Assembly (NCBI GenBank): GCA_946184615.1
Contig: CAMHFN010000010.1
Coordinates: 1 to 64,000, forward strand
From: an uncultured Bacteroidales bacterium
Lineage (GTDB): Bacteria > Bacteroidota > Bacteroidia > Bacteroidales > F082
Direction: 5' to 3'
Length of the DNA: 64,000 nt
In this document: positions 1 to 64,000 of the stretch, piece by piece
Numbering within the stretch: the first letter of the stretch is position 1
Layout: every line of letters starts with the position of its first letter
Program-made: the position numbers and the translations under genes
The notes under the pieces: model-generated
Seen by the model: the letters and a program-made list of their open reading frames with translations, nothing else
The model's database searches: none
Told to the model about the DNA's origin: nothing

Positions 1-2418
1 ATCGTCGACGAGGTCGACTCCGTGTTGATCGACGATGCCCGTACGCCTTTGATCATCAGTGGTCCTACGCCTCGTGGCGACCTTCAGGAATTCGATCAGC
101 TGAAGCCCGACGTCGTCCGTCTTTTCGAAGCCCAGAAGCGTTTGGTCACCACCATCCTCGCAGAGGCCAAGCAGATTCTCAACAACCCCAGCGCCTCGGA
201 GGAAGAGAAGAAACATGGCGCCGATCAGCTGTTCCGTGCCTATCGTGGTTTGCCCAAGAACAACGCCCTCATCAAGTTCCTCAGCGAAGAAGGGATGAAA
301 ACCTTGATGCAGAAGACCGAGGGCTTCTATATGCAGAACCGTGGTGAAAACATGCATCTCATTGACGATGAACTCTATTTCGTCATCGATGAGAAACTCA
401 ATACCGTGGACCTCACGGAAAAAGGTATCGACGCCCTTTGCGCTGCTTACAACAACCCCGACTTCTTCGTGATGCCGGATGTGGGTGCCGAGATTGCCGA
501 GTTGGAACACCAGAACCTCACTAACGATGAGAAAGTGTTGCGCAAAGCTGAACTGATGCGCAACTTCTCCGAGAAGTCGGAGCGTCTGCATACGGTGCGT
601 CAGCTTTTGAAGGCTTATACGTTGTTTGAAAAAGACAAGGATTATATCATCCAGGACAACAAGGTCAAGATCGTGGATGAGCAGACCGGCCGTGTGATGG
701 AGGGCCGCCGTTGGAGCGATGGCCTGCACCAGGCCGTGGAAGCCAAGGAAAACGTAAAGGTGGAAGCTGCCACACAGACCTACGCCACCATCACCTTGCA
801 GAACTACTTCCGTATGTACCACAAGTTGGCCGGTATGACCGGTACCGCTGAAACGGAAGCGGGTGAGTTCTGGGACATCTACAAACTCGACGTGGTGGTC
901 ATCCCGACCAACAGACCCATTGCCCGTATCGACTACGAGGATATGATCTTCAAGACCAAGCGTGAGAAGTACAACGCCGTCATTGACGAGATTCAAAAGC
1001 TGGTTTCGGAAGGCCGTCCTGTGTTGGTGGGTACCACTTCGGTAGAGATCTCCGAGCTGTTGAGCCGTATGCTGACCCGTAAAGGCATTCCGCATAATGT
1101 GTTGAACGCAAAATTGCACTTCCGTGAGGCACAAATCGTGCGTGAGGCTGGTCAGGCGGGTACCGTCACCATCGCTACCAACATGGCAGGCCGTGGTACC
1201 GATATCAAGTTGGGACCTGGCGTGAAAGAAGCCGGTGGTCTTGCCATCATCGGCACTGAGCGTCACGAGAGCCGTCGTGTGGACCGTCAGCTGCGTGGCC
1301 GTTCGGGTCGTCAAGGCGATCCGGGTAGTTCCCAGTTCTACGTCTCTCTTGAAGATGACTTGATGCGTATGTTCGGATCCGAACGTATCGCACCGCTCAT
1401 GGACCGCATGGGCCTGAAGGAAGGTGAAGTGATTCAACATCCGATGATCACCAAGCAGATCGAGAAAGCTCAGAAAAAGGTCGAAGAGAACCACTTTGGC
1501 GTTCGTAAACATTTGCTTGAATACGATGATGTGATGAACCAGCAGCGTACGGTGATTTATAGCAAACGTCACCACGCCCTCTTTGGCGAACGTCTCTCCA
1601 TTGACATTAATAATATGATGTATGACTTTGGCGAGAAACTTTTGCTGGATGCCCGCGATGCCAAGGATTATGAGGGTCTGAAGATGTCCCTGCTTTCCTC
1701 TATGGGTATCGATGTGCCTTTCAATGAGGAGGAGTTTGACCGTAGCAAGACCGACGAGCTGGCGCAGAAGATTTTCGATGCTGCTTTGGAACACTATCGT
1801 GAGAAGTCGCGTATCATCGGAGAAAAGACCATCCCAGTCATCAAGAACGTGCTGGAACGTGAGGCTCATTTTGAGAATATCGCCATCCCGATCACCGATG
1901 GAAGACATGCGATGAACGTCATTGTCAACCTCCGTAAGGCAGCAGAAAATGGAGCCCGCGAGGTGACCCTCTGTATCGAAAAGAGCATCACCCTTGGCCT
2001 TATCGACAATGCTTGGAAAGAACACCTCCGTGAACTCGATGACTTGAAGGAGTCGGTGCAGAACGCCACTTATGAGCAGAAAGACCCGTTGATTATCTAC
2101 AAACTCGAATCGTTCAACTTGTTCAGTGCCATGATTGAGAAGATCAACGAGGAGGTCATCTCCTTCTTGATGCGTGCGGACATCCCAGTTCAGGATGCTG
2201 ACAATGTCCGTGAGCATCGTGCCCGTGGCATCGACCGTTCCAAGATCCGTGAGCAACGAAACGACTTGCTTTCACAAGCCCACAGCAACACCCAGCAGCG
2301 GGAGATCACCCAGCCGATCCGTGTAGAGAAAAAGGTGGGCCGTAACGACCCGTGCCCGTGTGGTTCAGGCAAGAAGTACAAGAACTGTCACGGCAAGCTG
2401 GAAGGCGGCGCAGAATAA
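1..2418 (+). CDS. secA: Protein translocase ATPase SecA (5' end outside window)
   Basis: SecA is the motor that pushes unfolded preproteins through the SecYEG channel. The frame is open from base 1 and begins inside the first nucleotide-binding domain at the Walker B region ([17 protein letters not shown]), so about the first quarter of the protein lies upstream of the window. Visible after it are the preprotein cross-linking region, the second nucleotide-binding domain ([13 protein letters not shown], then the [13 protein letters not shown] helicase motif) and the helical wing and scaffold. The last 25 residues form the SecB/lipid-binding zinc motif ([17 protein letters not shown], a CxCx8CH pattern). 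Its 3' end overlaps the convergent gene on the other strand by 31 bases. Family assignment is certain; only the start is missing. Confidence 0.97.
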
Positions 2419-4304
2419 AGGCCCTTTTGGTAAATATAACTTAGGAAGGCGAGGTATGACTTCGCCTTCTTTGCTTCCGGTTCGGTGGGTAATTCTGAGG
2501 GCTCCAGCAGGAAGTCGTCTTGCATCCGATAGCATTTCGCCTCATCGGTCATGAGATCCCAGGTGATTACTTTGTCGTTCTCCATCCAGATATGGAGGTT
2601 GTCGTACGTGTTCATCGTGGCAAAGGGTCGGTAGTCGCTGGCATAGAGATTCCGGCCAATACAGGGGAAGCTGCCTTGGTATCCGATTTCCGATAGGAGG
2701 GTCGGCACGAAGTCCATTTGGGAGCACACGGCGTCGAAGACCGTGTCATGCCGGCTTCCGTTCAATAGCAGGGCGGGAATGTGAAACAGTCGGAACTGAT
2801 GGTCGGCTTGGGAGTACACCTCGCCGTGATCGGCGATGCGCAAGATTAGGGTGTTTTCGTAATCGGGCAAGGTCTTCATCTTGTCCATGAAGGTGCCAAA
2901 GGCGTAATCGGCATAATAATAGGAGGCTTTCGAATCCTGGAAATCGAGCACTTCGGGATGGTTTTCGGCGTAATAGGGTGGAATGTCGAAAGGCAAATGG
3001 TTGCTCATGGTCAGGATCACCGTGAGGTGGGGTTGCGTGGCATCGCTGATCTTCTGGAACGCGAAGTCGAACAGGTCTTCATCGCATACCCCCCAGTCGT
3101 TTTTGAAACGCCAGGTGTCGAAGTCCTCCACGCCATAGATGTGCTCGAAATTTCCTTGACGTAGGTAGTCAAGCATGTCGTCATAATTCACGTCACCTCC
3201 GTGGATGAAATGGGTCTCGTATCCTTGGGGTCGAAGGGCATCGGCGATAGTGAAAAGGGCATTGGTCTCCCTGCGTCGTATAAGTGAGCTCCCGATCACT
3301 GATGGGAAGCCTGACAGCACCGAGACGAGTCCGTGTTGGGTCCTAGGGCCGTTTGAAAAGCAATGGGTGAACAACACACCTTCTTTGCAGAGCGCATCAA
3401 AATAAGGGGAATAAGACCGCTCGTCCTGGCCGATGACACCCGTCAAGGTGGCGCTGAAGCTTTCGCAAATGACGATGACCACGTTTTTGGGTGCCGTAGG
3501 CTCGCTGGGTTGCTTGAACTTGCGCAAGGTGGGCATGATGGAAGGCACGGGCGTTTCCTCGGAGGAACGTAGGAAAGCCAGGTTGTTGTCCATGTCGTGG
3601 AGGACAGCCTGTTCATCAAATGGAAACAGGTCGTCATGGTAATTTCGCATGACGCTGTACGACTTGGCCAATGTATAGGCACCGTTGCTGGCCGCCTGGT
3701 TCAGCATCTCATTCGAAGAGAAGGTGGTGAGCCTCCAAAAGGGTGGGCCGTAATACAGGAACGACAAGGCGGCAAACGTCAAGAGCACGGCCGGGAAAGT
3801 GGTCCATCGTTGCCGCATCTGTGCGTCTTTGAAAAGACGTTCGACGACCAGCCACAATAGGATCAGGGCGATGATACATCCAAGGATGATCCAAAACAGG
3901 GGGAAACTGTTCCAAAGCATCTTGAAGTTTTCACTGAAGTTTTCGAAGAAATAACGTACCAGATTGTAACTCAACCGGGTATTGTAGTACTTGTAGTAAA
4001 ACAAATCAACCACGTTGATGGCTGATACGGAAAGCAAGGCTAATGTCAGGCTGATGGTCAGCGTTTTCTTGCCTGCTTTTTCAGCGATCAGTGAAACCAG
4101 CAATCCTAACAGGAAACATGCGATGATACAACAGGACATCACGCTCGAGTCTATGACGATGCCGATTCCCAAGGCTTTCAAAGCCTCTACCAACGACCAT
4201 CCTGCCTGGTGATGGACACCAATGAAAACAATGCGCAGGAGGGTCAGAACGGAAAGGCTGATGCCATAAAAAGCCAGCAGTCGTTTGTAGAGCGTGGTTT
4301 TCAT
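2388..4304 (-). CDS. LTA synthase / phosphoglycerol transferase family membrane sulfatase-fold protein
   Basis: 638 residues. The N-terminal 190 residues hold about five membrane segments (near residues 10-30, 48-75, 80-102, 133-154 and 168-186), followed by an extracytoplasmic sulfatase/alkaline-phosphatase fold. Candidate metal and catalytic residues are E281 ([11 protein letters not shown]) and T322 (SNGPRTQHG), the latter at the position of the threonine nucleophile of LtaS and MdoB relatives; RIADHGE later supplies metal ligands. The family moves phosphoglycerol or phosphoethanolamine groups onto glycans or lipids outside the cytoplasmic membrane. In a Gram-negative Bacteroidota the acceptor is unknown; a periplasmic glucan, a surface glycan or lipid A are all possible. 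It is the last gene of a four-gene minus-strand operon, 4 bases after pepT. Confidence 0.85.
2445..2469 (+). terminator. Probable secA terminator inside the convergent gene
   Basis: An 8-bp perfect stem (GAAGGCGA / TCGCCTTC) with a 9-base loop lies 27 bases after the secA stop and is followed by a short T-rich stretch. It lies within the last coding codons of the opposite-strand LTA-synthase-like gene. The U tract is weak, so termination efficiency is uncertain. Confidence 0.5.
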
Positions 4305-4308
4305 CGCG

Positions 4309-5526
4309 TCATTCAGCGAACAGTTTGATGATGTTGAGGATCACCTCTGCCGCCTTCTCCATGCTTTCGAGCGGCACGTATTCCAGTTTGCCGTGGAAGT
4401 TGTGTCCGCCAGCGAAGATGTTGGGGCAGGGCAGACCCATGAACGAGAGGTTAGCACCATCGGTGCCGCCACGAATGGGTTGTACCTTGGGCTTCACGCC
4501 GGCCATCTCCATGGCCTTGATGGCTTTCTCCACGATGAAAAAGTGGGGCTCCACCTCCTGGCGCATATTATAATATTGGTGCTTGAGCTCCAATTTGACC
4601 ACCTTGCCGTATTTCTGGTTGAGGTATTTGACCACCGAGGTCATCAGGGCCTTCTTTTCTTCGAACTTGGCGCGATCGTGGTCACGGATGATGTAGCTCA
4701 TGGTCGTTTCTTCCACGGTGCCGTTGATGCCGATGAGGTGGAAAAATCCTTCGTAACCTTGGGTGTAACGCGGACGCTGTTCTACGGGGAGCATGGCATC
4801 AAGTTCCATGGCAATGAGCATGGAGTTCACCATCTTGTCCTTGCCATAGCCGGGGTGGATGTTGCTGCCTTGGATGTGGATCTTGGCACCAGCGGCGTTG
4901 AAATTCTCATACTCCAGCTCTCCGATCTCGCCACCGTCCATGGTATAAGCGTATTGGGCACCAAATTTCTTGACGTCGAATTTGACAACACCACGACCAA
5001 TCTCTTCGTCAGGGGTGAAGCCGATCTTGATTTCGCCATGTTTGAACTCCGGGTGTTCCATCATGTATTGTGCCGCATACATGATCTCAGCCACGCCAGC
5101 TTTGTCATCAGCACCCAGCAAGGTGGTACCGTCGGTGGTGATCATGGTCTGGCCCTTGTACTGTAGCATTTCTGGGAACTCTGCCGTGCTCAGGACAATG
5201 TTTTTCTTTTTGTTCAGCACGATGTCCTTGCCGTCCCATTTCTTGATGATTTGGGGCTTGATGTCCTTGCCCGAGGCATCGGGAGCGGTGTCGACATGGG
5301 CGATAAAGCCGATGGCCGGAATTTTTTTACGGGTGTTGGCCGGGATGGTGGCCATCACATAGCCGAATTCATCAAGTTCGGCTTTAATGCCCATTTGGAT
5401 CAACTCATCGCGCAACAGGCGGAGCAAGTCGAGCTCTTTGGCTGAAGAGGGTTGGGTTTCGGAGTCTTCGTTCGAGGTTGTCTCTACGGCAACATAACGA
5501 AGGAATTTGTCAAGGATTTTTTCCAT
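4309..5526 (-). CDS. pepT: Peptidase T (tripeptide aminopeptidase)
   Basis: About 405 residues, normal for PepT, a cytoplasmic di-zinc M20 metallopeptidase that removes the N-terminal residue of tripeptides. Metal-site motifs are visible in order: GFIAHVDTAPD (His-x-Asp), TLLGADDKAG (bridging Asp with the DDKAG signature), TPDEEIGRG (catalytic Glu pair), YTMDGGEIGELEYENFNAA and the C-terminal AGGHNFHGKLEYVP. The ATG at 5526 is preferred over an in-frame TTG two codons upstream. The upstream GT39 gene ends 17 bases before this start and the LTA-synthase-like gene follows after 4 bases, so it lies in the middle of an operon whose other members are envelope genes. Confidence 0.95.
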   Translation of the reverse strand: MEKILDKFLRYVAVETTSNEDSETQPSSAKELDLLRLLRDELIQMGIKAELDEFGYVMATIPANTRKKIPAIGFIAHVDTAPDASGKDIKPQIIKKWDGKDIVLNKKKNIVLSTAEFPEMLQYKGQTMITTDGTTLLGADDKAGVAEIMYAAQYMMEHPEFKHGEIKIGFTPDEEIGRGVVKFDVKKFGAQYAYTMDGGEIGELEYENFNAAGAKIHIQGSNIHPGYGKDKMVNSMLIAMELDAMLPVEQRPRYTQGYEGFFHLIGINGTVEETTMSYIIRDHDRAKFEEKKALMTSVVKYLNQKYGKVVKLELKHQYYNMRQEVEPHFFIVEKAIKAMEMAGVKPKVQPIRGGTDGANLSFMGLPCPNIFAGGHNFHGKLEYVPLESMEKAAEVILNIIKLFAE

Positions 5527-5543
5527 ATTCAAAGCATTTAAGA

Positions 5544-7103
5544 TTAATATTCATGGAGTCGGGGAATGTAAACGAGTGATTCGCATTCATATACGAAGAT
5601 GTTTCGCACCGTTTTTCCGTTTCTTTCGATGGGTATGGTTGCTATCTTTTTGATATTCAGGAAGTTGGTGTATTTGTAGATTTCTTCAGGGTCTAGCATG
5701 AAATGGCTGTCGGCGAGATACCAGTAGTTTCGGCCTTTTTCAAAGCCCCCCTCGATGTCATTAATCCACATGTATTTATGAATGTCTTGCAAGGAACCAT
5801 AGCCTAACATGTTGATGCCTAGCGGTCGCGCGACATAATAGTGGAAACTGGCGGTGGGGAACCATTTGTGGCCGATGATGGCATCGTCGGGTTGCATGTT
5901 GCCTTTGGCGACCTCTTGGCGGTAGATGTCGGCAAATTTCTCCCCAGCTTGACGCCAGCCGTACACGTCGAGGGTGAGATCGTCCTTGCCTAGTTCGGAG
6001 GCTACGGTGTGATGGTCCAAAGCGATGAACCCCGTCTTGATCTCGGCTACCCCCAATACGATCACCAAGACAAGTACGCCCAAGGCAGCTGTCAACGTGC
6101 GTTTGGCTTTTGGGGGCTCAAAGGTGCCCATCCATACCGCACTCATCGGGATGAGCATGGTGTAGGCCGGACCCGACCAATGGGGCAGGGTGGGGTGGGT
6201 GAGGGAGAAAAGGAGGAAAAGGCTGATGAAAGGCAAAGCGGTGATCAGGATAAGACGCTGGCAACCCAGGTCGATCGGGAGCTTTTTGCGAAAAGCGGCC
6301 GTGATCGCCATGATGGCCAGGATGACATTGACAGGGTTGTTGTAGAGGAATTCGCCTGCTATTTCAGTGAAAAAGCCAGCGGGATGAAGCGGGCCGAAAA
6401 AACCCACACGGTCGCCGTGGAATCGGAAACTAATGAAATCGTTCTGGATATTCCACACGATGACGGGAAGGCAACACAAGGCGGTGATGAGCAGGGCAAG
6501 GTAAAGATAGGAGTTGCGGAACTGCCGTCTGTCGAAAAAGAAGACATAGAGCAGAAATCCTGCCCATAAGAGGGCACCTGTGTATTTTGACAGGATGGAC
6601 AGGCCAATGAAAAGACCTGCCAGCAGCAACTGTTTGTTCTGACCTTGTTTGAGGTATTTGATGAACATCAGGAATGCCAATAGCCAAAACAAGTTCAAAG
6701 GCGTGTCGGGGAGGATGAAGACCCCCGTAACGACAAAGGCATAGATGGATGCGGTGTAAAGCAAAGCTGTCCAGAGCCCCGTTGTTTCATCCTTGAGTTC
6801 CTTGCCGATGTGATACATGATCCAGGTGTTGAGGGTCATGAACACCACCGAAGCGAGGCGCATGAAAAACTCGCTTTCAAACAACAGGTTGAGCGAGAAC
6901 AGTTGGATGACCCAGCCCACCATGCCAGGATGGTCGAAATGGCTCCAGTCAGGATACTTCGCAAAGGTCCAGTAATAGGCCTCGTCGGTGCCCAACTCAA
7001 TCCATCCCGCTAGCAGGGTGCGGATCATCGCACTGACTACCAATAGCAAAACAAGCTGTTGGTTGGGTTTTCTAATTCCGCTGTCCATGCCGATATGGGT
7101 CAT
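5544..7103 (-). CDS. GT39-family (ArnT/PMT-like) membrane glycosyltransferase
   Basis: 519 residues, polytopic, with about 10-12 hydrophobic segments in the first 350 residues and a soluble C-terminal domain. The first large periplasmic loop carries GTDEAYYWTFAKYPDW...FDHPGMVGW, the DEAYY and DHP pattern of PMT/ArnT enzymes, in which the acidic residue is catalytic. Such enzymes transfer a sugar from a polyprenyl phosphate to lipid A, protein or glycan on the outer face of the inner membrane. The donor and acceptor here are unknown. The start ATG overlaps the PHP-domain stop (ATGA), indicating translational coupling. Annotation as 4-amino-4-deoxy-arabinose transferase would go beyond the evidence. 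Confidence 0.85.
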   Translation of the reverse strand: MTHIGMDSGIRKPNQQLVLLLVVSAMIRTLLAGWIELGTDEAYYWTFAKYPDWSHFDHPGMVGWVIQLFSLNLLFESEFFMRLASVVFMTLNTWIMYHIGKELKDETTGLWTALLYTASIYAFVVTGVFILPDTPLNLFWLLAFLMFIKYLKQGQNKQLLLAGLFIGLSILSKYTGALLWAGFLLYVFFFDRRQFRNSYLYLALLITALCCLPVIVWNIQNDFISFRFHGDRVGFFGPLHPAGFFTEIAGEFLYNNPVNVILAIMAITAAFRKKLPIDLGCQRLILITALPFISLFLLFSLTHPTLPHWSGPAYTMLIPMSAVWMGTFEPPKAKRTLTAALGVLVLVIVLGVAEIKTGFIALDHHTVASELGKDDLTLDVYGWRQAGEKFADIYRQEVAKGNMQPDDAIIGHKWFPTASFHYYVARPLGINMLGYGSLQDIHKYMWINDIEGGFEKGRNYWYLADSHFMLDPEEIYKYTNFLNIKKIATIPIERNGKTVRNIFVYECESLVYIPRLHEY

Positions 7104-8305
7104 TTCTTTTTAAATAATCTAAATATAATGATTATAATAACTACTATATAAACAAAATAACATAGAATAGTCAATGGCCAGTTGATTTCAGCGGTGCTTC
7201 GGTCGATGGGGTTGGGTGTACTGTGTCGTGTGATAGGGTTGAGGTAGAAATAGGTCATGTTATGGACCATGAGCTTCACGCGGATATAGGAGTCTTGGGG
7301 CTGTAGGGTATAGGTTGCTTTCCAGACGTTTTCTTCGTGTTTCAGCACCTTGCCCTCTTGTCCAATGAAGTCGGCGGTTTGGATGTAAGGAGCCGAGGTC
7401 TCAATGACCAGCGAGTCGCCAATCAGCTCACAACGGGTTAGGTGGAACAGCTCGTTGTGCATCTGTTCCACTTTGTCTTTGAAAGGCTCGTTGTAATGTG
7501 GGTGGAATTCCACGGTGTAGGCACAGCCGCGATCCAAGGCGTTGTACACACTGTCGGCGGACATGTCGGCGGTGTTGATCATGGTGAAGAAACGGCCTGA
7601 CTCATTGGGGTCGAGCACGTTGTGTGTATCGTCGTCGCCGATGCCATACACCCGATGGCCTGTGGAGAGGGCGGCATCCCAATGCTCGAACGCTGTGCCG
7701 TAGGGATTGCCGACTTCCAGTAGACGGTAGCCGCTGAGGTAGTGCATGTCGCTGACTTTGTAGCCACCATGGAACGAGGCGTGAGCAGGAACAGCGAAAC
7801 GGGTATGTTGTTGCAGGATATTGAGCATGTGCTGCTTCATATCAAGACTTTGCACAAAAGGGAAGTCCATCATCACCACTTCCTCAGCTCCGATGCAGAG
7901 TTGGTGCGTCTTGCGGAAAAAACCGTAGCCATGTTCGTAGGCAGGGATATAATCCTGTCGTTCCTGACCATGGGTGTTAATGTGCATGTAGTCGGAAATG
8001 CCGTAGTGATCATAGCCCCAAGCTTGGTACACACTGTCAATGTCGGCTTCCCGGCTTAGTCTTCCATTGGTGATGCCGAAATGTTTACGAGAATGGCAGT
8101 GGAAGTTGTATTGTTTCCACTGGTCGGGATCCATGTTTTGGTAAGGATTGTAAAGGTATTCTCCGCTGAAAGGCCGTCCCCCCGAGAACTGGTAACGTGG
8201 TGCCAAAAGGTAGACAAATAGCCAATAGCCAAGCAACAAGTACAATGGGATGGAGAGCACAATCAAACCACCCCTCAACCATCGGTTCTTAATTTTCTTG
8301 TACAT
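7100..8305 (-). CDS. Membrane-anchored PHP-domain metal-dependent phosphoesterase-like protein
   Basis: 401 residues with one transmembrane segment near residues 12-33 and another near 380-396 followed by KKK, so the catalytic domain should face the periplasm. The middle has PHP features: NFHCHSRKHFG (HxH-type metal ligands), YDHYGISDYMHIN, CIGAEEVVM, VPAHASFHGG and GIGDDDTHN. PHP domains hydrolyse phosphoesters in a tri-metal site. A membrane-tethered periplasmic PHP protein next to a GT39 transferase suggests processing of a lipid-linked or surface phosphoglycan, but that is inference. It is the first gene of the minus-strand operon running to 2388, with a good promoter at 8323-8352. Confidence 0.75.
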   Translation of the reverse strand: MYKKIKNRWLRGGLIVLSIPLYLLLGYWLFVYLLAPRYQFSGGRPFSGEYLYNPYQNMDPDQWKQYNFHCHSRKHFGITNGRLSREADIDSVYQAWGYDHYGISDYMHINTHGQERQDYIPAYEHGYGFFRKTHQLCIGAEEVVMMDFPFVQSLDMKQHMLNILQQHTRFAVPAHASFHGGYKVSDMHYLSGYRLLEVGNPYGTAFEHWDAALSTGHRVYGIGDDDTHNVLDPNESGRFFTMINTADMSADSVYNALDRGCAYTVEFHPHYNEPFKDKVEQMHNELFHLTRCELIGDSLVIETSAPYIQTADFIGQEGKVLKHEENVWKATYTLQPQDSYIRVKLMVHNMTYFYLNPITRHSTPNPIDRSTAEINWPLTILCYFVYIVVIIIIIFRLFKKK

Positions 8306-8322
8306 AGCTCTTAAACGATTTG

Positions 8323-8352
8323 CAAATGTAATTCTTTCTTTTTGATTGCCAA
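8323..8352 (-). promoter_or_regulatory. Bacteroidota promoter for the PHP-GT39-pepT-LTA operon
   Basis: On the minus strand TTG, 19 bases, then TACATTTG, matching the Bacteroidota -33 TTTG / -7 TAnnTTTG consensus. The -7 box (8323-8330) ends 17 bases before the ATG. It is back to back with the suf promoter, sharing bases 8346-8352. Confidence 0.75.
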
Positions 8353-8375
8353 TTCGTAAATAATGGTTATTTTTG
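8346..8375 (+). promoter_or_regulatory. Bacteroidota promoter for the suf operon
   Basis: TTG, 19 bases, then TATTTTTG (8368-8375), a full match to TAnnTTTG, 36 bases before the sufB ATG. It overlaps the divergent promoter, so a single bound regulator could affect both directions. I see no clear operator palindrome. Confidence 0.75.
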
Positions 8376-8411
8376 CACGTTATTTAAAATTATTCTTAAT
8401 TAAGATAAAAA

Positions 8412-9863
8412 ATGGAGTCAAATCCGAACGAAAACATTATCAATGAAGTCACTAACAAGGACTATGAGTTTGGTTTTGTGACCGACATTGAGACCGATTT
8501 TGTGCCAAAAGGTTTGAATGAGGATATCATACGGTTGATTTCCAAGAAAAAGGAAGAGCCGGAATGGCTCCTGGAGTTTCGCTTGAAGGCCTTCCGCCAT
8601 TGGTTGACCTTGAAGCAACCCCATTGGGGGCATCTCGACTTGCCGGAGATTGACTATCAGGATATTATCTATTATGCTGCCCCTCGCAAGCGTCAAGAGA
8701 AACAGAGCCTTGACGAGGTGGATCCTGAACTGTTGGCCACATTTGATAAGTTGGGTATCTCGCTTGACGAGCAAAAGAAACTTTCTGGCGTGGCCGTGGA
8801 TGCCGTCATGGACAGCACCTCGGTGAAGACTACCTTCCAAGAGACCTTGTCGAAGCATGGAGTCATTTTCATGTCCTTTAGTGAAGCGGTGAAGCAGCAC
8901 CCGGACTTAGTAAAGAAATATCTGGGCAAGGTGGTGCCTTACACGGACAACTTCTTTGCTGCCTTGAACTCTGCCGTGTTTAGCGACGGCTCGTTCTGCT
9001 ATATTCCCAAGGGCGTGCATTGCCCATTGGAACTTTCCACCTACTTCCGTATCAATGCCGCCAATACAGGGCAGTTTGAGCGTACGCTGATCGTAGCCGA
9101 TGAAGGTGCCTACGTGAGCTATATGGAAGGCTGCACTGCGCCGATGCGTGATGAGAACCAACTTCATGCCGCCATTGTGGAGATTATCGCCGAGACCGAT
9201 GCCGAAGTAAAGTACAGCACTGTCCAGAACTGGTATCCCGGCGACAAGGAAGGCAAAGGAGGCGTCTATAACCTCGTTACCAAGCGTGGTCTTTGCCGTG
9301 GCGACCGTTCCAAGATCTCATGGACTCAGGTCGAGACGGGTTCGGCCATCACTTGGAAATATCCAGGATGTGTGTTGTTGGGCGATCATTCCATAGGAGA
9401 ATTTTACTCTGTTGCCGTTACCAACAATTATCAACAAGCCGATACGGGCACCAAGATGATTCATCTCGGTAAGGACACCCGAAGCACCATTATCTCGAAA
9501 GGCATTTCAGCGGGTCATAGTCAAAACAGTTACCGTGGCTTGGTGAAGGTGGCTCCCAAGGCGGTCAACTCGCGTAACTATTCGCAGTGCGACTCCTTGC
9601 TGATGGGTGACCAGTGCGGCGCCCACACCTGGCCCTACGTGCAATGCGGCAATGACACAAGCATCCTCGAACATGAGGCCACTACCTCCAAGATTTCCGA
9701 GGACCAGCTTTTCTATTGCCAACAACGCGGCATCCCCACCGAGAAAGCCATTGGCCTCATCGTCAACGGTTACGCCAAGGATGTGCTGAACCGCCTTCCC
9801 ATGGAATTTGCCGTCGAAGCGCAAAAATTGCTGTCCATTACGCTAGAAGGCAGCGTAGGTTAA
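8412..9863 (+). CDS. sufB: SUF scaffold protein SufB
   Basis: 483 residues, full length. SufB is the scaffold subunit of the SufBC2D complex on which Fe-S clusters are built from sulfur delivered by SufS/SufE. Diagnostic stretches are [33 protein letters not shown] and, near the C-terminus, [19 protein letters not shown] followed by [14 protein letters not shown], which carries the cysteine and glutamate needed for cluster assembly. First gene of sufBCDSE. No sufA or SufR-like regulator gene accompanies the operon. Confidence 0.97.
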
Positions 9864-9891
9864 CTTCTTACTTCTGTATTCTATATTCTAA
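9864..9891 (+). repeat. Heptanucleotide-period array between sufB and sufC
   Basis: Four consecutive degenerate 7-mers (CTTCTTA, CTTCTGT, ATTCTAT, ATTCTAA) begin at the base after the sufB stop and end 5 bases before the sufC ATG. One of a family of 7-nt-period arrays in this window. It leaves no obvious ribosome-binding site for sufC. Confidence 0.7.
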
Positions 9892-9896
9892 AAACT

Positions 9897-10649
9897 ATGT
9901 TACTAAATATCAAAAACTTACATGTATCCGTCGGAGGAAAGGAAATCCTGAAAGGATTGAATCTCGGCGTCAACGAAGGTGAAGTCCACGCCATCATGGG
10001 CCCCAACGGTACGGGCAAGAGCACTTTGGCAGCGGCCATCACGGGTCGTGAAGGCTATGAAATCACCGAAGGCGAAATCTGGTACAAAGGCAAGAACATC
10101 GTGGGCATGTCGCCCGAGGACCGTGCCAACGAAGGCATCTTCCTTAGTTTCCAGTATCCTGTGGAGATCCCAGGCGTGAGCATCCAAAATTTCATGCGTA
10201 CTGCCGTCAACTCCAAACGTGAGTATCTGGGGCTTCCCGCTTTGTCCACCATCGAATTCATGAAAATGATGAAGGAGAGGCAAGCCATGGTGGAAATCAC
10301 CGAAAAGCTTCAGAACCGTTTTGTCAACGTGGGCTACTCCGGTGGTGAGAAAAAGAAAAACGAGATCTTCCAGATGGCCATGCTGGAACCCAGCCTTGCC
10401 ATTCTCGATGAGACCGACTCGGGTTTGGACATCGATGCCCTGCGTATCGTGGCCAATGGGGTCAACCAGCTGCACACCAAAGACAACGCTTTTGTGGTGA
10501 TCACCCACTACCAGCGGCTTCTCGACTACATTGTGCCTGACTTCGTACATGTCATGTACGACGGACGCATCGTCAAGTCAGGAGGCAAGCATCTTGCCCT
10601 TGAGTTGGAGGAGAAAGGCTACGAATGGATTAAGGAAATGAACCTGTAA
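9897..10649 (+). CDS. sufC: SUF ATPase SufC
   Basis: 250 residues, an ABC-type ATPase without membrane domains that drives the conformational change of SufBC2D. Walker A is GPNGTGKSTL (near residue 38), the Q-loop region FLSFQYPVEIPG is SufC-like, the signature is YSGGEKKKNEIFQ, Walker B with D-loop is LAILDETDSGLDIDAL and the switch His lies in VVITHYQRLL. The YSGGEKKKNEI signature separates SufC from transporter ATPases. Its stop overlaps the sufD start by one base (TAATG). Confidence 0.97.
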   Translation: MLLNIKNLHVSVGGKEILKGLNLGVNEGEVHAIMGPNGTGKSTLAAAITGREGYEITEGEIWYKGKNIVGMSPEDRANEGIFLSFQYPVEIPGVSIQNFMRTAVNSKREYLGLPALSTIEFMKMMKERQAMVEITEKLQNRFVNVGYSGGEKKKNEIFQMAMLEPSLAILDETDSGLDIDALRIVANGVNQLHTKDNAFVVITHYQRLLDYIVPDFVHVMYDGRIVKSGGKHLALELEEKGYEWIKEMNL

Positions 10650-11485
10650 TGCGCGTTGCGATGGATTTACTTGAAAACAATATTGTAGTCGAAAGCGGGC
10701 AGTACCGGCAGATCGTGTTGTCGGACGACACGGAGCATCTTCAGGCCAACGAGGAGCATTGCGACATCGTGGTCAAGGAGAACGCCTCCTTGGAGATGTA
10801 CCGCATCCAGAACCTCGATGACACGGCTCATCTGAAGACCCATATCCACATCCATCAGGAGCGTGACAGCCGGGTGCATTTCGTAGTCATCAGCTTCAAT
10901 GCCGGCGACCTTCGAAACAGCATCACGGTCGATATCGACGGTGAGGGCTGCGACACCCAAGTGTATGGCTTGTATCTTGTGGATAAGAAACAACATGTCG
11001 AGAACTTTCTGAAGATCAATCATAATGTGGCGCATTGTACCAGTGACACCCGCTTCAAAGGCATCATGGATGATGAAGCCTCGGCGGTGTTCAACGGTCA
11101 TGTGTATGTGGCTCCTGGAGCGCAGAAGACCGACGCTCAGCAGAACAACGCCAACATCATCCTGACTTCCACGGCGAAGATCGACACCAAGCCGTTTTTG
11201 GAGATTTATGCTGACGATGTGAAGTGCTCGCACGGTACTTCTACTGGACAGCTCGACCAGGAAGCCATGTTCTACATGCGGCAGCGTGGCATCAGCCAAG
11301 CCAATGCCCGGATGTTGCTGATGTATGCCTTTGCCGCTGAAGTCAGCAACCACATCAAGATCGACAGTTTGCGCGATACTATCGAGGACATGATCAAGCG
11401 CCGCCTGCGTGGCGAGCTCTCGAGTTGTGACCGTTGTGTGTTACATTGCAAAAACCCAAAAGGATTAACCGCCCCACAGGGGTAA
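10649..11485 (+). CDS. sufD: SufD, short form with cysteine-bearing tail
   Basis: 278 residues. SufD pairs with SufB and SufC in the cluster-assembly complex. The beta-helix core is present (NGHVYVAPGAQKTDAQQNNANIILT), as is the C-terminal signature DVKCSHGTSTGQLDQEAMFYMRQRG with the conserved CSH histidine. The usual N-terminal helical region of about 130-170 residues is absent; many SufD proteins are 400-450 residues. The C-terminus adds LSSCDRCVLHCKNP, with three cysteines in a CxxCx3C pattern. The start is the ATG overlapping the sufC stop; a second in-frame ATG at 10661 is possible. No frameshifted N-terminal remnant can fit, because sufC abuts directly. Confidence 0.88.
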   Translation: MRVAMDLLENNIVVESGQYRQIVLSDDTEHLQANEEHCDIVVKENASLEMYRIQNLDDTAHLKTHIHIHQERDSRVHFVVISFNAGDLRNSITVDIDGEGCDTQVYGLYLVDKKQHVENFLKINHNVAHCTSDTRFKGIMDDEASAVFNGHVYVAPGAQKTDAQQNNANIILTSTAKIDTKPFLEIYADDVKCSHGTSTGQLDQEAMFYMRQRGISQANARMLLMYAFAAEVSNHIKIDSLRDTIEDMIKRRLRGELSSCDRCVLHCKNPKGLTAPQG

Positions 11486-11522
11486 TAGCTCATAGGCCAA
11501 GGCAACGCCTTGGGGATTTGAA

Positions 11523-12731
11523 ATGGATATTAACGAAATAAGAAAACAGTTCCCCGTTTTGGACCAGCAGGTCTATGGTAAGCCCTTGGTTTATCTCGAC
11601 AATGCCGCGACCACCCAGAAACCCCTCTGTGTGATCGAGCGGGAGCGCGACTATTACCTTCACGAGAACTGCAACATCCATCGTGGGGTGCATTACCTTA
11701 GCCAGATGGCCACCGAGGCTTACGAACACGCCCGCCAGACCGTGGCTCGTTTTATCGATGCCAAGGAATCGCATGAAATCGTTTTCACAAGAGGAACCAC
11801 CGAGTCGTTGAATTTGTTGGCGTCTTCTTTGGGTCAATTGATGTCGCCTCAAAAAATCCTGATCACCGCCATGGAACACCATTCCAACCTTGTTCCTTGG
11901 CAGCAGATGGTGCAGCGATGTGGTGGACAACTTCTCGTGGCTCCGATGGACGACAAGGGTGTGCTGGACCTGCAAGCTTACGAAGACTTGCTGAAGCAAG
12001 GCCCTCAGATTGTGGCCATGGCCCATGTCTCGAACACCCTCGGAACGGTGAATCCCGTGAAGGAAATGATACGTTTGGCCCATCAGTATGGTGCGATTAC
12101 GGTGGTCGATGGTGCCCAATCGATCGCTCACTTGCCTATTGATGTGCAGGACTTGGACTGCGACTTCTTCGTGTTCTCCGGCCATAAGATGTATGCTCCC
12201 ATGGGCATCGGTTGTTTGTTTGGTAAGACCGAGTGGCTCGAGAAGATGCCGCCTTACCAGTTCGGTGGCGAGATGGTCGATACCGTGAGCTTCGAGAAGA
12301 CTACCTTTAATAAATTGCCCTTTAAGTTTGAGGCAGGTACGCCCAATGTGGGTGCCGCCTTGGGTTTGGAGACCGCCATCCAGTTTTTGGAGCATCTGGA
12401 TCGCAAAGCGGTGGAAGACCATGAAAACCTGTTGGTAAAAACCACCATGGAGAAGCTTTCGGCGATTGTGGGTATGCATTTCGTCGGCCAAGCCCCTGAG
12501 CATAGTGGCCTGGTGAGTTTCATCATTGACGGCATCCATCCCTACGATCTTGGCACCATTATTGACAAGATGGGCGTGGCCGTCCGCACCGGTCACCATT
12601 GCGCCGAGCCTGTGATGACCCGTTTCGGCATCCCTGGTACGGTGCGTACCTCGTTCGCTTTGTATAACACGTTGGAAGAGGTGGATGTGTTGGTGAAGGC
12701 AGTGACACGTGCCGCGAATATGTTGAGGTAA
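11523..12731 (+). CDS. sufS: Cysteine desulfurase SufS
   Basis: 402 residues, a class II (group II) PLP-dependent cysteine desulfurase that supplies persulfide sulfur to SufE. Signatures: LVYLDNAATTQKP at the N-terminus, TRGTTESLNLLASS, VVDGAQSIAH, the PLP lysine in FVFSGHKMYAPMGIG, and the active-site cysteine in RTGHHCAEPVM near the C-terminus. The start ATG at 11523 leaves a 37-base gap after sufD. It feeds the downstream sufE. Confidence 0.96.
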   Translation: MDINEIRKQFPVLDQQVYGKPLVYLDNAATTQKPLCVIERERDYYLHENCNIHRGVHYLSQMATEAYEHARQTVARFIDAKESHEIVFTRGTTESLNLLASSLGQLMSPQKILITAMEHHSNLVPWQQMVQRCGGQLLVAPMDDKGVLDLQAYEDLLKQGPQIVAMAHVSNTLGTVNPVKEMIRLAHQYGAITVVDGAQSIAHLPIDVQDLDCDFFVFSGHKMYAPMGIGCLFGKTEWLEKMPPYQFGGEMVDTVSFEKTTFNKLPFKFEAGTPNVGAALGLETAIQFLEHLDRKAVEDHENLLVKTTMEKLSAIVGMHFVGQAPEHSGLVSFIIDGIHPYDLGTIIDKMGVAVRTGHHCAEPVMTRFGIPGTVRTSFALYNTLEEVDVLVKAVTRAANMLR

Positions 12732-12752
12732 GAAGACAGAAGTAAGATTATA
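12732..12752 (+). repeat. Heptanucleotide-period array between sufS and sufE
   Basis: Three 7-mers (GAAGACA, GAAGTAA, GATTATA) run from directly after the sufS stop to 2 bases before the sufE ATG. The purine-rich strand is the coding strand, opposite to the array between sufB and sufC. Confidence 0.6.
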
Positions 12753-12754
12753 CT

Positions 12755-13174
12755 ATGACAATAAAAGAAATACAAGATAGCATCGTTGAGGATTTCTCGA
12801 TGTTTGACGATTGGATGGACCGTTATGCCATGCTGATCGAGATGGGAAAGGAGTGCCCCATCATTGACGACCAATACCGCGATGAGAAACACCTCATCAA
12901 CGGCTGCCAATCCCGGGTGTGGCTCCATGCTGAGCTCAAAGACGGCAAGGTCTATTTCACCGCTGACAGCGATGCCGTGATTACCAAGGGCATTATTTAT
13001 CTATTAATTAAGGTCTTCTCAGGTCAAACCCCGAACGACATTTTGTCAGCCGACCTTTCTTTCCTTGATGAAATCGGCTTGAAAGAACACCTAAGCCCCA
13101 CCCGTTCCAACGGCCTGGTCTCGATGGTGAAGCAGATGATGCTTTACGCCGAGGCCTTCAAAAGCATTTCTTAA
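12755..13174 (+). CDS. sufE: Sulfur acceptor protein SufE
   Basis: 139 residues. SufE accepts persulfide sulfur from SufS and passes it to SufB. The active-site cysteine lies in the loop LINGCQSRVWLHAEL, and KGIIYLLIKVFSGQTPNDILSADLSFLDEIGL is typical of the family, as is the C-terminal region SPTRSNGLVSMVKQM. Last gene of the plus-strand suf operon; the SufT-like MIP18 gene lies on the opposite strand beyond an intervening gene. Confidence 0.95.
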   Translation: MTIKEIQDSIVEDFSMFDDWMDRYAMLIEMGKECPIIDDQYRDEKHLINGCQSRVWLHAELKDGKVYFTADSDAVITKGIIYLLIKVFSGQTPNDILSADLSFLDEIGLKEHLSPTRSNGLVSMVKQMMLYAEAFKSIS

Positions 13175-13270
13175 TTATTGAAGAAAACAACATTATTTTA
13201 GCCGTTAATAACCGAGCGAGTTTTTATCTTATTTTTTGTGTTCATGTCAATCTGCTCGCTGGGATTCTTT

Positions 13271-13882
13271 TTAGAATGAAAAAACAGCCCTAACCAATCG
13301 TGTCTTAGATTTTCCGAGATAGCTATTGCTGGAACTATCTATTACGCCTATTTTGGTGTTCAGATACCATGCGTGAAATGCTGATATTTCTGTTGACGAC
13401 CAGTATTCTCCATTCAACTCAGTGCCGCCAGCGTTAACAATTCCAGCGTTTACTGTCATGAGATTGCGATAAAGTTCAACGAGTTGCCCACTTGAGGGTA
13501 AATACCATCCATTCTCGAAATCGGCAGCCAAGAAGGCAGTATAATAATCGTCAAGGTTCTTGTCCCACCAACTAGACCATTTCCTGACATTAATAATGGC
13601 ATCAAAAACAGCGCTTGTGTGTTCATAACCAAATACATCAGCAAGAGCATTTTCGGACGTGACGCAGTTGGGTAAGGGAGAGTCGAATATTGCTCCCCAA
13701 TTGCATTTTCCCTCATCGTTCAAAGCCACCGCCCATCCGTGCTGGCCAGTGCTGTCAACATAAAAGGCGATTCCCTCTCCTAGAACGAGGTCGCCAATAT
13801 GAATTTCCTGTGCCTTTAATAAACTCGTGACTGAAGTCAATAAGAGTGCTGCAAAAAGAAAAAAAGATTTCTTGGTAAACAT
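13271..13882 (-). CDS. Exported DUF1566-like (Lcl C-terminal) protein
   Basis: 203 residues with a signal peptide (MFTKKSFFLFAALLLTSVTSLLKA) and cleavage near AQEIH. The body starts GDLVLGEGIAFYVDSTGQHGWAVAL and ends with GWYLPSSGQL, LNGEYWSSTE, AWYLN and KTRLVRAVFSF, the tryptophan-rich pattern of DUF1566, found in secreted and adhesin-like proteins of Bacteroidota and Fibrobacter. Biochemical role unknown. It starts 3 bases after the MIP18 gene, so the two are probably co-transcribed, although their products act on opposite sides of the membrane. By eye it is AT-richer than the neighbouring suf genes. Confidence 0.75.
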   Translation of the reverse strand: MFTKKSFFLFAALLLTSVTSLLKAQEIHIGDLVLGEGIAFYVDSTGQHGWAVALNDEGKCNWGAIFDSPLPNCVTSENALADVFGYEHTSAVFDAIINVRKWSSWWDKNLDDYYTAFLAADFENGWYLPSSGQLVELYRNLMTVNAGIVNAGGTELNGEYWSSTEISAFHAWYLNTKIGVIDSSSNSYLGKSKTRLVRAVFSF

Positions 13883-13885
13883 AGC

Positions 13886-14242
13886 TTAATAAAGAAAATC
13901 CGAAGCGGAGTAATTGTAATCCCCATCCAAACCTAATTCGGCTTTGGCTTCGTCCGACAGCATGTTGATATCCCATACGGGGTCGAACGTGAGTTCGACC
14001 TCGACTTTTTTTACGCCCATGATGGCCTCGATGCGTTTCTTTACCTCGGCGGGAAGCACCTCTGCCACGGGGCAGTTCGGCGCTGTCACGGTCATGAGGA
14101 TTTTCACGTTGCCTTCTTCGTCAACGTCAACGCCGTAAATCAGGTGCAGGGTCCAGATATCGATTGGGATTTCCGGGTCGTAGATGGTCTTCAGCACGCT
14201 GATGACCGTTTCCTTGAGTTGGTTGGTTTCTTCCTGGCTCAT
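13886..14242 (-). CDS. MIP18/DUF59 family protein, SufT-like
   Basis: 118 residues. Residues 1-100 match the MIP18 (DUF59) fold: IYDPEIPIDIWTLHLIYGV, a TVTAPNCPVAEVLPAEV segment with the conserved cysteine, and VKKVEVELTFDPVWD. SufT-type members help mature Fe-S proteins. The usual NIYELGLIY stretch reads DIWTLHLIY here, and the C-terminus adds about 20 residues. In other Bacteroidota this gene often follows the suf genes on the same strand; here it is inverted and separated from sufE by the DUF1566-like gene. A phenylacetate-type PaaD role is unlikely without other paa genes. Confidence 0.88.
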   Translation of the reverse strand: MSQEETNQLKETVISVLKTIYDPEIPIDIWTLHLIYGVDVDEEGNVKILMTVTAPNCPVAEVLPAEVKKRIEAIMGVKKVEVELTFDPVWDINMLSDEAKAELGLDGDYNYSASDFLY

Positions 14243-14260
14243 AACGCTGTCAAACCTCTA

Positions 14261-14288
14261 AATTTTAATTATCAATTCTCAATTAAGT
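14261..14288 (-). repeat. Heptanucleotide-period array spanning a stop codon
   Basis: Four 7-mers (plus strand AATTTTA, ATTATCA, ATTCTCA, ATTAAGT). On the minus strand the array encodes the last residues (LIEN) and the stop of the LicA-like kinase, then continues into the gap before the MIP18 gene. Confidence 0.65.
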
Positions 14289-15129
14289 CTTTCGCCATTC
14301 CTAAGAACATCAATGCCACGGCATTGAAATCCATATTCAAATCCTTGCTCAGGCCAACCCTGTCTTTGAAGATGGCCACGTTGTACCATTGCAGGCATTG
14401 GAAGGCGCGGTGGAAGTAGAGGCGATGCAGCTCGTCCTCGGTGGGTTTGTGGCCCACGTAGCATTCCAGCAGGGCCAAAGCCTTGTCGAAGCCTGCGTTA
14501 CCGTAACAGGCGATGTCGTAGAAGGGGTCGTTCATGCCGGCAAATTCCCAGTCCAACACGTAGAGCTTGTCGCCGCTGATGACGAGGTTGGTCGGCTGGT
14601 AGTCGCAGTGGCAGGGCACCATTTTTACGCTCTTATAGGCTTTGCGCAAGGCTTCCAGCTTGGCTCTTAAATCAAGATACTCCTGAGGATGCACAAATCC
14701 TGTCTCATGGCAGTAACGTTCGTCGTCATCGAGACGGCCGAAGGCGTTGTAGTCCTTGAATTTCAGGTCGCTGCCATGGATCTTCTTCAGGGCTTTCACT
14801 GACATCTCATTATAGGAAACCACGTCAGTGGTGCTCATGATGGTGCCTTCCACGTATTCGGCCAGCTTTTCACCCGAGAGGATCTCCACGTAGGTGGTCA
14901 CGTTATTGAGGCCGAGGCGGTCCACTTCTTGGATGTTATGCCATTCGTCCACGCGGTCCACGAACTTTTCGGCGAACTTGCCGGGGACGCGGTAGGTGTA
15001 TTTCTTTCCGAGGGCTTCCACCACGTAGGTATAGTTGCTCATGCCGCCTTCGAGGCGCATGACGATGTGGGCTTCTTGCGTGTGTAACAATGCGTTAACA
15101 CGGGCGATGATATATTCTTCGACGTTCAT
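14272..15129 (-). CDS. LicA/choline-kinase-like phosphotransferase
   Basis: About 285 residues with an aminoglycoside-phosphotransferase/choline-kinase fold. The catalytic loop is PCHCDYQPTNLVI (HxDxxxxN) and the metal-binding segment is VLDWEFAGMNDPFYDIA. The N-lobe has LEGGMSNYTYVVEALGKKYTYRVPG. LicA homologues phosphorylate choline or ethanolamine for surface decoration or phospholipid synthesis; thiamine kinase activity is an alternative. The ATG at 15129 is chosen because an in-frame TTG at 15156 lies inside the -7 promoter box. First gene of a minus-strand unit with the MIP18 and DUF1566-like genes. Its last codons derive from a heptanucleotide array. Confidence 0.82.
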   Translation of the reverse strand: MNVEEYIIARVNALLHTQEAHIVMRLEGGMSNYTYVVEALGKKYTYRVPGKFAEKFVDRVDEWHNIQEVDRLGLNNVTTYVEILSGEKLAEYVEGTIMSTTDVVSYNEMSVKALKKIHGSDLKFKDYNAFGRLDDDERYCHETGFVHPQEYLDLRAKLEALRKAYKSVKMVPCHCDYQPTNLVISGDKLYVLDWEFAGMNDPFYDIACYGNAGFDKALALLECYVGHKPTEDELHRLYFHRAFQCLQWYNVAIFKDRVGLSKDLNMDFNAVALMFLGMAKDLIEN

Positions 15130-15153
15130 AGCAGGTTGAATTTTAAAGAGTTG

Positions 15154-15161
15154 CAAAAGTA
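15154..15161 (-). promoter_or_regulatory. -7 promoter box of the LicA-like gene
   Basis: TACTTTTG on the minus strand matches TAnnTTTG. It ends 24 bases before the chosen ATG. A TTG lies 17 bases upstream as a weak -33 element. The box excludes the upstream TTG as the start codon. Confidence 0.6.
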
Positions 15162-15204
15162 AAAATATTTCCGCATTCCAACCGCCTAATTCCGAATTAT
15201 TTTT

Positions 15205-15212
15205 TACCTTTG
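15205..15212 (+). promoter_or_regulatory. -7 promoter box of tRNA-Ala
   Basis: TACCTTTG matches TAnnTTTG and ends 16 bases before the tRNA 5' end. No convincing -33 TTTG is seen at the expected distance. Confidence 0.6.
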
Positions 15213-15228
15213 CCGCTTGAATCAGAAA

Positions 15229-15301
15229 GGGGATTTAGTTCATCTGGTAGAACGTCAGGTTCGCAATCTGAAGGTGGCCGGTTCGAGTCCGGTAATCTCC
15301 A
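15229..15301 (+). tRNA. tRNA-Ala (anticodon CGC)
   Basis: A complete cloverleaf: acceptor GGGGATT pairing with AATCTCC and including the G3:U70 wobble that identifies alanine tRNAs, D arm GTTC/GAAC, anticodon stem TCAGG/TCTGA around the loop TTCGCAA (anticodon CGC), T arm GCCGG-TTCGAGT-CCGGT. Discriminator A; CCA is not encoded. The 3' half served as the attachment site for an integrative element. Confidence 0.93.
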
Positions 15302-15306
15302 CTTTG

Positions 15307-15340
15307 GGGGACAACAGGTCAACTGCTGTCCCCTTATTGT
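15307..15340 (+). terminator. Terminator after tRNA-Ala
   Basis: An 11-bp stem with one mismatch (GGGGACAACAG / CTGCTGTCCCC) and a 5-base loop, followed by TTATTGTTTTAT. It starts 6 bases after the tRNA and also lies inside the antisense recombinase remnant. Confidence 0.8.
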
Positions 15341-16079
15341 TTTATAAGCGTCTGAAAACTTACGGAATATATCAAAAACTTCGTTCTCTTTTTCAGTTCG
15401 ATAACCATCCATTTTCTTGTCATACAAAATTCCGTCTGGAAACACCAAAGATTGAAGGTTTTGCCTTAATCGAAAGTCGCCATTTTCCCATAAACTTCCT
15501 AAATTACAACACATTGCAATTACCTTGTCTATATACTTCACTTGGTTCGATAAATCTTCGGACATACTTCCCAATTGCACCTTTATTTCAGATAGTATAT
15601 CCTCCAATGTTGACATGGTGACATCATACACATCTTCACTGATTTCACCAATTCCATACCTATACTTCGCTGTCTTGATTTTATTCTCCACTTCGCTTTT
15701 CTGCTTGTTGAGGAGGTTCGTTGTTTCAACTCTGTTCTTGTTGCTTTGGTCGAATAACTTCGTTAGCACCTTCTTCAATATGGGGCGAAACTCTTTTGGG
15801 ACACCATAACTTTTTTTCTCCCAAAAACAAATACAAACCGACTTTACTTTGCCCAAATTATCAAAGGACACCTTGCTTTTACCATCGCGACGATAGTGAC
15901 ATCTCATGTTAGTGCTACATTTTGACGCTTTACCAAACATCTCATAAACCTGATAGTCGTAAGGTCCTTAATGCCGCTTTGACAGAAGCCGATTTGATTA
16001 TTAACGATAAACCGTCGAATCTTGAAAAAACAAGAGCTAAACTACTTTTTTTTCTTCCATCGCCATTAAGCCGTCGGTT

Positions 16080-19000
16080 TCACAGTATCCGTTCCCCGTT
16101 TTCCGTTCCTGCCATCGCCCTCACGATCTCCAAGGCCTGCGTCACGGTGCTCACTTCTTTCATGGTGAGGATGAGTTTGCTTTCGGTCTGCTTGAGGGCG
16201 CAGCGTTTGGGATGGCTGATGATGTACTGCATCACCTGATGGTAAGTCTCCGTCTCATAATAAGGCGACTCTTGGTTGCTCACGAAATGGGCAGTCATCA
16301 GATTGTCGCGCAAGGCGATCTTCTCAAAGCCAAGGTCTTTGGCAATCCAGCGTAAACGAACAGTATTGAGCAGGTCGTTGACGGGTTTGGGGATGGGGCC
16401 AAAGCGGTCGATGAGCTGGTCGGTGAACCTCATGAGTCCTTCCTCGGTCTTGATATGGTCGAGCTCGGTATAGAGGCTGATGCGCTCGGCCGTGGAGCTG
16501 ACGAATTCGGAGGGTAGCATCACCTCCATGTCGGTCTCGATGGCGCAGTCGGTGACATAGACCAGTTCTGTCTCTTTGTCGAACAAGTCGGCGAACTCGT
16601 TTTCCTTCAGCTCGGCGATGGCTTCGTCAAGGATCTTATGGTAGGTCTCAAAGCCAATATCGTTGATGAAGCCGCTCTGCTCGGCGCCGAGGAGGTTGCC
16701 GGCACCGCGGATATCGAGGTCGCGCATGGCGATATTGATGCCGCTGCCGAGGTCGGAGAACTCTTCCAAAGCACGGAGACGTTTCTGGGCTTCCTCGGTA
16801 AGGGTGTTCAAAGGTGGCGTCAGCAGGTAGCAGAAGGCCTTCTTGTTGGAACGACCCACACGGCCACGCAGCTGGTGAAGGTCGCTGAGCCCAAAGCGAT
16901 GGGCATCGTTGACAATGATGGTGTTGGCGTTGGGGATGTCGAGACCCGACTCGACGATGGTGGTGCAGAGCAGCACGTCGTATTCGCCAGCGATGAAGTC
17001 GAGCATGATCTCCTCGAGTTTGGAGCCTTCCATCTGGCCATGCGCCACGGCGACGCGGCAGCCAGGCACGTAACTCAGGATCATGTCATGCACGTCCATG
17101 ATGTTCTGCACCCGGTTATGGATAAAAAACACTTGGCCGTTACGCGACATTTCGAATAGAATGGCTTCACGAATCAATTCGCCATCGAAGGTTCTGAGTT
17201 CGGTCTGCACGGGATAGCGGTTGGGTGGTGGGGTGTTGATGACGCTGAGGTCGCGGGCACCCATCATCGAGAACTGCAAGGTGCGAGGAATCGGCGTGGC
17301 AGTGAGGGTCAGCGTATCCACATTGGCCTTCATCTCCTTGAGCTTCTCTTTCACGGCAACGCCGAACTTCTGTTCTTCGTCGATGATGAGCAGGCCGAGA
17401 TCCTTGAATTTGACGTCTTTCCCAGTAAGTCTATGCGTTCCGATGATGATGTCGATATGGCCTTCTTCCAGCTTTTTCAGGATTTCCTTCTGCTGTTTGG
17501 CCGTCTTGAACCTATTGAGGTATTCGATGTTGACGGGGAAGCCGTCCAAACGGTTTTTGAAGGTCTGGTAATGCTGCAAGGCGAGCACGGTGGTGGGCAC
17601 GAGCACCGCCACCTGTTTGCTGTCGGTGGCGGCTTTAAAGGCCGCACGGATAGCGACCTCGGTCTTGCCAAAGCCCACGTCACCGCAGACGAGACGGTCC
17701 ATGGGGCTCTCTGATTCCATGTCGCGTTTCACGTCGTTGGTGGCCTTGAGTTGGTCGGGGGTGTCCTCGTAGAGGAAGGAGGCCTCAAGTTCCGTCTGCA
17801 AGTAGCTGTCAGGGGCAAACTGGAAACCCTTGCTGCGTTTGCGCTCCGCATAAAGTTTGATGAGCTCACGGGCGATGTCCTTGACTTTGCTCTTGGTCTT
17901 AGACTTCAGGCGGTTCCAGGCATTGGATCCCAAGGTGCTCAACGAAGGTTCGGCGCCATCCTTGGAACTGTATTTTGCGATTTGGTGAAGCGAGTGAACA
18001 CTTATATAGAGTGTATCACCATGATTATAGGTTATTCTCAATACCTCTTGCTCCTTGCCGTGCAGCTCGATGGTCATCAGTCCCTCGAACCGTCCGATGC
18101 CGTGGTCGATATGGGTGACATAGTCGCCAGGCTTCAGGTCGTAGAGGTCCTTGAGGGTGATGGCCTGTTTGGTGCTGAAGTTGTCGCGCAGGTGATAGCG
18201 GTGGTAACGCTCGAAGATCTGGTGGTCGGTGTAGCAGCAGATTTTTTTATCGTGGTCGATGAAGCCAGCATGGATGGCGATGAGCTTCCGCTCGAAATCG
18301 CTATGCAGCTCGTCGTGATGCTGGATGTCGTTCAGGATGGCTTGGATGCGGTCCAGCTGTTTGGAACTCTCCGAGTAGAGGACGATGCTATAGCCCTTCG
18401 ACTTGTAATCGTTGATGTTCTCAATGAGAAGGTTGAAGTTCTTGTTGAAAACAGGCTGCGCCGTCGTATGGAAGATTCTGTCTCCTGTCTCCTGACTCCT
18501 GAATTCTATGGTGTTATGCTCCTCTAAATGCTTCAGCAACTCTTCAGACTTGGCAAACAGTTTACCTGGATTAATATTCTGTCTTCCGTCTTCTGTCTCC
18601 TGACTTCCCAACTTCTCCCACGCTTCCACCGCCCGCTCGTATTCCTTGTCGATTTGTGAGGCAAAGAAATTCATCTGCTCGATCCACACGGTCGTTGAGT
18701 TGGGCAGATATTCCAGTATCGACTCGCGTTCTTCGATGAAGGCCTGTTGCTGCATGTTGGGAAGTAGCACGATGTTGTTGAACCGTTCGATGGAGAGTTG
18801 GCTGGCGATGTCGAAGCTGCGGATGCTGGCCACCTCATCAAAGTCAAATTCAATACGGTAAGGATTGTCGTTGGCGAAGGAATACACGTCGATGATGCCG
18901 CCACGGATGGCGAACTGTCCCGGCTCCACCACAAAATCCACGTTCTCGAAGCCGTATTCGTAGAGCAGGTCGGTAAGGAAATCGAGGTTGATCTTGTCGC

Positions 19001-19397
19001 CTTGTTTCACCTTGAAGGTGTTCTTGGCGAGCAGTTTTCTAGTGAAGACCTTTTCGCTCAAGGCTTCGGGATAGCTCACGATGACCGTGCGACGTTCGCT
19101 AGTGGAAATACGTTGCAGCACTTCGGTGCGCGAGAGGATATAGGTGTTATCGGGACGTTCCGGTTCGTAGGGGCGTTTGTAGGAGGTGGGGTAGAAGAGG
19201 ATTTGCTTCTTGCTGTAGTCCATCTCCCTTTCGCCGAAGAGGGCTTCCAGATCGTTATAGAAATAGGCTGCGTCCTCTTTTGAGGCGCAAATCACAAGAT
19301 GCTGTCCGCCGTTTTGGCGGAAGTGCTCTTCTACGGCGAAGGCCTTGGCTGAGCCTACAAGGCCGGAATAAAGAAGGTGTTTGTTGTTCGATTCCAT
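16080..19397 (-). CDS. mfd: Transcription-repair coupling factor Mfd
   Basis: About 1105 residues. Mfd removes stalled RNA polymerase from DNA lesions and recruits UvrA. The N-terminal UvrB-like region contains FVVEPGQFAIRGGIIDVYSF; the RNA-polymerase-interacting region begins GDYVTHIDHGIGRFEGL; the RecG-like motor has Walker A GDVGFGKTEVA, the DEEQ box LLIIDEEQKFGV and motif VI LRGRVGRSNKKAFCY. The C-terminal domain follows and ends ENGERIL. The ATG at 19397 is preferred because an upstream in-frame TTG is part of the -7 box. Heptanucleotide arrays occur inside the gene, encoding SQETEDGRQ and RSQETGDR near residues 265-310, and at its 3' end. The frame stays intact. Confidence 0.97.
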   Translation of the reverse strand: MESNNKHLLYSGLVGSAKAFAVEEHFRQNGGQHLVICASKEDAAYFYNDLEALFGEREMDYSKKQILFYPTSYKRPYEPERPDNTYILSRTEVLQRISTSERRTVIVSYPEALSEKVFTRKLLAKNTFKVKQGDKINLDFLTDLLYEYGFENVDFVVEPGQFAIRGGIIDVYSFANDNPYRIEFDFDEVASIRSFDIASQLSIERFNNIVLLPNMQQQAFIEERESILEYLPNSTTVWIEQMNFFASQIDKEYERAVEAWEKLGSQETEDGRQNINPGKLFAKSEELLKHLEEHNTIEFRSQETGDRIFHTTAQPVFNKNFNLLIENINDYKSKGYSIVLYSESSKQLDRIQAILNDIQHHDELHSDFERKLIAIHAGFIDHDKKICCYTDHQIFERYHRYHLRDNFSTKQAITLKDLYDLKPGDYVTHIDHGIGRFEGLMTIELHGKEQEVLRITYNHGDTLYISVHSLHQIAKYSSKDGAEPSLSTLGSNAWNRLKSKTKSKVKDIARELIKLYAERKRSKGFQFAPDSYLQTELEASFLYEDTPDQLKATNDVKRDMESESPMDRLVCGDVGFGKTEVAIRAAFKAATDSKQVAVLVPTTVLALQHYQTFKNRLDGFPVNIEYLNRFKTAKQQKEILKKLEEGHIDIIIGTHRLTGKDVKFKDLGLLIIDEEQKFGVAVKEKLKEMKANVDTLTLTATPIPRTLQFSMMGARDLSVINTPPPNRYPVQTELRTFDGELIREAILFEMSRNGQVFFIHNRVQNIMDVHDMILSYVPGCRVAVAHGQMEGSKLEEIMLDFIAGEYDVLLCTTIVESGLDIPNANTIIVNDAHRFGLSDLHQLRGRVGRSNKKAFCYLLTPPLNTLTEEAQKRLRALEEFSDLGSGINIAMRDLDIRGAGNLLGAEQSGFINDIGFETYHKILDEAIAELKENEFADLFDKETELVYVTDCAIETDMEVMLPSEFVSSTAERISLYTELDHIKTEEGLMRFTDQLIDRFGPIPKPVNDLLNTVRLRWIAKDLGFEKIALRDNLMTAHFVSNQESPYYETETYHQVMQYIISHPKRCALKQTESKLILTMKEVSTVTQALEIVRAMAGTENGERIL
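16089..16109 (-). repeat. Heptanucleotide array at the mfd 3' end
   Basis: Three 7-mers on the plus strand (CCGTTCC, CCGTTTT, CCGTTCC). On the coding strand they encode NGER of the terminal ENGERIL of Mfd. Confidence 0.6.
18474..18508 (-). repeat. Heptanucleotide array inside mfd (first)
   Basis: Five 7-mers on the plus strand (GATTCTG, TCTCCTG twice, ACTCCTG, AATTCTA). On the coding strand this yields EFRSQETGDRI in Mfd. Confidence 0.75.
18574..18615 (-). repeat. Heptanucleotide array inside mfd (second)
   Basis: Six 7-mers on the plus strand (ATATTCT, GTCTTCC, GTCTTCT, GTCTCCT, GACTTCC, CAACTTC). Translated in Mfd as KLGSQETEDGRQNI, closely similar in peptide to the first array 65 bases away. 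Confidence 0.75.
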
Positions 19398-19406
19398 TTG
19401 AGGCCG

Positions 19407-19414
19407 CAAAGATA
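19407..19414 (-). promoter_or_regulatory. -7 promoter box of mfd
   Basis: TATCTTTG on the minus strand, only 9 bases before the mfd ATG at 19397, so the transcript should have almost no leader. Confidence 0.65.
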
Positions 19415-19457
19415 ACTCAAAAAACGCCCGTTATGGTCTTCTCAACCAAAAAAAACG

Positions 19458-19465
19458 TATCTTTG
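19458..19465 (+). promoter_or_regulatory. -7 promoter box of the gtrA-like gene
   Basis: TATCTTTG ending 5 bases before the ATG at 19471, which predicts a leaderless mRNA. It is divergent from the mfd promoter. Confidence 0.7.
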
Positions 19466-19470
19466 CAATC

Positions 19471-19875
19471 ATGGCAGGAATGTTCAAGCGATTGTATGAC
19501 TCCCCAAAGGTTAGGGAGTTTGTCAGATTTGCCATCGTTGGTCTGATTGCCACAGTTATACATTACGGCATATACTATCTTCTCAATCTGTATATCAATG
19601 TTAATGTTGCCTACACGATCGGCTATGTGGTTTCGTGGTTTGTAAACCTGTATTTGACAGCGCATTTCACATTCAAGAGCGGATTGTCCTTCAAGAAGGG
19701 AGTCGGTTTTGCCCTTTCACACCTCGTCAATTATCTACTGCATATACTTTTCCTAAATCTGTTCCTTGCGTTGGGAGCAACTGAAACAATCGCGCCGCTG
19801 TTTGTGTATGCCGTGGTTGTCCCCATTAATTTTCTGCTTGTTAGGTTTGTGTTTAAGTCAAAAATAAGTTCCTGA
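19471..19875 (+). CDS. GtrA-family membrane protein
   Basis: 134 residues, four predicted transmembrane helices (near 18-38, 44-62, 78-98 and 106-126), the GtrA architecture. The signature REFVRFAIVGLIATVIHYGIY is present at the N-terminus, and the middle reads NVAYTIGYVVSWFVNLYL. GtrA proteins are proposed to flip polyprenyl-phosphate-linked sugars across the inner membrane. Followed after 2 bases by a GtrB-type transferase and then a DUF6056 protein, a three-gene layout resembling phage-derived serotype-conversion cassettes. The N-terminal LYDSPKVREFVRF is typical of Bacteroidota versions. Confidence 0.88.
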   Translation: MAGMFKRLYDSPKVREFVRFAIVGLIATVIHYGIYYLLNLYINVNVAYTIGYVVSWFVNLYLTAHFTFKSGLSFKKGVGFALSHLVNYLLHILFLNLFLALGATETIAPLFVYAVVVPINFLLVRFVFKSKISS

Positions 19876-19877
19876 CC

Positions 19878-20831
19878 ATGAAAAAAATAACTATCCTAAT
19901 CCCTTGCTATAATGAAGCAAAATCGTTATTAATATTGTATGAAGAAATCATCCGTGTTATTTCTGTTTTGAATGATTATACATGGGAGATTTTATGGGTA
20001 AATGATGGCAGCCAAGATGAAACTTTGAAAGTTATCGTTGCATTAAGAGAAAAGGATACACGTGTGTCTTATGTGGATCTAAGTCGCAATTTCGGTAAGG
20101 AAAACGCTCTTCTTGCTGGTCTAGATTATGCGCATGGAGATGCAGTCATCATTATGGATGCCGATATGCAACATCCTCCACAGGTGATTCCTGATATGGT
20201 TCGTAAATGGGAGGAGGGATATGATGATGTCTATGCAAGGCGCAAAACTCGTGGAAAGGAGTCATGGCTGCGAAAAAGGTTAACCCTGTTTTACTACAAA
20301 CTGCTTCAAAGTAGTTCGCGTTTGGATGTGCTTCCCAATGTGGGGGACTTTCGTTTGCTTGATCGTAAATGTATCAACGCACTATGTCAGTTGCGCGAGT
20401 CGGGACGCTATACCAAAGGGATGTATTGTTACATTGGATTCAAGAAAACGGGTGTTGAATTTGATACCCAAGACCGAATTAATGGAGAATCAAGCATGAG
20501 TTTCAAAAAACTGCTAAAGCTTGCTTTGGAAGGGATTACGTCATACACAACGGCACCATTGCGCTGGGCAACTATTGCTGGATTGATGGTTTCTTTATTT
20601 GCCTTTGCTTATATGGTGTTCGTGTTTTTGAAAGCATTGATTTACGGAGATCCAGTGGCAGGTTATCCCACGTTGATTACAGTAATACTGTTTATTGGGG
20701 GAGTACAATTGCTTACTATAGGTATCATTGGAGAATACCTGGCCAAGGTGTTTGTTGAGGTGAAGAACAGACCGGTTTATTTTGTCAGAGAGTATAAGGG
20801 AGAGAACACGAACGAAAACAAACCTGATTAG
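19878..20831 (+). CDS. GtrB/DPM1-like GT2 polyprenyl-phosphate glycosyltransferase
   Basis: 317 residues. An N-terminal GT-A domain has ILIPCYNEAKSL, VNDGSQDET, SRNFGKENALLAGLDYA and the DxD-type IIMDADMQHPP, with GDFRLLDRK in the acceptor region. Two C-terminal helices (about 230-255 and 265-290) anchor it. This family attaches a sugar to undecaprenyl phosphate on the cytosolic face, making the donor that the GtrA protein would flip. Spacing to the GtrA-like gene is 2 bases. The donor sugar cannot be read from sequence. Confidence 0.9.
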   Translation: MKKITILIPCYNEAKSLLILYEEIIRVISVLNDYTWEILWVNDGSQDETLKVIVALREKDTRVSYVDLSRNFGKENALLAGLDYAHGDAVIIMDADMQHPPQVIPDMVRKWEEGYDDVYARRKTRGKESWLRKRLTLFYYKLLQSSSRLDVLPNVGDFRLLDRKCINALCQLRESGRYTKGMYCYIGFKKTGVEFDTQDRINGESSMSFKKLLKLALEGITSYTTAPLRWATIAGLMVSLFAFAYMVFVFLKALIYGDPVAGYPTLITVILFIGGVQLLTIGIIGEYLAKVFVEVKNRPVYFVREYKGENTNENKPD

Positions 20832-20854
20832 AATTGAACAATTGATTTCGAATT

Positions 20855-22411
20855 ATGGGAAAGGATAGATCTTTTTGGCTCAATGCTCTTGCTTTTTCAA
20901 TCATTGTCATTGCATTCTTTATCATCTCATGCTGCGGTTTCCTAATGGGGGATGATTATTGGATGAAGAGTGACGTGTCCACCTTGTTTGACTTGGTTAA
21001 ATATACTGGAGCGTTTTATTTTAATTATGGCGGACGTCTGTTTTCAGTAGCTTGTCAATATCTGTTTAGCGGGGTGCTCGGTGACCATCGGATTTGGTAT
21101 GCTATTGTGAATACGGCGTTTTTCATTTTGTGTATGGTGACTTGCGGGAGGCTGATTAAGGATAAAAAAGAGGGATCCATGTCCGTAGTCTTGTTGTTCG
21201 CTTTATTGTTTTGGTTTTTGTGTCCTGTTCCAAAGAACACCCTGTTTTGGATTGCAGGTTCACCGACTTATATGTGGGCAAACACTTTGTCTTTTGTTTT
21301 TTTGTTGTTTTACCTCAAATATCAGGATGGCAATTTCAGTGGCTCGGGAAAACTGGGGTTGTTTGTCTTGTCTTTTCTAGCAGCTTCTGAATTCATTACC
21401 GCTGCCTCCATTAGCGGTGCTTTCGTGGTATATTATGCATTCAATATCAAGAAACTGAAGGGGAATGCAATTCCTCTGGTGATTGGATTTCTTTTAGGGT
21501 CAATGTTCCTGTTATTTGCACCGGGAAATTTTCGGAGAGCTGCATGGGACCATGGAAGTGCTTCCCTTTTAGATACATGGTATTTGCTGCATCATCCTTT
21601 TGTGGAGATTGTGAAGTATAGGGCCTTATGGATTTTCTTGGCTGTTTTGGTCATAGGGCTGATAAAAAACAAAGGGGCTGTTAAGAATTGGATGAAAAAC
21701 AATGCGATCCTATTGTTGTCGTTGGGATGGAGTGTTATGGCTTGCAGTGTGGTTTTTAGACCGATAAGGCGTGCTTTCTTTTTCACGGAAACGGTGTCGA
21801 TTATCCTGGCTTTGAAGTTATTGTATGATCATTTTGACTTGAAGGGATGGGTTAGAAACGGGGTGATAGGGGTGTTGTTTGTTTTGTTTGCCGTGGATTC
21901 GGTGTTTGCGGTACGTGAAACCATGAGACTGAGAGCGTTTCATGAAGCATCCATGAAAAAGATAATGGATTCGGGAGGGATTGTTGTGTTGGACCAGGCG
22001 CTTTCTTCACATCGAATGGCCTATGCTCCAATTTATGGCTCTCTTACCTCTCGGTATTTGGAAAAAATTTATAATATGGATACCGTTTTTGTTTATCCAT
22101 ACTATTGTCTCGATAAGTATTATCATCAGGATCCTCCTTTGGAGAATGTCTATGTCGCCGATGATTATTATGCGGATGATCCGGACGTTCCTAAGAGCGT
22201 AGTCGTTTTAGTGATAAGGATTGAAGAAGACCGATTGCAAACAGAAGGGGGTCATGTTGTCTTTACCATAAATTGTGATCAACGTGATGAGCCTTTGGTT
22301 TTCGAAAGGCAAGAGCCCAGCTATTGTGTCGGAGGATACGGCTATTATCCGTTTAATTTTGACCGCAATGACGCACGTCATCTGAAACGTGTTCGGTGTG
22401 AGTTTAAATAA
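20855..22411 (+). CDS. DUF6056-like polytopic membrane protein, candidate GtrC-type transferase
   Basis: 518 residues with about ten hydrophobic segments up to residue 350, then a hydrophilic C-terminal domain of about 170 residues. Near the N-terminus is LMGDDYWMKSDVSTLFDLVKY followed by FNYGGRLFS; the acidic pair early in the first external loop is characteristic of GT-C glycosyltransferases and of DUF6056 proteins. Being third after GtrA and GtrB homologues, it is the best candidate for the transferase that puts the flipped sugar on a surface glycan. Specificity is unknown. The segment is visibly AT-richer than flanking mfd and hutU, suggesting acquisition by transfer. Confidence 0.72.
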   Translation: MGKDRSFWLNALAFSIIVIAFFIISCCGFLMGDDYWMKSDVSTLFDLVKYTGAFYFNYGGRLFSVACQYLFSGVLGDHRIWYAIVNTAFFILCMVTCGRLIKDKKEGSMSVVLLFALLFWFLCPVPKNTLFWIAGSPTYMWANTLSFVFLLFYLKYQDGNFSGSGKLGLFVLSFLAASEFITAASISGAFVVYYAFNIKKLKGNAIPLVIGFLLGSMFLLFAPGNFRRAAWDHGSASLLDTWYLLHHPFVEIVKYRALWIFLAVLVIGLIKNKGAVKNWMKNNAILLLSLGWSVMACSVVFRPIRRAFFFTETVSIILALKLLYDHFDLKGWVRNGVIGVLFVLFAVDSVFAVRETMRLRAFHEASMKKIMDSGGIVVLDQALSSHRMAYAPIYGSLTSRYLEKIYNMDTVFVYPYYCLDKYYHQDPPLENVYVADDYYADDPDVPKSVVVLVIRIEEDRLQTEGGHVVFTINCDQRDEPLVFERQEPSYCVGGYGYYPFNFDRNDARHLKRVRCEFK

Positions 22412-22435
22412 CCCCCTTCAGTTTTGCCTTCGAGT

Positions 22436-24436
22436 TTAAAACAATCCTTCCAGGATCTTGTCATCCACCAAATTCGGCATGGTGACCCTCAACTTGGGTT
22501 CGCGTTCCATGGCACGCTTGATGGCGAAGGTGGCGCCTTCGTTGCGGGCCCAGTTGCGGCGAGCGATGCCGTTGTTGACATCCCAATGCAACATGCAGTG
22601 GAGACGACGGTCAGCCTCGGGAGTGCCGTCGAGGACCATGCCAAAGCCGCCGTTGATGACTTCGCCCCAGCCGACGCCGCCACCGTTGTGGATCGAGACC
22701 CAGGTAGCACCACGGAAACCATCGCCGATGACATTCTGCACAGCCATGTCGGCAGTGAACGATGATCCGTCGTAGATGTTGGAAGTCTCACGGAATGGGC
22801 TGTCGGTGCCGCTCACATCGTGGTGGTCACGGCCAAGAACCACGGGACCGCTCAGGCGACCGTCGGCGATGGCCTTGTTGAATTCGGCAGCGATCTTGGT
22901 GCGGCCTTCGCAGTCGGCATAGAGGATACGGGCTTGCGAGCCGACCACCAGATGGTTGGCCTGGGCGCCGCGGATCCATTGGATGTTGTCGCGCATCTGC
23001 TGCTGGATTTCGGCAGGAGCCGTGCGGGCGATTTCTTCCAGCACGTTGCAGGCGATGTCGTCGGTAACGGCGAGATCCTCAGGCTTGCCGGAGGCGCAGA
23101 CCCAACGGAAGGGGCCGAAGCCGTAGTCGAAGCACATGGGACCCATGATGTCCTGCACGTACGAAGGATAACGGAAGGTGCCGTCTTCTTTCAGGATGTC
23201 GGCGCCAGCGCGGCTGCTCTGAAGCAGGAAGGCGTTGCCGTAGTCGAAGAAGTACATGCCCTTGGCAGTGAGCTTGTTGATGGCGGCCACGTGGCGGCGC
23301 AGCGAAGCCTGAACCTTCTCCTTGAAGAGCTCGGGGTTCTCGGCCATCATGGTCTTGGATTCTTCGAACGATTGTCCAACAGGATAGTAGCCACCCGCCC
23401 AAGGATTGTGCAAAGAGGTCTGGTCGGAGCCAAGATCGACATGGATGTCGTGTTCGGCAGCGTATTCCCAGAGGTCAACCACATTGCCTTGGTAGGCATA
23501 GCTTCGGGCTTCCTTCTTGGCAAGGCTTGCGTTGACGTGCTTGAACAGTTCCTCGATGTTGTCATACACCTCATCGACCCATCCTTGCTGATAGCGCTTT
23601 TGCGTGGCTGCTGGGTTGATCTCGGCGGTGATGCTCACCACACCTGCGATGTTACCCGCCTTAGGCTGGGCACCGCTCATGCCACCGAGACCGGCGGTGA
23701 TGAACAGCTTGCCAGCAGTGCTGCCACCATGTTTACGGGCGGCATTCAGAACAGTGATGGTGGTGCCGTGGACGATGCCTTGAGGTCCGATATACATATA
23801 GGAGCCAGCGGTCATCTGACCGTATTGTGTCACGCCGAGGGCGTTGTAACGCTCCCAATCGTCGGGTTTGCTGTAGTTCGGGATCATCATGCCGTTGGTG
23901 ACCACCACACGGGGGGCATCTTTATGTGAGGGGAACAAGCCCATCGGGTGACCGCTGTACATGGCTAAGGTCTGTTCGTCGGTCATGTTGGCGAGGTATT
24001 GCATCACCAAGCGGTATTGCGCCCAGTTCTGGAAGATGGCGCCGTTGCCACCATAGATAATGAGTTCGTGCGGGTGCTGCGCCACAGCGGGGTCGAGGTT
24101 GTTCTGAATCATCAGCATGATGGCCGCGGCCTGTTGGCATAGGGCGGGATATTCCTCAATCGGACGGGCGTACATCTTATAGGAAGGACGGAAACGGTAC
24201 ATGTAGATACGTCCGTATTTCTCCAATTCCTCAGCAAATTCAGGGGCCAAGGTGGCATGCCACTTCTCAGGGAAGTAACGCAAAGCATTGCGGATGGCAA
24301 GTTTTTTCTCAGCTTTTGTCAAAATATCCTTGCGCTTCGGGGCATGGTTGATATTCGGATCATAGGGTTTCACCTCGGGCAGTTCATCGGGGATGCCGGC
24401 GAGGATCTCTTTCTGAAAATCGTTGTATTCTATCAT
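22436..24436 (-). CDS. hutU: Urocanate hydratase
   Basis: 666 residues, the long form of urocanase (about 550 in Bacillus and Pseudomonas), including an extended N-terminus. It adds water to urocanate with NAD+ as an electrophilic cofactor, the second step of histidine degradation. Recognisable stretches: ELIIYGGNGAIFQNWAQYRL, TAGSYMYIGPQGIVHGTT, TAGLGGMSGAQPKA (nucleotide binding), MCFDYGFGPFRWVC with the catalytic cysteine, and VSIHNGGGVGWGE. It stands alone: none of hutH, hutI or the formimidoyl transferase genes is in the window. Confidence 0.95.
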   Translation of the reverse strand: MIEYNDFQKEILAGIPDELPEVKPYDPNINHAPKRKDILTKAEKKLAIRNALRYFPEKWHATLAPEFAEELEKYGRIYMYRFRPSYKMYARPIEEYPALCQQAAAIMLMIQNNLDPAVAQHPHELIIYGGNGAIFQNWAQYRLVMQYLANMTDEQTLAMYSGHPMGLFPSHKDAPRVVVTNGMMIPNYSKPDDWERYNALGVTQYGQMTAGSYMYIGPQGIVHGTTITVLNAARKHGGSTAGKLFITAGLGGMSGAQPKAGNIAGVVSITAEINPAATQKRYQQGWVDEVYDNIEELFKHVNASLAKKEARSYAYQGNVVDLWEYAAEHDIHVDLGSDQTSLHNPWAGGYYPVGQSFEESKTMMAENPELFKEKVQASLRRHVAAINKLTAKGMYFFDYGNAFLLQSSRAGADILKEDGTFRYPSYVQDIMGPMCFDYGFGPFRWVCASGKPEDLAVTDDIACNVLEEIARTAPAEIQQQMRDNIQWIRGAQANHLVVGSQARILYADCEGRTKIAAEFNKAIADGRLSGPVVLGRDHHDVSGTDSPFRETSNIYDGSSFTADMAVQNVIGDGFRGATWVSIHNGGGVGWGEVINGGFGMVLDGTPEADRRLHCMLHWDVNNGIARRNWARNEGATFAIKRAMEREPKLRVTMPNLVDDKILEGLF

Positions 24437-24473
24437 GATTTAATTAATAAATTGAATTTGCAGTTTGAAAGGG

Positions 24474-24481
24474 CAAATTTA
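24474..24481 (-). promoter_or_regulatory. -7 promoter box of hutU
   Basis: TAAATTTG on the minus strand, a TAnnTTTG match, 37 bases before the ATG, with a TTTG about 22 bases upstream. Confidence 0.55.
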
Positions 24482-24514
24482 CGTTTTTTGTTCATTGGTT
24501 TGACAAAAAAGTTT

Positions 24515-24522
24515 TATCTTTG
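24515..24522 (+). promoter_or_regulatory. -7 promoter box of the CHU_C protein gene
   Basis: TATCTTTG with TTG 17 bases upstream (24495-24497); 21 bases before the ATG. Drives the plus-strand unit starting at 24544. Confidence 0.65.
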
Positions 24523-24543
24523 CACTCCTAATTTCGTTCCAGA

Positions 24544-25548
24544 ATGCCTATGAAAAGAAATCAGCTTCGTTTGTTGGCAATCATTACCTTGGTACTATTG
24601 GCCTCTCCTTGGGGGGCGTTGAAGGTGCTGGGGCAAGATACTTGCACAATAACAACTGATATGAACCAAATCCGGCTGACGTGCAGCAATAGTGATGCGG
24701 ACAATGGAAGGACAGCACAAGTGAAGGTCAACGCCAGTAATGGCATGCCTCCTTACACCTATTATTGGGAAGAAGGTTTCGGCGCTGGTCGTTGGTCCCC
24801 GTTGAGCCTTATGCACGTGTCACCCACGGATGCGTCTGTGGCCATTGGTCTTAAAGCCTATAAGTGGTATCGTGTGGAAGTCACCGATAGTCACGGATGT
24901 ACTAAACTGGATAGTATTTATACCCGTGCTTATTTAGCTCCTGTGATTGAGATTACCTGCGACCCTGGGGATACGGTTTTCCTCCAAAATCCGGACGCTA
25001 CCTTTTCCTTCGAGAACCTTTCTGCAGATACCTTGAGCATCGACCATTTCTTCTGGACGTTCGAGCATGAACTGACTTCGACCCAAGAGGAACCTGTCTT
25101 CACCTATATCGAGACGGGTACGTTCTATCCTACTTTGACGGTTTACGATGAGTTAGGATGTGATACGGTGTATATGAAGGAAATTAATGTCAATCCAGTG
25201 AAACTGAAGATTCCCAGCGTGTTCACTCCTAATGGCGATGGTATCAACGATACTTTTGTCATTACTCTTGCCAGTGGAAATGATACTCCTGGAGGCGATG
25301 ACAGTGGCAATCGCAGCCGTGCTCAGGAGGCCGATGAGAAACCTTTGAGCGTTTATTATAAATCTACCGATTTGATGGTCATGAACCGTTGGGGTCGGGT
25401 CGTATATCATTCCACCGATTACCAAAACGACTGGGACGGTGGTGGCCTCCACGATGGGACCTATTTTTACGTGCTCAAATGCAAAGGCCTCAAGGAAGAG
25501 ATCCAATACCAGGGATCCGTGATGATTCTTACAAAATCGAGGCAATGA
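24544..25548 (+). CDS. Secreted PKD-like protein with CHU_C (T9SS type B) sorting tail
   Basis: 334 residues. A signal peptide (LLAIITLVLLASPWGALKVLGQ) leads to a SprB-like/PKD-like region around PPYTYYWEEGF and YRVEVTDSHGC, a second PKD-like unit (FSFENLSAD ... TYIETGTFYPTLTVYDELGCD), then the C-terminal CHU_C domain (IPSVFTPNGDGINDTF, MVMNRWGRVVYHS, NDWDGGGLHDGTYFYVLKC). CHU_C is the type B sorting signal for type IX secretion, so the product is exported across the outer membrane and probably surface-held. Function unknown. An ATG two codons later is an equally good start. Confidence 0.88.
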   Translation: MPMKRNQLRLLAIITLVLLASPWGALKVLGQDTCTITTDMNQIRLTCSNSDADNGRTAQVKVNASNGMPPYTYYWEEGFGAGRWSPLSLMHVSPTDASVAIGLKAYKWYRVEVTDSHGCTKLDSIYTRAYLAPVIEITCDPGDTVFLQNPDATFSFENLSADTLSIDHFFWTFEHELTSTQEEPVFTYIETGTFYPTLTVYDELGCDTVYMKEINVNPVKLKIPSVFTPNGDGINDTFVITLASGNDTPGGDDSGNRSRAQEADEKPLSVYYKSTDLMVMNRWGRVVYHSTDYQNDWDGGGLHDGTYFYVLKCKGLKEEIQYQGSVMILTKSRQ

Positions 25549-25576
25549 GAGAGATAAAAGATAAGATATAAAAGTG
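25549..25576 (+). repeat. Heptanucleotide-period array filling an intergenic gap
   Basis: Four 7-mers (GAGAGAT, AAAAGAT, AAGATAT, AAAAGTG) occupy exactly the space between the TGA of the CHU_C gene and the ATG of the DUF1573 gene. Confidence 0.6.
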
Positions 25577-26029
25577 ATGAAGGTTATTAGATTATTGACG
25601 GTAATGGTCTTGGCGGTGTTGATGTGCTCTTGCCATAATAAAGACCAAAAGCTCTCCAGCGATTTGGTGACCAATCCGAAATCGGCAGAGAAATCGACGG
25701 ACAAGGTGCCGGTCATCCAGTTTGAGAAGACGGAGTATGACTTCGGTAAGATTCTTCAAGGCGAAGTGGTGTCCTATACCTTCCACTTTACCAATGCTGG
25801 CAATGTCCCGCTTATCATCACAAGCGTCGACAAGAGTTGTGGTTGCACCGCCGGTGATTACCCGCGTGAGCCGATCGCCCCAGGGGAGCGTGGCGACATC
25901 AAGGTCACTTACGACAGTAAAGGTCACTTTGGGTTCCAGTCAAAAACGGTCGTCGTCAACTCCAACACGATGCCATCGCAAACGGCTTTGCGTATCAAAG
26001 CGGAAGTGAGAACACCGGAACAGTTATAG
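25577..26029 (+). CDS. DUF1573-domain lipoprotein
   Basis: 150 residues. A lipoprotein signal peptide ends in the lipobox LMCSC. DUF1573 occupies about residues 45-145: IQFEKTEYDFGKILQGEVVSY, FHFTNAGNVPLIIT, SCGCTAGDYPREPIAPGERGDI and the final Ig-like strands. DUF1573 is an Ig-like (ASH/HYDIN-related) domain common in Bacteroidota periplasmic and surface proteins; its biochemical role is not established. The ATG at 25577 is chosen over an overlapping GTG at 25574. It sits between a T9SS cargo gene and yajC. Confidence 0.88.
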   Translation: MKVIRLLTVMVLAVLMCSCHNKDQKLSSDLVTNPKSAEKSTDKVPVIQFEKTEYDFGKILQGEVVSYTFHFTNAGNVPLIITSVDKSCGCTAGDYPREPIAPGERGDIKVTYDSKGHFGFQSKTVVVNSNTMPSQTALRIKAEVRTPEQL

Positions 26030-26057
26030 TTAAAAGTTAAAAGTTAAAAAGATAAAC
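26030..26057 (+). repeat. Heptanucleotide-period array before yajC
   Basis: Four 7-mers (TTAAAAG twice, TTAAAAA, GATAAAC) run from the base after the DUF1573 stop to 2 bases before the yajC ATG. Confidence 0.7.
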
Positions 26058-26059
26058 GT

Positions 26060-26374
26060 ATGTTACTAAGCATTTTATTACAAGAAGCACAGCCGAAAGG
26101 CAGCATGTGGTCCAGCCTGATTTGGATCGTTTTATTAATCGTTGTTTTTTGGCTGTTTTTCATCCGTCCGCAGTCAAAAAGAGCCAAGGAACAACAGAAA
26201 TTCCGTGATGAGTTGAAGAAAGGTGACAAAGTGGTCACTATCGGCGGCTTCCATGGCAAGATCACCGAGGTGAAAGAAAACACCGTAATGGTTTCGCTCG
26301 CTCCTGAAATCACCGTTGAAATCGAAAAATCAGCACTGGTGCAGAATGCCTCCCAAGTGGGCGGACAAGGCTGA
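26060..26374 (+). CDS. yajC: Preprotein translocase accessory subunit YajC
   Basis: 104 residues. One transmembrane helix (MWSSLIWIVLLIVVFWLFFI) is followed directly by RPQSKRAKEQQKF and the small beta domain GDKVVTIGGFHGKITEVKENTVMVSL, all standard for YajC, which binds SecDF and assists Sec export. Followed after one base by ybbR. secDF is not in the window, but secA is 24 kb away. Confidence 0.95.
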   Translation: MLLSILLQEAQPKGSMWSSLIWIVLLIVVFWLFFIRPQSKRAKEQQKFRDELKKGDKVVTIGGFHGKITEVKENTVMVSLAPEITVEIEKSALVQNASQVGGQG

Positions 26375-26375
26375 T

Positions 26376-27338
26376 ATGCGTGTCGACAAGGTAAAGGAAG
26401 AAATTGCTGGGAAGGACAAGAGCAAGTTCTTGACCTTCCTAGTGTTTCTATTGATTTCGACCGCCCTGTGGTTCCTTATCAAGCTTACCAAGGTTTACAC
26501 GACTACGACGGATTTTACTGTGGCTTACACGGAAGTGCCCACCAGCAAGTGGATCTCAACACCAGAGCAAGAGGTTAAACTTTCGTTTGAAGCCGACGGC
26601 TTTGCTACCTTACGTTATCATCTAGTTCGCCCACAGAAACGTAAGGTCTACCTTTCCCTTGGTGAGGTGCCCTACCGTGTTGAAGGAGGAAATACCTATT
26701 CCTACAGCACACAGTACGTGGCTGAGAAGGTTGCCGAATGGCTGGATATACCTAGCGGCAGTGTCACTGTAAACGATGACAAACAGTATTTCAACATGGA
26801 AGAGCTTCAATCGAAAGAGCTTCCTGTTGTGGTACCGCTTGAGGTGAAGACCCAACGGCAATATCTTGTGTATGGGGCTCCGAAGGTCGTTCCCGATAAA
26901 GTAACCGTGTACGGACCGAAAAACGTTCTTGACACTTTAACGGCCATCCATACGGCTACTTTTCAGGCAACTAATGCTAGCGGACAGCTTTCACAAACGC
27001 TCACCCTCGACTTTTTTGGAGGTGCGGTGCGATCCGAACAAGTCACCGCTGAAGTTGTTGTGGATGTAGAGCAGTATACTGAAACCGATATTGAGGTGCC
27101 TGTGCGAGTGACAGACTCGCTGGTTTGTCGCTTCTTTCCTGAAACGATGAAAGTGAAGTGCCTGGTGCCTATTCGCGATTTTGCGGCTGTCAACGCTGCA
27201 TCGTTTTTGGTTTTGGCCGACACTGCCCAGTTGCACCGTCTTCAGCCTTTACTCGACATTCGCTTGGAACGTGTTCCAGAGCATGTTCAGATTGTGAAGA
27301 CAGAGCCCGATCAGGTGGAATACCTTATCGTGAATTGA
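26376..27338 (+). CDS. YbbR-domain membrane protein
   Basis: About 320 residues. An N-terminal helix (FLTFLVFLLISTALWFLI) is followed by YbbR-like beta-rich repeats on the periplasmic side. Recognisable are FTVAYTEVPTSKWIST, LPVVVPLEVKTQRQYLVYGAPKVVPDKVTVYGP and TEVVVDVEQYTETDIEVPV-like strands. YbbR proteins in other phyla are linked to c-di-AMP cyclase and GlmM; in Bacteroidota a copy commonly sits between yajC and coaE, as here. The ATG at 26376 just after the yajC stop is chosen; upstream extensions would overlap yajC. Confidence 0.85.
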   Translation: MRVDKVKEEIAGKDKSKFLTFLVFLLISTALWFLIKLTKVYTTTTDFTVAYTEVPTSKWISTPEQEVKLSFEADGFATLRYHLVRPQKRKVYLSLGEVPYRVEGGNTYSYSTQYVAEKVAEWLDIPSGSVTVNDDKQYFNMEELQSKELPVVVPLEVKTQRQYLVYGAPKVVPDKVTVYGPKNVLDTLTAIHTATFQATNASGQLSQTLTLDFFGGAVRSEQVTAEVVVDVEQYTETDIEVPVRVTDSLVCRFFPETMKVKCLVPIRDFAAVNAASFLVLADTAQLHRLQPLLDIRLERVPEHVQIVKTEPDQVEYLIVN

Positions 27339-27340
27339 GC

Positions 27341-27949
27341 ATGGAGAGGCTAAGAATCGGAATTACAGGTAATATTGGATCGGGGAAGAGTTATGTCTGT
27401 TCCTTGTTTAAAAACTTGAGTATTCCTGTCTTTGATTCTGATGAAGAGGCAAAGCGTCTATATGACCGTCCTGAGGTTCGTCAGCTAATGATAGAACGTT
27501 TCGGCGAAGAGATTTATCATCCAGATGGTAAGCTTAATCGCCGTTTGATGGCTTCCAAGGTGTTTTCTGATCCTTGCGACCTGGGGTATGTTGAATCGGT
27601 GCTCTATCCTGCATTGAACGTCTGGTTTGCGGAGTGGACCGAACAACAACGAACGCCATACGTGCTTTATGAATCGGCTCTAATCTTTGAAAAACATATA
27701 GAGGAGAGGTTTGATGCAGTCATCGTAGTGGCGGCCTCAGAGCCAGTTCGTATTCGCCGAGTAATGCTTCGCGACGGTTGCACCGAAGATCAAGTGCGGG
27801 CACGGATGGCTCATCAGTTTTCGCAGAGTGAGAAGTTAAACAAGGCGGATTTTATTGTCGTTCATGAAAAGGACGATGAAGATGCCTACCTGATGGAACA
27901 AGTTCTGCAAATCCATAAATCACTTGTTTTGAGGGCTGGAGAAGATTAA
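27341..27949 (+). CDS. coaE: Dephospho-CoA kinase
   Basis: 202 residues. It phosphorylates dephospho-CoA at the ribose 3' hydroxyl, the last step of CoA synthesis. The P-loop is GITGNIGSGKSYVCSLF at the N-terminus, followed by the CoaE substrate motif VFDSDEEAKRLY, the NRRLMASKVF region, ESALIFEKHIEERFDAVIVV and the lid motif RRVMLRDGCTEDQVRARMAHQ. It starts 2 bases after the ybbR stop, so the two are translationally close. Its last 30 bases overlap the convergent nuclease gene. Confidence 0.95.
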   Translation: MERLRIGITGNIGSGKSYVCSLFKNLSIPVFDSDEEAKRLYDRPEVRQLMIERFGEEIYHPDGKLNRRLMASKVFSDPCDLGYVESVLYPALNVWFAEWTEQQRTPYVLYESALIFEKHIEERFDAVIVVAASEPVRIRRVMLRDGCTEDQVRARMAHQFSQSEKLNKADFIVVHEKDDEDAYLMEQVLQIHKSLVLRAGED

Positions 27950-30900
27950 AGTTTTGTCCTCAAGCGCTTTTGATAGATAGATGTAACCATGTCCCGGTTC
28001 GAGGTTTTTCAATGAGCCTCTCCAAGAGGTGCCATTATACGTGGCATTGGTGGTTCCAGATTTGATATTGTCTCCTGAAACAGGCTCAATTCCAGCAAAT
28101 ACAGTTTGGATGGGCATGCTTTCGAGAAGTGGGAACCCGATCCAATTGGACCCGTATTTTAGGGTGATTGGCGTATCCGCTGCGTTGATGGGTAGCCCCT
28201 CCAGTGCGATCTCACAATTGGTGCTTATATAAATCATGTGCATTTGGCTAACATCCAAGGTCTTTAAAGACCCCCTCCAGGTATTGCCGTTGTAGGTTGT
28301 CGTGTTGTTTTTTGACTTGATGATAATGGTGCTGTTGGGTGTGGCTTCCGCAAGGACGTCTTCAAGCTGAGCGATATCCAAGTTGAGGTTGGTGGACCAC
28401 CAATTCCATCCTTCGTTTAATGCCACAGTTTGTTCTATTTCATAATCTGTGAGTTCAGTCCGACGGAAAAGGCATACCTCTAACTGTCCTGTAGTGTAGC
28501 ATGAAAAAATATCACTGGTATTGTTGTATTTTAGTAAATTATGGGTATAACTTCCCTGTGCTTGGATGGTCGTGCTACCATTTGCGTTGAGGGAGATCTT
28601 CCATCTGCCATTGGCATTGTTTGATGCTTGTGTTTTTAGTTGATTCGCACTGCTGCTTGCAGCATATAGATATCCTCCTTGACTGCCCCAAGCGGCGTCA
28701 AAAAAAGTCCAAGAGTCAGGGCTTCCTCCTAGAGTCAGTTCGCAAACGCTGCTGCTGATAGTGGATATGATGTCGTCTTCAATGGTCACTGCGGATGCTG
28801 AACGGTTGTTGTTGTTTTGTGTCGTCCCCAAGGCTTTCCCATAGGCTAGGTTGACAATCAGGTAGGTTCGTCCTGCTACAAGTTGATCCAGCGAGGTGAC
28901 CCGTTGGTATTCTTGAACAAAACTTTGTTGTGAGAAGGAAAAAACGGCGCTTACGGTGACGTTGCTGGCGGGCATTTCAAATTCGTTTTCAATGACGGTG
29001 ATGTCATTACCTGATGCATCGGTCACGGTCCAATAACTCAAAGCGTATAAAGGATCAGGTGTCGCCGTTAAGATGATCTCAGTCCCTTCAAAAGCTTGTG
29101 TGGCACTGACGCTGATGTTTCCGTGATTGGGTTGGATTAAGGTAATGGTGAAAAGCGGGTTCCATTGGGCATAAAGCGTGATGTCTTCCAGCAAAGTGAT
29201 GGTGGCTTCATCAGCGTAATAGTCTCCCGATCCATCGGCGGAAGTGTTCCAACCGTCAAAGACAAAACCCGTTTTGGTGAAGGTGTTGGCTTGTAATGCT
29301 ATGGGTTCAAATTCATTGGCCGACTGATCATTCATTACCCCTTCGCCGCCGTTATTGTTAAAATGAATGGTGTGGGTTGGGATGGCAGTGTTGGCGGTTT
29401 TTTTGTACAATTGGATGGCTTGTTGACCGGTGTAGGTGCTTGATTTGAAGTAGCGGAAGCGTTCTTGACCTGAATTGGCGTTGTATCTGAGATAGGCTCC
29501 TCCTGAGCTTTTTATATCCACATTACCTGAGTTGTATGACAAGGTGTTAACCAAAGGGGTGTTGCTGGAATCCAAGGCGTTGGAGTTGGAGCCATTCCCT
29601 ATGTATTTTCCGCTAGCCGCTTGAATGGAATAGCCTCCAGTTACGGGGAGTATGGTGAAATGAGCAGCGTTGGTGGTTGTATTGGCCTCAATAGTATGGT
29701 TGTTGATGGTGACAGCAATGGTGTTCCCTGTGGCGTCTAGTGAAGCCAATCCTCCGTTAAATGCCTTATTGCCATTTTCGTAAACAATCAGATACTCACC
29801 ACTCCAATCTGTAGGTGCCGAGGTCACTTTCACATAATCGCCATTGCCAATTTCACCCTGCACGAATGTGGCCATTACGGTAACGTTAAAGGCGGGCATG
29901 ATGAAACTGTTGTTACTGACGGAAACGGTGGCGTTCATGTCCCCGGTTTTGTAAACATACCAGGCATAGAGACTATAACCTGATGAGGGTGTGGCGGTTA
30001 GACTAACAGGGGTGCCTGATTTTGCCGTGTCGGTACTGGCACTGATACTGCCATGAGAGACAGCTCCTAGCGTTATATTATAAAAGGTGTTGTCTTGCAT
30101 GAAGGTCGCGCTGACGGTGACGGCGTAGCTGGGCATGGTGAAAGTGCCGTTGCTGCTGACTGCAACGGTGGTGTTGGGATCGTCGGTTTTATAAACGGAA
30201 TAGGTGTTTACCGTAAAGCCTGGATCAGGTGTGGCTGTGATGACCACCGTGCTGCCTTCTAGAGCGTTTGCTGGCGCTGAAATGCTGCCGTTTTGTAATC
30301 CCGTGGCGCAGGTGATGCTGTAGGAATTACCTTGAGTCCAGTTGGGATCCCAAATCATGCGAGCGTACTCTGGATGGTCGATGAAGGGGTTCCTGTTGTT
30401 CTGGTAGCCATAAATCGCGTTGTTCCTGTCCATTTCTTTTTGACTCACAGGGTCTTCGTCGCTCCAACGTAGGAGCATGGTCATGGCCCAAGGTAAGATC
30501 TCCGACTTGTTGGTCATTCCACTTGTGCCCCAGCTGCTGTCTTCGCTATAATAGCGGACACTCATATAAAAATAGCTGCGAGCGATGTCTCCTTTATATT
30601 CATCGATGGGTTCAAAGACTTTGCCACTGTAGCCTGGGGTGACGCAAGGGCCTAGTTTGGAACCATTGCCAGAGGTGTAGCTCGGATGGTTGACTTCACC
30701 GTAGGGGTAGTTGCTGCGTTGTCCATTGACAAAGCCATCGGTTGGATACACGTGAAAAAGGTCGCTACGGGGTGTGGAACTTTCGTTGAACCAACTTTGA
30801 GGCCAGGTATGCTCACGGTTCCAACAGTCACCTTCTTCCTGGTAGCTTCCACAGACACCGTTAAGACTGTAGTGATAGTTGGAATAGATGTCCCAAATTT

Positions 30901-31108
30901 TGCCATTGGAGTCACAGTCGGTGTAGGCAAAGGCATCGAGAAGACCTCCGTAGCTGACGATGTGGTGTCCTTTGATAATGCTATGCAAGGCAAGTTTTAG
31001 CTCATCGCCAGTTTTCCCCAAGGCATTGTCGTAATAGCCATTGGGAATCTGTGCTTGTGTCGCGATACTGACGAGAGCCAGCCATAAGATAAAGAAATGC
31101 TTTTTCAT
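27920..31108 (-). CDS. Secreted endonuclease I family protein with Ig-like/InlB repeats and WRGSL C-terminal module
   Basis: About 1062 residues. A signal peptide (MKKHFFILWLALVSIATQAQ) precedes an endonuclease I (NucM/EndA-type beta-beta-alpha-metal) domain, residues about 20-260, with the active-site segment EEGDCWNREHTWPQSWF and DLFHVYPTDGFVNGQRSNYPYGEV. Next come three beta repeats of about 75 residues (NGSISAPANALEGSTVVITATPDP and relatives), one InlB B-type repeat (GFVFDGWNTSADGSG) and two trefoil-like domains (VTSAPTDWSGEYLIVYENGN; VTSLDQLVAGRTYLIVN). The last 165 residues are two half-repeats with WRGSL, shared with the protein ending at 33137. An extracellular DNase for nutrient or biofilm DNA is likely. 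The ATG at 31108 starts the signal peptide. Confidence 0.85.
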   Translation of the reverse strand: MKKHFFILWLALVSIATQAQIPNGYYDNALGKTGDELKLALHSIIKGHHIVSYGGLLDAFAYTDCDSNGKIWDIYSNYHYSLNGVCGSYQEEGDCWNREHTWPQSWFNESSTPRSDLFHVYPTDGFVNGQRSNYPYGEVNHPSYTSGNGSKLGPCVTPGYSGKVFEPIDEYKGDIARSYFYMSVRYYSEDSSWGTSGMTNKSEILPWAMTMLLRWSDEDPVSQKEMDRNNAIYGYQNNRNPFIDHPEYARMIWDPNWTQGNSYSITCATGLQNGSISAPANALEGSTVVITATPDPGFTVNTYSVYKTDDPNTTVAVSSNGTFTMPSYAVTVSATFMQDNTFYNITLGAVSHGSISASTDTAKSGTPVSLTATPSSGYSLYAWYVYKTGDMNATVSVSNNSFIMPAFNVTVMATFVQGEIGNGDYVKVTSAPTDWSGEYLIVYENGNKAFNGGLASLDATGNTIAVTINNHTIEANTTTNAAHFTILPVTGGYSIQAASGKYIGNGSNSNALDSSNTPLVNTLSYNSGNVDIKSSGGAYLRYNANSGQERFRYFKSSTYTGQQAIQLYKKTANTAIPTHTIHFNNNGGEGVMNDQSANEFEPIALQANTFTKTGFVFDGWNTSADGSGDYYADEATITLLEDITLYAQWNPLFTITLIQPNHGNISVSATQAFEGTEIILTATPDPLYALSYWTVTDASGNDITVIENEFEMPASNVTVSAVFSFSQQSFVQEYQRVTSLDQLVAGRTYLIVNLAYGKALGTTQNNNNRSASAVTIEDDIISTISSSVCELTLGGSPDSWTFFDAAWGSQGGYLYAASSSANQLKTQASNNANGRWKISLNANGSTTIQAQGSYTHNLLKYNNTSDIFSCYTTGQLEVCLFRRTELTDYEIEQTVALNEGWNWWSTNLNLDIAQLEDVLAEATPNSTIIIKSKNNTTTYNGNTWRGSLKTLDVSQMHMIYISTNCEIALEGLPINAADTPITLKYGSNWIGFPLLESMPIQTVFAGIEPVSGDNIKSGTTNATYNGTSWRGSLKNLEPGHGYIYLSKALEDKTLIFSSPQNK

Positions 31109-31128
31109 TGAAACAGGTTGTTGGACTG

Positions 31129-31136
31129 CAAAGATA
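31129..31136 (-). promoter_or_regulatory. -7 promoter box of the secreted nuclease
   Basis: TATCTTTG on the minus strand, 20 bases before the ATG, immediately downstream of the terminator of the preceding transcription unit. Confidence 0.65.
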
Positions 31137-31176
31137 AAAAAAAGAGCCTCACGGATCACCGCAAGGCTCTTTTTTA
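31137..31176 (-). terminator. Terminator of the BACON / T9SS / small-protein operon
   Basis: A strong stem (AAAAAAGAGCCT / AGGCTCTTTTTT) with a loop of about 13 bases and T runs on both sides, so it can act in either direction. It separates the nuclease promoter from the upstream unit. Confidence 0.85.
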
Positions 31177-31197
31177 GAATTCAGAAGTCTGACTTTC

Positions 31198-31470
31198 TTA
31201 CTTCTCGTTTCTCTTCTTCAGGGCATAGGCTGCGCCGAAGCCGATGAGAAGGAGTGCACCACCGGCGAGCGGTGTTTCCGTGCCGTCTTGGCTACTGGTT
31301 TCACCATGGCCAGGGACGATAGGAATCAACGGATCGGTGAGTGTGCCACGGAGTCCCGTGCGGGTGCCGTATTCGTCATAAGCGTTGCCATATTGGAAGA
31401 GACCGCCCTGAGCGAAAGCACCAAGGCTCATTCCAAGAACGATTGCGATTGATAATGCTAATTTTTTCAT
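31198..31470 (-). CDS. Small exported protein with a C-terminal anchor-like tail
   Basis: 90 residues. Signal peptide MKKLALSIAIVLGMSLGAFAQ, then about 45 polar residues (YGNAYDEYGTRTGLRGTL, TSSQDGTETP) and a tail LAGGALLLIGFGAAYALKKRNEK: a short motif, a hydrophobic helix and a basic end, the three-part layout of PEP-CTERM/LPXTG-like sorting tails. The mature exposed part would be very short. Similar PLAGG/PLGSG tails occur in Bacteroidota proteins, but I cannot name a family. It lies 30 bases after a T9SS cargo gene and before a strong terminator, so it is last in that operon. Confidence 0.65.
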   Translation of the reverse strand: MKKLALSIAIVLGMSLGAFAQGGLFQYGNAYDEYGTRTGLRGTLTDPLIPIVPGHGETSSQDGTETPLAGGALLLIGFGAAYALKKRNEK

Positions 31471-31500
31471 ATTGATTCAATTTTTAGATTATTTTACAAT

Positions 31501-33090
31501 TTATTTCACAACGATCTTCTGGGTCATGGTGTTCTCGCCATTGACGAGTTGGATCATGTAAACACCAGCTGACAGGTTTTCAGTGGCGATATGGTTGACG
31601 CCATTGCTGCTGCTGACCAGACGGCCCATGGCATCAAACACGTTGACGATGCTGTTGCCGTTGACACCGTTGAGGAGGATCCCGTTGTCGCTGATGAAGG
31701 CGAAGTGCTCATTCACACCCGTGGTGTTTCTGACATAGATCAGTTTGAAACGTGAGGCGTAGTCGGACGTGGTAGCCTCGAATTTATAGCTTGGGGTTTC
31801 GAGCAAGTCAATGTCTGCTCCTGTCATGTTGTCGATGAGATGGAGGTAATCCAGGTCGGCATCCTGGAGGTTGAGGGTGATGTCATAGCTGCCATTTTTC
31901 TCTGCTTTGAAGTTGAGAGGCATTTCGGCTTGAGCATCGCCATAGATTACAGCAAATTCTTCGTTGTCTTGCTGGATGCTGAGTTTGGTGCTGTTCGGGT
32001 TGAGTTGGAGTTTGGGTAATTTGTGACCATCGCCAAAGCCCACGATGGCACGGTCGATGACGCCGCGGCCTTGGGTCACGTTGAGGGCGAGCATGGAGGC
32101 CTTACCAGGGGCTGTGGTGGAGAAGGTAACAGTCTCTCCTTCGCCTTCAGCGATCACGAAAGCACCTTCCATTTCCGGGATGCCTTCGGTGGCGTCGACT
32201 GCGATGAATTCGCCACGACCGGTCTCTACGTTCATGACGTAGTGCTCACGGTTGATATAGGCCGTCTCCAGATAGGGGTTGCCTACCAAGTTCCAGCCCT
32301 TGAAGTCGACAGCATCGTCGTAAACAAGGTCAAATTCTCCGTCACCATCGTAAGTCGTGCCGCTGAATTCCAGTGTGACATCGGTGCCGTGGGCATAGAG
32401 GTAACCCTTGCCGAACTCGAGGTTGAAGAGATCCTCTTTATAGTTACGCCATTCAAGGTCTTGAGTCTGGTCAAAGGCATACAGGTCGTAGTTGCCAGTG
32501 GTCATACCCGTGACAGCAGTGGGGTCGGCGTCGGCAACAGGAGTGGCAATCAGGTAGTAACCACCAGCACTCTCACCATAGCCTTCAATGAACTTCTCAT
32601 AGGAAGCCACTACAGGAGTAGCGAAGTTGAGGATCGGGGCGTTATCAAGGTCACCCATGTAAATCTCAACGTAGTCGTAACCCGTGTAGTAGTCGTTGTT
32701 GGGAGTGCACTCGGTGTACAAAATGCCATTGGCATGGTCGTACATCATGAAGGAGAGCAGATGGTCGTTGTCGCCTGCAAGCATACGGTAGACCGAGATC
32801 TCGGTGATGGGGTAGTCCTCACCGTCATCAACCAGGAAGGAGTGGCCACGGCAGGTGCCGCTTTCATCGAAAACACCGATTTCCATGGCTTCGTAATCCA
32901 TATCATAGGTGACGAACTCGCCGTCAATCTGTGCGAAGGGAACGATGCAGTCTGGATATTCGTAGGGATTGTAGACATGAACATTCAGTTGGTCAATCCA
33001 GTAGGATTCGTAAATGTCAGAGTTGTACTGGGCGAAAGCCGAACCCAGAAGTGCGAATGACACGATTAAAGTCAATACTAGTTTTTTCAT
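31501..33090 (-). CDS. Secreted protein with T9SS type A sorting tail
   Basis: 529 residues. Signal peptide MKKLVLTLIVSFALLGSAFAQ. The body is beta-rich and acidic, with GTCRGHSFLVDDGEDYPITEISVY and a domain around LEFGKGYLYAHGTDVTLEFSGT ... GWNLVGNPYLETAYI. The last 80 residues form a Por secretion tail: INGVNG-like VNGNSIVNVFDAMGRLV, SAGVYMIQLVNGENTMTQKIVVK, the type A sorting signal removed by PorU in type IX secretion. No catalytic motif is recognised. It is probably co-transcribed with the BACON protein upstream (46-base gap) and the small protein downstream. Confidence 0.85.
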   Translation of the reverse strand: MKKLVLTLIVSFALLGSAFAQYNSDIYESYWIDQLNVHVYNPYEYPDCIVPFAQIDGEFVTYDMDYEAMEIGVFDESGTCRGHSFLVDDGEDYPITEISVYRMLAGDNDHLLSFMMYDHANGILYTECTPNNDYYTGYDYVEIYMGDLDNAPILNFATPVVASYEKFIEGYGESAGGYYLIATPVADADPTAVTGMTTGNYDLYAFDQTQDLEWRNYKEDLFNLEFGKGYLYAHGTDVTLEFSGTTYDGDGEFDLVYDDAVDFKGWNLVGNPYLETAYINREHYVMNVETGRGEFIAVDATEGIPEMEGAFVIAEGEGETVTFSTTAPGKASMLALNVTQGRGVIDRAIVGFGDGHKLPKLQLNPNSTKLSIQQDNEEFAVIYGDAQAEMPLNFKAEKNGSYDITLNLQDADLDYLHLIDNMTGADIDLLETPSYKFEATTSDYASRFKLIYVRNTTGVNEHFAFISDNGILLNGVNGNSIVNVFDAMGRLVSSSNGVNHIATENLSAGVYMIQLVNGENTMTQKIVVK

Positions 33091-33136
33091 AATGTATTAG
33101 ATTTTATGGTTTATTATCAGTTTTTATTTGCTTTGT

Positions 33137-36100
33137 TTATTTGTTGGGGGAAAAGATGAGCGTTCTGTCTTCTGTGACTGAAGCAGCCGACTTGAAGATA
33201 TAGCCAATGCCGGGTTCCAGCGTGTTAAGAGCACCTCTCCATCTACCATTGTTATAGGTTGCTTGGCCAGTTGTTGTTTTTACCATGTCGCCATTTACAA
33301 GAGCAAATCCGGCAAAAGCATCAGTGACGCTCATGCTCTCGGTGAGCGGGAAACCGAACCAACTGGTACCAGCAGGGATAGTGATGGGGGACTCAGCAGG
33401 ATCGATGGGCATGCCTTCAACTGGGATTTCAATAGCAGGGCTGTTTTCAACCACAATCATATACATCTTCGTAGGATCCAAAACGTTTAATGAGCCTCTC
33501 CATCTGGCTCCGTTGTACATGGTCTGGCCACCCACCAGTGTTTTGATAGTGACACTGCCACTTACGTACGCAGCTTCAACGGCAGCTTTCAGGTCATCTA
33601 TAGTGATATCGACATAGAATGAAACGTAGTTGGAACCCTCGTTCAGGGTGATGGGTTGGGTGACGGGAGTTTCTTCATCTACTTTCTTGTAGAATGCAAA
33701 GGTTTGATCAGCAATATTGGTTTGAAGGGTTCCGTCGCTGTTTAGTTTGTAGCATCTCCAATCTTGCGCATTGAAAATTCCGAGATACCTTTGGTCTGTG
33801 GTCTCTGTTGTTGTTAAATACCCCAATTCTTCATCCATTGTAAAATGTTTGGCTTCACCTTTGCCCACACGAACACCATTGTTTGTATTGGTGCAATACA
33901 GCCAAATATTGGTGCTATCGTTTGGATAGAAGATGTAGCCGTCTTCGGTGATGCTAAGATTCCATTGGAGCGTATCAGCGATTTCGCCTGATAAGGTGTT
34001 TTCAGCAACAAGGACCTCGATGGCAGCAGGTGCTTTCGTGGTGCCGTTGTTGTTCGACATGGCGTATGAAGCACCATCTTGTGTTGTGCCCACGATAACA
34101 AAAACATCGTCTTCAGTGAGGTCTGCTAAGCTGGTCAGTACCCAATTGCCAGGGACTGGGGGGATAAATTCCACTGCAGTGGCAGTAATGATGACATCAT
34201 GGGTCGGCATGGTGAAAGAATAAGCATCGGTTTCATCAATTTGAGAAGTGACATCTGTGCCATCAACGATCAACGACTGGAGGACATATCCTTCTTCCAC
34301 GTCAATGCTGATGAGTACTTGGGTACCGTTGTAGACTTGTGCGGAGCCTTCTCCTTCAAACAGCATCTCGTTTTCATTGTCGCCAAAGACATAGGTGTTG
34401 ACGTGAGACAGGTCGCTGACGGTCAAAGTGTATTCTTCGACTGCAACTTCCTCGATGCTACCCAGCATGGTATTATAGTAGGTGTTGGAAGATACACCAA
34501 CAAAATAACCCGTCACTCTGACAAATTTGTCACTCAAAGCCTCGATTTCTTCAACGTTAAGAGGGTAGGAAACACTACCTATAGCAGTTTGGGCACCATC
34601 AATGGCGGTGATGTTATAGTGAGTAGTATTATTATTATCAGTGGAGATGGAAAGAGTTCCTTCATATTGAATGAAGCTTGACAGTCCAGCAGAGGCAGAG
34701 GAGGCCACTCTAGCATCCATGTCGGCACCGCTCAACATGGTGGGGTCTTCTTCCACGTAGTTCGATTCATCCACGTAGGTGATTTCAGTGGAGCTGTTAA
34801 ATTCAAATACTTTGCCAAAAACAACGACGGTACCAGCCAATTTCACTTTATCGCCAATGTCATAATCTCCAGGTTCAAAACCATTAGCGCCATAGTAATA
34901 ATACACATAACCTGTGCCGTCACCTAAGATGAAACCTCTATTGTTGATGGCTACGATAGTGCCTTGTACGATATATTCACCAGCGGCTGTGATTTCAGAG
35001 ATGTTGTTGATCATATTGGGGTTGGCGGCTTGTGTCACCGTAACGTTTTTCGTTAAGGTCTGATCGGTGTTGAAAGTATAGGTAAGCGTAACAGTAGCCG
35101 TACGTGAAGCCGTCGTTGAATTGGCGGTGCAAGTGAATGGAACTGTTGTGCCCACAGTGCCAAGGGTAAGCCAATCGCTTTCAGTGGTGGCAGTTAACAC
35201 ACCGTCATTCGCAGGATGGTTGATGGTGTACTCGATGGCACCGGAAGTGGCATCGTAGTTGAGGTCGACATTCTCAGCAAAAAGGGTTGGGTTGTCGTTT
35301 GCAATCTCCTCAATACTGCCCAACATGGTGTTATAATAAGTACTGGTGGATATACCAACATAGTAACCTGTCACTTTAACATACTTGCCGTCTAACGTTG
35401 TGATTTCATCCGTGTCAATGGGGAAGGAGATGCTTCCAATGGCGGTCGTTGCACCAACAATATTCGTGATGTTATAGTGAGTGTCATTGACGGAAAGAGT
35501 ACCTTCGTACTGGACATAGTATGACAGTTGGGGAGGTGTGGTAGAAGCTACGCGGGCATCCATCTGTTCGCCTGTTAGAACCGTGGGATCCTCTGCCACA
35601 TAATTCGAAGTGGTCGCCATGGTAACGGTGGTGGTGTTATTAAATTCGTACACGCCGCCATAAACGACAACCGGTCCAGCTAATTTCACTATGTCGCCAA
35701 TCTCATAATCCGCTTGGTCGTAATTTTGGTTGTAGTAATACACATAACCTGTGCCGTCGCCAACGATGAAACCTCTTTGGCTCTTGGCTACGATGGTTCC
35801 TTGAACATTATAGGTACCAGTAGCAGTGATCTCAGAAATGTTGTTCATTGCATTGGGGTTGGCTGCTTGCGTCACCGAAATGTTCTTTGTAACGGTTTGA
35901 CCGTTGTTGTAAGTATAAGTAAGGGTCACGGTAGCGGTACGGGCAGCAGTGGTTTGGTTTGCTGTGCAGGTGAAAGGAACGGTCGTGCCTACGGTTCCCA
36001 ACGTAAGCCACTCCGAAGCAGTGGTCGCCGAAAGTGAACCTCCCGTAACTCCATTGTTGATGGTGTATTCGATGGCACCGGAAGTGGCATCGTAAGCGAT

Positions 36101-36589
36101 CTCAACGTTCGAAGCTGTGATGGAAGGATTGGGGATGCCACCAGAGGTATAGGAAACTTCGATTTCCGTAAGGAAAACTTTTCCCTTATTGCCTGACGTT
36201 TGGCTAACAGAAAACGCTACTTCTTCACCGCTGACATTCACAGAAGATCCAGAAGATATGGTGTTGCTCCCGAATAATAATATGCCATTGTCCTTTAAGG
36301 TGAAAGTAGGCGTCACTGAAACGAGAGAGCATCCAGAAGGAACGGAAATCGTAAGCGTAGCACTTTCGTTTGCATAGAGTCTCCAACTTTGATCATTGGA
36401 GTAATACTTTCCAGTATTGCTACCACCAATTGCATTGAAGGTAACATCATTAACAGAAGCCGTAGGGTATTGGACTCCGTTTTCCCAATTATTCGCTGTA
36501 GCATAATCCGCTATGTTCAGCGTGGTTTGCGCCCATGTAAGGCCGCTGAGCAGCAAAGCTGCCAATAGGAAGGTAAGTTTCCTTTTCAT
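33137..36589 (-). CDS. Large secreted BACON / OB-fold repeat protein with WRGSL C-terminal module
   Basis: 1150 residues. Signal peptide MKRKLTFLLAALLLSGLTWAQ, then a beta-sandwich to about residue 150. Two tandem copies of a unit of about 280 residues follow: a BACON domain (ASNVEIAYDATSGAIEYTIN, SEWLTLGTVGTTVPFTC) joined to an OB-fold-like domain (YNVQGTIVAKSQRGFIVGDG). After these come a beta repeat (SFTMPTHDVIITATAVEF), a trefoil-like domain (LTSLADLTEDDVFVIVG) and the two-unit module with YNGARWRGSL and YNNGRWRGAL. BACON domains often bind carbohydrate or mucin, and the OB-fold resembles DUF5689-type modules. No catalytic site is seen; an extracellular binding or structural role is likely. 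Confidence 0.82.
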   Translation of the reverse strand: MKRKLTFLLAALLLSGLTWAQTTLNIADYATANNWENGVQYPTASVNDVTFNAIGGSNTGKYYSNDQSWRLYANESATLTISVPSGCSLVSVTPTFTLKDNGILLFGSNTISSGSSVNVSGEEVAFSVSQTSGNKGKVFLTEIEVSYTSGGIPNPSITASNVEIAYDATSGAIEYTINNGVTGGSLSATTASEWLTLGTVGTTVPFTCTANQTTAARTATVTLTYTYNNGQTVTKNISVTQAANPNAMNNISEITATGTYNVQGTIVAKSQRGFIVGDGTGYVYYYNQNYDQADYEIGDIVKLAGPVVVYGGVYEFNNTTTVTMATTSNYVAEDPTVLTGEQMDARVASTTPPQLSYYVQYEGTLSVNDTHYNITNIVGATTAIGSISFPIDTDEITTLDGKYVKVTGYYVGISTSTYYNTMLGSIEEIANDNPTLFAENVDLNYDATSGAIEYTINHPANDGVLTATTESDWLTLGTVGTTVPFTCTANSTTASRTATVTLTYTFNTDQTLTKNVTVTQAANPNMINNISEITAAGEYIVQGTIVAINNRGFILGDGTGYVYYYYGANGFEPGDYDIGDKVKLAGTVVVFGKVFEFNSSTEITYVDESNYVEEDPTMLSGADMDARVASSASAGLSSFIQYEGTLSISTDNNNTTHYNITAIDGAQTAIGSVSYPLNVEEIEALSDKFVRVTGYFVGVSSNTYYNTMLGSIEEVAVEEYTLTVSDLSHVNTYVFGDNENEMLFEGEGSAQVYNGTQVLISIDVEEGYVLQSLIVDGTDVTSQIDETDAYSFTMPTHDVIITATAVEFIPPVPGNWVLTSLADLTEDDVFVIVGTTQDGASYAMSNNNGTTKAPAAIEVLVAENTLSGEIADTLQWNLSITEDGYIFYPNDSTNIWLYCTNTNNGVRVGKGEAKHFTMDEELGYLTTTETTDQRYLGIFNAQDWRCYKLNSDGTLQTNIADQTFAFYKKVDEETPVTQPITLNEGSNYVSFYVDITIDDLKAAVEAAYVSGSVTIKTLVGGQTMYNGARWRGSLNVLDPTKMYMIVVENSPAIEIPVEGMPIDPAESPITIPAGTSWFGFPLTESMSVTDAFAGFALVNGDMVKTTTGQATYNNGRWRGALNTLEPGIGYIFKSAASVTEDRTLIFSPNK
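34440..36140 (-). repeat. Tandem intragenic duplication (BACON + OB-fold unit)
   Basis: Two copies about 840 bases apart (about 35300-36140 and about 34440-35295). The junction segment around TCGATGGCACCGGAAGTGG is identical in both at about 36070 and 35230, while OB-fold interiors have diverged by insertions and substitutions, so the duplication is not recent. Confidence 0.7.
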
Positions 36590-36777
36590 TGTGATTGAGT
36601 TGTTTAGGTTGTTTATTATTTTAATGATAAAAGACTTTTTTGAAAGTGCTAAAATAGCACAAAAACCGCTTGTTTGCTATACCTATGTTATTTTATTTAT
36701 AAACAGACAGAAAGATAATGTTGATAACTTTTTTGGTTTAATAACGGAATAGCCCCTAATTCATTTTAATTTAATGC
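36590..36777 (-). other. Intergenic region with a small hairpin
   Basis: 188 AT-rich bases between the GT2 stop and the BACON protein start. A 6-bp hairpin (GTGCTA AAA TAGCAC, 36648-36662) followed on the minus strand by TTTC and A/T runs could weakly terminate the GT2 transcript. No clear TAnnTTTG box is present; TATCTTTC (minus strand of about 36708-36715) is one mismatch away. Confidence 0.4.
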
Positions 36778-37944
36778 TTAACTCTTTCCTAGTCTTCCGC
36801 TAATCCGGAGTAAGGGAGTAAAAATAGCAAAAAGGAAATCCCAAAGAATCAAACTGGGCAGGAGTCCATGCTCGCCCAGCCGGCGTGAGGCACCACGGTA
36901 GATGATCAGTTGCGTGACGTAACGTAATAAGAACAAAAAAGCCAAAATGGGGAAGTAGTAGGTGGGGTAGGGGATTTCAAGACCTAACGTGAACGCTGGG
37001 GGTAGCAAATATAAGGCGATAAGGCTTCCGTAAAAAAGGAACTGCGACCAGTAATGCAATGCAGCAAAGGCCCGTGTCCCGTTGCGGTGCATTTTGATGG
37101 TGGTGTAGCGGCGGGTCTGACGATAAATCCAAAGTCCGAAGGTGGTCGGGGCAGTGCAGATCACGGTGTTGTCCGCATCGATATGTACCCTCGTGTTCTT
37201 TCGGGTGGCAGCCTGACTCACAAAAAGGTCATCGTCGCCTGCTTCCATGGTATAGTGTGAGGTGAATCCTTTCTGTCTAAAAAACAGTCGCTGACGATAG
37301 GAGAGGTTCTTGCCGATACCCATGTAGGGCTTGCCCGCCAAAGCCGCTGAGAGATACATCAGTGCTTGTTGCACAGAATCGAACCGTATCAACAGATTCA
37401 GCAGACCTTTAGTGCGAAGATAGGGAGTATAGCCGATCACCAACTCGGTGTCATCGTCGTAGCATCCTACCACACTGCGCAACCATTGGTTGCTGGTGGG
37501 ACGGCAGTCGGGGTCGGTGAACACCAGCAGGTCGTGTGAGGCCGACTTGATCCCCATGGAAAGAGGAAACTTCTTGCCATTGAAAAAGTTGAGGTGTTGT
37601 CGCAGTTGAACGGGCTTGATCCTGGACTCCTTACGTTCCAGGTCTTCAAGGTAAGCCCCCGTTTCATCATCGCTGCAGTCGTTGACCACCACGACTTCGA
37701 AATCGGGATAATCTTGGCTGAGCAGGGCAGGGATGAGTTCTGTGAGTTGTTCGTGGGCATCGCGGGCACATACCACCACCGAAACGGGCTCCAAAGTTTC
37801 GTCGGCTTTCATCTGCGGCCGCCGTTTGGTGAAGGCTAACCTCGAAAAACGTATCCAATGGATGCAAAGTTGCACGAGTAGTGAAACGATGAAGATAGCC
37901 AAGATATAGAACGACAGGCGGTTATAGAAAAAATTGATGCTCAC
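36778..37944 (-). CDS. GT2-family membrane glycosyltransferase
   Basis: 388 residues. One N-terminal helix (FYILAIFIVSLLVQLCIHWI), a GT-A catalytic domain with VSVVVCARDAHEQL, VVVNDCSDDET, the DxD-like VFTDPDCRP and acceptor-side GDDDLFVSQAA, and three C-terminal helices from about 300. It probably polymerises or extends a surface polysaccharide while anchored in the inner membrane. Translation starts at GTG 37944, preceded by an unusually good Shine-Dalgarno (GGAGG, 7-base spacing). It is a single-gene unit, divergent from tgt. The sugar is unknown. Confidence 0.87.
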   Translation of the reverse strand: MSINFFYNRLSFYILAIFIVSLLVQLCIHWIRFSRLAFTKRRPQMKADETLEPVSVVVCARDAHEQLTELIPALLSQDYPDFEVVVVNDCSDDETGAYLEDLERKESRIKPVQLRQHLNFFNGKKFPLSMGIKSASHDLLVFTDPDCRPTSNQWLRSVVGCYDDDTELVIGYTPYLRTKGLLNLLIRFDSVQQALMYLSAALAGKPYMGIGKNLSYRQRLFFRQKGFTSHYTMEAGDDDLFVSQAATRKNTRVHIDADNTVICTAPTTFGLWIYRQTRRYTTIKMHRNGTRAFAALHYWSQFLFYGSLIALYLLPPAFTLGLEIPYPTYYFPILAFLFLLRYVTQLIIYRGASRRLGEHGLLPSLILWDFLFAIFTPLLRISGRLGKS

Positions 37945-37951
37945 GGCGGTT

Positions 37952-37956
37952 CCTCC
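37952..37956 (-). promoter_or_regulatory. Strong Shine-Dalgarno deciding a GTG start
   Basis: GGAGG on the minus strand with 7 bases before GTG. Such sites are rare in Bacteroidota, where initiation usually depends on A-rich unstructured leaders. It fixes the start at 37944. Confidence 0.65.
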
Positions 37957-37967
37957 AAAAAGTTGCG

Positions 37968-37975
37968 CAAAGATA
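37968..37975 (-). promoter_or_regulatory. -7 promoter box of the GT2 gene
   Basis: TATCTTTG on the minus strand, 23 bases before the GTG start. Confidence 0.65.
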
Positions 37976-37987
37976 TGCGATTTTCTT

Positions 37988-37995
37988 TACCTTTG
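37988..37995 (+). promoter_or_regulatory. -7 promoter box of tgt
   Basis: TACCTTTG, a TAnnTTTG match, 16 bases before the tgt ATG; only 12 bases separate it from the divergent GT2 box. Confidence 0.65.
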
Positions 37996-38011
37996 CAAAA
38001 AATATCTGACG

Positions 38012-39142
38012 ATGAAATACACCCTTTCCGCCCATGACCCGAAAAGCAATGCTCGTGCTGGTGTGTTACACACGGATCATGGCCCTATTGAAACTCCTAT
38101 TTTCATGCCAGTGGGCACCGTGGGCTCCGTCAAGGCTTGCCACATCCGCGATATCCGTGATGAAGTCAAGGCTCAGATTATCTTAGGGAATACCTATCAT
38201 CTTTACCTTCGTCCTGGCCTTGATGTATTGGAAGCGGTAGGAGGGTTACATCGGTTCAACGGGTGGGATCGTCCCATCTTAACCGACAGCGGCGGGTTCC
38301 AGGTGTTCTCCCTTACGGGCATCCGTAAAATGAAAGAAGAAGGGGTCACCTTCCAGTCACACATTGACGGTTCAAGGCATCTCTTCACTCCGGAGCGGGT
38401 AATGGATATCGAGCGCAGTATCGGAGCCGATATCATGATGGCCTTCGACGAATGCACTCCTGGTACCGCCGACTATTCCTATGCCAAACAGTCCATGGAG
38501 CGTACCCACCGCTGGCTCGACCGCTGTGTGCAACGTTTTGGCGAAACCGAGCCGAAATATGGTTACGAACAAGCTCTCTTCCCTATCGTTCAGGGCTGTG
38601 TTTACCGCGACCTTCGGGAGCAATCGGCGGAGTACATCGCTTCCAAAAATGCTGCGGGCAATGCTATCGGTGGACTCGCCGTGGGCGAACCCACCGAGAA
38701 AATGTATGAGATGATCGAGCTGGTCAACACCATTTTGCCCAAGGACAAACCCCGTTATCTCATGGGGGTCGGCACCCCGGCCAATATCCTCGAGGGCATC
38801 GAAAGAGGAGTGGATATGTTCGATTGCGTGATGCCTACCCGAAACGGACGTAATGGTATGATTTTCACATCGGAAGGAATCATTAATTTGAAAAACGAGA
38901 AGTGGCGCACGGACTTTACTCCCGTAGATCCAAATGGAGAAACTTTCGTGGATGTGCAATATTCGAAGGCCTACCTGCGTCATCTCTTTGTCGCAGGTGA
39001 AATCCTCGGCCCCATGATTGCCAGTCTTCACAACCTTGGTTTCTATCTTTGGCTCGTTAAAGAAGCCCGAAGACACATTGTTGAAGGTGACTTCACCTCT
39101 TGGAAAGCTGACATGATGCCTAAAATCACACGGAGATTGTGA
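38012..39142 (+). CDS. tgt: Queuine tRNA-ribosyltransferase
   Basis: 376 residues. It exchanges guanine 34 of GUN-anticodon tRNAs for preQ1. Motifs include ETPIFMPVGTVGSVKA, LGNTYHLYLRPG, the catalytic nucleophile region ILTDSGGFQVFSL, AFDECTPG, GGLAVGEP and FDCVMPTRNGRNG. The Zn-site region is near YLRHLFVAGEILG; the canonical CxCxxC cysteines are not evident and the segment reads NEKWRTDFTPVDPNGET instead, as in some zinc-free variants. The ATG at 38012 follows the promoter box, whereas upstream TTG starts would precede it. It overlaps the next gene by 4 bases. Confidence 0.95.
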   Translation: MKYTLSAHDPKSNARAGVLHTDHGPIETPIFMPVGTVGSVKACHIRDIRDEVKAQIILGNTYHLYLRPGLDVLEAVGGLHRFNGWDRPILTDSGGFQVFSLTGIRKMKEEGVTFQSHIDGSRHLFTPERVMDIERSIGADIMMAFDECTPGTADYSYAKQSMERTHRWLDRCVQRFGETEPKYGYEQALFPIVQGCVYRDLREQSAEYIASKNAAGNAIGGLAVGEPTEKMYEMIELVNTILPKDKPRYLMGVGTPANILEGIERGVDMFDCVMPTRNGRNGMIFTSEGIINLKNEKWRTDFTPVDPNGETFVDVQYSKAYLRHLFVAGEILGPMIASLHNLGFYLWLVKEARRHIVEGDFTSWKADMMPKITRRL

Positions 39143-40221
39143 AACGACTCGACCGTTACATATTATTCAAGTTTATCGGTACCTTCTTCTTTGCCGTGTC
39201 GATGCTGATGGTCATCATCATCGTATTCGACTTGTCGGAAAACATCGACTCATTCCTCAAGCATGATGCGCCTTGGCAGCGTGTTGCCGTTGACCATTAC
39301 CTGACCTCGATACCCTATTTCACCAATCAGTTTATCCATCTCTTTGCTTTCATCTCCGTCATCTTTTTTACCTCGAAGATGGCCAACCATTCGGAGGTGG
39401 TGGCCGTGCTTAGTAGCGGTGTCAGTTTTTGGCGTTTTCTTTATCCTTACCTGGTGGGGGCTTTTCTGCTCACCATGATGTCACTATATCTCGGCAATTT
39501 TCTTGTTCCCAACATGAACGAAATCAGGAGAAAGTTCAAAGACGAATATATTGAACATCTTACCAAGAGTTCGGGTCGTAATGTTCACCTGCAGACCGAT
39601 AAGGATGAGTTTGTGTATGTGGAGTACTATAATGTGAATCAAGATCTGGGTTATTGCTTTTCCGTGGAGCGCTATAAGAATAACGAGCTGGTTTACAAGT
39701 TGGCGTCGGATGTCATTTATCACGATTCCATTGAACCGCATAAGTGGCGCATCGATTTCATGACAGAACGCACGATTGATGGCGATCGGGAGAGTATCGT
39801 GAATTATCGACGACTTGACACCATTATTGAGAAACTGAGCGCAACGGATTTCTATAAAATGAAGGAAGACTTTGAAGAGATGAATTTCTTTGAGTTGCGT
39901 GACCACATTCGTACGATGCGGCAGCGGGGCACCGAAGGCATCCGCAACTATGAAGTTGAGATGCACCAACGCATGGCGCAGCCCGCGGCCATCCTTATTC
40001 TCACCCTTATCGGAGCGGCCTTCTCCAGCCGGAAAATCAAAGGAGGCATGGGAATGCACTTGGGCTTCGGTATCGCTATTGCTTTTTTATATGTGTTGCT
40101 CGGACAGATAGGAAAGGCCTTTGGCGTGAATGGCGTGATGGCTCCCGTCCTTGCTGCCTGGATCCCCAATGCCATCTACATGGTGTTGGCCATCATCTTT
40201 TTAGCTCGAGCACCAAAATAA
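39139..40221 (+). CDS. LptF/LptG-family permease (YjgP/YjgQ)
   Basis: 360 residues with the LptF/G layout: one or two N-terminal helices (IGTFFFAVSMLMVIIIVFDL), two more near residues 65-120, a periplasmic jellyroll domain of about 150 residues, then three C-terminal helices (AAILILTLIGAAFSSRKIKGG, IAIAFLYVLLGQIGKAFG). LptF/G form the inner-membrane gate that extracts LPS for transport to the outer membrane with LptB. It starts at GTG inside the tgt stop (4-base overlap). The tgt-lptG pairing is frequent in Bacteroidota. Which of LptF or LptG it represents is not decided. Confidence 0.88.
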   Translation: MKRLDRYILFKFIGTFFFAVSMLMVIIIVFDLSENIDSFLKHDAPWQRVAVDHYLTSIPYFTNQFIHLFAFISVIFFTSKMANHSEVVAVLSSGVSFWRFLYPYLVGAFLLTMMSLYLGNFLVPNMNEIRRKFKDEYIEHLTKSSGRNVHLQTDKDEFVYVEYYNVNQDLGYCFSVERYKNNELVYKLASDVIYHDSIEPHKWRIDFMTERTIDGDRESIVNYRRLDTIIEKLSATDFYKMKEDFEEMNFFELRDHIRTMRQRGTEGIRNYEVEMHQRMAQPAAILILTLIGAAFSSRKIKGGMGMHLGFGIAIAFLYVLLGQIGKAFGVNGVMAPVLAAWIPNAIYMVLAIIFLARAPK

Positions 40222-40255
40222 AAATAGAATTCAGAATTCGGAAGGTAGAATTCAG
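40221..40255 (+). repeat. Heptanucleotide-period array after the lptG-like gene
   Basis: Five 7-mer units (AAAATAG, AATTCAG, AATTCGG, AAGGTAG, AATTCAG) beginning at the last base of the stop codon, ending 40 bases before the next ATG. Confidence 0.7.
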
Positions 40256-40295
40256 ATTTTTTATTATTTTCGCAGATTGAAACAATATTAACGTT

Positions 40296-40907
40296 ATGCA
40301 TATCGCTATTGCCGGAAATATCGGGGCGGGAAAAACCACGTTGACCCGCCTGTTAGCCAAACACTTTGGGTGGACCCCGCACTTTGAGGAGGTGGACCAC
40401 AACCCTTATCTCGCCAGCTACTATGAGGACATGCAGCGCTGGTCGTTCAACATCCAGATCTTCTTCCTCAACAGTCGCTTCCGTCAGGTCATTGACATCC
40501 GCAACAGTGGCAAAGATGTCATCCAAGACCGCACTATCTATGAGGATGCCATGATTTTTGCCCCTAACCTTCATGCAATGGGCCTCATGGAGACACGTGA
40601 TTTTGAGAACTACAAATCGCTTTTCGAGTTGATGACGAAGTTCCTCCAACCTCCCGACTTGCTGATTTATCTCCGAGCCTCGGTGCCTACGTTGATGAAG
40701 CAGATTGCCAAACGAAATCGTGACTATGAACAGTCGATACGCCTCGACTACCTGAGCAACCTTAATGAGCGTTATGAAGAGTGGATCAGCGGTTATAAGG
40801 AAGGCAAGCTTTTGATTATCGACATGGATAAACTTGAATTGGATAACCCCGAGGATCTTGGTGTCATTGTGGATAAGATCGAGGCCTCGTTGAACGGTCT
40901 GTTCTAA
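40296..40907 (+). CDS. Deoxynucleoside kinase
   Basis: 203 residues. P-loop at the extreme N-terminus (IAIAGNIGAGKTTL), then FEEVDHNPYLASYYEDMQRW, with the substrate-contact glutamate, the DRT/ERS-like motif QDRTIYEDAMIF and the lid region KQIAKRNRDYEQSIRLDYLSNLN. This is the dNK/dGK family that salvages deoxynucleosides as monophosphates. Substrate preference (dA/dG or dC) cannot be called. It ends with a one-base overlap (TAATG) with kdsB. A box TATTTTCG around 40265 is one mismatch from the -7 consensus. Confidence 0.9.
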   Translation: MHIAIAGNIGAGKTTLTRLLAKHFGWTPHFEEVDHNPYLASYYEDMQRWSFNIQIFFLNSRFRQVIDIRNSGKDVIQDRTIYEDAMIFAPNLHAMGLMETRDFENYKSLFELMTKFLQPPDLLIYLRASVPTLMKQIAKRNRDYEQSIRLDYLSNLNERYEEWISGYKEGKLLIIDMDKLELDNPEDLGVIVDKIEASLNGLF

Positions 40908-41650
40908 TGAGTGTGATAGGCATCATACCGGCTCGTTACGGCTCCACGCGGTTCCCTGGCAAGCCGCTGGCTTTGATTGGGGGAAAGACGATGATCCAGC
41001 GCACCTATGAGCGCGCCGCCTTGTCATCGCTTGATATGGTAGTGGTAGCCACCGATGACCAACGTATCTTCGAAGAAGTGCGGGGCTTCGGAGGAAAAGT
41101 CGTGATGACTCGCTCCGACCATCGCAGTGGTACCGACCGTTGCCGCGAGACACTTGACCTGATCGGCGGTGGTTTTGATGCCGTGGTCAACATACAAGGT
41201 GACGAGCCTTTCATCGATCCTGAACACATCAACGGTGTGGCCGATCTTATCCGATTGCCCGACGTGGAGCTTGCTACGCTCGCCCAACCGCTAGTCGACC
41301 CAGAAAACCTATTCAATCCCAATATGGTCAAGGTGGTATTCGACCCCATAGGCAACGCCCTTTATTTCAGCCGGCATCCTATACCCTTTGTCAGAGGACT
41401 TGAGCCCCAACAGTGGTTGAAGAAAGTGGATTTTTACCAACATATCGGTATCTATGCCTATATGTCGGACACGCTTCGGGCGATTAGCACCTTATCTCCC
41501 AGCCGACTTGAGCAAGCGGAGTCACTCGAACAACTCCGATGGCTCGAAAACGGCTTCCGTATTCGAGTGAAAGTGGTGTCTAAAGGTAATACGATCGCGA
41601 TTGACACTCCTGATGACCTCCTCCATATTCCTCAAGAATTACTCCAATGA
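40907..41650 (+). CDS. kdsB: CMP-Kdo synthetase (3-deoxy-manno-octulosonate cytidylyltransferase)
   Basis: 247 residues. It activates Kdo with CTP for the LPS inner core. The N-terminal nucleotide-binding motif IPARYGSTRFPGKPLALIGGKTM is diagnostic, followed by VVVATDD, MTRSDHRSGTDRC, VVNIQGDEPFIDPEHI and HIGIYAYMSDTLR, a common KdsB pattern. It overlaps the upstream kinase by one base and the downstream HU/SPOR gene by 4 bases. Together with lptG this cluster supports LPS production. Confidence 0.96.
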   Translation: MSVIGIIPARYGSTRFPGKPLALIGGKTMIQRTYERAALSSLDMVVVATDDQRIFEEVRGFGGKVVMTRSDHRSGTDRCRETLDLIGGGFDAVVNIQGDEPFIDPEHINGVADLIRLPDVELATLAQPLVDPENLFNPNMVKVVFDPIGNALYFSRHPIPFVRGLEPQQWLKKVDFYQHIGIYAYMSDTLRAISTLSPSRLEQAESLEQLRWLENGFRIRVKVVSKGNTIAIDTPDDLLHIPQELLQ

Positions 41651-42696
41651 CCACCATACCTTCCGCCATAGCATCCTTGCTCTACGACCACGACACCGTT
41701 ATCGTGCCTGGCCTCGGTGCCTTTGTGCGTCATGACCAAAGTGCTCAAGTCAATGTGATTACCAATGAATTTCAATGCCCCTCATCCACGGTAAGCTTCG
41801 ATCCGCAACAACGCGAAGAGAATTCACTTATCAGCACCTTCCTCATGGCTTGCGATGGCTGTTCTGACGAAGAAGCCCGAACCACTATTGTCGCCTTCGT
41901 GAACGACTGCTATAATCGTATCAAAGAAGAAGGCTCAGTGACGCTTCCCGACTTGGGCGTTCTCGGTTTCGACGACCAGCATGACCTCGTGTTTGAAGCC
42001 ATGGACAAGGCTAATTTCAATACTGATGCGTTTGGCCTTAACGATTTTACCCCACAACCGGTGTTTGGAACGGAGAACGGAGAACGTAAAACGGAGAACG
42101 GAGAACGGAACGGCGTAAGCTCTCATCGAACGGAGGGAGGTAAAACGGAAAAGGACGAAGTGGAAGAATCGAGGGAGAAACGGGGGCGTAGGTGGTGGAT
42201 TTGGGTGTTGTTGCTTCTCCTTGCCGCTGCGGGTGTCGCTCTCTGGTATTTCAAGTTCCGTCCCGTGCCCACCAAGCCTTGGACCTATGACTTGAAACTT
42301 CCGGAAAGACCTGTACCTGTCATCCAACGATCCGATACCTTGGTCCGTTCTCAAGACCGTATCGAGGAACCAACTCAAGAGAATACCGCGGAACAGCCAC
42401 CAGCGGAGACCCCAGATAGTCCTTCGGTGGATGCTCCTGTGACTCCAGTGGAAATTATCGTACCAGAAGCCACGTCCAAAGCCTTCATCGTGGGCGGATG
42501 CTTCGAAATTGAACAATACGCCTTGAATATGGCTAATGGGGCCAAAGAGAAAGGTTGTGCCGATGTTTTTGTGATGAAACGTGGGAATCAATATCTCGTG
42601 TGTTACGGACAATATCCTACCACCGCCGATGCCAAAGCCGCATTGCCTGAGATTCTTGCCAACTATAATGAGAAAGCCTGGATTTTGACGAAATAA
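41647..42696 (+). CDS. Membrane protein with HU-like (CCDC81-type) N-terminus and SPOR domain
   Basis: 349 residues. Residues about 1-140 resemble the two HU-like CCDC81 prokaryotic domains seen in Bacteroidota (IASLLYDHDTVIVPGLGAFV; INRIKEEG-like YNRIKEEGSVTLPDLGVLGF). A lysine/glutamate-rich linker includes ENGERKTENGERNG from a heptanucleotide array. One transmembrane helix (WIWVLLLLLAAAGVALWYF) leads to a Pro/Glu-rich spacer and a C-terminal SPOR domain (SKAFIVGGCFEIEQYALNMA ... KAALPEILAN). SPOR domains bind denuded septal peptidoglycan; the N-terminus should be cytoplasmic, possibly linking DNA or other partners to the septum. The start overlaps kdsB by ATGA. Confidence 0.85.
   Translation: MTTIPSAIASLLYDHDTVIVPGLGAFVRHDQSAQVNVITNEFQCPSSTVSFDPQQREENSLISTFLMACDGCSDEEARTTIVAFVNDCYNRIKEEGSVTLPDLGVLGFDDQHDLVFEAMDKANFNTDAFGLNDFTPQPVFGTENGERKTENGERNGVSSHRTEGGKTEKDEVEESREKRGRRWWIWVLLLLLAAAGVALWYFKFRPVPTKPWTYDLKLPERPVPVIQRSDTLVRSQDRIEEPTQENTAEQPPAETPDSPSVDAPVTPVEIIVPEATSKAFIVGGCFEIEQYALNMANGAKEKGCADVFVMKRGNQYLVCYGQYPTTADAKAALPEILANYNEKAWILTK
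42072..42113 (+). repeat. Heptanucleotide array inside the HU/SPOR gene
   Basis: Six 7-mers (GGAGAAC twice, GTAAAAC, GGAGAAC twice, GGAACGG). Three units equal seven codons, so the translation is a 7-residue repeat, ENGERKT / ENGERNG, in the linker before the membrane helix. Weaker related units continue to about 42170. Confidence 0.85.
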
Positions 42697-42705
42697 TCAT
42701 AAGCG

Positions 42706-43389
42706 ATGAGTAAGAAGAACAAACTGCAAAAATTCGAGGAGAATAGGAGTTTCGACAATCTGTTCCAATACTCCTATGAGCGCATTATGGAGGAGGGCTT
42801 CCCTTTGAAAGGTCGTTGGGGTACCGACTTCTTCCATAACGACCATCCTGTCGTGCTGGAGCTGGGCTGTGGAAAAGGCGAATATACCGTGGGACTGGCG
42901 CAGGTGCATCCCGAAATCAACTATATCGGGGTTGACATCAAGGGTGCTCGCATGTGGCGGGGCTTGACCCAAGCTCGCGAAGAAGGTCTTCACAATGTGG
43001 CGTTCATCCGTACTCGTATCGACCAAATTGAACATTTCTTTGGCCCTGGGGAAGTCCAGGAAATCTGGGTTACTTTTCCAGATCCTCATCCCGGTGAAGG
43101 CGAACGTAATGCCCGTCATCGTCTAACCTCGCCCGAGTTTCTTGAGCGTTATCGTAAAATTGTCACCTCTGACGGAATCCTTAACCTCAAGACCGACAGC
43201 CCGATTATGTATGCGTTTACCCTTCATGAGGTGATAGAAAAACAAGGTCTGCCCTTGCTTTATGCTACCGATGACCTTTATGCCAATCAAGACGACCTTG
43301 AAGTGAAGAATATAAGGACCTTTTATGAGCAAATGTGGCTCAACCAAGGTTTAACCATAAAATACCTCCGTTTTAAAATCAATCTTTAA
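42706..43389 (+). CDS. trmB: tRNA (guanine-N7-)-methyltransferase TrmB
   Basis: 227 residues. It methylates G46 in the variable loop of many tRNAs. SAM-binding motif I VVLELGCGKGEYTVGLA, NYIGVDIKGARMWRGL, and the TrmB hallmark IWVTFPDPHPGEGERNARHRL are all present, with LKTDSPIMY and the C-terminal IRTFYEQMWLNQGLTIKYL. In many TrmB proteins the segment reads WPKKRH-like; here it is HPGEGERNARHR, a Bacteroidota variant. It starts 9 bases after the HU/SPOR gene. Confidence 0.93.
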   Translation: MSKKNKLQKFEENRSFDNLFQYSYERIMEEGFPLKGRWGTDFFHNDHPVVLELGCGKGEYTVGLAQVHPEINYIGVDIKGARMWRGLTQAREEGLHNVAFIRTRIDQIEHFFGPGEVQEIWVTFPDPHPGEGERNARHRLTSPEFLERYRKIVTSDGILNLKTDSPIMYAFTLHEVIEKQGLPLLYATDDLYANQDDLEVKNIRTFYEQMWLNQGLTIKYLRFKINL

Positions 43390-43409
43390 ATCTTTAAATC
43401 CCGATATAT

Positions 43410-44903
43410 ATGTTCACGGAAGATAGACAATTCTATGTTGCTCATTGCGACAACGGGCCAATCTACCTGGTGGGTAAGATGGCGAACCGTCACGGTTTGA
43501 TTGCCGGTGCGACGGGTACGGGTAAGACCGTTACTTTGCAAGTCCTTGCCGAGTCCTTCAGCCAGGCTGGCGTCCCTTGTTTTATGGCTGACATGAAAGG
43601 TGACCTCAGCGGCATCAGTCAGGCAGGACAGATGAGTGGTTTCATTGAAAAACGCTGCCCTGAGTTTGGCATCGAGAATCCTCAGTTCCGTGGTTGTCCG
43701 ACACGTTTCTTTGATGTGTACGGTGAGCAGGGACATCCGCTACGGGCGACCATCTCTGATATGGGACCGCAGTTGCTCGCACGTCTGCTCAGTCTCAATG
43801 AGACCCAAACGGGTGTGCTCAACATTGTGTTCAAGATTGCTGACGATAATGGCTTGTTGCTGATCGACATGAAGGATTTGCGCCTCATGTTGGACTACGT
43901 GGCCAAGAATGCCAAGCAGTTCACCACCTCTTACGGTACCATCTCTTCGGTGAGTGTGGGAGCCATCCAACGTGCTCTGCTGGCACTTGAAGCTGAGGGA
44001 GCCGATCGGTTTTTTGGCGAACCGGCATTCAATGTGTTTGATTTCATCCAGACCGAAGGGGGACAGGGCGTGATGAATGTGCTGGCCGCCGACAAGTTGA
44101 TGCTTAACCCCAAGCTCTATAGTACATTCCTGTTGTGGTTGCTGAGCGAGCTTTATACCCAGCTTCCCGAAGTGGGTGACTTGGAGCTGCCCAAGTTGAT
44201 CTTCTTCTTCGACGAGGCCCACATGTTGTTCAAAGATACTTCTAAGGCCTTGGTTGATAAGATTGAGCAGGTGATTCGTCTGGTCCGTTCCAAGGGTGTG
44301 GGGGTGTATTTCGTCACCCAAAGTCCCGACGACATCCCAGATGCCATTGCTGGACAGTTGGGCAACCGTATCCTTCACGGACTTAGAGCGTATACTCCCA
44401 AAGAACATAAAGCCGTTAAAGCAGCGGCCCAGACCTTCCGTGCCAATCCTACCTTTAATACCGAGAGTGCTATTCTTGAGTTGGGTACTGGTGAAGCTTT
44501 GGTGTCGTTACTCGATGAAAAGGGGGCTCCCTGTATTGTGGAACGTGCCAAGATTCTCTTCCCTTTGAGCCAAATCGGTGCCATTACCGAAGAGCAGCGT
44601 AATGCCCTCATTCGTTCTTCAAGACTCTATGGCACATATGACAAGAGCTTTGATCGCGAGAGTGCCTACGAAGTGCTGGTAGCCGAGCAACAACAAGCTG
44701 AGAAACGCGCTCAGAAAGAGGCTGAGGAAGAGGCTAAACGTAAAGAGAAAGAAGCCAAGGAGAAAGAAAAGGCCAAAAAGTCAACGAAGAAATCCACTGG
44801 ACGCAAGGCCGTGGAGAAAACCATCAACACCACAGCAACCACCTTTGGGCGGCAGTTGGGAAAATCGATTTTCCGTTCCCTGTTGGGAGGAATATTTAAG
44901 TAG
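43410..44903 (+). CDS. HerA-like / DUF853 family ATPase
   Basis: 497 residues. Walker [13 protein letters not shown] near residue 32, Walker [16 protein letters not shown] near residue 265 and an arginine-finger/sensor region [27 protein letters not shown] place it in the HerA/FtsK-type superfamily, subgroup DUF853 (YjgR). Residues about 425-465 are a charged KE-rich coiled coil ([19 protein letters not shown]). The molecular role is not established. It has no adjacent nuclease partner (NurA or SIR2-like), so an antiphage HerA system is not supported. It follows trmB after 20 bases holding an 8-nt-period repeat. Confidence 0.9.
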
Positions 44904-44912
44904 GAGAGCGAC

Positions 44913-45572
44913 TTAATCGCTGGCTGTGCCGGTTAGCATGGGTACGAATTTGAAGTTCCCGTAGGCTTCGCGCGACAGGGAACCATCGGGCATTTTGGTG
45001 ATTCTCAGCATGGTCTGACCTCCATCGGGGTTGTCCATGGGGATGACCATGATGCCGTTCGGCTTCAGCTGGTCGACGAGCTTTTGAGGAATGCAAGGTG
45101 CCCCTGCCGTGATAATGACACGGTCGAAAGGTCCGTAATTGGGCAAACCCTCGAAACCATCGCCGAGAAAGGTCTTGACTCTAAAAGGGAGTTTCTCAAG
45201 GATTTCTTTGGTGCGAAAATAAAGGTTGCGCTGTCGCTCGATAGTGAACACCTTGGTGCCCATGGCGGCGAGCACACATGCTTGATAACCTGAACCGGTG
45301 CCAATTTCTAGCACTTTCATGCTGTTTTCCACCTTTAACAATTTGGTTTGAAAGGCCACGGTAGAAGGTTGTGAGATGGTCTGTCCCGATCCGATGGAGA
45401 AAGGCTGATCGGAATAGGCGTACTCTACGAACGAGGAGTCGAGGAAGACATGGCGCGGCACTTCATTGAGGGCGGCAAGCACTCGCTCATCGTCAAAACC
45501 TTCGCTGCGTAGTTGGTTGACCATCTGTTGCCGAAGGCCTTTGTGCCGATAATTGTCTTCGATAGTGTTCAT
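44913..45572 (-). CDS. pcm: Protein-L-isoaspartate O-methyltransferase
   Basis: 219 residues. It methylates L-isoaspartyl residues in damaged proteins for repair. Signature: PRHVFLDSSFVEYAYSDQPF, IGSGQTISQPSTVAFQTKLL, the SAM-binding VLEIGTGSGYQACVLA, FDRVIITAGAPCIP and LVDQLKPNGIMVIP. The ATG at 45572 is chosen because the promoter box lies just upstream (45581-45588), excluding longer N-termini. It is a single-gene unit convergent with the HerA-like gene, with 9 bases between the two stops. Confidence 0.94.
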   Translation of the reverse strand: MNTIEDNYRHKGLRQQMVNQLRSEGFDDERVLAALNEVPRHVFLDSSFVEYAYSDQPFSIGSGQTISQPSTVAFQTKLLKVENSMKVLEIGTGSGYQACVLAAMGTKVFTIERQRNLYFRTKEILEKLPFRVKTFLGDGFEGLPNYGPFDRVIITAGAPCIPQKLVDQLKPNGIMVIPMDNPDGGQTMLRITKMPDGSLSREAYGNFKFVPMLTGTASD

Positions 45573-45580
45573 TTTGCGTG

Positions 45581-45588
45581 CAAAAATA
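45581..45588 (-). promoter_or_regulatory. -7 promoter box of pcm
   Basis: TATTTTTG on the minus strand, only 8 bases before the ATG; predicts a nearly leaderless mRNA. Confidence 0.6.
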
Positions 45589-45610
45589 CGGTTTTTCCTG
45601 CATTTTTTCT

Positions 45611-45618
45611 TATTTTTG
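45611..45618 (+). promoter_or_regulatory. -7 promoter box of the Gfo/Idh/MocA gene
   Basis: TATTTTTG, 16 bases before the ATG at 45635. Confidence 0.6.
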
Positions 45619-45634
45619 CCCAAATTTACCTTTT

Positions 45635-46630
45635 ATGTTGAAAATTGGAGTTTTAGGTGCCGGGCATCTTGGGAAGATTCATATCAAGTGCATTCGTCAA
45701 ACGGCGTGCTACGAGTTGGTCGGCTTTTACGATCCGGACCCCGTCACGGCCAAAGCCGTGGAGGAGGAGACAGGGGTGCGTTGTTTCGCTTCGGTGGAGG
45801 CTCTTATCGATGCTGTGGAAGTCGTTGATATTGTGACGCCCACGGTACAGCATTTCGACTGTGCTTCCAGGGCCTTGGGACACCGCCGTCATGTGTTCAT
45901 CGAAAAACCTATCGTGGCTACACCTGAGGAGGCTGCCAGACTTGTCAAATTGGCTGATGAAGCGGGTGTGAAAGTCCAGGTGGGCCATGTGGAGCGGTTT
46001 AACCCCGCTTTCATCGCGGCCGAGCCTTATATCAAAGCACCTAAGTTCATCGAGGCGCATCGCCTTGCGCTCTTTAATCCTCGCGGCACCGATGTGCCAG
46101 TTGTGCTTGACCTCATGGTGCACGACCTCGACATTCTTTTCTCTGTCATCGACTCGCCCGTGTCTCGAGTGAGTGCCTGCGGCGTGGCCATCGTCAGCCC
46201 CACCCCCGACATCACCAATGCGCGCATTGAGTTTGAAAATGGTTCTGTGGCCAACCTCACCGCTAGTCGCATCTCCCTCAAAAACATGCGCAAGACGCGA
46301 ATCTTCCAAACGGATGCCTACATCACCGTCGACTTCCTAGAGAAGAAAACCGAAATTACCCGAATTCACGATCAGGAAGTCAGTGGTTATCCCTATTCCT
46401 TAACCCTCGACCTGGCCAATGGCACCACCAAGCAAATCACCCTTGAAAAACCGGAGATACATCCCCTTAATGCCATTCAGACCGAACTGGAAAGCTTCTA
46501 TGACAGTATCATCCACAACACGACCCCTGTGGTTACGATCCATGATGGCGTACGTGTGCTGAATCTCGCTTATGACATCCTGAGAGCCGCAGAGGAAACC
46601 AAGGAAAAAATCATCGAACATAAAAGTTGA
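45635..46630 (+). CDS. Gfo/Idh/MocA-family NAD(P)-dependent oxidoreductase
   Basis: 331 residues. The N-terminal Rossmann motif is IGVLGAGHLGKIHIK, followed by the family's IEKPIVATPEEAARL (EKP motif) and VQVGHVERFNPAF. The C-terminal alpha/beta domain begins near residue 125 with ARFIEAHR-like FIEAHRLALFNPRG. Members oxidise or epimerise sugars, inositols or sugar nucleotides. Next to a surface-polysaccharide sugar transferase, a sugar-nucleotide role is plausible but unproven. Biliverdin-reductase-type or UDP-GlcNAc 3-dehydrogenase activities are alternatives. Confidence 0.85.
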   Translation: MLKIGVLGAGHLGKIHIKCIRQTACYELVGFYDPDPVTAKAVEEETGVRCFASVEALIDAVEVVDIVTPTVQHFDCASRALGHRRHVFIEKPIVATPEEAARLVKLADEAGVKVQVGHVERFNPAFIAAEPYIKAPKFIEAHRLALFNPRGTDVPVVLDLMVHDLDILFSVIDSPVSRVSACGVAIVSPTPDITNARIEFENGSVANLTASRISLKNMRKTRIFQTDAYITVDFLEKKTEITRIHDQEVSGYPYSLTLDLANGTTKQITLEKPEIHPLNAIQTELESFYDSIIHNTTPVVTIHDGVRVLNLAYDILRAAEETKEKIIEHKS

Positions 46631-46673
46631 TCACTTCAATACTAAAAATCCCTTTTTTTCGTTATACTTTAAA

Positions 46674-47609
46674 ATGTTCTCTATGAAGCGAAACGATACC
46701 CTTTTTTTGTTTCTTTTTTTTGTTTTTGCCACAGCTTGTTTGACGTCATGTAAGGACTTCGAAGGCGACCAGACGGTGCCTGCTTATATTCGGATAGACA
46801 CCATCGGTCTTGCTTGTGACTACTATACCTATGGAGCCAATACCCATCGTTTTGTCGATGCGTGTTTGTATATTGACGAAGATCCGAAGGGAACTTTTGA
46901 ACTTCCTGCTACTATCCCGGTACTTGAACAAGGACCGCATAATGTAAAGGTGTACGGGGGTATTGCACTCAATGGGATCAAAAATGCAAGAGTCGAATAT
47001 CCTTTCACCGCGCCGGCTATTTTCAACAACGTTGATTTGGTACCCGACAGCATCGTTACCCTTACTCCCATCGTCAACTACTGGCCTCTGGGCGAAAACA
47101 TACATATCTCTTGGATGGAGGATTTCGACAAAGGCACCATCAGCATGGAAACCACCTCGCAAAGTGACGTGCCTATGATTCGTACCTCTGGCCCCATGGC
47201 CTGGCATGACCCCGAAGGTGTCCACTCCACGTATTCAGCCAAGTTTGTTTTGAACTCAGATACCGCACAGTTCTTCTTCGCCAATACGGAAGAAATTACT
47301 GACATCAACAATGTTTATCAATGTATTCTTGAGATGGACTACAAATGCTCCGACACTTGCTGCGTGGGCTTGTACTACATGCTAAACTATACCCTAAGCC
47401 AAGAACCTCTTGTTCGCTTGAGACCTACTTGTGCCTCGGGTGAAGATCCTGTGGAGTGGAGGAAGATTTACATTAATCTCACCCCTTATGTGCAGGAATA
47501 CAAAGACGCGGATTATTTCAAGCTTTATCTCTCTTCGTGGAATAGCCGAAACAACGGTGAGCAGTCTTTCTATTTTGACAACTTGAAAATCATCTACTAC
47601 GATCGATGA
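46674..47609 (+). CDS. Lipoprotein of unknown function
   Basis: 311 residues (308 if the second ATG at 46683 is used). Lipoprotein signal with lipobox CLTSC, then beta-rich sequence: IPVLEQGPHNVKVYGGIAL, VDLVPDSIVTLTPIVNYW and, in the C-terminal half, a jellyroll-like region ending QSFYFDNLKIIYYDR. Several cysteines (DYKCSDTCCVGLYY) could form disulfides. No family is recognised. The stop overlaps the following sugar-transferase ATG by 4 bases, so it is coupled to surface-polysaccharide synthesis and may act in its export or attachment. Confidence 0.8.
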   Translation: MFSMKRNDTLFLFLFFVFATACLTSCKDFEGDQTVPAYIRIDTIGLACDYYTYGANTHRFVDACLYIDEDPKGTFELPATIPVLEQGPHNVKVYGGIALNGIKNARVEYPFTAPAIFNNVDLVPDSIVTLTPIVNYWPLGENIHISWMEDFDKGTISMETTSQSDVPMIRTSGPMAWHDPEGVHSTYSAKFVLNSDTAQFFFANTEEITDINNVYQCILEMDYKCSDTCCVGLYYMLNYTLSQEPLVRLRPTCASGEDPVEWRKIYINLTPYVQEYKDADYFKLYLSSWNSRNNGEQSFYFDNLKIIYYDR

Positions 47610-49033
47610 AAAAGAATCGCCTTCTGCCCTACGTATACGGTTTTGTCGACTGGATTCTCTCGGCAGTCTCCTGGACTTTGTTCTATTATTTCCGGAAGAC
47701 CTATGAGGTTGTGAATGCCAATATGTGGCAGCGTTTCAGCATTGCCTTCCACGACAATAGTTTTTGGCTTGCCATGGCGTTCATCCCCATCGCCTGGGTG
47801 GTGCTTTATGGGGTCACGGGTGCTTACCAAAGTGTTTACTCCAAGTCGCGCGTAAAAGAACTGTCACAAACTTTCTTCATAACGCTGCTGGGAGTCACAG
47901 TGCTGTTTTTTGTGGCCATCCTTGATGACCAGATTGAGACCTATAAGACGTATTATCAGTCGTTTATCACGCTTTTTGCTTTGCAATTCTTCCTGACCTA
48001 TATTGGAAGATTGGTCATTACGAGCATCGTAAAGCATAACATCAAGACGGGTAAGATCGGATTCAATACGCTCATTGTAGGTGGTTTCGACAATGCAGTG
48101 GCTATCTACAAGGAGATTGCCGAACAGGAGAAACCTACCGGACAGCGTTTTGTGGGGTATGTGAGTGTCAAAGATGTGCCACAACGCCCTTTGGATGCCT
48201 ATTTGAAGCATCTTGGACCGGTGGAGGACATCGTTGACATTGTTAAAAAGTATGAGGTAGAAGAGGTGATTATCGCCATCGAGCGTTCGGAGAAAGATTG
48301 TATGAATATCATTCTCCCGGTGATCAATTTGACTGATGCCGAGGTGGAGATCATTCCTCAAATGCAGGATTTAGTGTTTGGAAACGTGAGGCAGTCTGCG
48401 ATTTGGCGTGCCCCATTGGTGCAAGTAAGTCCTGAGTTAATGCCGATTTGGCAACGGGTCATCAAGCGTTTGTTTGATATCGTCGTGTCACTGTTTGTGC
48501 TGGTGGTGTTCTCGCCCGTGTATCTCATTACGGCGATCATCGTCAAGGCGACATCACCTGGTCCTGTGTTTTACGTACAGGAACGTATAGGGAAGAACGG
48601 CAGACCGTTTAAAATGGCCAAATACCGTAGCATGAGGGTGGATGCTGAAGCCAACAGTACGCCGCAACTCTCTAGCGATGATGATCCGCGTATCACCAAG
48701 TTCGGAAAATTCATGCGCAAGGTGCGTCTTGATGAGATTCCGCAATTTTGGACCGTGTTGAAAGGTGATATGTCAATAGTCGGCTATCGTCCTGAGCGTC
48801 AGTATTATATCGACCAAATTGTGGAACGAGCCCCTTATTACAACATGCTTCTGTTAGTGAAGCCTGGCATTACAAGTTGGGGCGAGGTGAAATTTGGTTA
48901 CGCTGAAAACGTGGATGAGATGATCGAGCGTCTGAAATACGACATTCTCTATATTGAGAATGTAAGCATCAGCCTAGACTTGAAGATCCTCATTTATACT
49001 GTCCTTATCGTTATTCAAGGGAGAGGGAAGTGA
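47606..49033 (+). CDS. Polyprenyl-phosphate sugar-1-phosphate transferase (WcaJ/WbaP-like)
   Basis: 475 residues. Four N-terminal helices (to about residue 125), a Rossmann-like CoA-binding-type domain (GFNTLIVGGFDNAVAIYKEI), a fifth hydrophobic segment (IVVSLFVLVVFSPVYLI), and the C-terminal bacterial sugar transferase core: FKMAKYRSMRVDAE, the catalytic RKVRLDEIPQFW, KGDMSIVGYRPE and KPGITSW. It loads sugar-1-phosphate onto undecaprenyl phosphate to start a capsule or exopolysaccharide repeat. No Wzx/Wzy genes follow in the window, so this initiator is separated from its assembly cluster. Confidence 0.92.
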   Translation: MKKNRLLPYVYGFVDWILSAVSWTLFYYFRKTYEVVNANMWQRFSIAFHDNSFWLAMAFIPIAWVVLYGVTGAYQSVYSKSRVKELSQTFFITLLGVTVLFFVAILDDQIETYKTYYQSFITLFALQFFLTYIGRLVITSIVKHNIKTGKIGFNTLIVGGFDNAVAIYKEIAEQEKPTGQRFVGYVSVKDVPQRPLDAYLKHLGPVEDIVDIVKKYEVEEVIIAIERSEKDCMNIILPVINLTDAEVEIIPQMQDLVFGNVRQSAIWRAPLVQVSPELMPIWQRVIKRLFDIVVSLFVLVVFSPVYLITAIIVKATSPGPVFYVQERIGKNGRPFKMAKYRSMRVDAEANSTPQLSSDDDPRITKFGKFMRKVRLDEIPQFWTVLKGDMSIVGYRPERQYYIDQIVERAPYYNMLLLVKPGITSWGEVKFGYAENVDEMIERLKYDILYIENVSISLDLKILIYTVLIVIQGRGK

Positions 49034-49038
49034 GGCCG

Positions 49039-49677
49039 TCAGATTTGTCCTCTTTCCAATAAGGTGGCGATGACATCGATTTGTTCGTCCTCGGGATCGT
49101 TCTTCGGGTCGAATTCTGCTTTGAGGTTGTAGCCCCAGAGTCGTGCGAATCCTTGATAGAAGAATGCTCTCACTTTTCCACGGAGTTCCTGTACGAGTTT
49201 GTAGGAGGTGTTGCCCGTCTCGCGGTCAATCAGGCGGATGAGGATGGCCCCTTGTGTAAAGGTGAGATGGGTGAGTTCCTCGGTGTATTGTTCGGATAGT
49301 TCGTCTTCAGCTTGGCGCATGAGGCGACGGCGTTCAGCATCGCTGTCGGCATTTGCCAGGATAGTATCGTATTCCTGAAGTTTGTCGCTGGCAAGTTTTG
49401 CGTAGGGGTATACCTTTCGTACGTTGCTGACAAGTCGGCGGCCTTGTCGGGTCTCAGTGATCTGAAAATAACGGCTCATGAGGTCAATGTCGACTTCGGG
49501 TAGATGCACGATGAGAATGGTGTCGTTGCCCTCGATGCGGGCATATACTACACTCTTTTTGGGCTCTTCGGTGGAGACAGGATTGGCTTTGGGCCTGTTT
49601 ACAGGGCGTGCGATAAATTGGCAAAACGCTGTGGCAGAGGCCAGCATGAGTGCGATGACAAGGAAGGCTTTCTTCAT
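49039..49677 (-). CDS. DUF4294-domain exported protein
   Basis: 212 residues. Signal peptide MKKAFLVIALMLASATAFCQ; the body contains RRLVSNVRKVYPYAKLASDKL and RLIDRETGNTSYKLVQELRGKVRAFFYQGFARLWG, the conserved core of DUF4294, a family found mainly in Bacteroidota with no established function. The ATG at 49677 gives a proper signal peptide; an upstream in-frame extension overlaps clpX. It is the last gene after tig-clpP-clpX with a 42-base gap, so possibly an envelope stress or proteostasis partner, but this is inference. Confidence 0.85.
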   Translation of the reverse strand: MKKAFLVIALMLASATAFCQFIARPVNRPKANPVSTEEPKKSVVYARIEGNDTILIVHLPEVDIDLMSRYFQITETRQGRRLVSNVRKVYPYAKLASDKLQEYDTILANADSDAERRRLMRQAEDELSEQYTEELTHLTFTQGAILIRLIDRETGNTSYKLVQELRGKVRAFFYQGFARLWGYNLKAEFDPKNDPEDEQIDVIATLLERGQI

Positions 49678-49719
49678 GGCTTTCGTGTTTTCTTGAGATA
49701 CAAATGACTCAAAAAACAA

Positions 49720-50955
49720 TTATTGTGCCAATTTGGAATTCTTTGAGAGTTTCTCTTCGGCGTAGGCGCGGTTGACGATGAGTTGGCGCGGTCCTTCGCT
49801 TGAAGGCATTTCGAACATGGCATCGTTAAGGATGGCTTCGACGATGGAGCGGAGACCACGGGCGCCCAGCTTGAATTCAATGGCTTTTTCCACCATGAAA
49901 TCAAGGGCATCGTCCTCGAAACGCAGCGTGATATGGTCCATCTCAAATAATTTGGTGAACTGTTTCACAAGTGCATTCTTGGGCTCGGTGAGGATGCGCT
50001 TGAGTGCCGAGGCATCGAGTGGGTCGAGGTGAGTGATGATGGGCATGCGGCCAACAATCTCGGGGATGAGACCGTACTTCTTGAGGTCGGCAGGGGCTAC
50101 ATATTGGAGCAAATTGCTTTTGTCGAGTACATCGTCACTGTTGGCGCTGTAACCGATGATGTTGGTGCTTTTGCGAGCGGCGATGATGCGCTCGATGCCG
50201 TCAAAGGCACCTCCAGCGATGAAGAGGATATCTTTGGTGTTGACAGCAATCATCTTTTGTTCAGGATGCTTGCGCCCTCCCTCGGGGGGTACGTTAGAAA
50301 TGGTGCCTTCGAGGAGTTTGAGCAAGGCTTGTTGCACCCCTTCACCCGATACGTCGCGGGTGATGCTGGGGTTGTCGCTCTTGCGAGCGATTTTGTCCAG
50401 TTCGTCAATAAAGACGATGCCGTGTTCAGCGGCGGCGACATCGTAGTTGGCAGCCTGAAGTAGGCGCACCAAGATGTTTTCCACATCCTCGCCGACGTAG
50501 CCTGCCTCAGTAAGGACCGTGGCATCGGCGATGGCAAAAGGAACGTTGAGCATCCGTGCAATGGTGCGTGCCAACAACGTTTTGCCTGTGCCTGTCTCAC
50601 CGACGAGGATCATATTCGATTTCTCAATCTCCACCTCGTCGGCAAGCACTTTTTGGCTGATGCGTTTATAGTGGTTGTAGACGGCTACCGCCAATGTGCG
50701 TTTGGCTTCGTCTTGGCCAATGACATATTGGTCCAAGAAGTTTTTGATTTCCTGAGGCTTTTTCAGCTCAAGCGCTGGCGCATGGGCATCCTTCTTTTTG
50801 GGGGATGCCTTGGCACCAAGTTCCTCTTTGATAATTAGGTAAGCTTGTTCAGCGCATTGTTCGCAAATTTTGGCCTCCAAGCCTTGGAGAAGCATATAGG
50901 TCTCATTGGCTGGACGTCCGCAAAAAGAGCAGTGATCCTGTTTCTTGTTGACCAT
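49720..50955 (-). CDS. clpX: ATP-dependent Clp protease ATPase subunit ClpX
   Basis: 411 residues. An N-terminal zinc domain (HCSFCGRP ... ICEQCAEQ, four cysteines) selects substrates; the AAA+ core has Walker [14 protein letters not shown], Walker [13 protein letters not shown], the pore-loop GYVGED and sensor/arginine elements, with the ClpP-contact IGF-type loop near [16 protein letters not shown]; the C-terminal domain ends [18 protein letters not shown]. It unfolds tagged proteins and feeds ClpP. One base separates it from clpP, and tig precedes, the classic tig-clpP-clpX order. Confidence 0.97.
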
Positions 50956-50956
50956 T

Positions 50957-51628
50957 TTATCTCTTTCTGATCAGCACCTCGTCAATCATTCCATATTCTT
51001 TGGCTTCCTCGGCGGTCATCCAATAATCGCGATCGGAATCAGCCCACACCTTGTCATACGTTTGGCCGGAGTGTAGGGAGATGATTTCGTAAAGTTCCTT
51101 TTTGAGTTTCTGTATTTCGCGAGCGGTGATCTCAATCTCCGTGGCTTGTCCCTCAACACCGCCCATGGGTTGGTGGATCATGATACGGGAGTGGGGCAGG
51201 GCAGAGCGTTTCCCCTTGGTGCCAGCGCACATCAACACGGCGGCCATGGAGGCGGCGATACCCGTGCAGATGGTGGCCACGTCGGGGCTGATGAACTGCA
51301 TGGTGTCGTAAATGCCCAAGCCTGCATAGACGCTTCCGCCAGGAGAGTTCAGATAGATTTGGATGTCACGTTTCGGATCGGTCGATTCCAGAAAAAGCAA
51401 CTGGGCTTGGATGATGTTGGCCACATAATCGTCGATGGCGGTGCCGAGGAAAATGATGCGGTCCATCATCAGGCGGCTGAACACATCCATTTGCGCCACG
51501 TTGAGCTGCCGTTCTTCGATGACGGTGGGGCTGATGTAGCCGCTGTTGTTGATTTGTGAGATGTATTTCTCAAGGCCAATGCTGCTCAGGCCGAGGTGCC
51601 GGGTGGCGTATTTCTGGAATTCGTTCAT
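50957..51628 (-). CDS. clpP: ATP-dependent Clp protease proteolytic subunit ClpP
   Basis: 223 residues. A self-compartmentalising serine protease tetradecamer. Catalytic serine in [15 protein letters not shown] and histidine in [10 protein letters not shown]; aspartate follows downstream. [28 protein letters not shown] and [18 protein letters not shown] are typical. The N-terminus ([16 protein letters not shown]) is longer than in E. coli and likely includes a short propeptide. Starts 19 bases after tig. Confidence 0.97.
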
Positions 51629-51636
51629 GTTAGTAT

Positions 51637-51657
51637 GGGGTTAGGAGTTAGTTGGAG
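51637..51657 (-). repeat. Heptanucleotide array across the tig stop codon
   Basis: Plus-strand units GGGGTTA, GGAGTTA, GTTGGAG. On the minus strand the array supplies the last codons (TSN) and the TAA stop of tig and runs into the gap before clpP. Confidence 0.5.
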
Positions 51658-53042
51658 GTTTTTCTTTTACGGGTTCCTTTTTTAGGCTCCTTATTGGATT
51701 CCTTTTCGAGGTCTTTGATGAAATCGTCGTAGGTCTGGTCGGTATAGTTGATGGCGATCTTGGTCTTAAGGAAGTTGGTCATCTTGATGTCGGCCATCTG
51801 GTTCTTGACGTTGTTGATTTGCTCCTCGTTCTTGAGGTAGTTGTCAACGATTTTGTCAAGGCGACCTTTCATGTCATCGTCCATGGAGGCGTAGTCGAGA
51901 CCGGGGAAGATCTGGCTGCGGAGGAAGCTGCGCACCTCTTCTTCAGTGATGGCGAGTTCCATGTTGTCCTTCACGATGCTGTCTTCGATGAGCTGCCAGC
52001 GGAGGCCTTTGCTATAGTTGCTCTCGTAGTTTTTCTCGATGTCGTCCATGGAGAGCTTGCCTTGGTTGTTTTCAAAGATCCAGCGTTTCAGGAACTCGTC
52101 GGGCAGGGTGAAAGGAGTGTTGTCGACGAGGGCATCGATCATCTTGGTGAACAGGATGCGGTCGGTCTCGTTGGCATATTGCTTTTCCATCTCTTCTTTG
52201 ACACTGGCGCGGAAGGCATCGAGATCTTGGATCTCCTTGTCGGGGAAGATGGTCTTGAAGAACGCTTCGTTGAGTTCGTGCGTTTCTTCGTGGCGAATGT
52301 CATCAATGATGATATTATAGTCGCTGTCGGCGGGAGCGTCATTGCCGAGGATCTTGGCGGCTTTTTCGTTGGAGCCAAGCATGACGGAGAGGTTGACGAT
52401 GAATTCGGAGCCGACTTGCTTGCCGATGAATTTCTTCTTGTTCGTCTTGGTGCGGATATCTTTAATATCAAGTAAGACATAGTCTTTCTGGTAGCCACCT
52501 TCGAGTTCCTGGCCGTTTTCAGCCTCGCGGACCTTCAATTCGAGAATGTCGTCTTCACCGACCGTCTCGGGATGGGTGATGTTGGGGTTGCGGTGGAGGA
52601 GCTCCTCAATGGTCTTGTCGATGGCAGCATCGTCAGCGATGACGTGAGCGAAGTCGATTTTGGCTTTGCTGTAGTCCACTTTGATTTCGGGACGCAGGGC
52701 GGCCTCGAAGAAGAAGTCGAGTGCGTCTTGCGTGTCGAAGTCGACGGGTTGCTGGTGATCGGGGTCACTGAGCGGGAATCCGATAAGGTCGAGCTTGTTC
52801 TCGATAATATAGTTGTTGAGTGTTTCGGAGACGAGAGTGTTGAGTACCTCGATGGTTGCCTGAGGGCCGTACATCTTCTTAATCATGCCGAAAGGCACCA
52901 TGCCGGGACGGAAACCTGGAATTTGAGCTTTCTGCTTCAGTTTGTTGAGTTCTTTCTTGACCTGTGGCTCGTAGTCTTCCTTGAGCACGTTGATCTGGAT
53001 GGAGATCAGCTGTTCTCCCTTTTGCGATTGTGTAGTGTTCAT
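51648..53042 (-). CDS. tig: Trigger factor
   Basis: 464 residues. Ribosome-bound chaperone and prolyl isomerase at the exit tunnel. The N-terminal ribosome-binding domain contains KLKQKAQIPGFRPGMVPFGMIKKMYG, which holds the GFRxGxxP signature. The FKBP-like middle (about 150-240) is divergent, and the long helical C-terminal domain ends in a basic tail (SNKEPKKGTRKRKTSN). Directly upstream, 27 bases away and without an intervening promoter or terminator, lies tRNA-Leu. Downstream are clpP and clpX. Confidence 0.95.
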   Translation of the reverse strand: MNTTQSQKGEQLISIQINVLKEDYEPQVKKELNKLKQKAQIPGFRPGMVPFGMIKKMYGPQATIEVLNTLVSETLNNYIIENKLDLIGFPLSDPDHQQPVDFDTQDALDFFFEAALRPEIKVDYSKAKIDFAHVIADDAAIDKTIEELLHRNPNITHPETVGEDDILELKVREAENGQELEGGYQKDYVLLDIKDIRTKTNKKKFIGKQVGSEFIVNLSVMLGSNEKAAKILGNDAPADSDYNIIIDDIRHEETHELNEAFFKTIFPDKEIQDLDAFRASVKEEMEKQYANETDRILFTKMIDALVDNTPFTLPDEFLKRWIFENNQGKLSMDDIEKNYESNYSKGLRWQLIEDSIVKDNMELAITEEEVRSFLRSQIFPGLDYASMDDDMKGRLDKIVDNYLKNEEQINNVKNQMADIKMTNFLKTKIAINYTDQTYDDFIKDLEKESNKEPKKGTRKRKTSN

Positions 53043-53069
53043 TCAGTTTCTTTTTGTTTTGTCTGTTGG

Positions 53070-53151
53070 TGCGGATGAAGGGACTCGAACCCTTACTTCT
53101 TTCAAAACCAGATCCTAAGTCTGGCGCGTCTACCAATTCCGCCACACCCGC
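53070..53151 (-). tRNA. tRNA-Leu (anticodon TAG)
   Basis: Class II tRNA with a long variable arm. Acceptor GCGGGTG / CATCCGC with a G:T pair, D arm with GGTAGAC, anticodon stem CCAGA/TCTGG around CTTAGGA (anticodon TAG), T loop TTCGAGT. Discriminator A is followed by genome-encoded CCA (53067-53069), unlike the other two tRNAs here. Transcribed from the box at 53162-53169. Confidence 0.92.
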
Positions 53152-53161
53152 ATTTGGGCCG

Positions 53162-53169
53162 CAAAGATA
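53162..53169 (-). promoter_or_regulatory. -7 promoter box of tRNA-Leu (and possibly tig-clpP-clpX)
   Basis: TATCTTTG on the minus strand, 10 bases upstream of the mature tRNA 5' end. No other TAnnTTTG lies between the tRNA and tig. Confidence 0.65.
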
Positions 53170-53173
53170 TGAA

Positions 53174-53215
53174 TAATTGTTTAATGTTTAATTGTTGAAC
53201 TGTTTATTTATTGAT
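53174..53215 (-). repeat. Heptanucleotide-period array between the tRNA genes
   Basis: Six AT-rich 7-mers (plus strand TAATTGT, TTAATGT, TTAATTG, TTGAACT, GTTTATT, TATTGAT) between the tRNA-His terminator and the tRNA-Leu promoter. Low complexity makes the phase less certain than in the G-containing arrays. Confidence 0.55.
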
Positions 53216-53221
53216 AAGGTA

Positions 53222-53254
53222 GAAAAAAAAGAACGACCATGGCCGTTCTTTTTC
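53222..53254 (-). terminator. Terminator of tRNA-His
   Basis: Stem AAAAAAGAACG / CGTTCTTTTTC with an 8-base loop, then a long T run on the minus strand; 6 bases beyond the tRNA-His 3' end. Confidence 0.8.
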
Positions 53255-53259
53255 TTGAG

Positions 53260-53334
53260 GGTGGAATGTGGGATTCGAACCCACGACCCACGGAACCACA
53301 ATCCGGTACTCTAACCAGCTGAGCTAAATCCACC
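53260..53334 (-). tRNA. tRNA-His (anticodon GTG)
   Basis: Cloverleaf with the extra G at position -1 opposite C73 that marks histidine tRNAs, acceptor GTGGATT / ATTCCAC (one T-T mismatch), anticodon loop TTGTGGT (anticodon GTG) and T arm GTGGG-TTCGAAT-CCCAC. CCA not encoded. The anticodon stem has one terminal mismatch. Confidence 0.9.
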
Positions 53335-53349
53335 ATCTGTTAGCGGGTG

Positions 53350-53357
53350 CAAAGATA
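53350..53357 (-). promoter_or_regulatory. -7 promoter box of tRNA-His
   Basis: TATCTTTG on the minus strand, 15 bases before the tRNA 5' end. Confidence 0.65.
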
Positions 53358-53398
53358 CATCTTTTTTTTAATATGCAAGTCCTTTTTGAAAAAAAATC

Positions 53399-53406
53399 TA
53401 TCTTTG
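53399..53406 (+). promoter_or_regulatory. -7 promoter box of the OppC-like gene
   Basis: TATCTTTG ending 4 bases before the ATG at 53411: the transcript is expected to begin at or next to the start codon. Confidence 0.7.
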
Positions 53407-53410
53407 CATC

Positions 53411-54496
53411 ATGATAGCGAAAAGAAATCAGCAGTCGCCTCGTGCTTTGGCATGGCAACGTTTCAAAAAGAACAGGCTAGGTATGGCCTCGTTGTTTTTT
53501 ATCCTAATAGTAGCGGTGCTGTCGCTTTTTGCCTACTTTATCATCCCCGATCCAACCCCTAACGCCAATCGTCAACTGCTTGAACTCAGCACACGGAAGC
53601 CCGGATTCGAAGTCGACATGCTCGTTCTTCCCAAGGAGAATCCACCTGCTGAACCAGGCTTTTTTGACAGATTGATTCATGGCCGTCCCGATGACTGTGT
53701 CTACTTGCCTTTTGATAGCATTCAGGTGTTTGAAGATCACACCTTGGTCTATCTTTTCAACCCAGAACATAGCGGAACCGTGCGAGTGCAAGAGATACCC
53801 AATAGTGAGATTGCAGGGGTAAAGCACCAAAAGTTCTTGCTGGGCACCGACCAGTTTGGGCGTGATTTTCTCAGTCGTCTTGTGTTGGGGAGCCGGATCA
53901 GCCTTATCGTTGGTTTCATCGCCGTGGCCCTTAGTCTTGCCATTGGTATTTTTATCGGTAGTCTCGGGGGCTTCTTTCGGGGCAAAGTCGACGATGTGGT
54001 GGTGTGGCTTATCAATGTGGTGTGGTCCATTCCGACCCTGTTGCTGGTGATCGCCATCACTTTTGCTTTAGGCAAGGGTATCGGTCAGGTGTTCATTGCT
54101 GTGGGGCTCACCATGTGGGTCGAGGTGGCTCGTATTGTCCGTGGTCAAATCTTCTCGGTGCGCGAGACAACCTATGTGGAGGCTGGCAAAGCCCTGGGAT
54201 TCAAGAATGTAAGAATAATTCTAAGGCATATCCTACCTAATATTATTAACCCCATTATCGTAGTCTCGGCATCTAATTTCGCCTCAGCGATCTTGTTGGA
54301 GGCGGGCTTGAGTTTTCTCGGTATTGGGGTACAGCCCCCCATGCCTTCGTGGGGTAGCATGATCAAAGAGAACTATGCTTTCATCATCTTGGATGCTGCC
54401 TACCTGGCCATCCTTCCAGGCATCGCCATCATGTTGTTGGTGCTGGCATTCATGCTGGTGGGTAATGCGTTACGCACGGCGATTGATAATAAATAA
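53411..54496 (+). CDS. OppC/DppC-like ABC transporter permease
   Basis: 361 residues. N-terminal OppC_N-like segment (RFKKNRLGMASLFFILIVAVLSLFAYF), then an insertion of about 90 residues that is unusually long for OppC (PDPTPNANRQLLELSTRKPG to VKHQKFLLGTDQFGRDF), followed by the BPD transport domain with five helices and the EAA-type loop YVEAGKALGFKNVRIILRHILPNI. The LLGTDQFGRDFLSRL motif is diagnostic of peptide-transporter permeases. No OppA, B, D or F partner is adjacent. Substrate unknown, probably oligopeptides. The gene sits alone behind its own promoter. Confidence 0.9.
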   Translation: MIAKRNQQSPRALAWQRFKKNRLGMASLFFILIVAVLSLFAYFIIPDPTPNANRQLLELSTRKPGFEVDMLVLPKENPPAEPGFFDRLIHGRPDDCVYLPFDSIQVFEDHTLVYLFNPEHSGTVRVQEIPNSEIAGVKHQKFLLGTDQFGRDFLSRLVLGSRISLIVGFIAVALSLAIGIFIGSLGGFFRGKVDDVVVWLINVVWSIPTLLLVIAITFALGKGIGQVFIAVGLTMWVEVARIVRGQIFSVRETTYVEAGKALGFKNVRIILRHILPNIINPIIVVSASNFASAILLEAGLSFLGIGVQPPMPSWGSMIKENYAFIILDAAYLAILPGIAIMLLVLAFMLVGNALRTAIDNK

Positions 54497-54502
54497 TTTT
54501 TG

Positions 54503-54510
54503 TATCTTTG
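54503..54510 (+). promoter_or_regulatory. -7 promoter box of ruvX
   Basis: TATCTTTG, 18 bases before the ruvX ATG at 54529. It contains an in-frame TTG that therefore cannot be the start. Confidence 0.65.
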
Positions 54511-54528
54511 CACCCTGAAAAATGGATT

Positions 54529-54945
54529 ATGGCAAGAATTATGGCTATCGACTTAGGTAGGAAACGCTGTGGCATCGCAGTTACCGATCCGCTTCAAATC
54601 ATTGCAAACGGCCTCACCACGGTAGAGAGTGGCAAGTTGGCTGACTGGGTGGTGGACTATGTGCGTAACGAGGAAGTGGATGCCATCGTCATCGGTGAGC
54701 CCAAAGACATGCACAACCATCCATCCGATTGTTCCAAATACATAGAGCCTATCGTCAATCGTCTTCGCAAACTGTTGCCTGACATGAAAATCATTCGTTA
54801 CGACGAGCGTTTCACCTCGGTCATGGCTCACCAAACCATGATTGATGCTGGCTTGAAAAAGAAACAACGTCAGGATAAGGCATTGGTGGATGCGGTTGCG
54901 GCCACCATCTTGCTTCAATCCTATTTGAGTTCAGTGAAAAATTAA
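54529..54945 (+). CDS. ruvX: Holliday junction resolvase-like protein RuvX/YqgF
   Basis: 138 residues. RNase-H-fold nuclease acting on pre-16S rRNA 5' ends or Holliday junctions. MAIDLGRKRCGIAVTDPL carries the first catalytic aspartate and the GxKRxGIA motif; VIGEPKDM, IIRYDERFTSVMAHQ and KDKALVDAVAATILLQSYL-like RQDKALVDAVAATILLQ complete the active site. The ATG at 54529 lies just after the promoter. The final codons lie in a heptanucleotide array. Confidence 0.94.
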   Translation: MARIMAIDLGRKRCGIAVTDPLQIIANGLTTVESGKLADWVVDYVRNEEVDAIVIGEPKDMHNHPSDCSKYIEPIVNRLRKLLPDMKIIRYDERFTSVMAHQTMIDAGLKKKQRQDKALVDAVAATILLQSYLSSVKN

Positions 54946-54960
54946 GAATTTAGAATTAAG
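54940..54960 (+). repeat. Heptanucleotide array across the ruvX stop codon
   Basis: Three units (AATTAAG, AATTTAG, AATTAAG); the first contains the last codon and TAA stop of ruvX. Confidence 0.65.
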
Positions 54961-54977
54961 AGGCATATTACATTATT

Positions 54978-55544
54978 ATGATACTTCCAATAGTTGCATA
55001 CGGTCATCCGACCTTGAAGGCAGTGGCCAAAGAGATTGACAAGAATTTCCCCGAACTGGAAAAGTTGATCGCTGATATGTGGGAGACGCTGGCTCATTCC
55101 GAAGGGGTGGGACTGGCCGCTCCGCAAGTGAATCAGTCCATACGGCTTTTCCTCGTTGATGCCAATCCTTTTTATCCTGACTATCCAGATGCGAAGGACT
55201 TCAAACGAGTGTTCATCAATGCCCAACTGATTGATACCTTTGGGGACGAAGTGCCTTTCAAGGAAGGGTGCCTCAGTTTACCAGGCATTTATGAGGAGGT
55301 GATGCGGCATGATGGCATCCGTCTTCGTTATCTTGATGAGAACTTCGTGGAACACGAAGAAGAATTCACAGGCATCAAGTCGCGAATCATCCAGCATGAA
55401 TATGACCATTTGGAAGGCCACGTGCATGTTGACCGTGTTGCACCTTTACGTAAGATGTTGCTTCAAGGGAAATTGCGTGACATCTCCGAAGGAAAATGCG
55501 ATGTGGACTATAGGATGATATTTCCGAGAAAAAAAAGAAGATAG
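54978..55544 (+). CDS. def: Peptide deformylase
   Basis: 188 residues. Removes the formyl group from nascent N-termini. All three motifs are present: GVGLAAPQV (GxGLAAPQ), EGCLSLPG (EGCLS with the metal cysteine) and QHEYDHLEG (HEYDH, two metal histidines and the catalytic Glu). The insertion VDANPFYPDYPDAKDFKRV is typical of Bacteroidota enzymes. Highly basic C-terminus (PRKKRR). It lies 32 bases after ruvX and is probably in the same transcript. Confidence 0.97.
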   Translation: MILPIVAYGHPTLKAVAKEIDKNFPELEKLIADMWETLAHSEGVGLAAPQVNQSIRLFLVDANPFYPDYPDAKDFKRVFINAQLIDTFGDEVPFKEGCLSLPGIYEEVMRHDGIRLRYLDENFVEHEEEFTGIKSRIIQHEYDHLEGHVHVDRVAPLRKMLLQGKLRDISEGKCDVDYRMIFPRKKRR

Positions 55545-55549
55545 AAAAG

Positions 55550-55577
55550 AATTTATAATTAATAATTTAGAATTTAG
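55550..55577 (+). repeat. Heptanucleotide-period array after def
   Basis: Four clear units (AATTTAT, AATTAAT, AATTTAG twice) with a likely fifth (AGAAAAG) before them, starting 5 bases after the def stop and ending 14 bases before the next ATG. Confidence 0.7.
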
Positions 55578-55591
55578 AGAGGGTAAGATAT

Positions 55592-56116
55592 ATGAAAAGA
55601 TACTTTTTTATCATTGCGGTGATGGCTGTCCTGGTAGTGGGATGCAACCAAAACACGAAGACTCCTAAAACCACTGTCGACGATGTGAAAAAGACGGAGG
55701 CTGTCTTGTATAATGCGGACATGACGATTAATATGGAAGCCATTCCAGAGGCTGTGGCAACATACGGCAAATATGTCGACGACAACCCTGAGGCTGCTGA
55801 TGCGCCAGAGGTGCTGTTCAGGGCCATTGAGGTTGTCGTCAATACGAGACAAGATGCCCAGCAAAGTATTGACATGGTCAATCGTTTGGTGACCGACTAT
55901 CCTAAGTTCGATAAGAATCCCGTTGCTTTGTTCATGTTGGCCACCTTTGTTTACGACGAGCAGCAGCACGATTTGGACAAAGCTCGTGAGACCTATCAGC
56001 GTATTATTGATACGTATCCCAGCAGTCCTTTTGCCTCTGACGCATCCATCGCCATCACCCAACTGGGAATGACCCCAGAGGAACTGGTCAAGATGTTTGA
56101 GGAAGCAGGGAACTGA
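55592..56116 (+). CDS. TPR-like lipoprotein
   Basis: 174 residues. Lipoprotein signal peptide with lipobox LVVGC. The mature part carries alpha-hairpin repeats: PEAVATYGKYVDDNPEAADAPEVLF, SIDMVNRLVTDYPKFDKNPVALFMLA and KARETYQRIIDTYPSSPFASDA, a TPR pattern with the TYPxSPFA-type end seen in BamD/YbgF-like proteins. Probably an outer-membrane-facing scaffolding lipoprotein. Too short to be BamD (about 250 residues). Follows def on the same strand after 47 bases. Confidence 0.82.
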   Translation: MKRYFFIIAVMAVLVVGCNQNTKTPKTTVDDVKKTEAVLYNADMTINMEAIPEAVATYGKYVDDNPEAADAPEVLFRAIEVVVNTRQDAQQSIDMVNRLVTDYPKFDKNPVALFMLATFVYDEQQHDLDKARETYQRIIDTYPSSPFASDASIAITQLGMTPEELVKMFEEAGN

Positions 56117-56147
56117 TCGCTGTTTCTTTAAGAATCCCGATTCTTGT

Positions 56148-57467
56148 TTAGAATGCTTTCTTGAAACTGTCGACCAAGTCGAGTTTCTCCCAGCCGAAGA
56201 ACTCCACGTTCTTGTAGGTCTTTTTGTCTTCGGTGAAGGTCTCTTTATCTTTGTAGAACACTTCTACTTTGCGGGTCTCAGGCTGACGCCCGAAGTGGCC
56301 GTAAGAAGCGGTTTCCTCAAAAATGGGGTTGGTGAGTCCGAAACGTTTCACGATGGCGTAGGGACGAAGGTCGATCAAGGCGCGGATTTTTTCAGCGATG
56401 GCTTGGTCGCTAAGGACTTTGCCGTCGGTGTCTTTCACATGTGCGGTACCTTCGGTGTTGACGTAGAAGCCGACGGGTTCTGCGATGCCGATGGCGTAGG
56501 CAATCTGCACCAGAGCTTGGTCGCAGAGGCCGGCAGCCACCATGTTTTTGGCGATGTGCCGTGCGGCGTAGGCTGCGGAGCGGTCCACCTTGGAACTGTC
56601 CTTGCCAGAAAAGGCACCGCCGCCGTGGGCACCACGACCACCGTAGGTGTCGACGATGATTTTTCTGCCAGTGACGCCGGTGTCACCGTGAGGCCCTCCG
56701 ATGACAAATTTTCCAGTAGGATTGACGAAGATCTTCATGTCTTGGTCGAAGAGTTTGCGGAGCTTGGCTGGCAATTTGCGTTTTACCCTGGGAATGAGGA
56801 TGTTAAGAATGTCGGCTTCGATTTTGTCGACCATGCGCATATCGGCCTCTTGTTGAGCTTCCTCGGTTTCATCACTGGGCTTGATGAAGTCGTCATGTTG
56901 GGTGCTGATGACGATGGTGTCGATGCGTGAGGGTTTCCAACCCTTTTCATATTCTACGGTAACCTGTGACTTGGCATCAGGGCGAAGGTATTTCATCTGC
57001 TTGCCTTCGCGGCGAATGGCGGCAAGCTCCTTTAAGAGGAGATGGGCCAAATCGATGGTAAGAGGCATGTAATTGTCCGTCTCATTGCAAGCGAAACCGA
57101 ACATCATGCCTTGGTCGCCAGCCCCTTGTTCCTCGGGCTTCTTGCGTCCCACTCCCATGTAGATGTCGTTGGACTGTCCATGAAGGGTCGACATTACGCC
57201 ACAGGATTGGGCATCGAATTGATACTCTGATTTATTGTAACCGATGCGGTTGATCACACGGCGCGCGATGTCTTGGATTTCGACGTAGGCGTTGGTGCGG
57301 ATTTCGCCGGCCACGACGACGAGGCCAGTGGTGACTAAGGTTTCGCAAGCCACTTTCGACTTGGGATCGTTGCGAAGAATCTCATCCAATATGGCATCCG
57401 AAATTTGGTCGCAAATCTTGTCAGGATGGCCTTCCGAGACGGATTCTGAAGTGAAATAATAACCCAT
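56148..57467 (-). CDS. metK: S-adenosylmethionine synthase
   Basis: 439 residues. Makes SAM from methionine and [26 protein letters not shown] (methionine loop and metal site), [16 protein letters not shown], the phosphate-binding [19 protein letters not shown] and [20 protein letters not shown] are all present. It is somewhat longer than the E. coli enzyme (384), with insertions typical of Bacteroidota. Transcribed from a box at 57602-57609 with a leader of about 130 bases containing a SAM-II-like element, so product feedback is likely. It faces the TPR lipoprotein gene convergently. Confidence 0.97.
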
Positions 57468-57541
57468 AACAAATTGATTATTAAATAGTTAATAAATTAA
57501 TTTGTGTGGGAAGTTGTTGACTGAAGGAAAAGGAAAAAGCA

Positions 57542-57597
57542 TTGGTTTAGCATTTTTTCTTGTGGTTGCAATCAAAACAAATCTTTCCACGAATGAC
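57542..57597 (-). ncRNA. Candidate SAM-II riboswitch in the metK leader
   Basis: Read on the minus strand: GTGG then AGATTTGTTTTGATTGCAA then CCAC then an A-rich stretch and ATGCTAAACC. This follows the SAM-II plan: P1 (GTGG/CCAC, short at 4 bp), a GATTT-containing loop ending ATTGCAA next to the P1 3' strand, and a GCTAAA segment about 13 bases later that forms the pseudoknot. It lies at the predicted 5' end of the transcript, about 75 bases upstream of the metK ATG. SAM-II occurs in Bacteroidota and alphaproteobacteria ahead of methionine genes. Identified from remembered consensus, not by a covariance search. Confidence 0.72.
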
Positions 57598-57601
57598 GCT
57601 G

Positions 57602-57609
57602 CAAAGATA
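57602..57609 (-). promoter_or_regulatory. -7 promoter box of metK
   Basis: TATCTTTG on the minus strand; transcription should start about 57596, placing the riboswitch-like element at the very 5' end. Confidence 0.65.
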
Positions 57610-57612
57610 TGG

Positions 57613-57647
57613 AAAATTTAGAATTTGGAATTTGGAATTTAGAGATT
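57613..57647 (-). repeat. Heptanucleotide array upstream of metK
   Basis: Five units on the plus strand (AAAATTT, AGAATTT, GGAATTT twice, AGAGATT), ending in a run of T, between the metK promoter and the gldA stop. Confidence 0.7.
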
Positions 57648-57660
57648 TTTTTTCGCGCTC

Positions 57661-57681
57661 TAAATTTTAAATTATTAATTC
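57661..57681 (-). repeat. Heptanucleotide array across the gldA stop codon
   Basis: Plus-strand units TAAATTT, TAAATTA, TTAATTC. On the minus strand they supply the last codon (N) and the TAA of the gldA-like gene. Confidence 0.5.
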
Positions 57682-58586
57682 TTCGTAAGTTTCTGGAAGG
57701 CTTCCTCGATACTGATGTCTTCTTTCTGCAAAGTTTTGATAATCAAGCCGTTGTTTACCGACCAGTGCATGAGGTTGGCGCGGATGTCGATCTCGCCTTC
57801 GGGTTCGATGATCCAGTGGTTGTTTTTCACGCGTTGCACTTTGGATACTTGTGGGATGCTGAGGAGTTGGTTTTGGGAGACTTCGCTTTCAAACTCCACG
57901 ATGACCACGTTGGCGGTGGTATTGACTTGTTTTAAGTTTTCAATTTGGTCATCGGCTACCACAACACCTTTATTAATAATAATGGCGCGTTCGCAGATGG
58001 CTTCCACTTCCTGCATGATGTGGGTGGAAAGAAGCACGGTTTTTTCCTTGCCGAGGCTGGAGATGAGGTTGCGGATGTCAACGAGTTGGTTGGGGTCAAG
58101 GCCCGAGGTGGGCTCGTCGAGGATGAGCACTTGTGGATCGTGCATCATGGCCTGTGCAAGTCCCACGCGTTGGCGGTAGCCTTTGGAAAGGGCTCCGATT
58201 TTCTTATGTGCTTCGGGCTGGAGGCCGGTTTCTTCAATCATCGCATCGATGCGGTTCTTGGCGGCTTTGCCTTTCAATTGGTGGATCCCGGCGATGAATT
58301 CGAGATATTCGCGTACGTACATATCGAGATAGAGGGGGTTGTGTTCGGGCAGATAACCCACGATACGCTTCACTTCCATGGGTTGTTTGATAACGTTGAA
58401 GCCGTTGACGCTTACCGAACCCGAGGTGGGAGGGATGAAGCTGGTGATGATTTTCATCAAGGTGGATTTGCCTGCTCCGTTGGGGCCGAGCAATCCCACA
58501 ATCCCCTTGTCAATGCTTAGAGTGACATCGTTTAGAGCGAGTTGCTCGCCGTACCTTTTGGTGATATTTTGGATCTCGATTGACAT
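57675..58586 (-). CDS. gldA: GldA-like ABC transporter ATP-binding protein
   Basis: 303 residues. Walker A GLLGPNGAGKSTLMK, Q-loop GYLPEHNPLYLDMYVREYLEF, signature LSKGYRQRVGLAQAM, Walker B VLILDEPTSGLDPNQ, switch STHIMQEVEAIC. The LPEHNPLY segment and the C-terminal domain of about 85 residues match GldA, the ATPase of the GldAFG exporter needed for gliding in Flavobacterium but present in many non-gliding Bacteroidota. GldF/GldG are not adjacent, so the physiological role is open. The substrate is unknown. Confidence 0.85.
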   Translation of the reverse strand: MSIEIQNITKRYGEQLALNDVTLSIDKGIVGLLGPNGAGKSTLMKIITSFIPPTSGSVSVNGFNVIKQPMEVKRIVGYLPEHNPLYLDMYVREYLEFIAGIHQLKGKAAKNRIDAMIEETGLQPEAHKKIGALSKGYRQRVGLAQAMMHDPQVLILDEPTSGLDPNQLVDIRNLISSLGKEKTVLLSTHIMQEVEAICERAIIINKGVVVADDQIENLKQVNTTANVVIVEFESEVSQNQLLSIPQVSKVQRVKNNHWIIEPEGEIDIRANLMHWSVNNGLIIKTLQKEDISIEEAFQKLTKN

Positions 58587-58605
58587 TTTTTTTCGGTTTG
58601 GTGTG

Positions 58606-58613
58606 CAAAGGTA
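58606..58613 (-). promoter_or_regulatory. -7 promoter box of the gldA-like gene
   Basis: TACCTTTG on the minus strand, 19 bases before the ATG. Confidence 0.65.
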
Positions 58614-58626
58614 TGAAAAAAATTCG

Positions 58627-58634
58627 TACTTTTG
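58627..58634 (+). promoter_or_regulatory. -7 promoter box of the rplM-rpsI operon
   Basis: TACTTTTG, a TAnnTTTG match. The leader to the rplM ATG is about 100 bases, long for this genome; it could hold an autoregulatory site, but I recognise no structured motif. Confidence 0.65.
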
Positions 58635-58742
58635 CGCCCTCGTTAGTAAAAACTGTTCTATCTATTTTTGTAATTAAGCGTAAGACCATAGGCGAAGATG
58701 ATGTTACGCGAACATGAATTGGATAAACGTATTAAAAAGAAA

Positions 58743-59201
58743 ATGAACTACTTAAGTTACAAAACAGTCAGCGTCAACAAGGAACATGCCAACAAGAAAT
58801 GGTATGTCATCGATGCTGAAGGCCAAATTCTCGGACGTTTTGCCTCCGAGGTTGCCATGATTCTCCGTGGCAAACGCAAACCCTGCTTCACTCCCCACAG
58901 CGACTGCGGCGATAATGTGATCATCATCAACGCTGAGAAGATCCAGCTGACGGGTAACAAGATGGATGAAAAATACTATGTCCACTATACCGGTTATCCG
59001 GGTGGCCAGCGCATCCGCAACGTCAAGGAGCAGCTGAAGAGAAAGCCCATCGCAGTGCTCGAGCACGCCATCAAAGGCATGTTGCCGAAGAACAAGCTGG
59101 GTGATGCCATCTATCGCAACCTCTATGTCTATGCCGGTCCAGAACATCCGCATCAGGCACAACAACCAGAAGAACTCAAAATTAACACTATTAAGAAATA
59201 A
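58743..59201 (+). CDS. rplM: Ribosomal protein uL13
   Basis: 152 residues. 50S subunit protein. KKWYVIDAEGQILGRFASEVAMILRGK, PHSDCGDNVIIINAEKIQLTG, YYVHYTGYPGGQR and HAIKGMLPKNKLG are the standard uL13 blocks. The ATG at 58743 (MNYLSYKTVS) is chosen; an upstream in-frame ATG would add 15 residues absent from the family. Two bases separate it from rpsI, the conserved pair order. Confidence 0.97.
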   Translation: MNYLSYKTVSVNKEHANKKWYVIDAEGQILGRFASEVAMILRGKRKPCFTPHSDCGDNVIIINAEKIQLTGNKMDEKYYVHYTGYPGGQRIRNVKEQLKRKPIAVLEHAIKGMLPKNKLGDAIYRNLYVYAGPEHPHQAQQPEELKINTIKK

Positions 59202-59203
59202 TC

Positions 59204-59590
59204 ATGGAAGTAATCAACGCTTTAGGTAGAAGAAAGACCGCCGTTGCACGTATCTACATGAAAGTCGGTGACGGTAAAATTACGGTGAACAAGCGCGACT
59301 ACAAGGAGTACTTTCCGACAAGCATCCTCCACTATGTGGTTGAACAGCCTCTGATGCTTACCGATAACCTCGGTAAATTCGACATCAAGGTGAACCTCGA
59401 CGGTGGTGGTATTAACGGTCAAGCCGAGGCCCTGCGTCTCGCCATCAGCCGTGCGCTCTGCGAAATCGATCCTGAAAATCGTCCTACCCTCAAGGCCAAA
59501 GGTTTGATGCGCCGCGACCCACGTATGGTCGAACGTAAGAAACCCGGTCAGCCTGGTGCCCGTAAGAAGTTCCAATTCAGCAAACGTTAA
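59204..59590 (+). CDS. rpsI: Ribosomal protein uS9
   Basis: 128 residues. 30S protein whose C-terminal tail reaches the P site. Blocks NALGRRKTAVARIYMKVGDGKITVN, VNLDGGGINGQAEALRLAISRAL and RRDPRMVERKKPGQPGARKKFQFSKR (the conserved KKxGxxxARKxxQFSKR end) are complete. Downstream is a 110-base gap before rpsB with no clear terminator, so the four translation genes may be one operon. Confidence 0.98.
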   Translation: MEVINALGRRKTAVARIYMKVGDGKITVNKRDYKEYFPTSILHYVVEQPLMLTDNLGKFDIKVNLDGGGINGQAEALRLAISRALCEIDPENRPTLKAKGLMRRDPRMVERKKPGQPGARKKFQFSKR

Positions 59591-59700
59591 GCTATTCTCA
59601 GCCGAGCGATTTTGTTTAGTATCCAAATTGTGGAGATTTTTCATTATGAAAACTACTCTGCAATTGTATTAAGTGAATGTAAACATTAAAAAGAAAACTC

Positions 59701-60525
59701 ATGACACAAGTAACTTTTGAAGAATTATTGGATGCCGGTTGTCATTTCGGCCATCTCAAGAGAAAGTGGAATCCAGCCATGGCTCCTTACATCTTCATGG
59801 AGCGTAACGGCATCCACATCATCGACCTGTATAAGACTCAGGCCAAGGTCAACGAGGCTGCTAACGCAATCTGCCAACTGGCCAAGTCAGGCAAAAAGAT
59901 CCTCTTCGTTGCCACCAAGAAACAAGCTAAAGACGTTGTAGCTGAACTCGTCTCCAAAGTCAACATGCCCTACGTGACCGAGCGTTGGCCCGGCGGCATG
60001 CTCACCAACTTCGCCACCATCCGCAAGGCCGTGCGTAAGATGACCAGCATCGACAAAATGATGGTCAGCGACGCCTACAAGAGCCTCTCCAAGCGTGAGA
60101 AACTCCAAATCGAGCGTGAACGTGAAAAACTCGAGAAGAACCTCGGTTCCATCAGCGATTTGAGCCGTCTGCCTTCAGCTGTTTTTGTCGTCGATATCAT
60201 GAAAGAGCATATCGCCGTCGCTGAAGCCCGTAAGCTTAACATCCCCGTCTACGCTATCGTCGACACCAATACCAACCCCAACCTCGTCGACTTCCCCATC
60301 CCGGCCAATGACGATGCCAGCAAATCCATCGCCTTGATCGTCGGTAAGATGGTCGATGCCATCGAAGAAGGTCTCAACGAACGCAAACTCAACAAGGAAA
60401 ACAACGTTGAGGAGCCCGAAGATGTCGCTGAAGAGATGACCGCCGTCGAAAACGAGGAAGAGGAAAACAAGGATGATCGTAGACCCCGTAACCGCCGCCC
60501 GCGCAAACCCGTAGCAAAAAACTAA
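59701..60525 (+). CDS. rpsB: Ribosomal protein uS2
   Basis: 274 residues. Blocks LLDAGCHFGHLKRKWNPAMAPYIF, KKILFVATKKQAKDVV, YVTERWPGGMLTNFATIRK and YAIVDTNTNPNLVDFPIPANDDA define uS2. It has an acidic then basic C-terminal extension (about residues 235-274: EEPEDVAEEMTAVENEEEE then RRPRNRRPRKP) beyond the E. coli protein of 241 residues, as seen in other Bacteroidota. Followed by tsf after 21 bases, the conserved rpsB-tsf pair. Confidence 0.97.
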   Translation: MTQVTFEELLDAGCHFGHLKRKWNPAMAPYIFMERNGIHIIDLYKTQAKVNEAANAICQLAKSGKKILFVATKKQAKDVVAELVSKVNMPYVTERWPGGMLTNFATIRKAVRKMTSIDKMMVSDAYKSLSKREKLQIEREREKLEKNLGSISDLSRLPSAVFVVDIMKEHIAVAEARKLNIPVYAIVDTNTNPNLVDFPIPANDDASKSIALIVGKMVDAIEEGLNERKLNKENNVEEPEDVAEEMTAVENEEEENKDDRRPRNRRPRKPVAKN

Positions 60526-60546
60526 CCCTTAAGCAACAATAATCCT

Positions 60547-61539
60547 ATGAATATTACCGCTTCTCAAGTCAATGAACTGAGACAAATGACTGGTGCAGGC
60601 ATGATGGACTGCAAGAAGGCTCTCGTTGAGACCGATGGCGATATCCAAGCCGCTATCGACATCCTTCGCAAAAAAGGTATGGCTAAAGCTGCCAAGCGTG
60701 CCGACCGTAATGCTAGCGAAGGCTGCGTCCTCTCCAAATGCACCGACGACCACACCTATGCCGCTATCATCATGGTGAATTGCGAAACCGACTTTGTGGC
60801 TAACAATGCCGACTTCGTGAAATTCACTAAAGATGTGCTTGACAAGGCTGTCGCCAACCGCGTTAAAGACATGGACACTCTGAAGGCCATGACCATCGAC
60901 GGTCAAACCGTTGAAGCTCTCGTCGCCAACCAGAGTGCCGTGACTGGTGAAAAGACCGAACTCGGTGGCTTCAAGGTGCTGGAAGGCGTTTACGTGACCA
61001 ACTACAACCACCCAGGCAACCGCCTCGCCACCATCGTCGAAATGAACAAGTCCTTCGACGGTATCGAGGAAGTCAGCCACGAAGTAGCCATGCACGTCGC
61101 CGCCATGAACCCGCTGGCCGTCAGCGAAGAGTCCATCCCTCAAGAGGTGAAAGACCGTGAGTTTGCTGTTGCCGTCGACAAGACCAAGGAAGAACAAATC
61201 GCCAAGGAAGTCGAAAAGGCCCTGCGCAAAGCCGGTATCAATCCTAATCATGCTGACAGCGATGACCACATCAGCTCCAACATCACTAAGGGTTACCTCA
61301 CCGAGGAACAAGGCGCCACTGCTCGTGAGATTAGAGCCACAGTGCCTGGCACCGTGCAGATCAACGAGATGATGGTGCAAAACATCGCTAAAGGTCGTCT
61401 CGGCAAGTTCTTCAAAGAGAACTGCCTGCTCAACCAAGTCTCCCTGGTAGCCGACCCCAAGACTGTCGGTCAGTACATTCAAGATGCTGACAAGGAAGCT
61501 ACTGTGAAAGCTTTCTATCGCATCAAATTGGGTGAATGA
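60547..61539 (+). CDS. tsf: Translation elongation factor Ts
   Basis: 330 residues. EF-Tu guanine-nucleotide exchange factor. N-terminal MNITASQVNELRQMTGAGMMDCKKAL with the TDFV contact region (VNCETDFVANN) and NRLATIVEMN-type dimerisation core; C-terminal FFKENCLLNQVSLVADPKTVGQYI. The insertion of about 45 residues relative to E. coli is usual in Bacteroidota. A strong terminator lies 23 bases after the stop. Confidence 0.97.
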   Translation: MNITASQVNELRQMTGAGMMDCKKALVETDGDIQAAIDILRKKGMAKAAKRADRNASEGCVLSKCTDDHTYAAIIMVNCETDFVANNADFVKFTKDVLDKAVANRVKDMDTLKAMTIDGQTVEALVANQSAVTGEKTELGGFKVLEGVYVTNYNHPGNRLATIVEMNKSFDGIEEVSHEVAMHVAAMNPLAVSEESIPQEVKDREFAVAVDKTKEEQIAKEVEKALRKAGINPNHADSDDHISSNITKGYLTEEQGATAREIRATVPGTVQINEMMVQNIAKGRLGKFFKENCLLNQVSLVADPKTVGQYIQDADKEATVKAFYRIKLGE

Positions 61540-61561
61540 TTCATTGACGGGATTCGATGAT

Positions 61562-61592
61562 AAAAAGGCTGGCCGCGAGGTCAGCCTTTTTT
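61562..61592 (+). terminator. Terminator after tsf (bidirectional)
   Basis: Stem AAAAAGGCTG / CAGCCTTTTT with a 10-base loop and flanking A and T runs. It ends the ribosomal operon and, from the other side, the atp/PPTase operon. Confidence 0.9.
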
Positions 61593-61608
61593 GTTACCGA
61601 TAGACACC

Positions 61609-62202
61609 TCAAAAGATGCGTGTATGGGTAGCGATGGAATAGGCGTATCGTTTTTCGTTATTGACAAAAGTTGTTACGTGCTCGTCACCAAGTAACAACT
61701 CATGGAGATCGTGGGTAATCCCCGTCCCCCTTAATTTGAATACCGCCTCTTTCTTGGTCCAATATTCGGTGAAGGTTCTGATGGGATCACCACTCTCTTG
61801 GATGATGCGCCGTTCCTCTTCGTTCATGGTGTAGCGCAAAAGACTATCGCTGGCTTCCCGATAGCTCTCAATGTCAATGCCTATGGGTTGATCGGAAACC
61901 ACTACGGCGATGCCGTTTTTGCAGTGGCTGAGATTGAAATGCACGTCAGGATGGTCTCTTAAGAATGGCTTGCCGTGCTCGTTATATCCAAAGTGGAATG
62001 GATGTGTGAGGCCTTGTCGTTCAAGCATCTCTCGGAGCATTACATAGGATTTGAGACAGGCAAATTGCCCGAACAAGTGCTTGTAGCCCAATGCTTCTTC
62101 GCGGCGCTCCTCCGAAACCAAAGGCAACAATCGTTGAATCTCCTCTTCGGAAATCACCGCCATGTTATCAAATACATAGACCTCTATTCCCAAATAATCC
62201 AC
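61609..62202 (-). CDS. 4'-phosphopantetheinyl transferase superfamily protein
   Basis: 197 residues, Sfp-like in outline though short. It attaches the CoA phosphopantetheine arm to carrier proteins. Motifs: HFNLSHCKNGIAVVVSDQPIGIDIESY (Mg-binding D and E) and FTEYWTKKEAVFKLRGTGI (WxxKEAxxK). The GTG at 62202 gives an N-terminus (YLGIEVYVFDNM) resembling Bacteroidota homologues; an internal ATG at 62163 would remove the first strand. It follows atpG after 14 bases, which are a heptanucleotide array. Confidence 0.87.
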   Translation of the reverse strand: MDYLGIEVYVFDNMAVISEEEIQRLLPLVSEERREEALGYKHLFGQFACLKSYVMLREMLERQGLTHPFHFGYNEHGKPFLRDHPDVHFNLSHCKNGIAVVVSDQPIGIDIESYREASDSLLRYTMNEEERRIIQESGDPIRTFTEYWTKKEAVFKLRGTGITHDLHELLLGDEHVTTFVNNEKRYAYSIATHTRIF

Positions 62203-62223
62203 TTCCCGTTCTCCGTTTAATGA
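62203..62223 (-). repeat. Heptanucleotide array between atpG and the PPTase gene
   Basis: On the minus strand CATTAAA, CGGAGAA, CGGGAAG: the first unit holds the atpG stop and the array abuts the GTG start of the PPTase gene. The CGGAGAA unit equals the unit repeated inside the HU/SPOR gene. Confidence 0.6.
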
Positions 62224-63101
62224 TTCAGCGCTTCGGCACCGCCGACGATATCAATCAATTCGCTGGTGATAACATTTTGGCGGGCGCGGTTATACTCGCG
62301 TCGTAGTTCTTGAAGTAGGGTGGAAGCATTGTCGGATGCGATGAGCATGGCGGTCATTCGGGCTCCGTGTTCAGCGGTCATGGCATCGAGCATCACGGCA
62401 TAGAAAACAGTGCGTATTACCTTGGGTATCAATGCGTTGACGAAGGCTTCCTTGGAGGGTTCCACCAAATAATCGTAGGTTATTGATGCGGAGTCCCTAT
62501 GGGTTGCGATAGTGGTCGCCAAAGGCAATACGATCTCTGTCTTAGGCTGTTGCACACCTGCGTTTTTATGATGGTTATAGACCATCACCACTCGGTCGAT
62601 GTGATGTTGGAGGAATTGTTCTACCAGTTGGTCGCTGAGTTGAGTGGTCAGCTCAAACGACAATTCTTCACTGACGCTTTTGTGAGAGGAAGTCACTGGG
62701 ATGTTGTTTTTTTCAGCAAACTCTATGATTTTTTTCCCAAATAGGTGGACCTCCACGTGATCAGGACCCAATGCATTGGCATAGTCAGAGTAGGTCTTGA
62801 GGAACACTTTGGTGACGTTGGCATTGTAGACGCCACAGAGTCCTGAACTAGAGGAGAATGCAAGAAGAGCGATGCGTTTCGGTTCGCGTTGTTCGGCCAA
62901 AGGGATGCTCACCGACTCTTCCAAGGTGCCAAGATAGTTGGAAAGGGCCTCGTTGAGTTTATTTTTGTAAGGAAGAAAACGCAAGGTGGTGTTCTCCGAC
63001 TTCTTCAACTTGGCGGCGGCGACCATTTTCATGGCATTGGTAATCTTTTCCGTGGAAGCTACGGAAGCGATACGGGCTCGTATTTCTTTCAGGTTGCTCA
63101 T
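62217..63101 (-). CDS. atpG: F1 ATP synthase gamma subunit
   Basis: 294 residues. Central rotor stalk of the F1 motor. N-terminal helix LKEIRARIASVASTEKITNAMKMVAAAKLKK and C-terminal helix EHGARMTAMLIASDNASTLLQELRREYNRARQNVITSELIDIVGGAEAL are the conserved coiled-coil; the Rossmann-like middle includes LLAFSSSSGLCGVYNANV. Located directly after atpA (21 bases). A purine-rich AGGGGGA lies 8 bases before ATG, possibly a Shine-Dalgarno. Confidence 0.96.
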   Translation of the reverse strand: MSNLKEIRARIASVASTEKITNAMKMVAAAKLKKSENTTLRFLPYKNKLNEALSNYLGTLEESVSIPLAEQREPKRIALLAFSSSSGLCGVYNANVTKVFLKTYSDYANALGPDHVEVHLFGKKIIEFAEKNNIPVTSSHKSVSEELSFELTTQLSDQLVEQFLQHHIDRVVMVYNHHKNAGVQQPKTEIVLPLATTIATHRDSASITYDYLVEPSKEAFVNALIPKVIRTVFYAVMLDAMTAEHGARMTAMLIASDNASTLLQELRREYNRARQNVITSELIDIVGGAEALNH

Positions 63102-63122
63102 GTTGTCAATCCCCCTGCTACA

Positions 63123-64000
63123 CTATGCCGAGACACATTGTTCTGCTGTTTCTTTTAACGTTTTTTTGATTTCATCATTGACGATGCCTTGCTTCAATTG
63201 GTCTAAGACATCTTTATGCTTGATTTCCAATATGTTGAGGAACTGTTTCTCGAACTCATGTACCTTGTTAAGAGGTATGTTGCTGAACAGTCCGTTGGTA
63301 CCGCAGAAGATGATAGCCACCTGTTTTTCGACCGGCATGGGACTGTATTGGGGTTGTTTAAGCAACTCCACGTTTTTGCGTCCTTTGTCGAGGATAGCGA
63401 GGGTGGCAGCATCGAGTTCGGCACCGAAACGAGCAAAGGCTTCCATCTCGCGGAACTGGGCTTGGTCGAGTTTGAGGGTTCCAGCGATTTTCTTCATGGA
63501 CTTGATTTGAGCATTACCACCTACTCTAGATACGGAGATACCCACATTAATGGCAGGCCTGACACCTGCATTGAAGAGGCTCGTCTCAAGGAAGATTTGT
63601 CCATCAGTGATCGAGATGACGTTCGTGGGAATGTACGCTGAGACATCACCGGCTTGTGTTTCGATGATAGGTAATGCCGTCATGGAACCGCCTCCTTTAA
63701 CGAGGTCTTTGATGGAATCGGGAAGATCGTTCATCTGTCGTGCCACATCGTCGTTTTTGATGATTTTGGCAGCGCGTTCGAGTAGGCGGCTATGGAGGTA
63801 GAAAATGTCGCCCGGATAGGCCTCACGTCCTGGGGGTCGGCGTAGGATAAGGGATACTTCGCGGTAGGCCACAGCTTGTTTGGAGAGGTCGTCGTAAATG
63901 ACCAGGGCATGTCGTCCAGTGTCACGGAAGTACTCGGCAATGGCGGCACCGGCATAAGGGGCGTAGAACTGCATGGCAGCAGGATCAGAGGCTGTTGCCG
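63123..64000 (-). CDS. atpA: F1 ATP synthase alpha subunit (5' end outside window)
   Basis: The frame is open through base 64000, giving the C-terminal 292 residues or so. Motifs: [70 protein letters not shown] and [20 protein letters not shown], the alpha-subunit catalytic-interface signature (PAxNVGxSVSRVGG). The extended loop [17 protein letters not shown] is longer than in E. coli, as in other Bacteroidota alpha subunits. The P-loop lies upstream of the window. Followed by atpG and the PPTase gene. Confidence 0.97.

Follow-up and report, generated by a model that had tools for sequence, protein, structure and literature searches.

Short tandem arrays with a 7-nt step recur along a 64,000-nt stretch of DNA (the window) from a rumen-type Bacteroidales bacterium with a genome of 2.34 Mb. 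The question is whether they form a real family and, if so, what produces it and places it where it lies. The arrays are real in their own genome. A lag test over 1.25 of the 2.34 Mb yields 74 strong lag-7 segments, 52 of them at least half intergenic, versus 0.0 in three piece-wise dinucleotide shuffles of the same genome. Other periods in the same 1.25 Mb give 7 (lag 6), 20 (lag 8) and 6 (lag 9) segments, so period 7 far exceeds periods 6 and 8. A first-pass annotation of the window had named a period-7 signal no stronger than those two as grounds for refuting its proposal, and this refutation does not apply. In the window itself, 13 of 28 Tandem Repeats Finder rows have period 7, and a unit profile trained on 69 arrays, all located outside the window, finds 12 sites of at least 14 bits versus a shuffle mean of 0.65 (maximum 3; 20 shuffles). 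Three sibling genomes carry 27, 21 and 22 period-7 arrays in 180, 140 and 140 kb, respectively, and the density in sampled members of the genus is about 5–16 arrays per 100 kb. Period-7 arrays also occur in many other genomes. The 7-nt tandem units thus exceed both chance and other periods, as expected of heptanucleotide simple sequence repeats. Some of the individual sites listed in the first-pass annotation do fail, as they might if the arrays were chance, an assembly artefact or purine-rich intergenic DNA mistaken for repeats. However, this explanation is contradicted by the absence of such segments from all three shuffles and by the arrays of many other genomes, and we consider its probability negligible.

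Each of the 17 listed sites was given a profile score and a lag-7 p from local shuffles, the floor of which is 0.003. Twelve fit the profile with 13.8 bits or more (9864, 12732, 18474, 18574, 25549, 26030, 40221, 42072, 54940, 55550, 57613 and 57661), three show lag 7 only (14261, 16089 and 53174), and two are unsupported or marginal as heptad arrays, namely, 51637 (lag-7 p 0.22; profile −0.9 bits) and 62203 (lag-7 p 0.04; profile −2.4 bits). Sites 25549, 42072, 55550 and 57661 are carried by the lag test (p 0.003–0.020), the profile alone expecting 0.25–0.7 false matches per window at their scores. The arrays were also compared with phase-variable contingency loci, which are marked by clean arrays of variable length in the promoters or reading frames of surface genes. 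The arrays here are short and degenerate, and several adjoin housekeeping genes, e.g. sufB, mfd and metK.

Going along the window, the array at 9864..9890 (minus strand; 23.9 bits, lag-7 p 0.003) lies after a sufB-like gene and before the next ABC ATPase gene; its purine strand is the minus strand, its units are of the AGAATAT/AGAAGTA type, and the gap differs among siblings. The array at 12729..12746 (plus strand; 19.5 bits, lag-7 p 0.11) contains the stop codon of a class V aminotransferase gene, and the orthologous gap likewise differs in siblings. A weak period-7 stretch without assigned strand is found at the 3′ end of an APH/choline-kinase-type gene (14261..14290; lag-7 p 0.007, 7.8 bits only), where a 15-nt sequence is present in siblings G074 and G008. 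Three arrays, all on the minus strand, are associated with mfd. A weak CCGTTYT-type array occupies the last codons of the gene (16089..16110; lag-7 p 0.017, 6.2 bits), and G042 has a comparable stretch at the orthologous position. The other two lie within the coding sequence: the first (18478..18502; lag-7 score 15, 19.2 bits) is variable among orthologs, and at the second (18577..18607; 21.3 bits) siblings have units of the CTCACTC type or other elements, or lack an array. Downstream, plus-strand arrays are located immediately past the stop of a type IX secretion (CHU_C) protein gene (25549..25574; 14.8 bits, lag-7 p 0.020), at the stop of a DUF1573 gene (26028..26049; three AGTTAAA units, lag-7 score 15, 23.7 bits) and at the stop of an LptF/LptG-type gene (40221..40256; 21.4 bits, lag-7 p 0.010). 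Six GAACGGA units (42068..42109, plus strand; lag-7 score 23, Tandem Repeats Finder score 70) are found within the gene for an HU-CCDC81-like protein, past its second HU-type domain, which ends at residue 129. The strict 7-nt spacing claimed for all sites is mixed in the minus-strand array between two tRNA genes (53174..53214), because Tandem Repeats Finder gives periods 8 and 16 despite a lag-7 p of 0.007 and a lag-7 score of 8 versus 6 for lag 8; this array is also outside the heptad unit pattern (profile −1.0 bits). The remaining plus-strand arrays span a stop codon with AGAATTA/AGAATTT units (54940..54961; 22.3 bits, lag-7 p 0.003) or begin 3 nt past the stop of the peptide deformylase gene (55548..55578; lag-7 score 13, 15.9 bits). 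In the gap between metK and an ABC ATPase gene, a left arm (57615..57640, plus strand; lag-7 score 16, 20.3 bits) folds with a right arm that extends up to the 3′ end of the ATPase gene (57661..57685, minus strand; 13.8 bits, lag-7 p 0.010), and both arms have counterparts in G069.

The first-pass annotation regarded the units as differing between loci and sharing a purine-rich character. They are purine-rich, but not merely so: 73 of the 74 own-genome arrays are variants of a near-universal pattern, TTYTNNM / KNNARAA. Array pairs whose units are within one substitution make up 24% in the genome versus 7% for column-permuted units, and this likeness counts against simple local slippage, which predicts unrelated units at unrelated loci. 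So does the size spectrum, since simple slippage predicts far more two-unit than four-unit arrays, whereas the lag-7 segment excess is nearly flat across rising score bins from 7 (25, 15, 14, 17, 26, 22 and 11). No seed pool is seen either, because outside arrays ten units are enriched only 0.96–1.3 fold and no lag-7 signal stands out there. Several unit types occur side by side within one genome; yet units are more alike within than between genomes (difference 0.026, permutation p 0.0005, or 0.016 and p 0.005 when the own genome is excluded). These within-genome likenesses, together with the flat spectrum, would be expected if arrays were dispersed by copying. New arrays would then be seeded from existing ones, through gene conversion or through template switching at short homologies, and later altered by slippage, and the common unit would have been copied from one array to another. 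Inverted loops between array arms, one exact and one approximate by eye, point the same way. Against copying, runs of at least three identical units common to arrays show no significant excess (17 pairs versus about 12.7 expected, p 0.09). We consider dispersal by copying improbable.

Enrichment at gene 3′ ends, the absence of which would have refuted the first-pass proposal, is clear. Among 57 own-genome arrays touching a gap, a stop is available to 50, and in 42 of the 50 an array edge falls no more than 10 nt from it, versus 25.8 expected from random placement. The proposal that most arrays lie directly after or across a stop codon thus describes the gap arrays well, but not sites 18474, 18574 and 42072, which are well inside called genes. 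There is no comparable closeness to start codons (18 of 48 arrays within 10 nt versus 21.6 expected). Array density per 100 kb of gap is 122 in convergent, 86 in co-directional and 22 in divergent gaps. In co-directional gaps, 59 of 75 arrays are oriented with the purine strand as mRNA strand (p 6e-7), 54 of the 59 being within 10 nt of a stop, and a stop codon falls within the array 52 times in the mRNA-purine orientation versus 11 times in the other. No orientation rule is found at starts within the genus (7 versus 9). A simple property of the units may underlie this distribution: in 144 arrays, the purine strand closes three frames in 60 and two frames in 49, while the pyrimidine strand closes no frame in 66. 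We propose that mRNA-purine arrays overlap stops and are rare in divergent (promoter) gaps because the purine strand closes frames. An array in this orientation would end a protein cleanly at its C-terminus, with stops in two or three frames, and coding constraint would set the sites where arrays survive.

Convergent gaps differ in a further respect. An inverted partner accompanies 12 of 23 arrays in convergent gaps versus 4 of 85 elsewhere (p 6e-7). When the comparison is limited to convergent gaps under 200 nt, stems of at least 16 bp with up to 2 mismatches are present in 15 of 21 array-bearing versus 20 of 130 array-free gaps. In G028, an inverted pair is found at the position of a 21-bp terminator-like hairpin in G042. 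With regard to the transcript-processing signal suggested in the first-pass annotation, a role as 3′ hairpins is favoured for this subset, because convergent inverted pairs form long predicted stems and one of them occupies the position of a sibling's terminator-like hairpin; such pairs may act as two-way 3′ hairpins, either terminators or mRNA stabilisers. Hairpins at convergent ends, strand bias at stop codons, the single unit pattern and the fact that arrays of three to five units are about as common as shorter ones would also suit selected nucleic-acid elements, i.e. 3′-end signals or binding platforms on DNA or on purine-rich mRNA, with one protein domain per 7 nt and the common unit reflecting the preference of the binding protein. 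Against such a role, 30 of the 144 arrays are intragenic with unbiased orientation (14 versus 16), one genome holds several unit types, and the unit is often swapped or missing at the same gap in siblings. Selection of this kind is an unlikely explanation.

Comparison of siblings indicates how the arrays change. At the same gap, the unit is kept with a change of 7 or 14 nt, another unit is present, or there is no array. In the G042/G074 pair, 15 of 27 arrays are alignable and 12 of these 15 have a common unit; alignments of the latter display seven length changes of 7 or 14 nt each, and two smaller ones (1 nt and 3 nt) that fall on an array edge and in the T run next to it. Copy number thus shifts mostly by whole units, as in heptanucleotide repeats. 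Adjacent units differ by 0.90 bases versus 1.24–1.26 for others, with mismatches between adjacent units peaking at unit positions 5 and 6 (49 and 50 of 197 pairs). The whole-unit changes and the likeness of neighbouring units support the slippage suggested in the first-pass annotation. Unit sharing at orthologous gaps drops as flanks diverge: a common unit, inverted included, is found in 7 of 14 gaps at flank identity of at least 90%, 17 of 39 at 85–90%, 18 of 73 at 80–85%, 5 of 55 at 75–80% and 3 of 22 below, and no array in 3 of 14, 15 of 39, 33 of 73, 20 of 55 and 13 of 22, respectively. Unit swaps, which copying would also explain, are seen where gap flanks are 89–95% identical. The arrays change quickly between species, and on the best reading they are soon gained and lost.

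Taken together, we slightly favour the view that the arrays are degenerate heptanucleotide simple-sequence repeats maintained by slippage, with fast gain and loss, a coding-constraint filter and, for some, a use as 3′ hairpins. The unit steps would represent replication slippage, to which a 7-nt unit may be unusually prone. Besides the unit likeness, the flat size spectrum and the missing seed pool, other observations count against slippage plus coding constraint, namely, the unbiased intragenic arrays, the lack of an orientation rule at starts and the behaviour of other Bacteroidota. In 80 loci from the latter, no stop preference is seen, 15 arrays being closer to a stop and 18 to a start. 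The purine-outward rule holds weakly there, in 22 of 33 cases (p 0.08) or, when the four nearest loci are left out, in 21 of 30 (p 0.04). Divergent-gap depletion alone recurs (23 versus 48–52 per 100 kb).

The alternative of a templated process raised in the first-pass annotation finds no backing, with no heptad template seen beside the reverse transcriptase and no significant excess of shared unit order. In its most explicit form, the repeats would be written into the chromosome by a telomerase-like reverse transcriptase that carries a short repeat as its template, as DRT10 does. The own genome does encode a UG26-type and a retron-like reverse transcriptase, and at least 20 matches to the TTCT pattern are found in 8 of 13 genus members with a strong RVT_1 match (any type, E below 1e-20) versus 3 of 23 without (Fisher p 0.006), an association confounded by kinship of the species. 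However, G010 has 168 pattern matches and no RVT_1 match (genome 84% complete), whereas three genomes with a strong RVT_1 match, two of them with a UG26-like enzyme (G024 and G037), have no pattern match. Inspection by eye of 10 loci, over 420 nt upstream and 250 nt downstream of the UG26-like gene, revealed no heptad template, and the sections consulted of PMC12632851 do not describe DRT10 as writing into chromosomes. This origin is very unlikely. More broadly, and as a speculation we hold at low odds, gene ends in Bacteroidota may receive blocks of three to five units from a process that is specific to the lineage, specifies sequence, advances in 7-nt steps and holds the arrays of a genome to one unit dialect. 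The 3′ end of a gene, with its stop codon, C-terminal tail and two-way terminator hairpin, would then be remade again and again from a single evolving word.

STRR sequences of heterocystous cyanobacteria are heptanucleotide tandem arrays of several unit types, as are the arrays described here. An STRR insertion occurs in the RNase P RNA of these cyanobacteria; no array was found inside RNase P RNA at the 30 loci examined, of 53 genomes with a match. The first-pass annotation knew of no equivalent system for Bacteroidales, which is too strong a statement given the arrays of Xanthomonas and Nostoc (PMC4692102) and the TAACTGA repeats of five Bacteroidetes (PMC4679880). According to Rehm et al. 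2015 (PMC4692102), G-rich heptameric repeats (GGGAATC and GGGANTN in Xanthomonas, GGGGA(C/T)T in Nostoc) form G-quadruplexes and have stable neighbourhoods, and Xanthomonas has over 180 short, partly degenerate arrays per genome, mostly of four units. Shared features are conserved and variable unit positions, under-representation in divergent gaps, many arrays near or overlapping stops on the sense strand (both positional traits hold within the genus), arrays between the same genes that vary in length and sequence from one related species to another, and an inverted pair (PMC4692102). Unlike those G-rich units, the profile KNNARAA has no G run at the sequence level, although a few single arrays do; moreover, unit type is often swapped between siblings here, and inverted pairs concentrate between convergent genes. 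The arrays are thus a variant of the kind known from Xanthomonas and Nostoc, many of them holding stop codons or pairing into hairpins.

In MacGregor 2015 (PMC4679880), TAACTGA direct repeats are reported from marine Beggiatoaceae, Cyanobacteria and five Bacteroidetes. These are also dispersed intergenic heptamers, mostly in two to six copies, and reverse-complementing TAACTGA gives a rotation of CAGTTAT, which closely resembles the CAGTTNT units of locus L121. However, the heptamer of that system is fixed, few variants of it being repeated, and in the main species it mostly sits immediately 5′ of start codons. We rejected assignment to the Beggiatoaceae type, given different units and the lack of start closeness in our arrays. 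Mrazek et al. 2007, as cited in PMC4679880 and PMC4692102, found 7-nt units in excess among long simple sequence repeats, heptanucleotides outnumbering every other class in most genomes, and proposed polymerase slippage; the ten genomes richest in 5–11 nt repeats, as given in PMC4679880, include no Bacteroidota.

A largely similar anatomy without G-rich units makes G-quadruplex formation less convincing as a general cause of bacterial heptad arrays and turns attention back to the number seven. With siblings sharing gaps, this family offers many natural replicates for testing why polymerases or repair favour 7-nt steps. It also illustrates how, in a simple way, gene ends, protein linkers (as in mfd) and 3′ hairpins are remodelled from one close relative to the next.

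The assembly of the uncultured Bacteroidales bacterium comprises 2.34 Mb in 60 contigs (79% complete), of which 1.25 Mb was scanned, namely the window on contig C10 and 1.19 Mb more. Self-similarity scoring at fixed shifts (+1/−2, cut 12) recovered 74 segments at lag 7, versus 7, 20 and 6 at lags 6, 8 and 9 under identical scoring, and no lag-7 segment in three shuffles in which dinucleotides were kept inside each genic or intergenic piece. The period-7 signal noted in the first-pass annotation is confirmed; it exceeds periods 6 and 8 and shuffled sequence. At least half of the length is intergenic in 52 of the 74 segments, with intergenic sequence accounting for 9.6% of the total, as delimited by simple in-house ORF calls in which stops are surer than starts. 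A second class of arrays has period 8, with units of the AACAATTC, AACAATTA and GATTTAAA types on contigs of this genome (compare window positions 53174–53214); AACAATTC and GATTTAAA are examples from the 20 lag-8 segments, 16 of which are at least half intergenic. Separately, three long open frames at window positions 19471–22411 are rejected by the codon-usage model of the genome, indicating atypical codon use, and this region is perhaps acquired DNA.

The arrays share a unit word. A phase- and strand-free profile of the 74 arrays reads T T C/T T N N C/A, and 73 of them score above zero, although this profile was fitted on the very arrays that it describes. Because of this circularity, the profile was trained again on the 69 arrays from the rest of the scanned sequence; the window then contains 12 sites of at least 14 bits, versus a mean of 0.65 in 20 shuffles. 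The most frequent units are TTCTGTC, TTCTTAC, TTCTAAA and TTCTCCG. Consensus units lie within one substitution of each other in 24% of array pairs, versus 7% when unit columns are permuted; the corresponding values in three other genomes of the genus (siblings) are 15–19% and 4–6%. The exact pattern of three TTCTNNM units followed by TTCT (TTCT pattern) occurs 29 times in the 1.25 Mb, versus 0 for its period-6 and period-8 versions, 1 and 0 for two permuted versions and 4 for the backwards version. Units had been described as differing between loci while sharing purine-rich character and phase; they do vary, but more precisely a single pattern fits nearly all of them.

The TTCT pattern is present in 25 of 60 genomes counted. 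Within the genus it is patchy, with no match in 15 of 36 members (this genome being one of the 36) and up to 168 in G010, overlapping matches within one array being counted separately; outside the genus, 4 of 24 genomes are matched. Genome G011 has four matches, yet five lag-7 arrays in 100 kb, mostly of other units, so that lack of this unit does not imply an array-free genome. In 80 named sufB-region loci from many Bacteroidota, there are 64 lag-7 arrays versus 6, 8 and 22 at lags 6, 8 and 9; at least one lag-7 array is found in 22 of these loci, and units vary by lineage. Thus, in this sample of 80 loci, the 7-nt period is general, with a word that depends on the lineage. Other Bacteroidota also have heptad arrays of over 100 nt that mix unit variants, CTCACNC and GTCACNC among them (locus L106 near 19368, L089 near 2342 and 18522, L100 near 11564). 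SufB comparison places uncultured Bacteroidales/Bacteroidia assemblies closest among named relatives, with 95% identity for loci L081 (isolate RUG13092) and L082; judging from isolate names, these relatives are probably of rumen type. Regarding a phage reservoir, viral contigs match both the TTCT pattern and its backwards control, with counts that are lower bounds and speak neither for nor against such a source.

Within the genus, the arrays favour gene ends. An array edge lies within 10 nt of a stop in 42 of 50 gap arrays of this genome with a stop available, versus 25.8 expected under random placement in the same gaps, and within 10 nt of a start in 18 of 48 (21.6 expected). Pooling four genus genomes gave 144 arrays, with 108 in gaps, 30 in called genes and 6 at edges. 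Each 100 kb of gap holds 122 arrays between convergent genes, 86 between co-directional genes and 22 between divergent genes. Of the 75 arrays in co-directional gaps, 59 carry the purines on the mRNA strand (p 6e-7); 54 of these 59 lie at most 10 nt from the stop, and 13 of the remaining 16 at most 10 nt from the next start, short gaps making the two classes overlap. With simpler ORFs, and omitting arrays of near-equal distances or of purine content around one half, those at least 20 nt nearer one boundary have the purine strand pointing outward in 36 cases versus 4 at stops and 7 versus 9 at starts. A general purine-outward rule therefore holds at stops (36/40) and fails at starts (7/16). The proposed location at stop codons and gene 3′ ends accordingly stands within the genus; in loci of other Bacteroidota the preference was not seen (15 arrays nearer the stop, 18 nearer the start). 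Since only the depletion in divergent gaps recurs there (23 versus 48–52 per 100 kb), we confine the stop claim to the genus.

The stop codon of the gene lies inside the array in 52 cases in purine-sense orientation and in 11 otherwise. Stop codons close all three frames of the purine strand in 60 of 144 arrays and two frames in 49; the pyrimidine strand leaves every frame open in 66. An array landing on a C-terminus in purine orientation would therefore usually end the protein. Tolerance of such an array as the protein end may set both orientation and position without a dedicated function, and we infer that coding tolerance accounts for them. A Rho/operon filter predicts longer gaps for pyrimidine-sense arrays; the medians of 38.5 nt, versus 73 nt for purine-sense arrays, are not significantly different (p 0.22) and lean in the opposite direction, and this candidate was rejected.

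Convergent gaps are further distinguished by inverted pairs: 12 of 23 arrays there lie no more than about 80 nt from an inverted counterpart, versus 4 of 85 arrays in gaps of other kinds (p 6e-7). Of 21 convergent gaps with an array, 15 contain a stem of at least 16 bp (two mismatches allowed), versus 20 of 130 without one. Between two convergent genes, an inverted pair in sibling G028 occupies the place of a 21-bp terminator-like hairpin in G042. In the G042/G074 comparison, the loop between the array arms is, by eye, exactly inverted at site 175933 and approximately inverted at site 103992, which is what recombination between the inverted arms would produce.

Arrays change rapidly in wording at the same site. 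In the sufB–sufC-type gap, with flanks 80–87% identical, G074 carries AGTTAGG-type and G042 AGATAAA-type units; G028 has an AGAATTA-type unit, akin to that of the present genome, in opposite orientation. Two coding sites in mfd vary among relatives, which have arrays with differing units, some other element or no array; arrays were recognized by eye in 10 of 18 readable rows out of 30, the other 12 being empty since the anchors did not match. The Mfd protein match breaks near residues 300–308 in at least 25 of 99 genus genomes, although some breaks may be contig ends. At both variable mfd sites, G042 (L201) and G008 (L203/L204) have in-frame CATCCC...GGGATG palindromes in place of heptad arrays; as a dispersed element this palindrome was rejected, with just three copies in the 1.25 Mb. 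Across 203 site comparisons, with at least one alignable orthologous site for 75 of 162 arrays, the same unit (inverted included) was retained in 7/14 at flank identity of at least 90%, in 17/39 and 18/73 in the next two classes, in 5/55 at 75–80% and in 3/22 below; no array was called at 3, 15, 33, 20 and 13 sites, respectively, some of these being weakened arrays.

In the closest pair, G042/G074, where 12 of 27 arrays lack an alignable ortholog, seven array length changes are each of 7 or 14 nt; two smaller ones (1 and 3 nt) affect the edge of an array and a T run next to it. Neighbouring units differ by a mean of 0.90 bases and non-neighbours by 1.24–1.26, and differences cluster at unit positions 5 and 6. 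Judged from sequence comparison, whole-unit steps, alike neighbours and position 5/6 differences are marks of slippage, an idea attributed for 7-nt units to Mrazek et al. 2007 in PMC4679880. Three observations are beyond its reach: the lag-7 excess persists undiminished at larger segment sizes; a common single-copy motif as seed was rejected, since outside arrays units are enriched only 0.96–1.3 fold and no prominent lag-7 signal appears; and a word is shared more within a genome's arrays than between those of separate genomes (permutation p 0.0005). A search for block copying from array to array gave no significant result (p 0.09). The genome encodes a UG26-type defence-candidate reverse transcriptase (L077:8489–9847, contig C13) and a retron-like one (L045:11073–12251, contig C2). 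Pattern richness is more frequent among genus members with a strong RVT_1 hit, whatever its type (Fisher p 0.006), an association confounded by descent. A templating reverse transcriptase as array writer was judged unlikely, with exceptions both ways (an array-rich genome without a hit, three carriers without a TTCT match). Of the slippage-driven or templated process first suggested, the 7- and 14-nt steps and alike neighbours support slippage, whereas no template was seen by eye near the UG26-like gene in 10 loci. Insertion in RNase P RNA was found in 0 of 30 loci, 6 of which hold a lag-7 stretch (score at least 10) elsewhere.

According to PMC4692102, heptads of Xanthomonas and Nostoc are degenerate, overlap stop codons, are rare between divergent genes and vary in length and sequence between the same genes; an inverted pair is described, and the authors link them to G-quadruplexes. 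Placement is the same here, but the present profile lacks a G run. TAACTGA repeats include five Bacteroidetes and, in their main species, sit upstream of starts (PMC4679880), whereas the present arrays favour stops in the genus. The first-pass remark that no equivalent was known for Bacteroidales is therefore too strong, and the present family is not the first of its sort. A limited literature search found no published study of heptad arrays in Bacteroidota beyond the TAACTGA paper, and in the literature searched we found no mention of lineage-specific wording across Bacteroidota, nor reports of one word taking the place of another at a site shared by sibling species or of inverted pairs concentrated between convergent genes.
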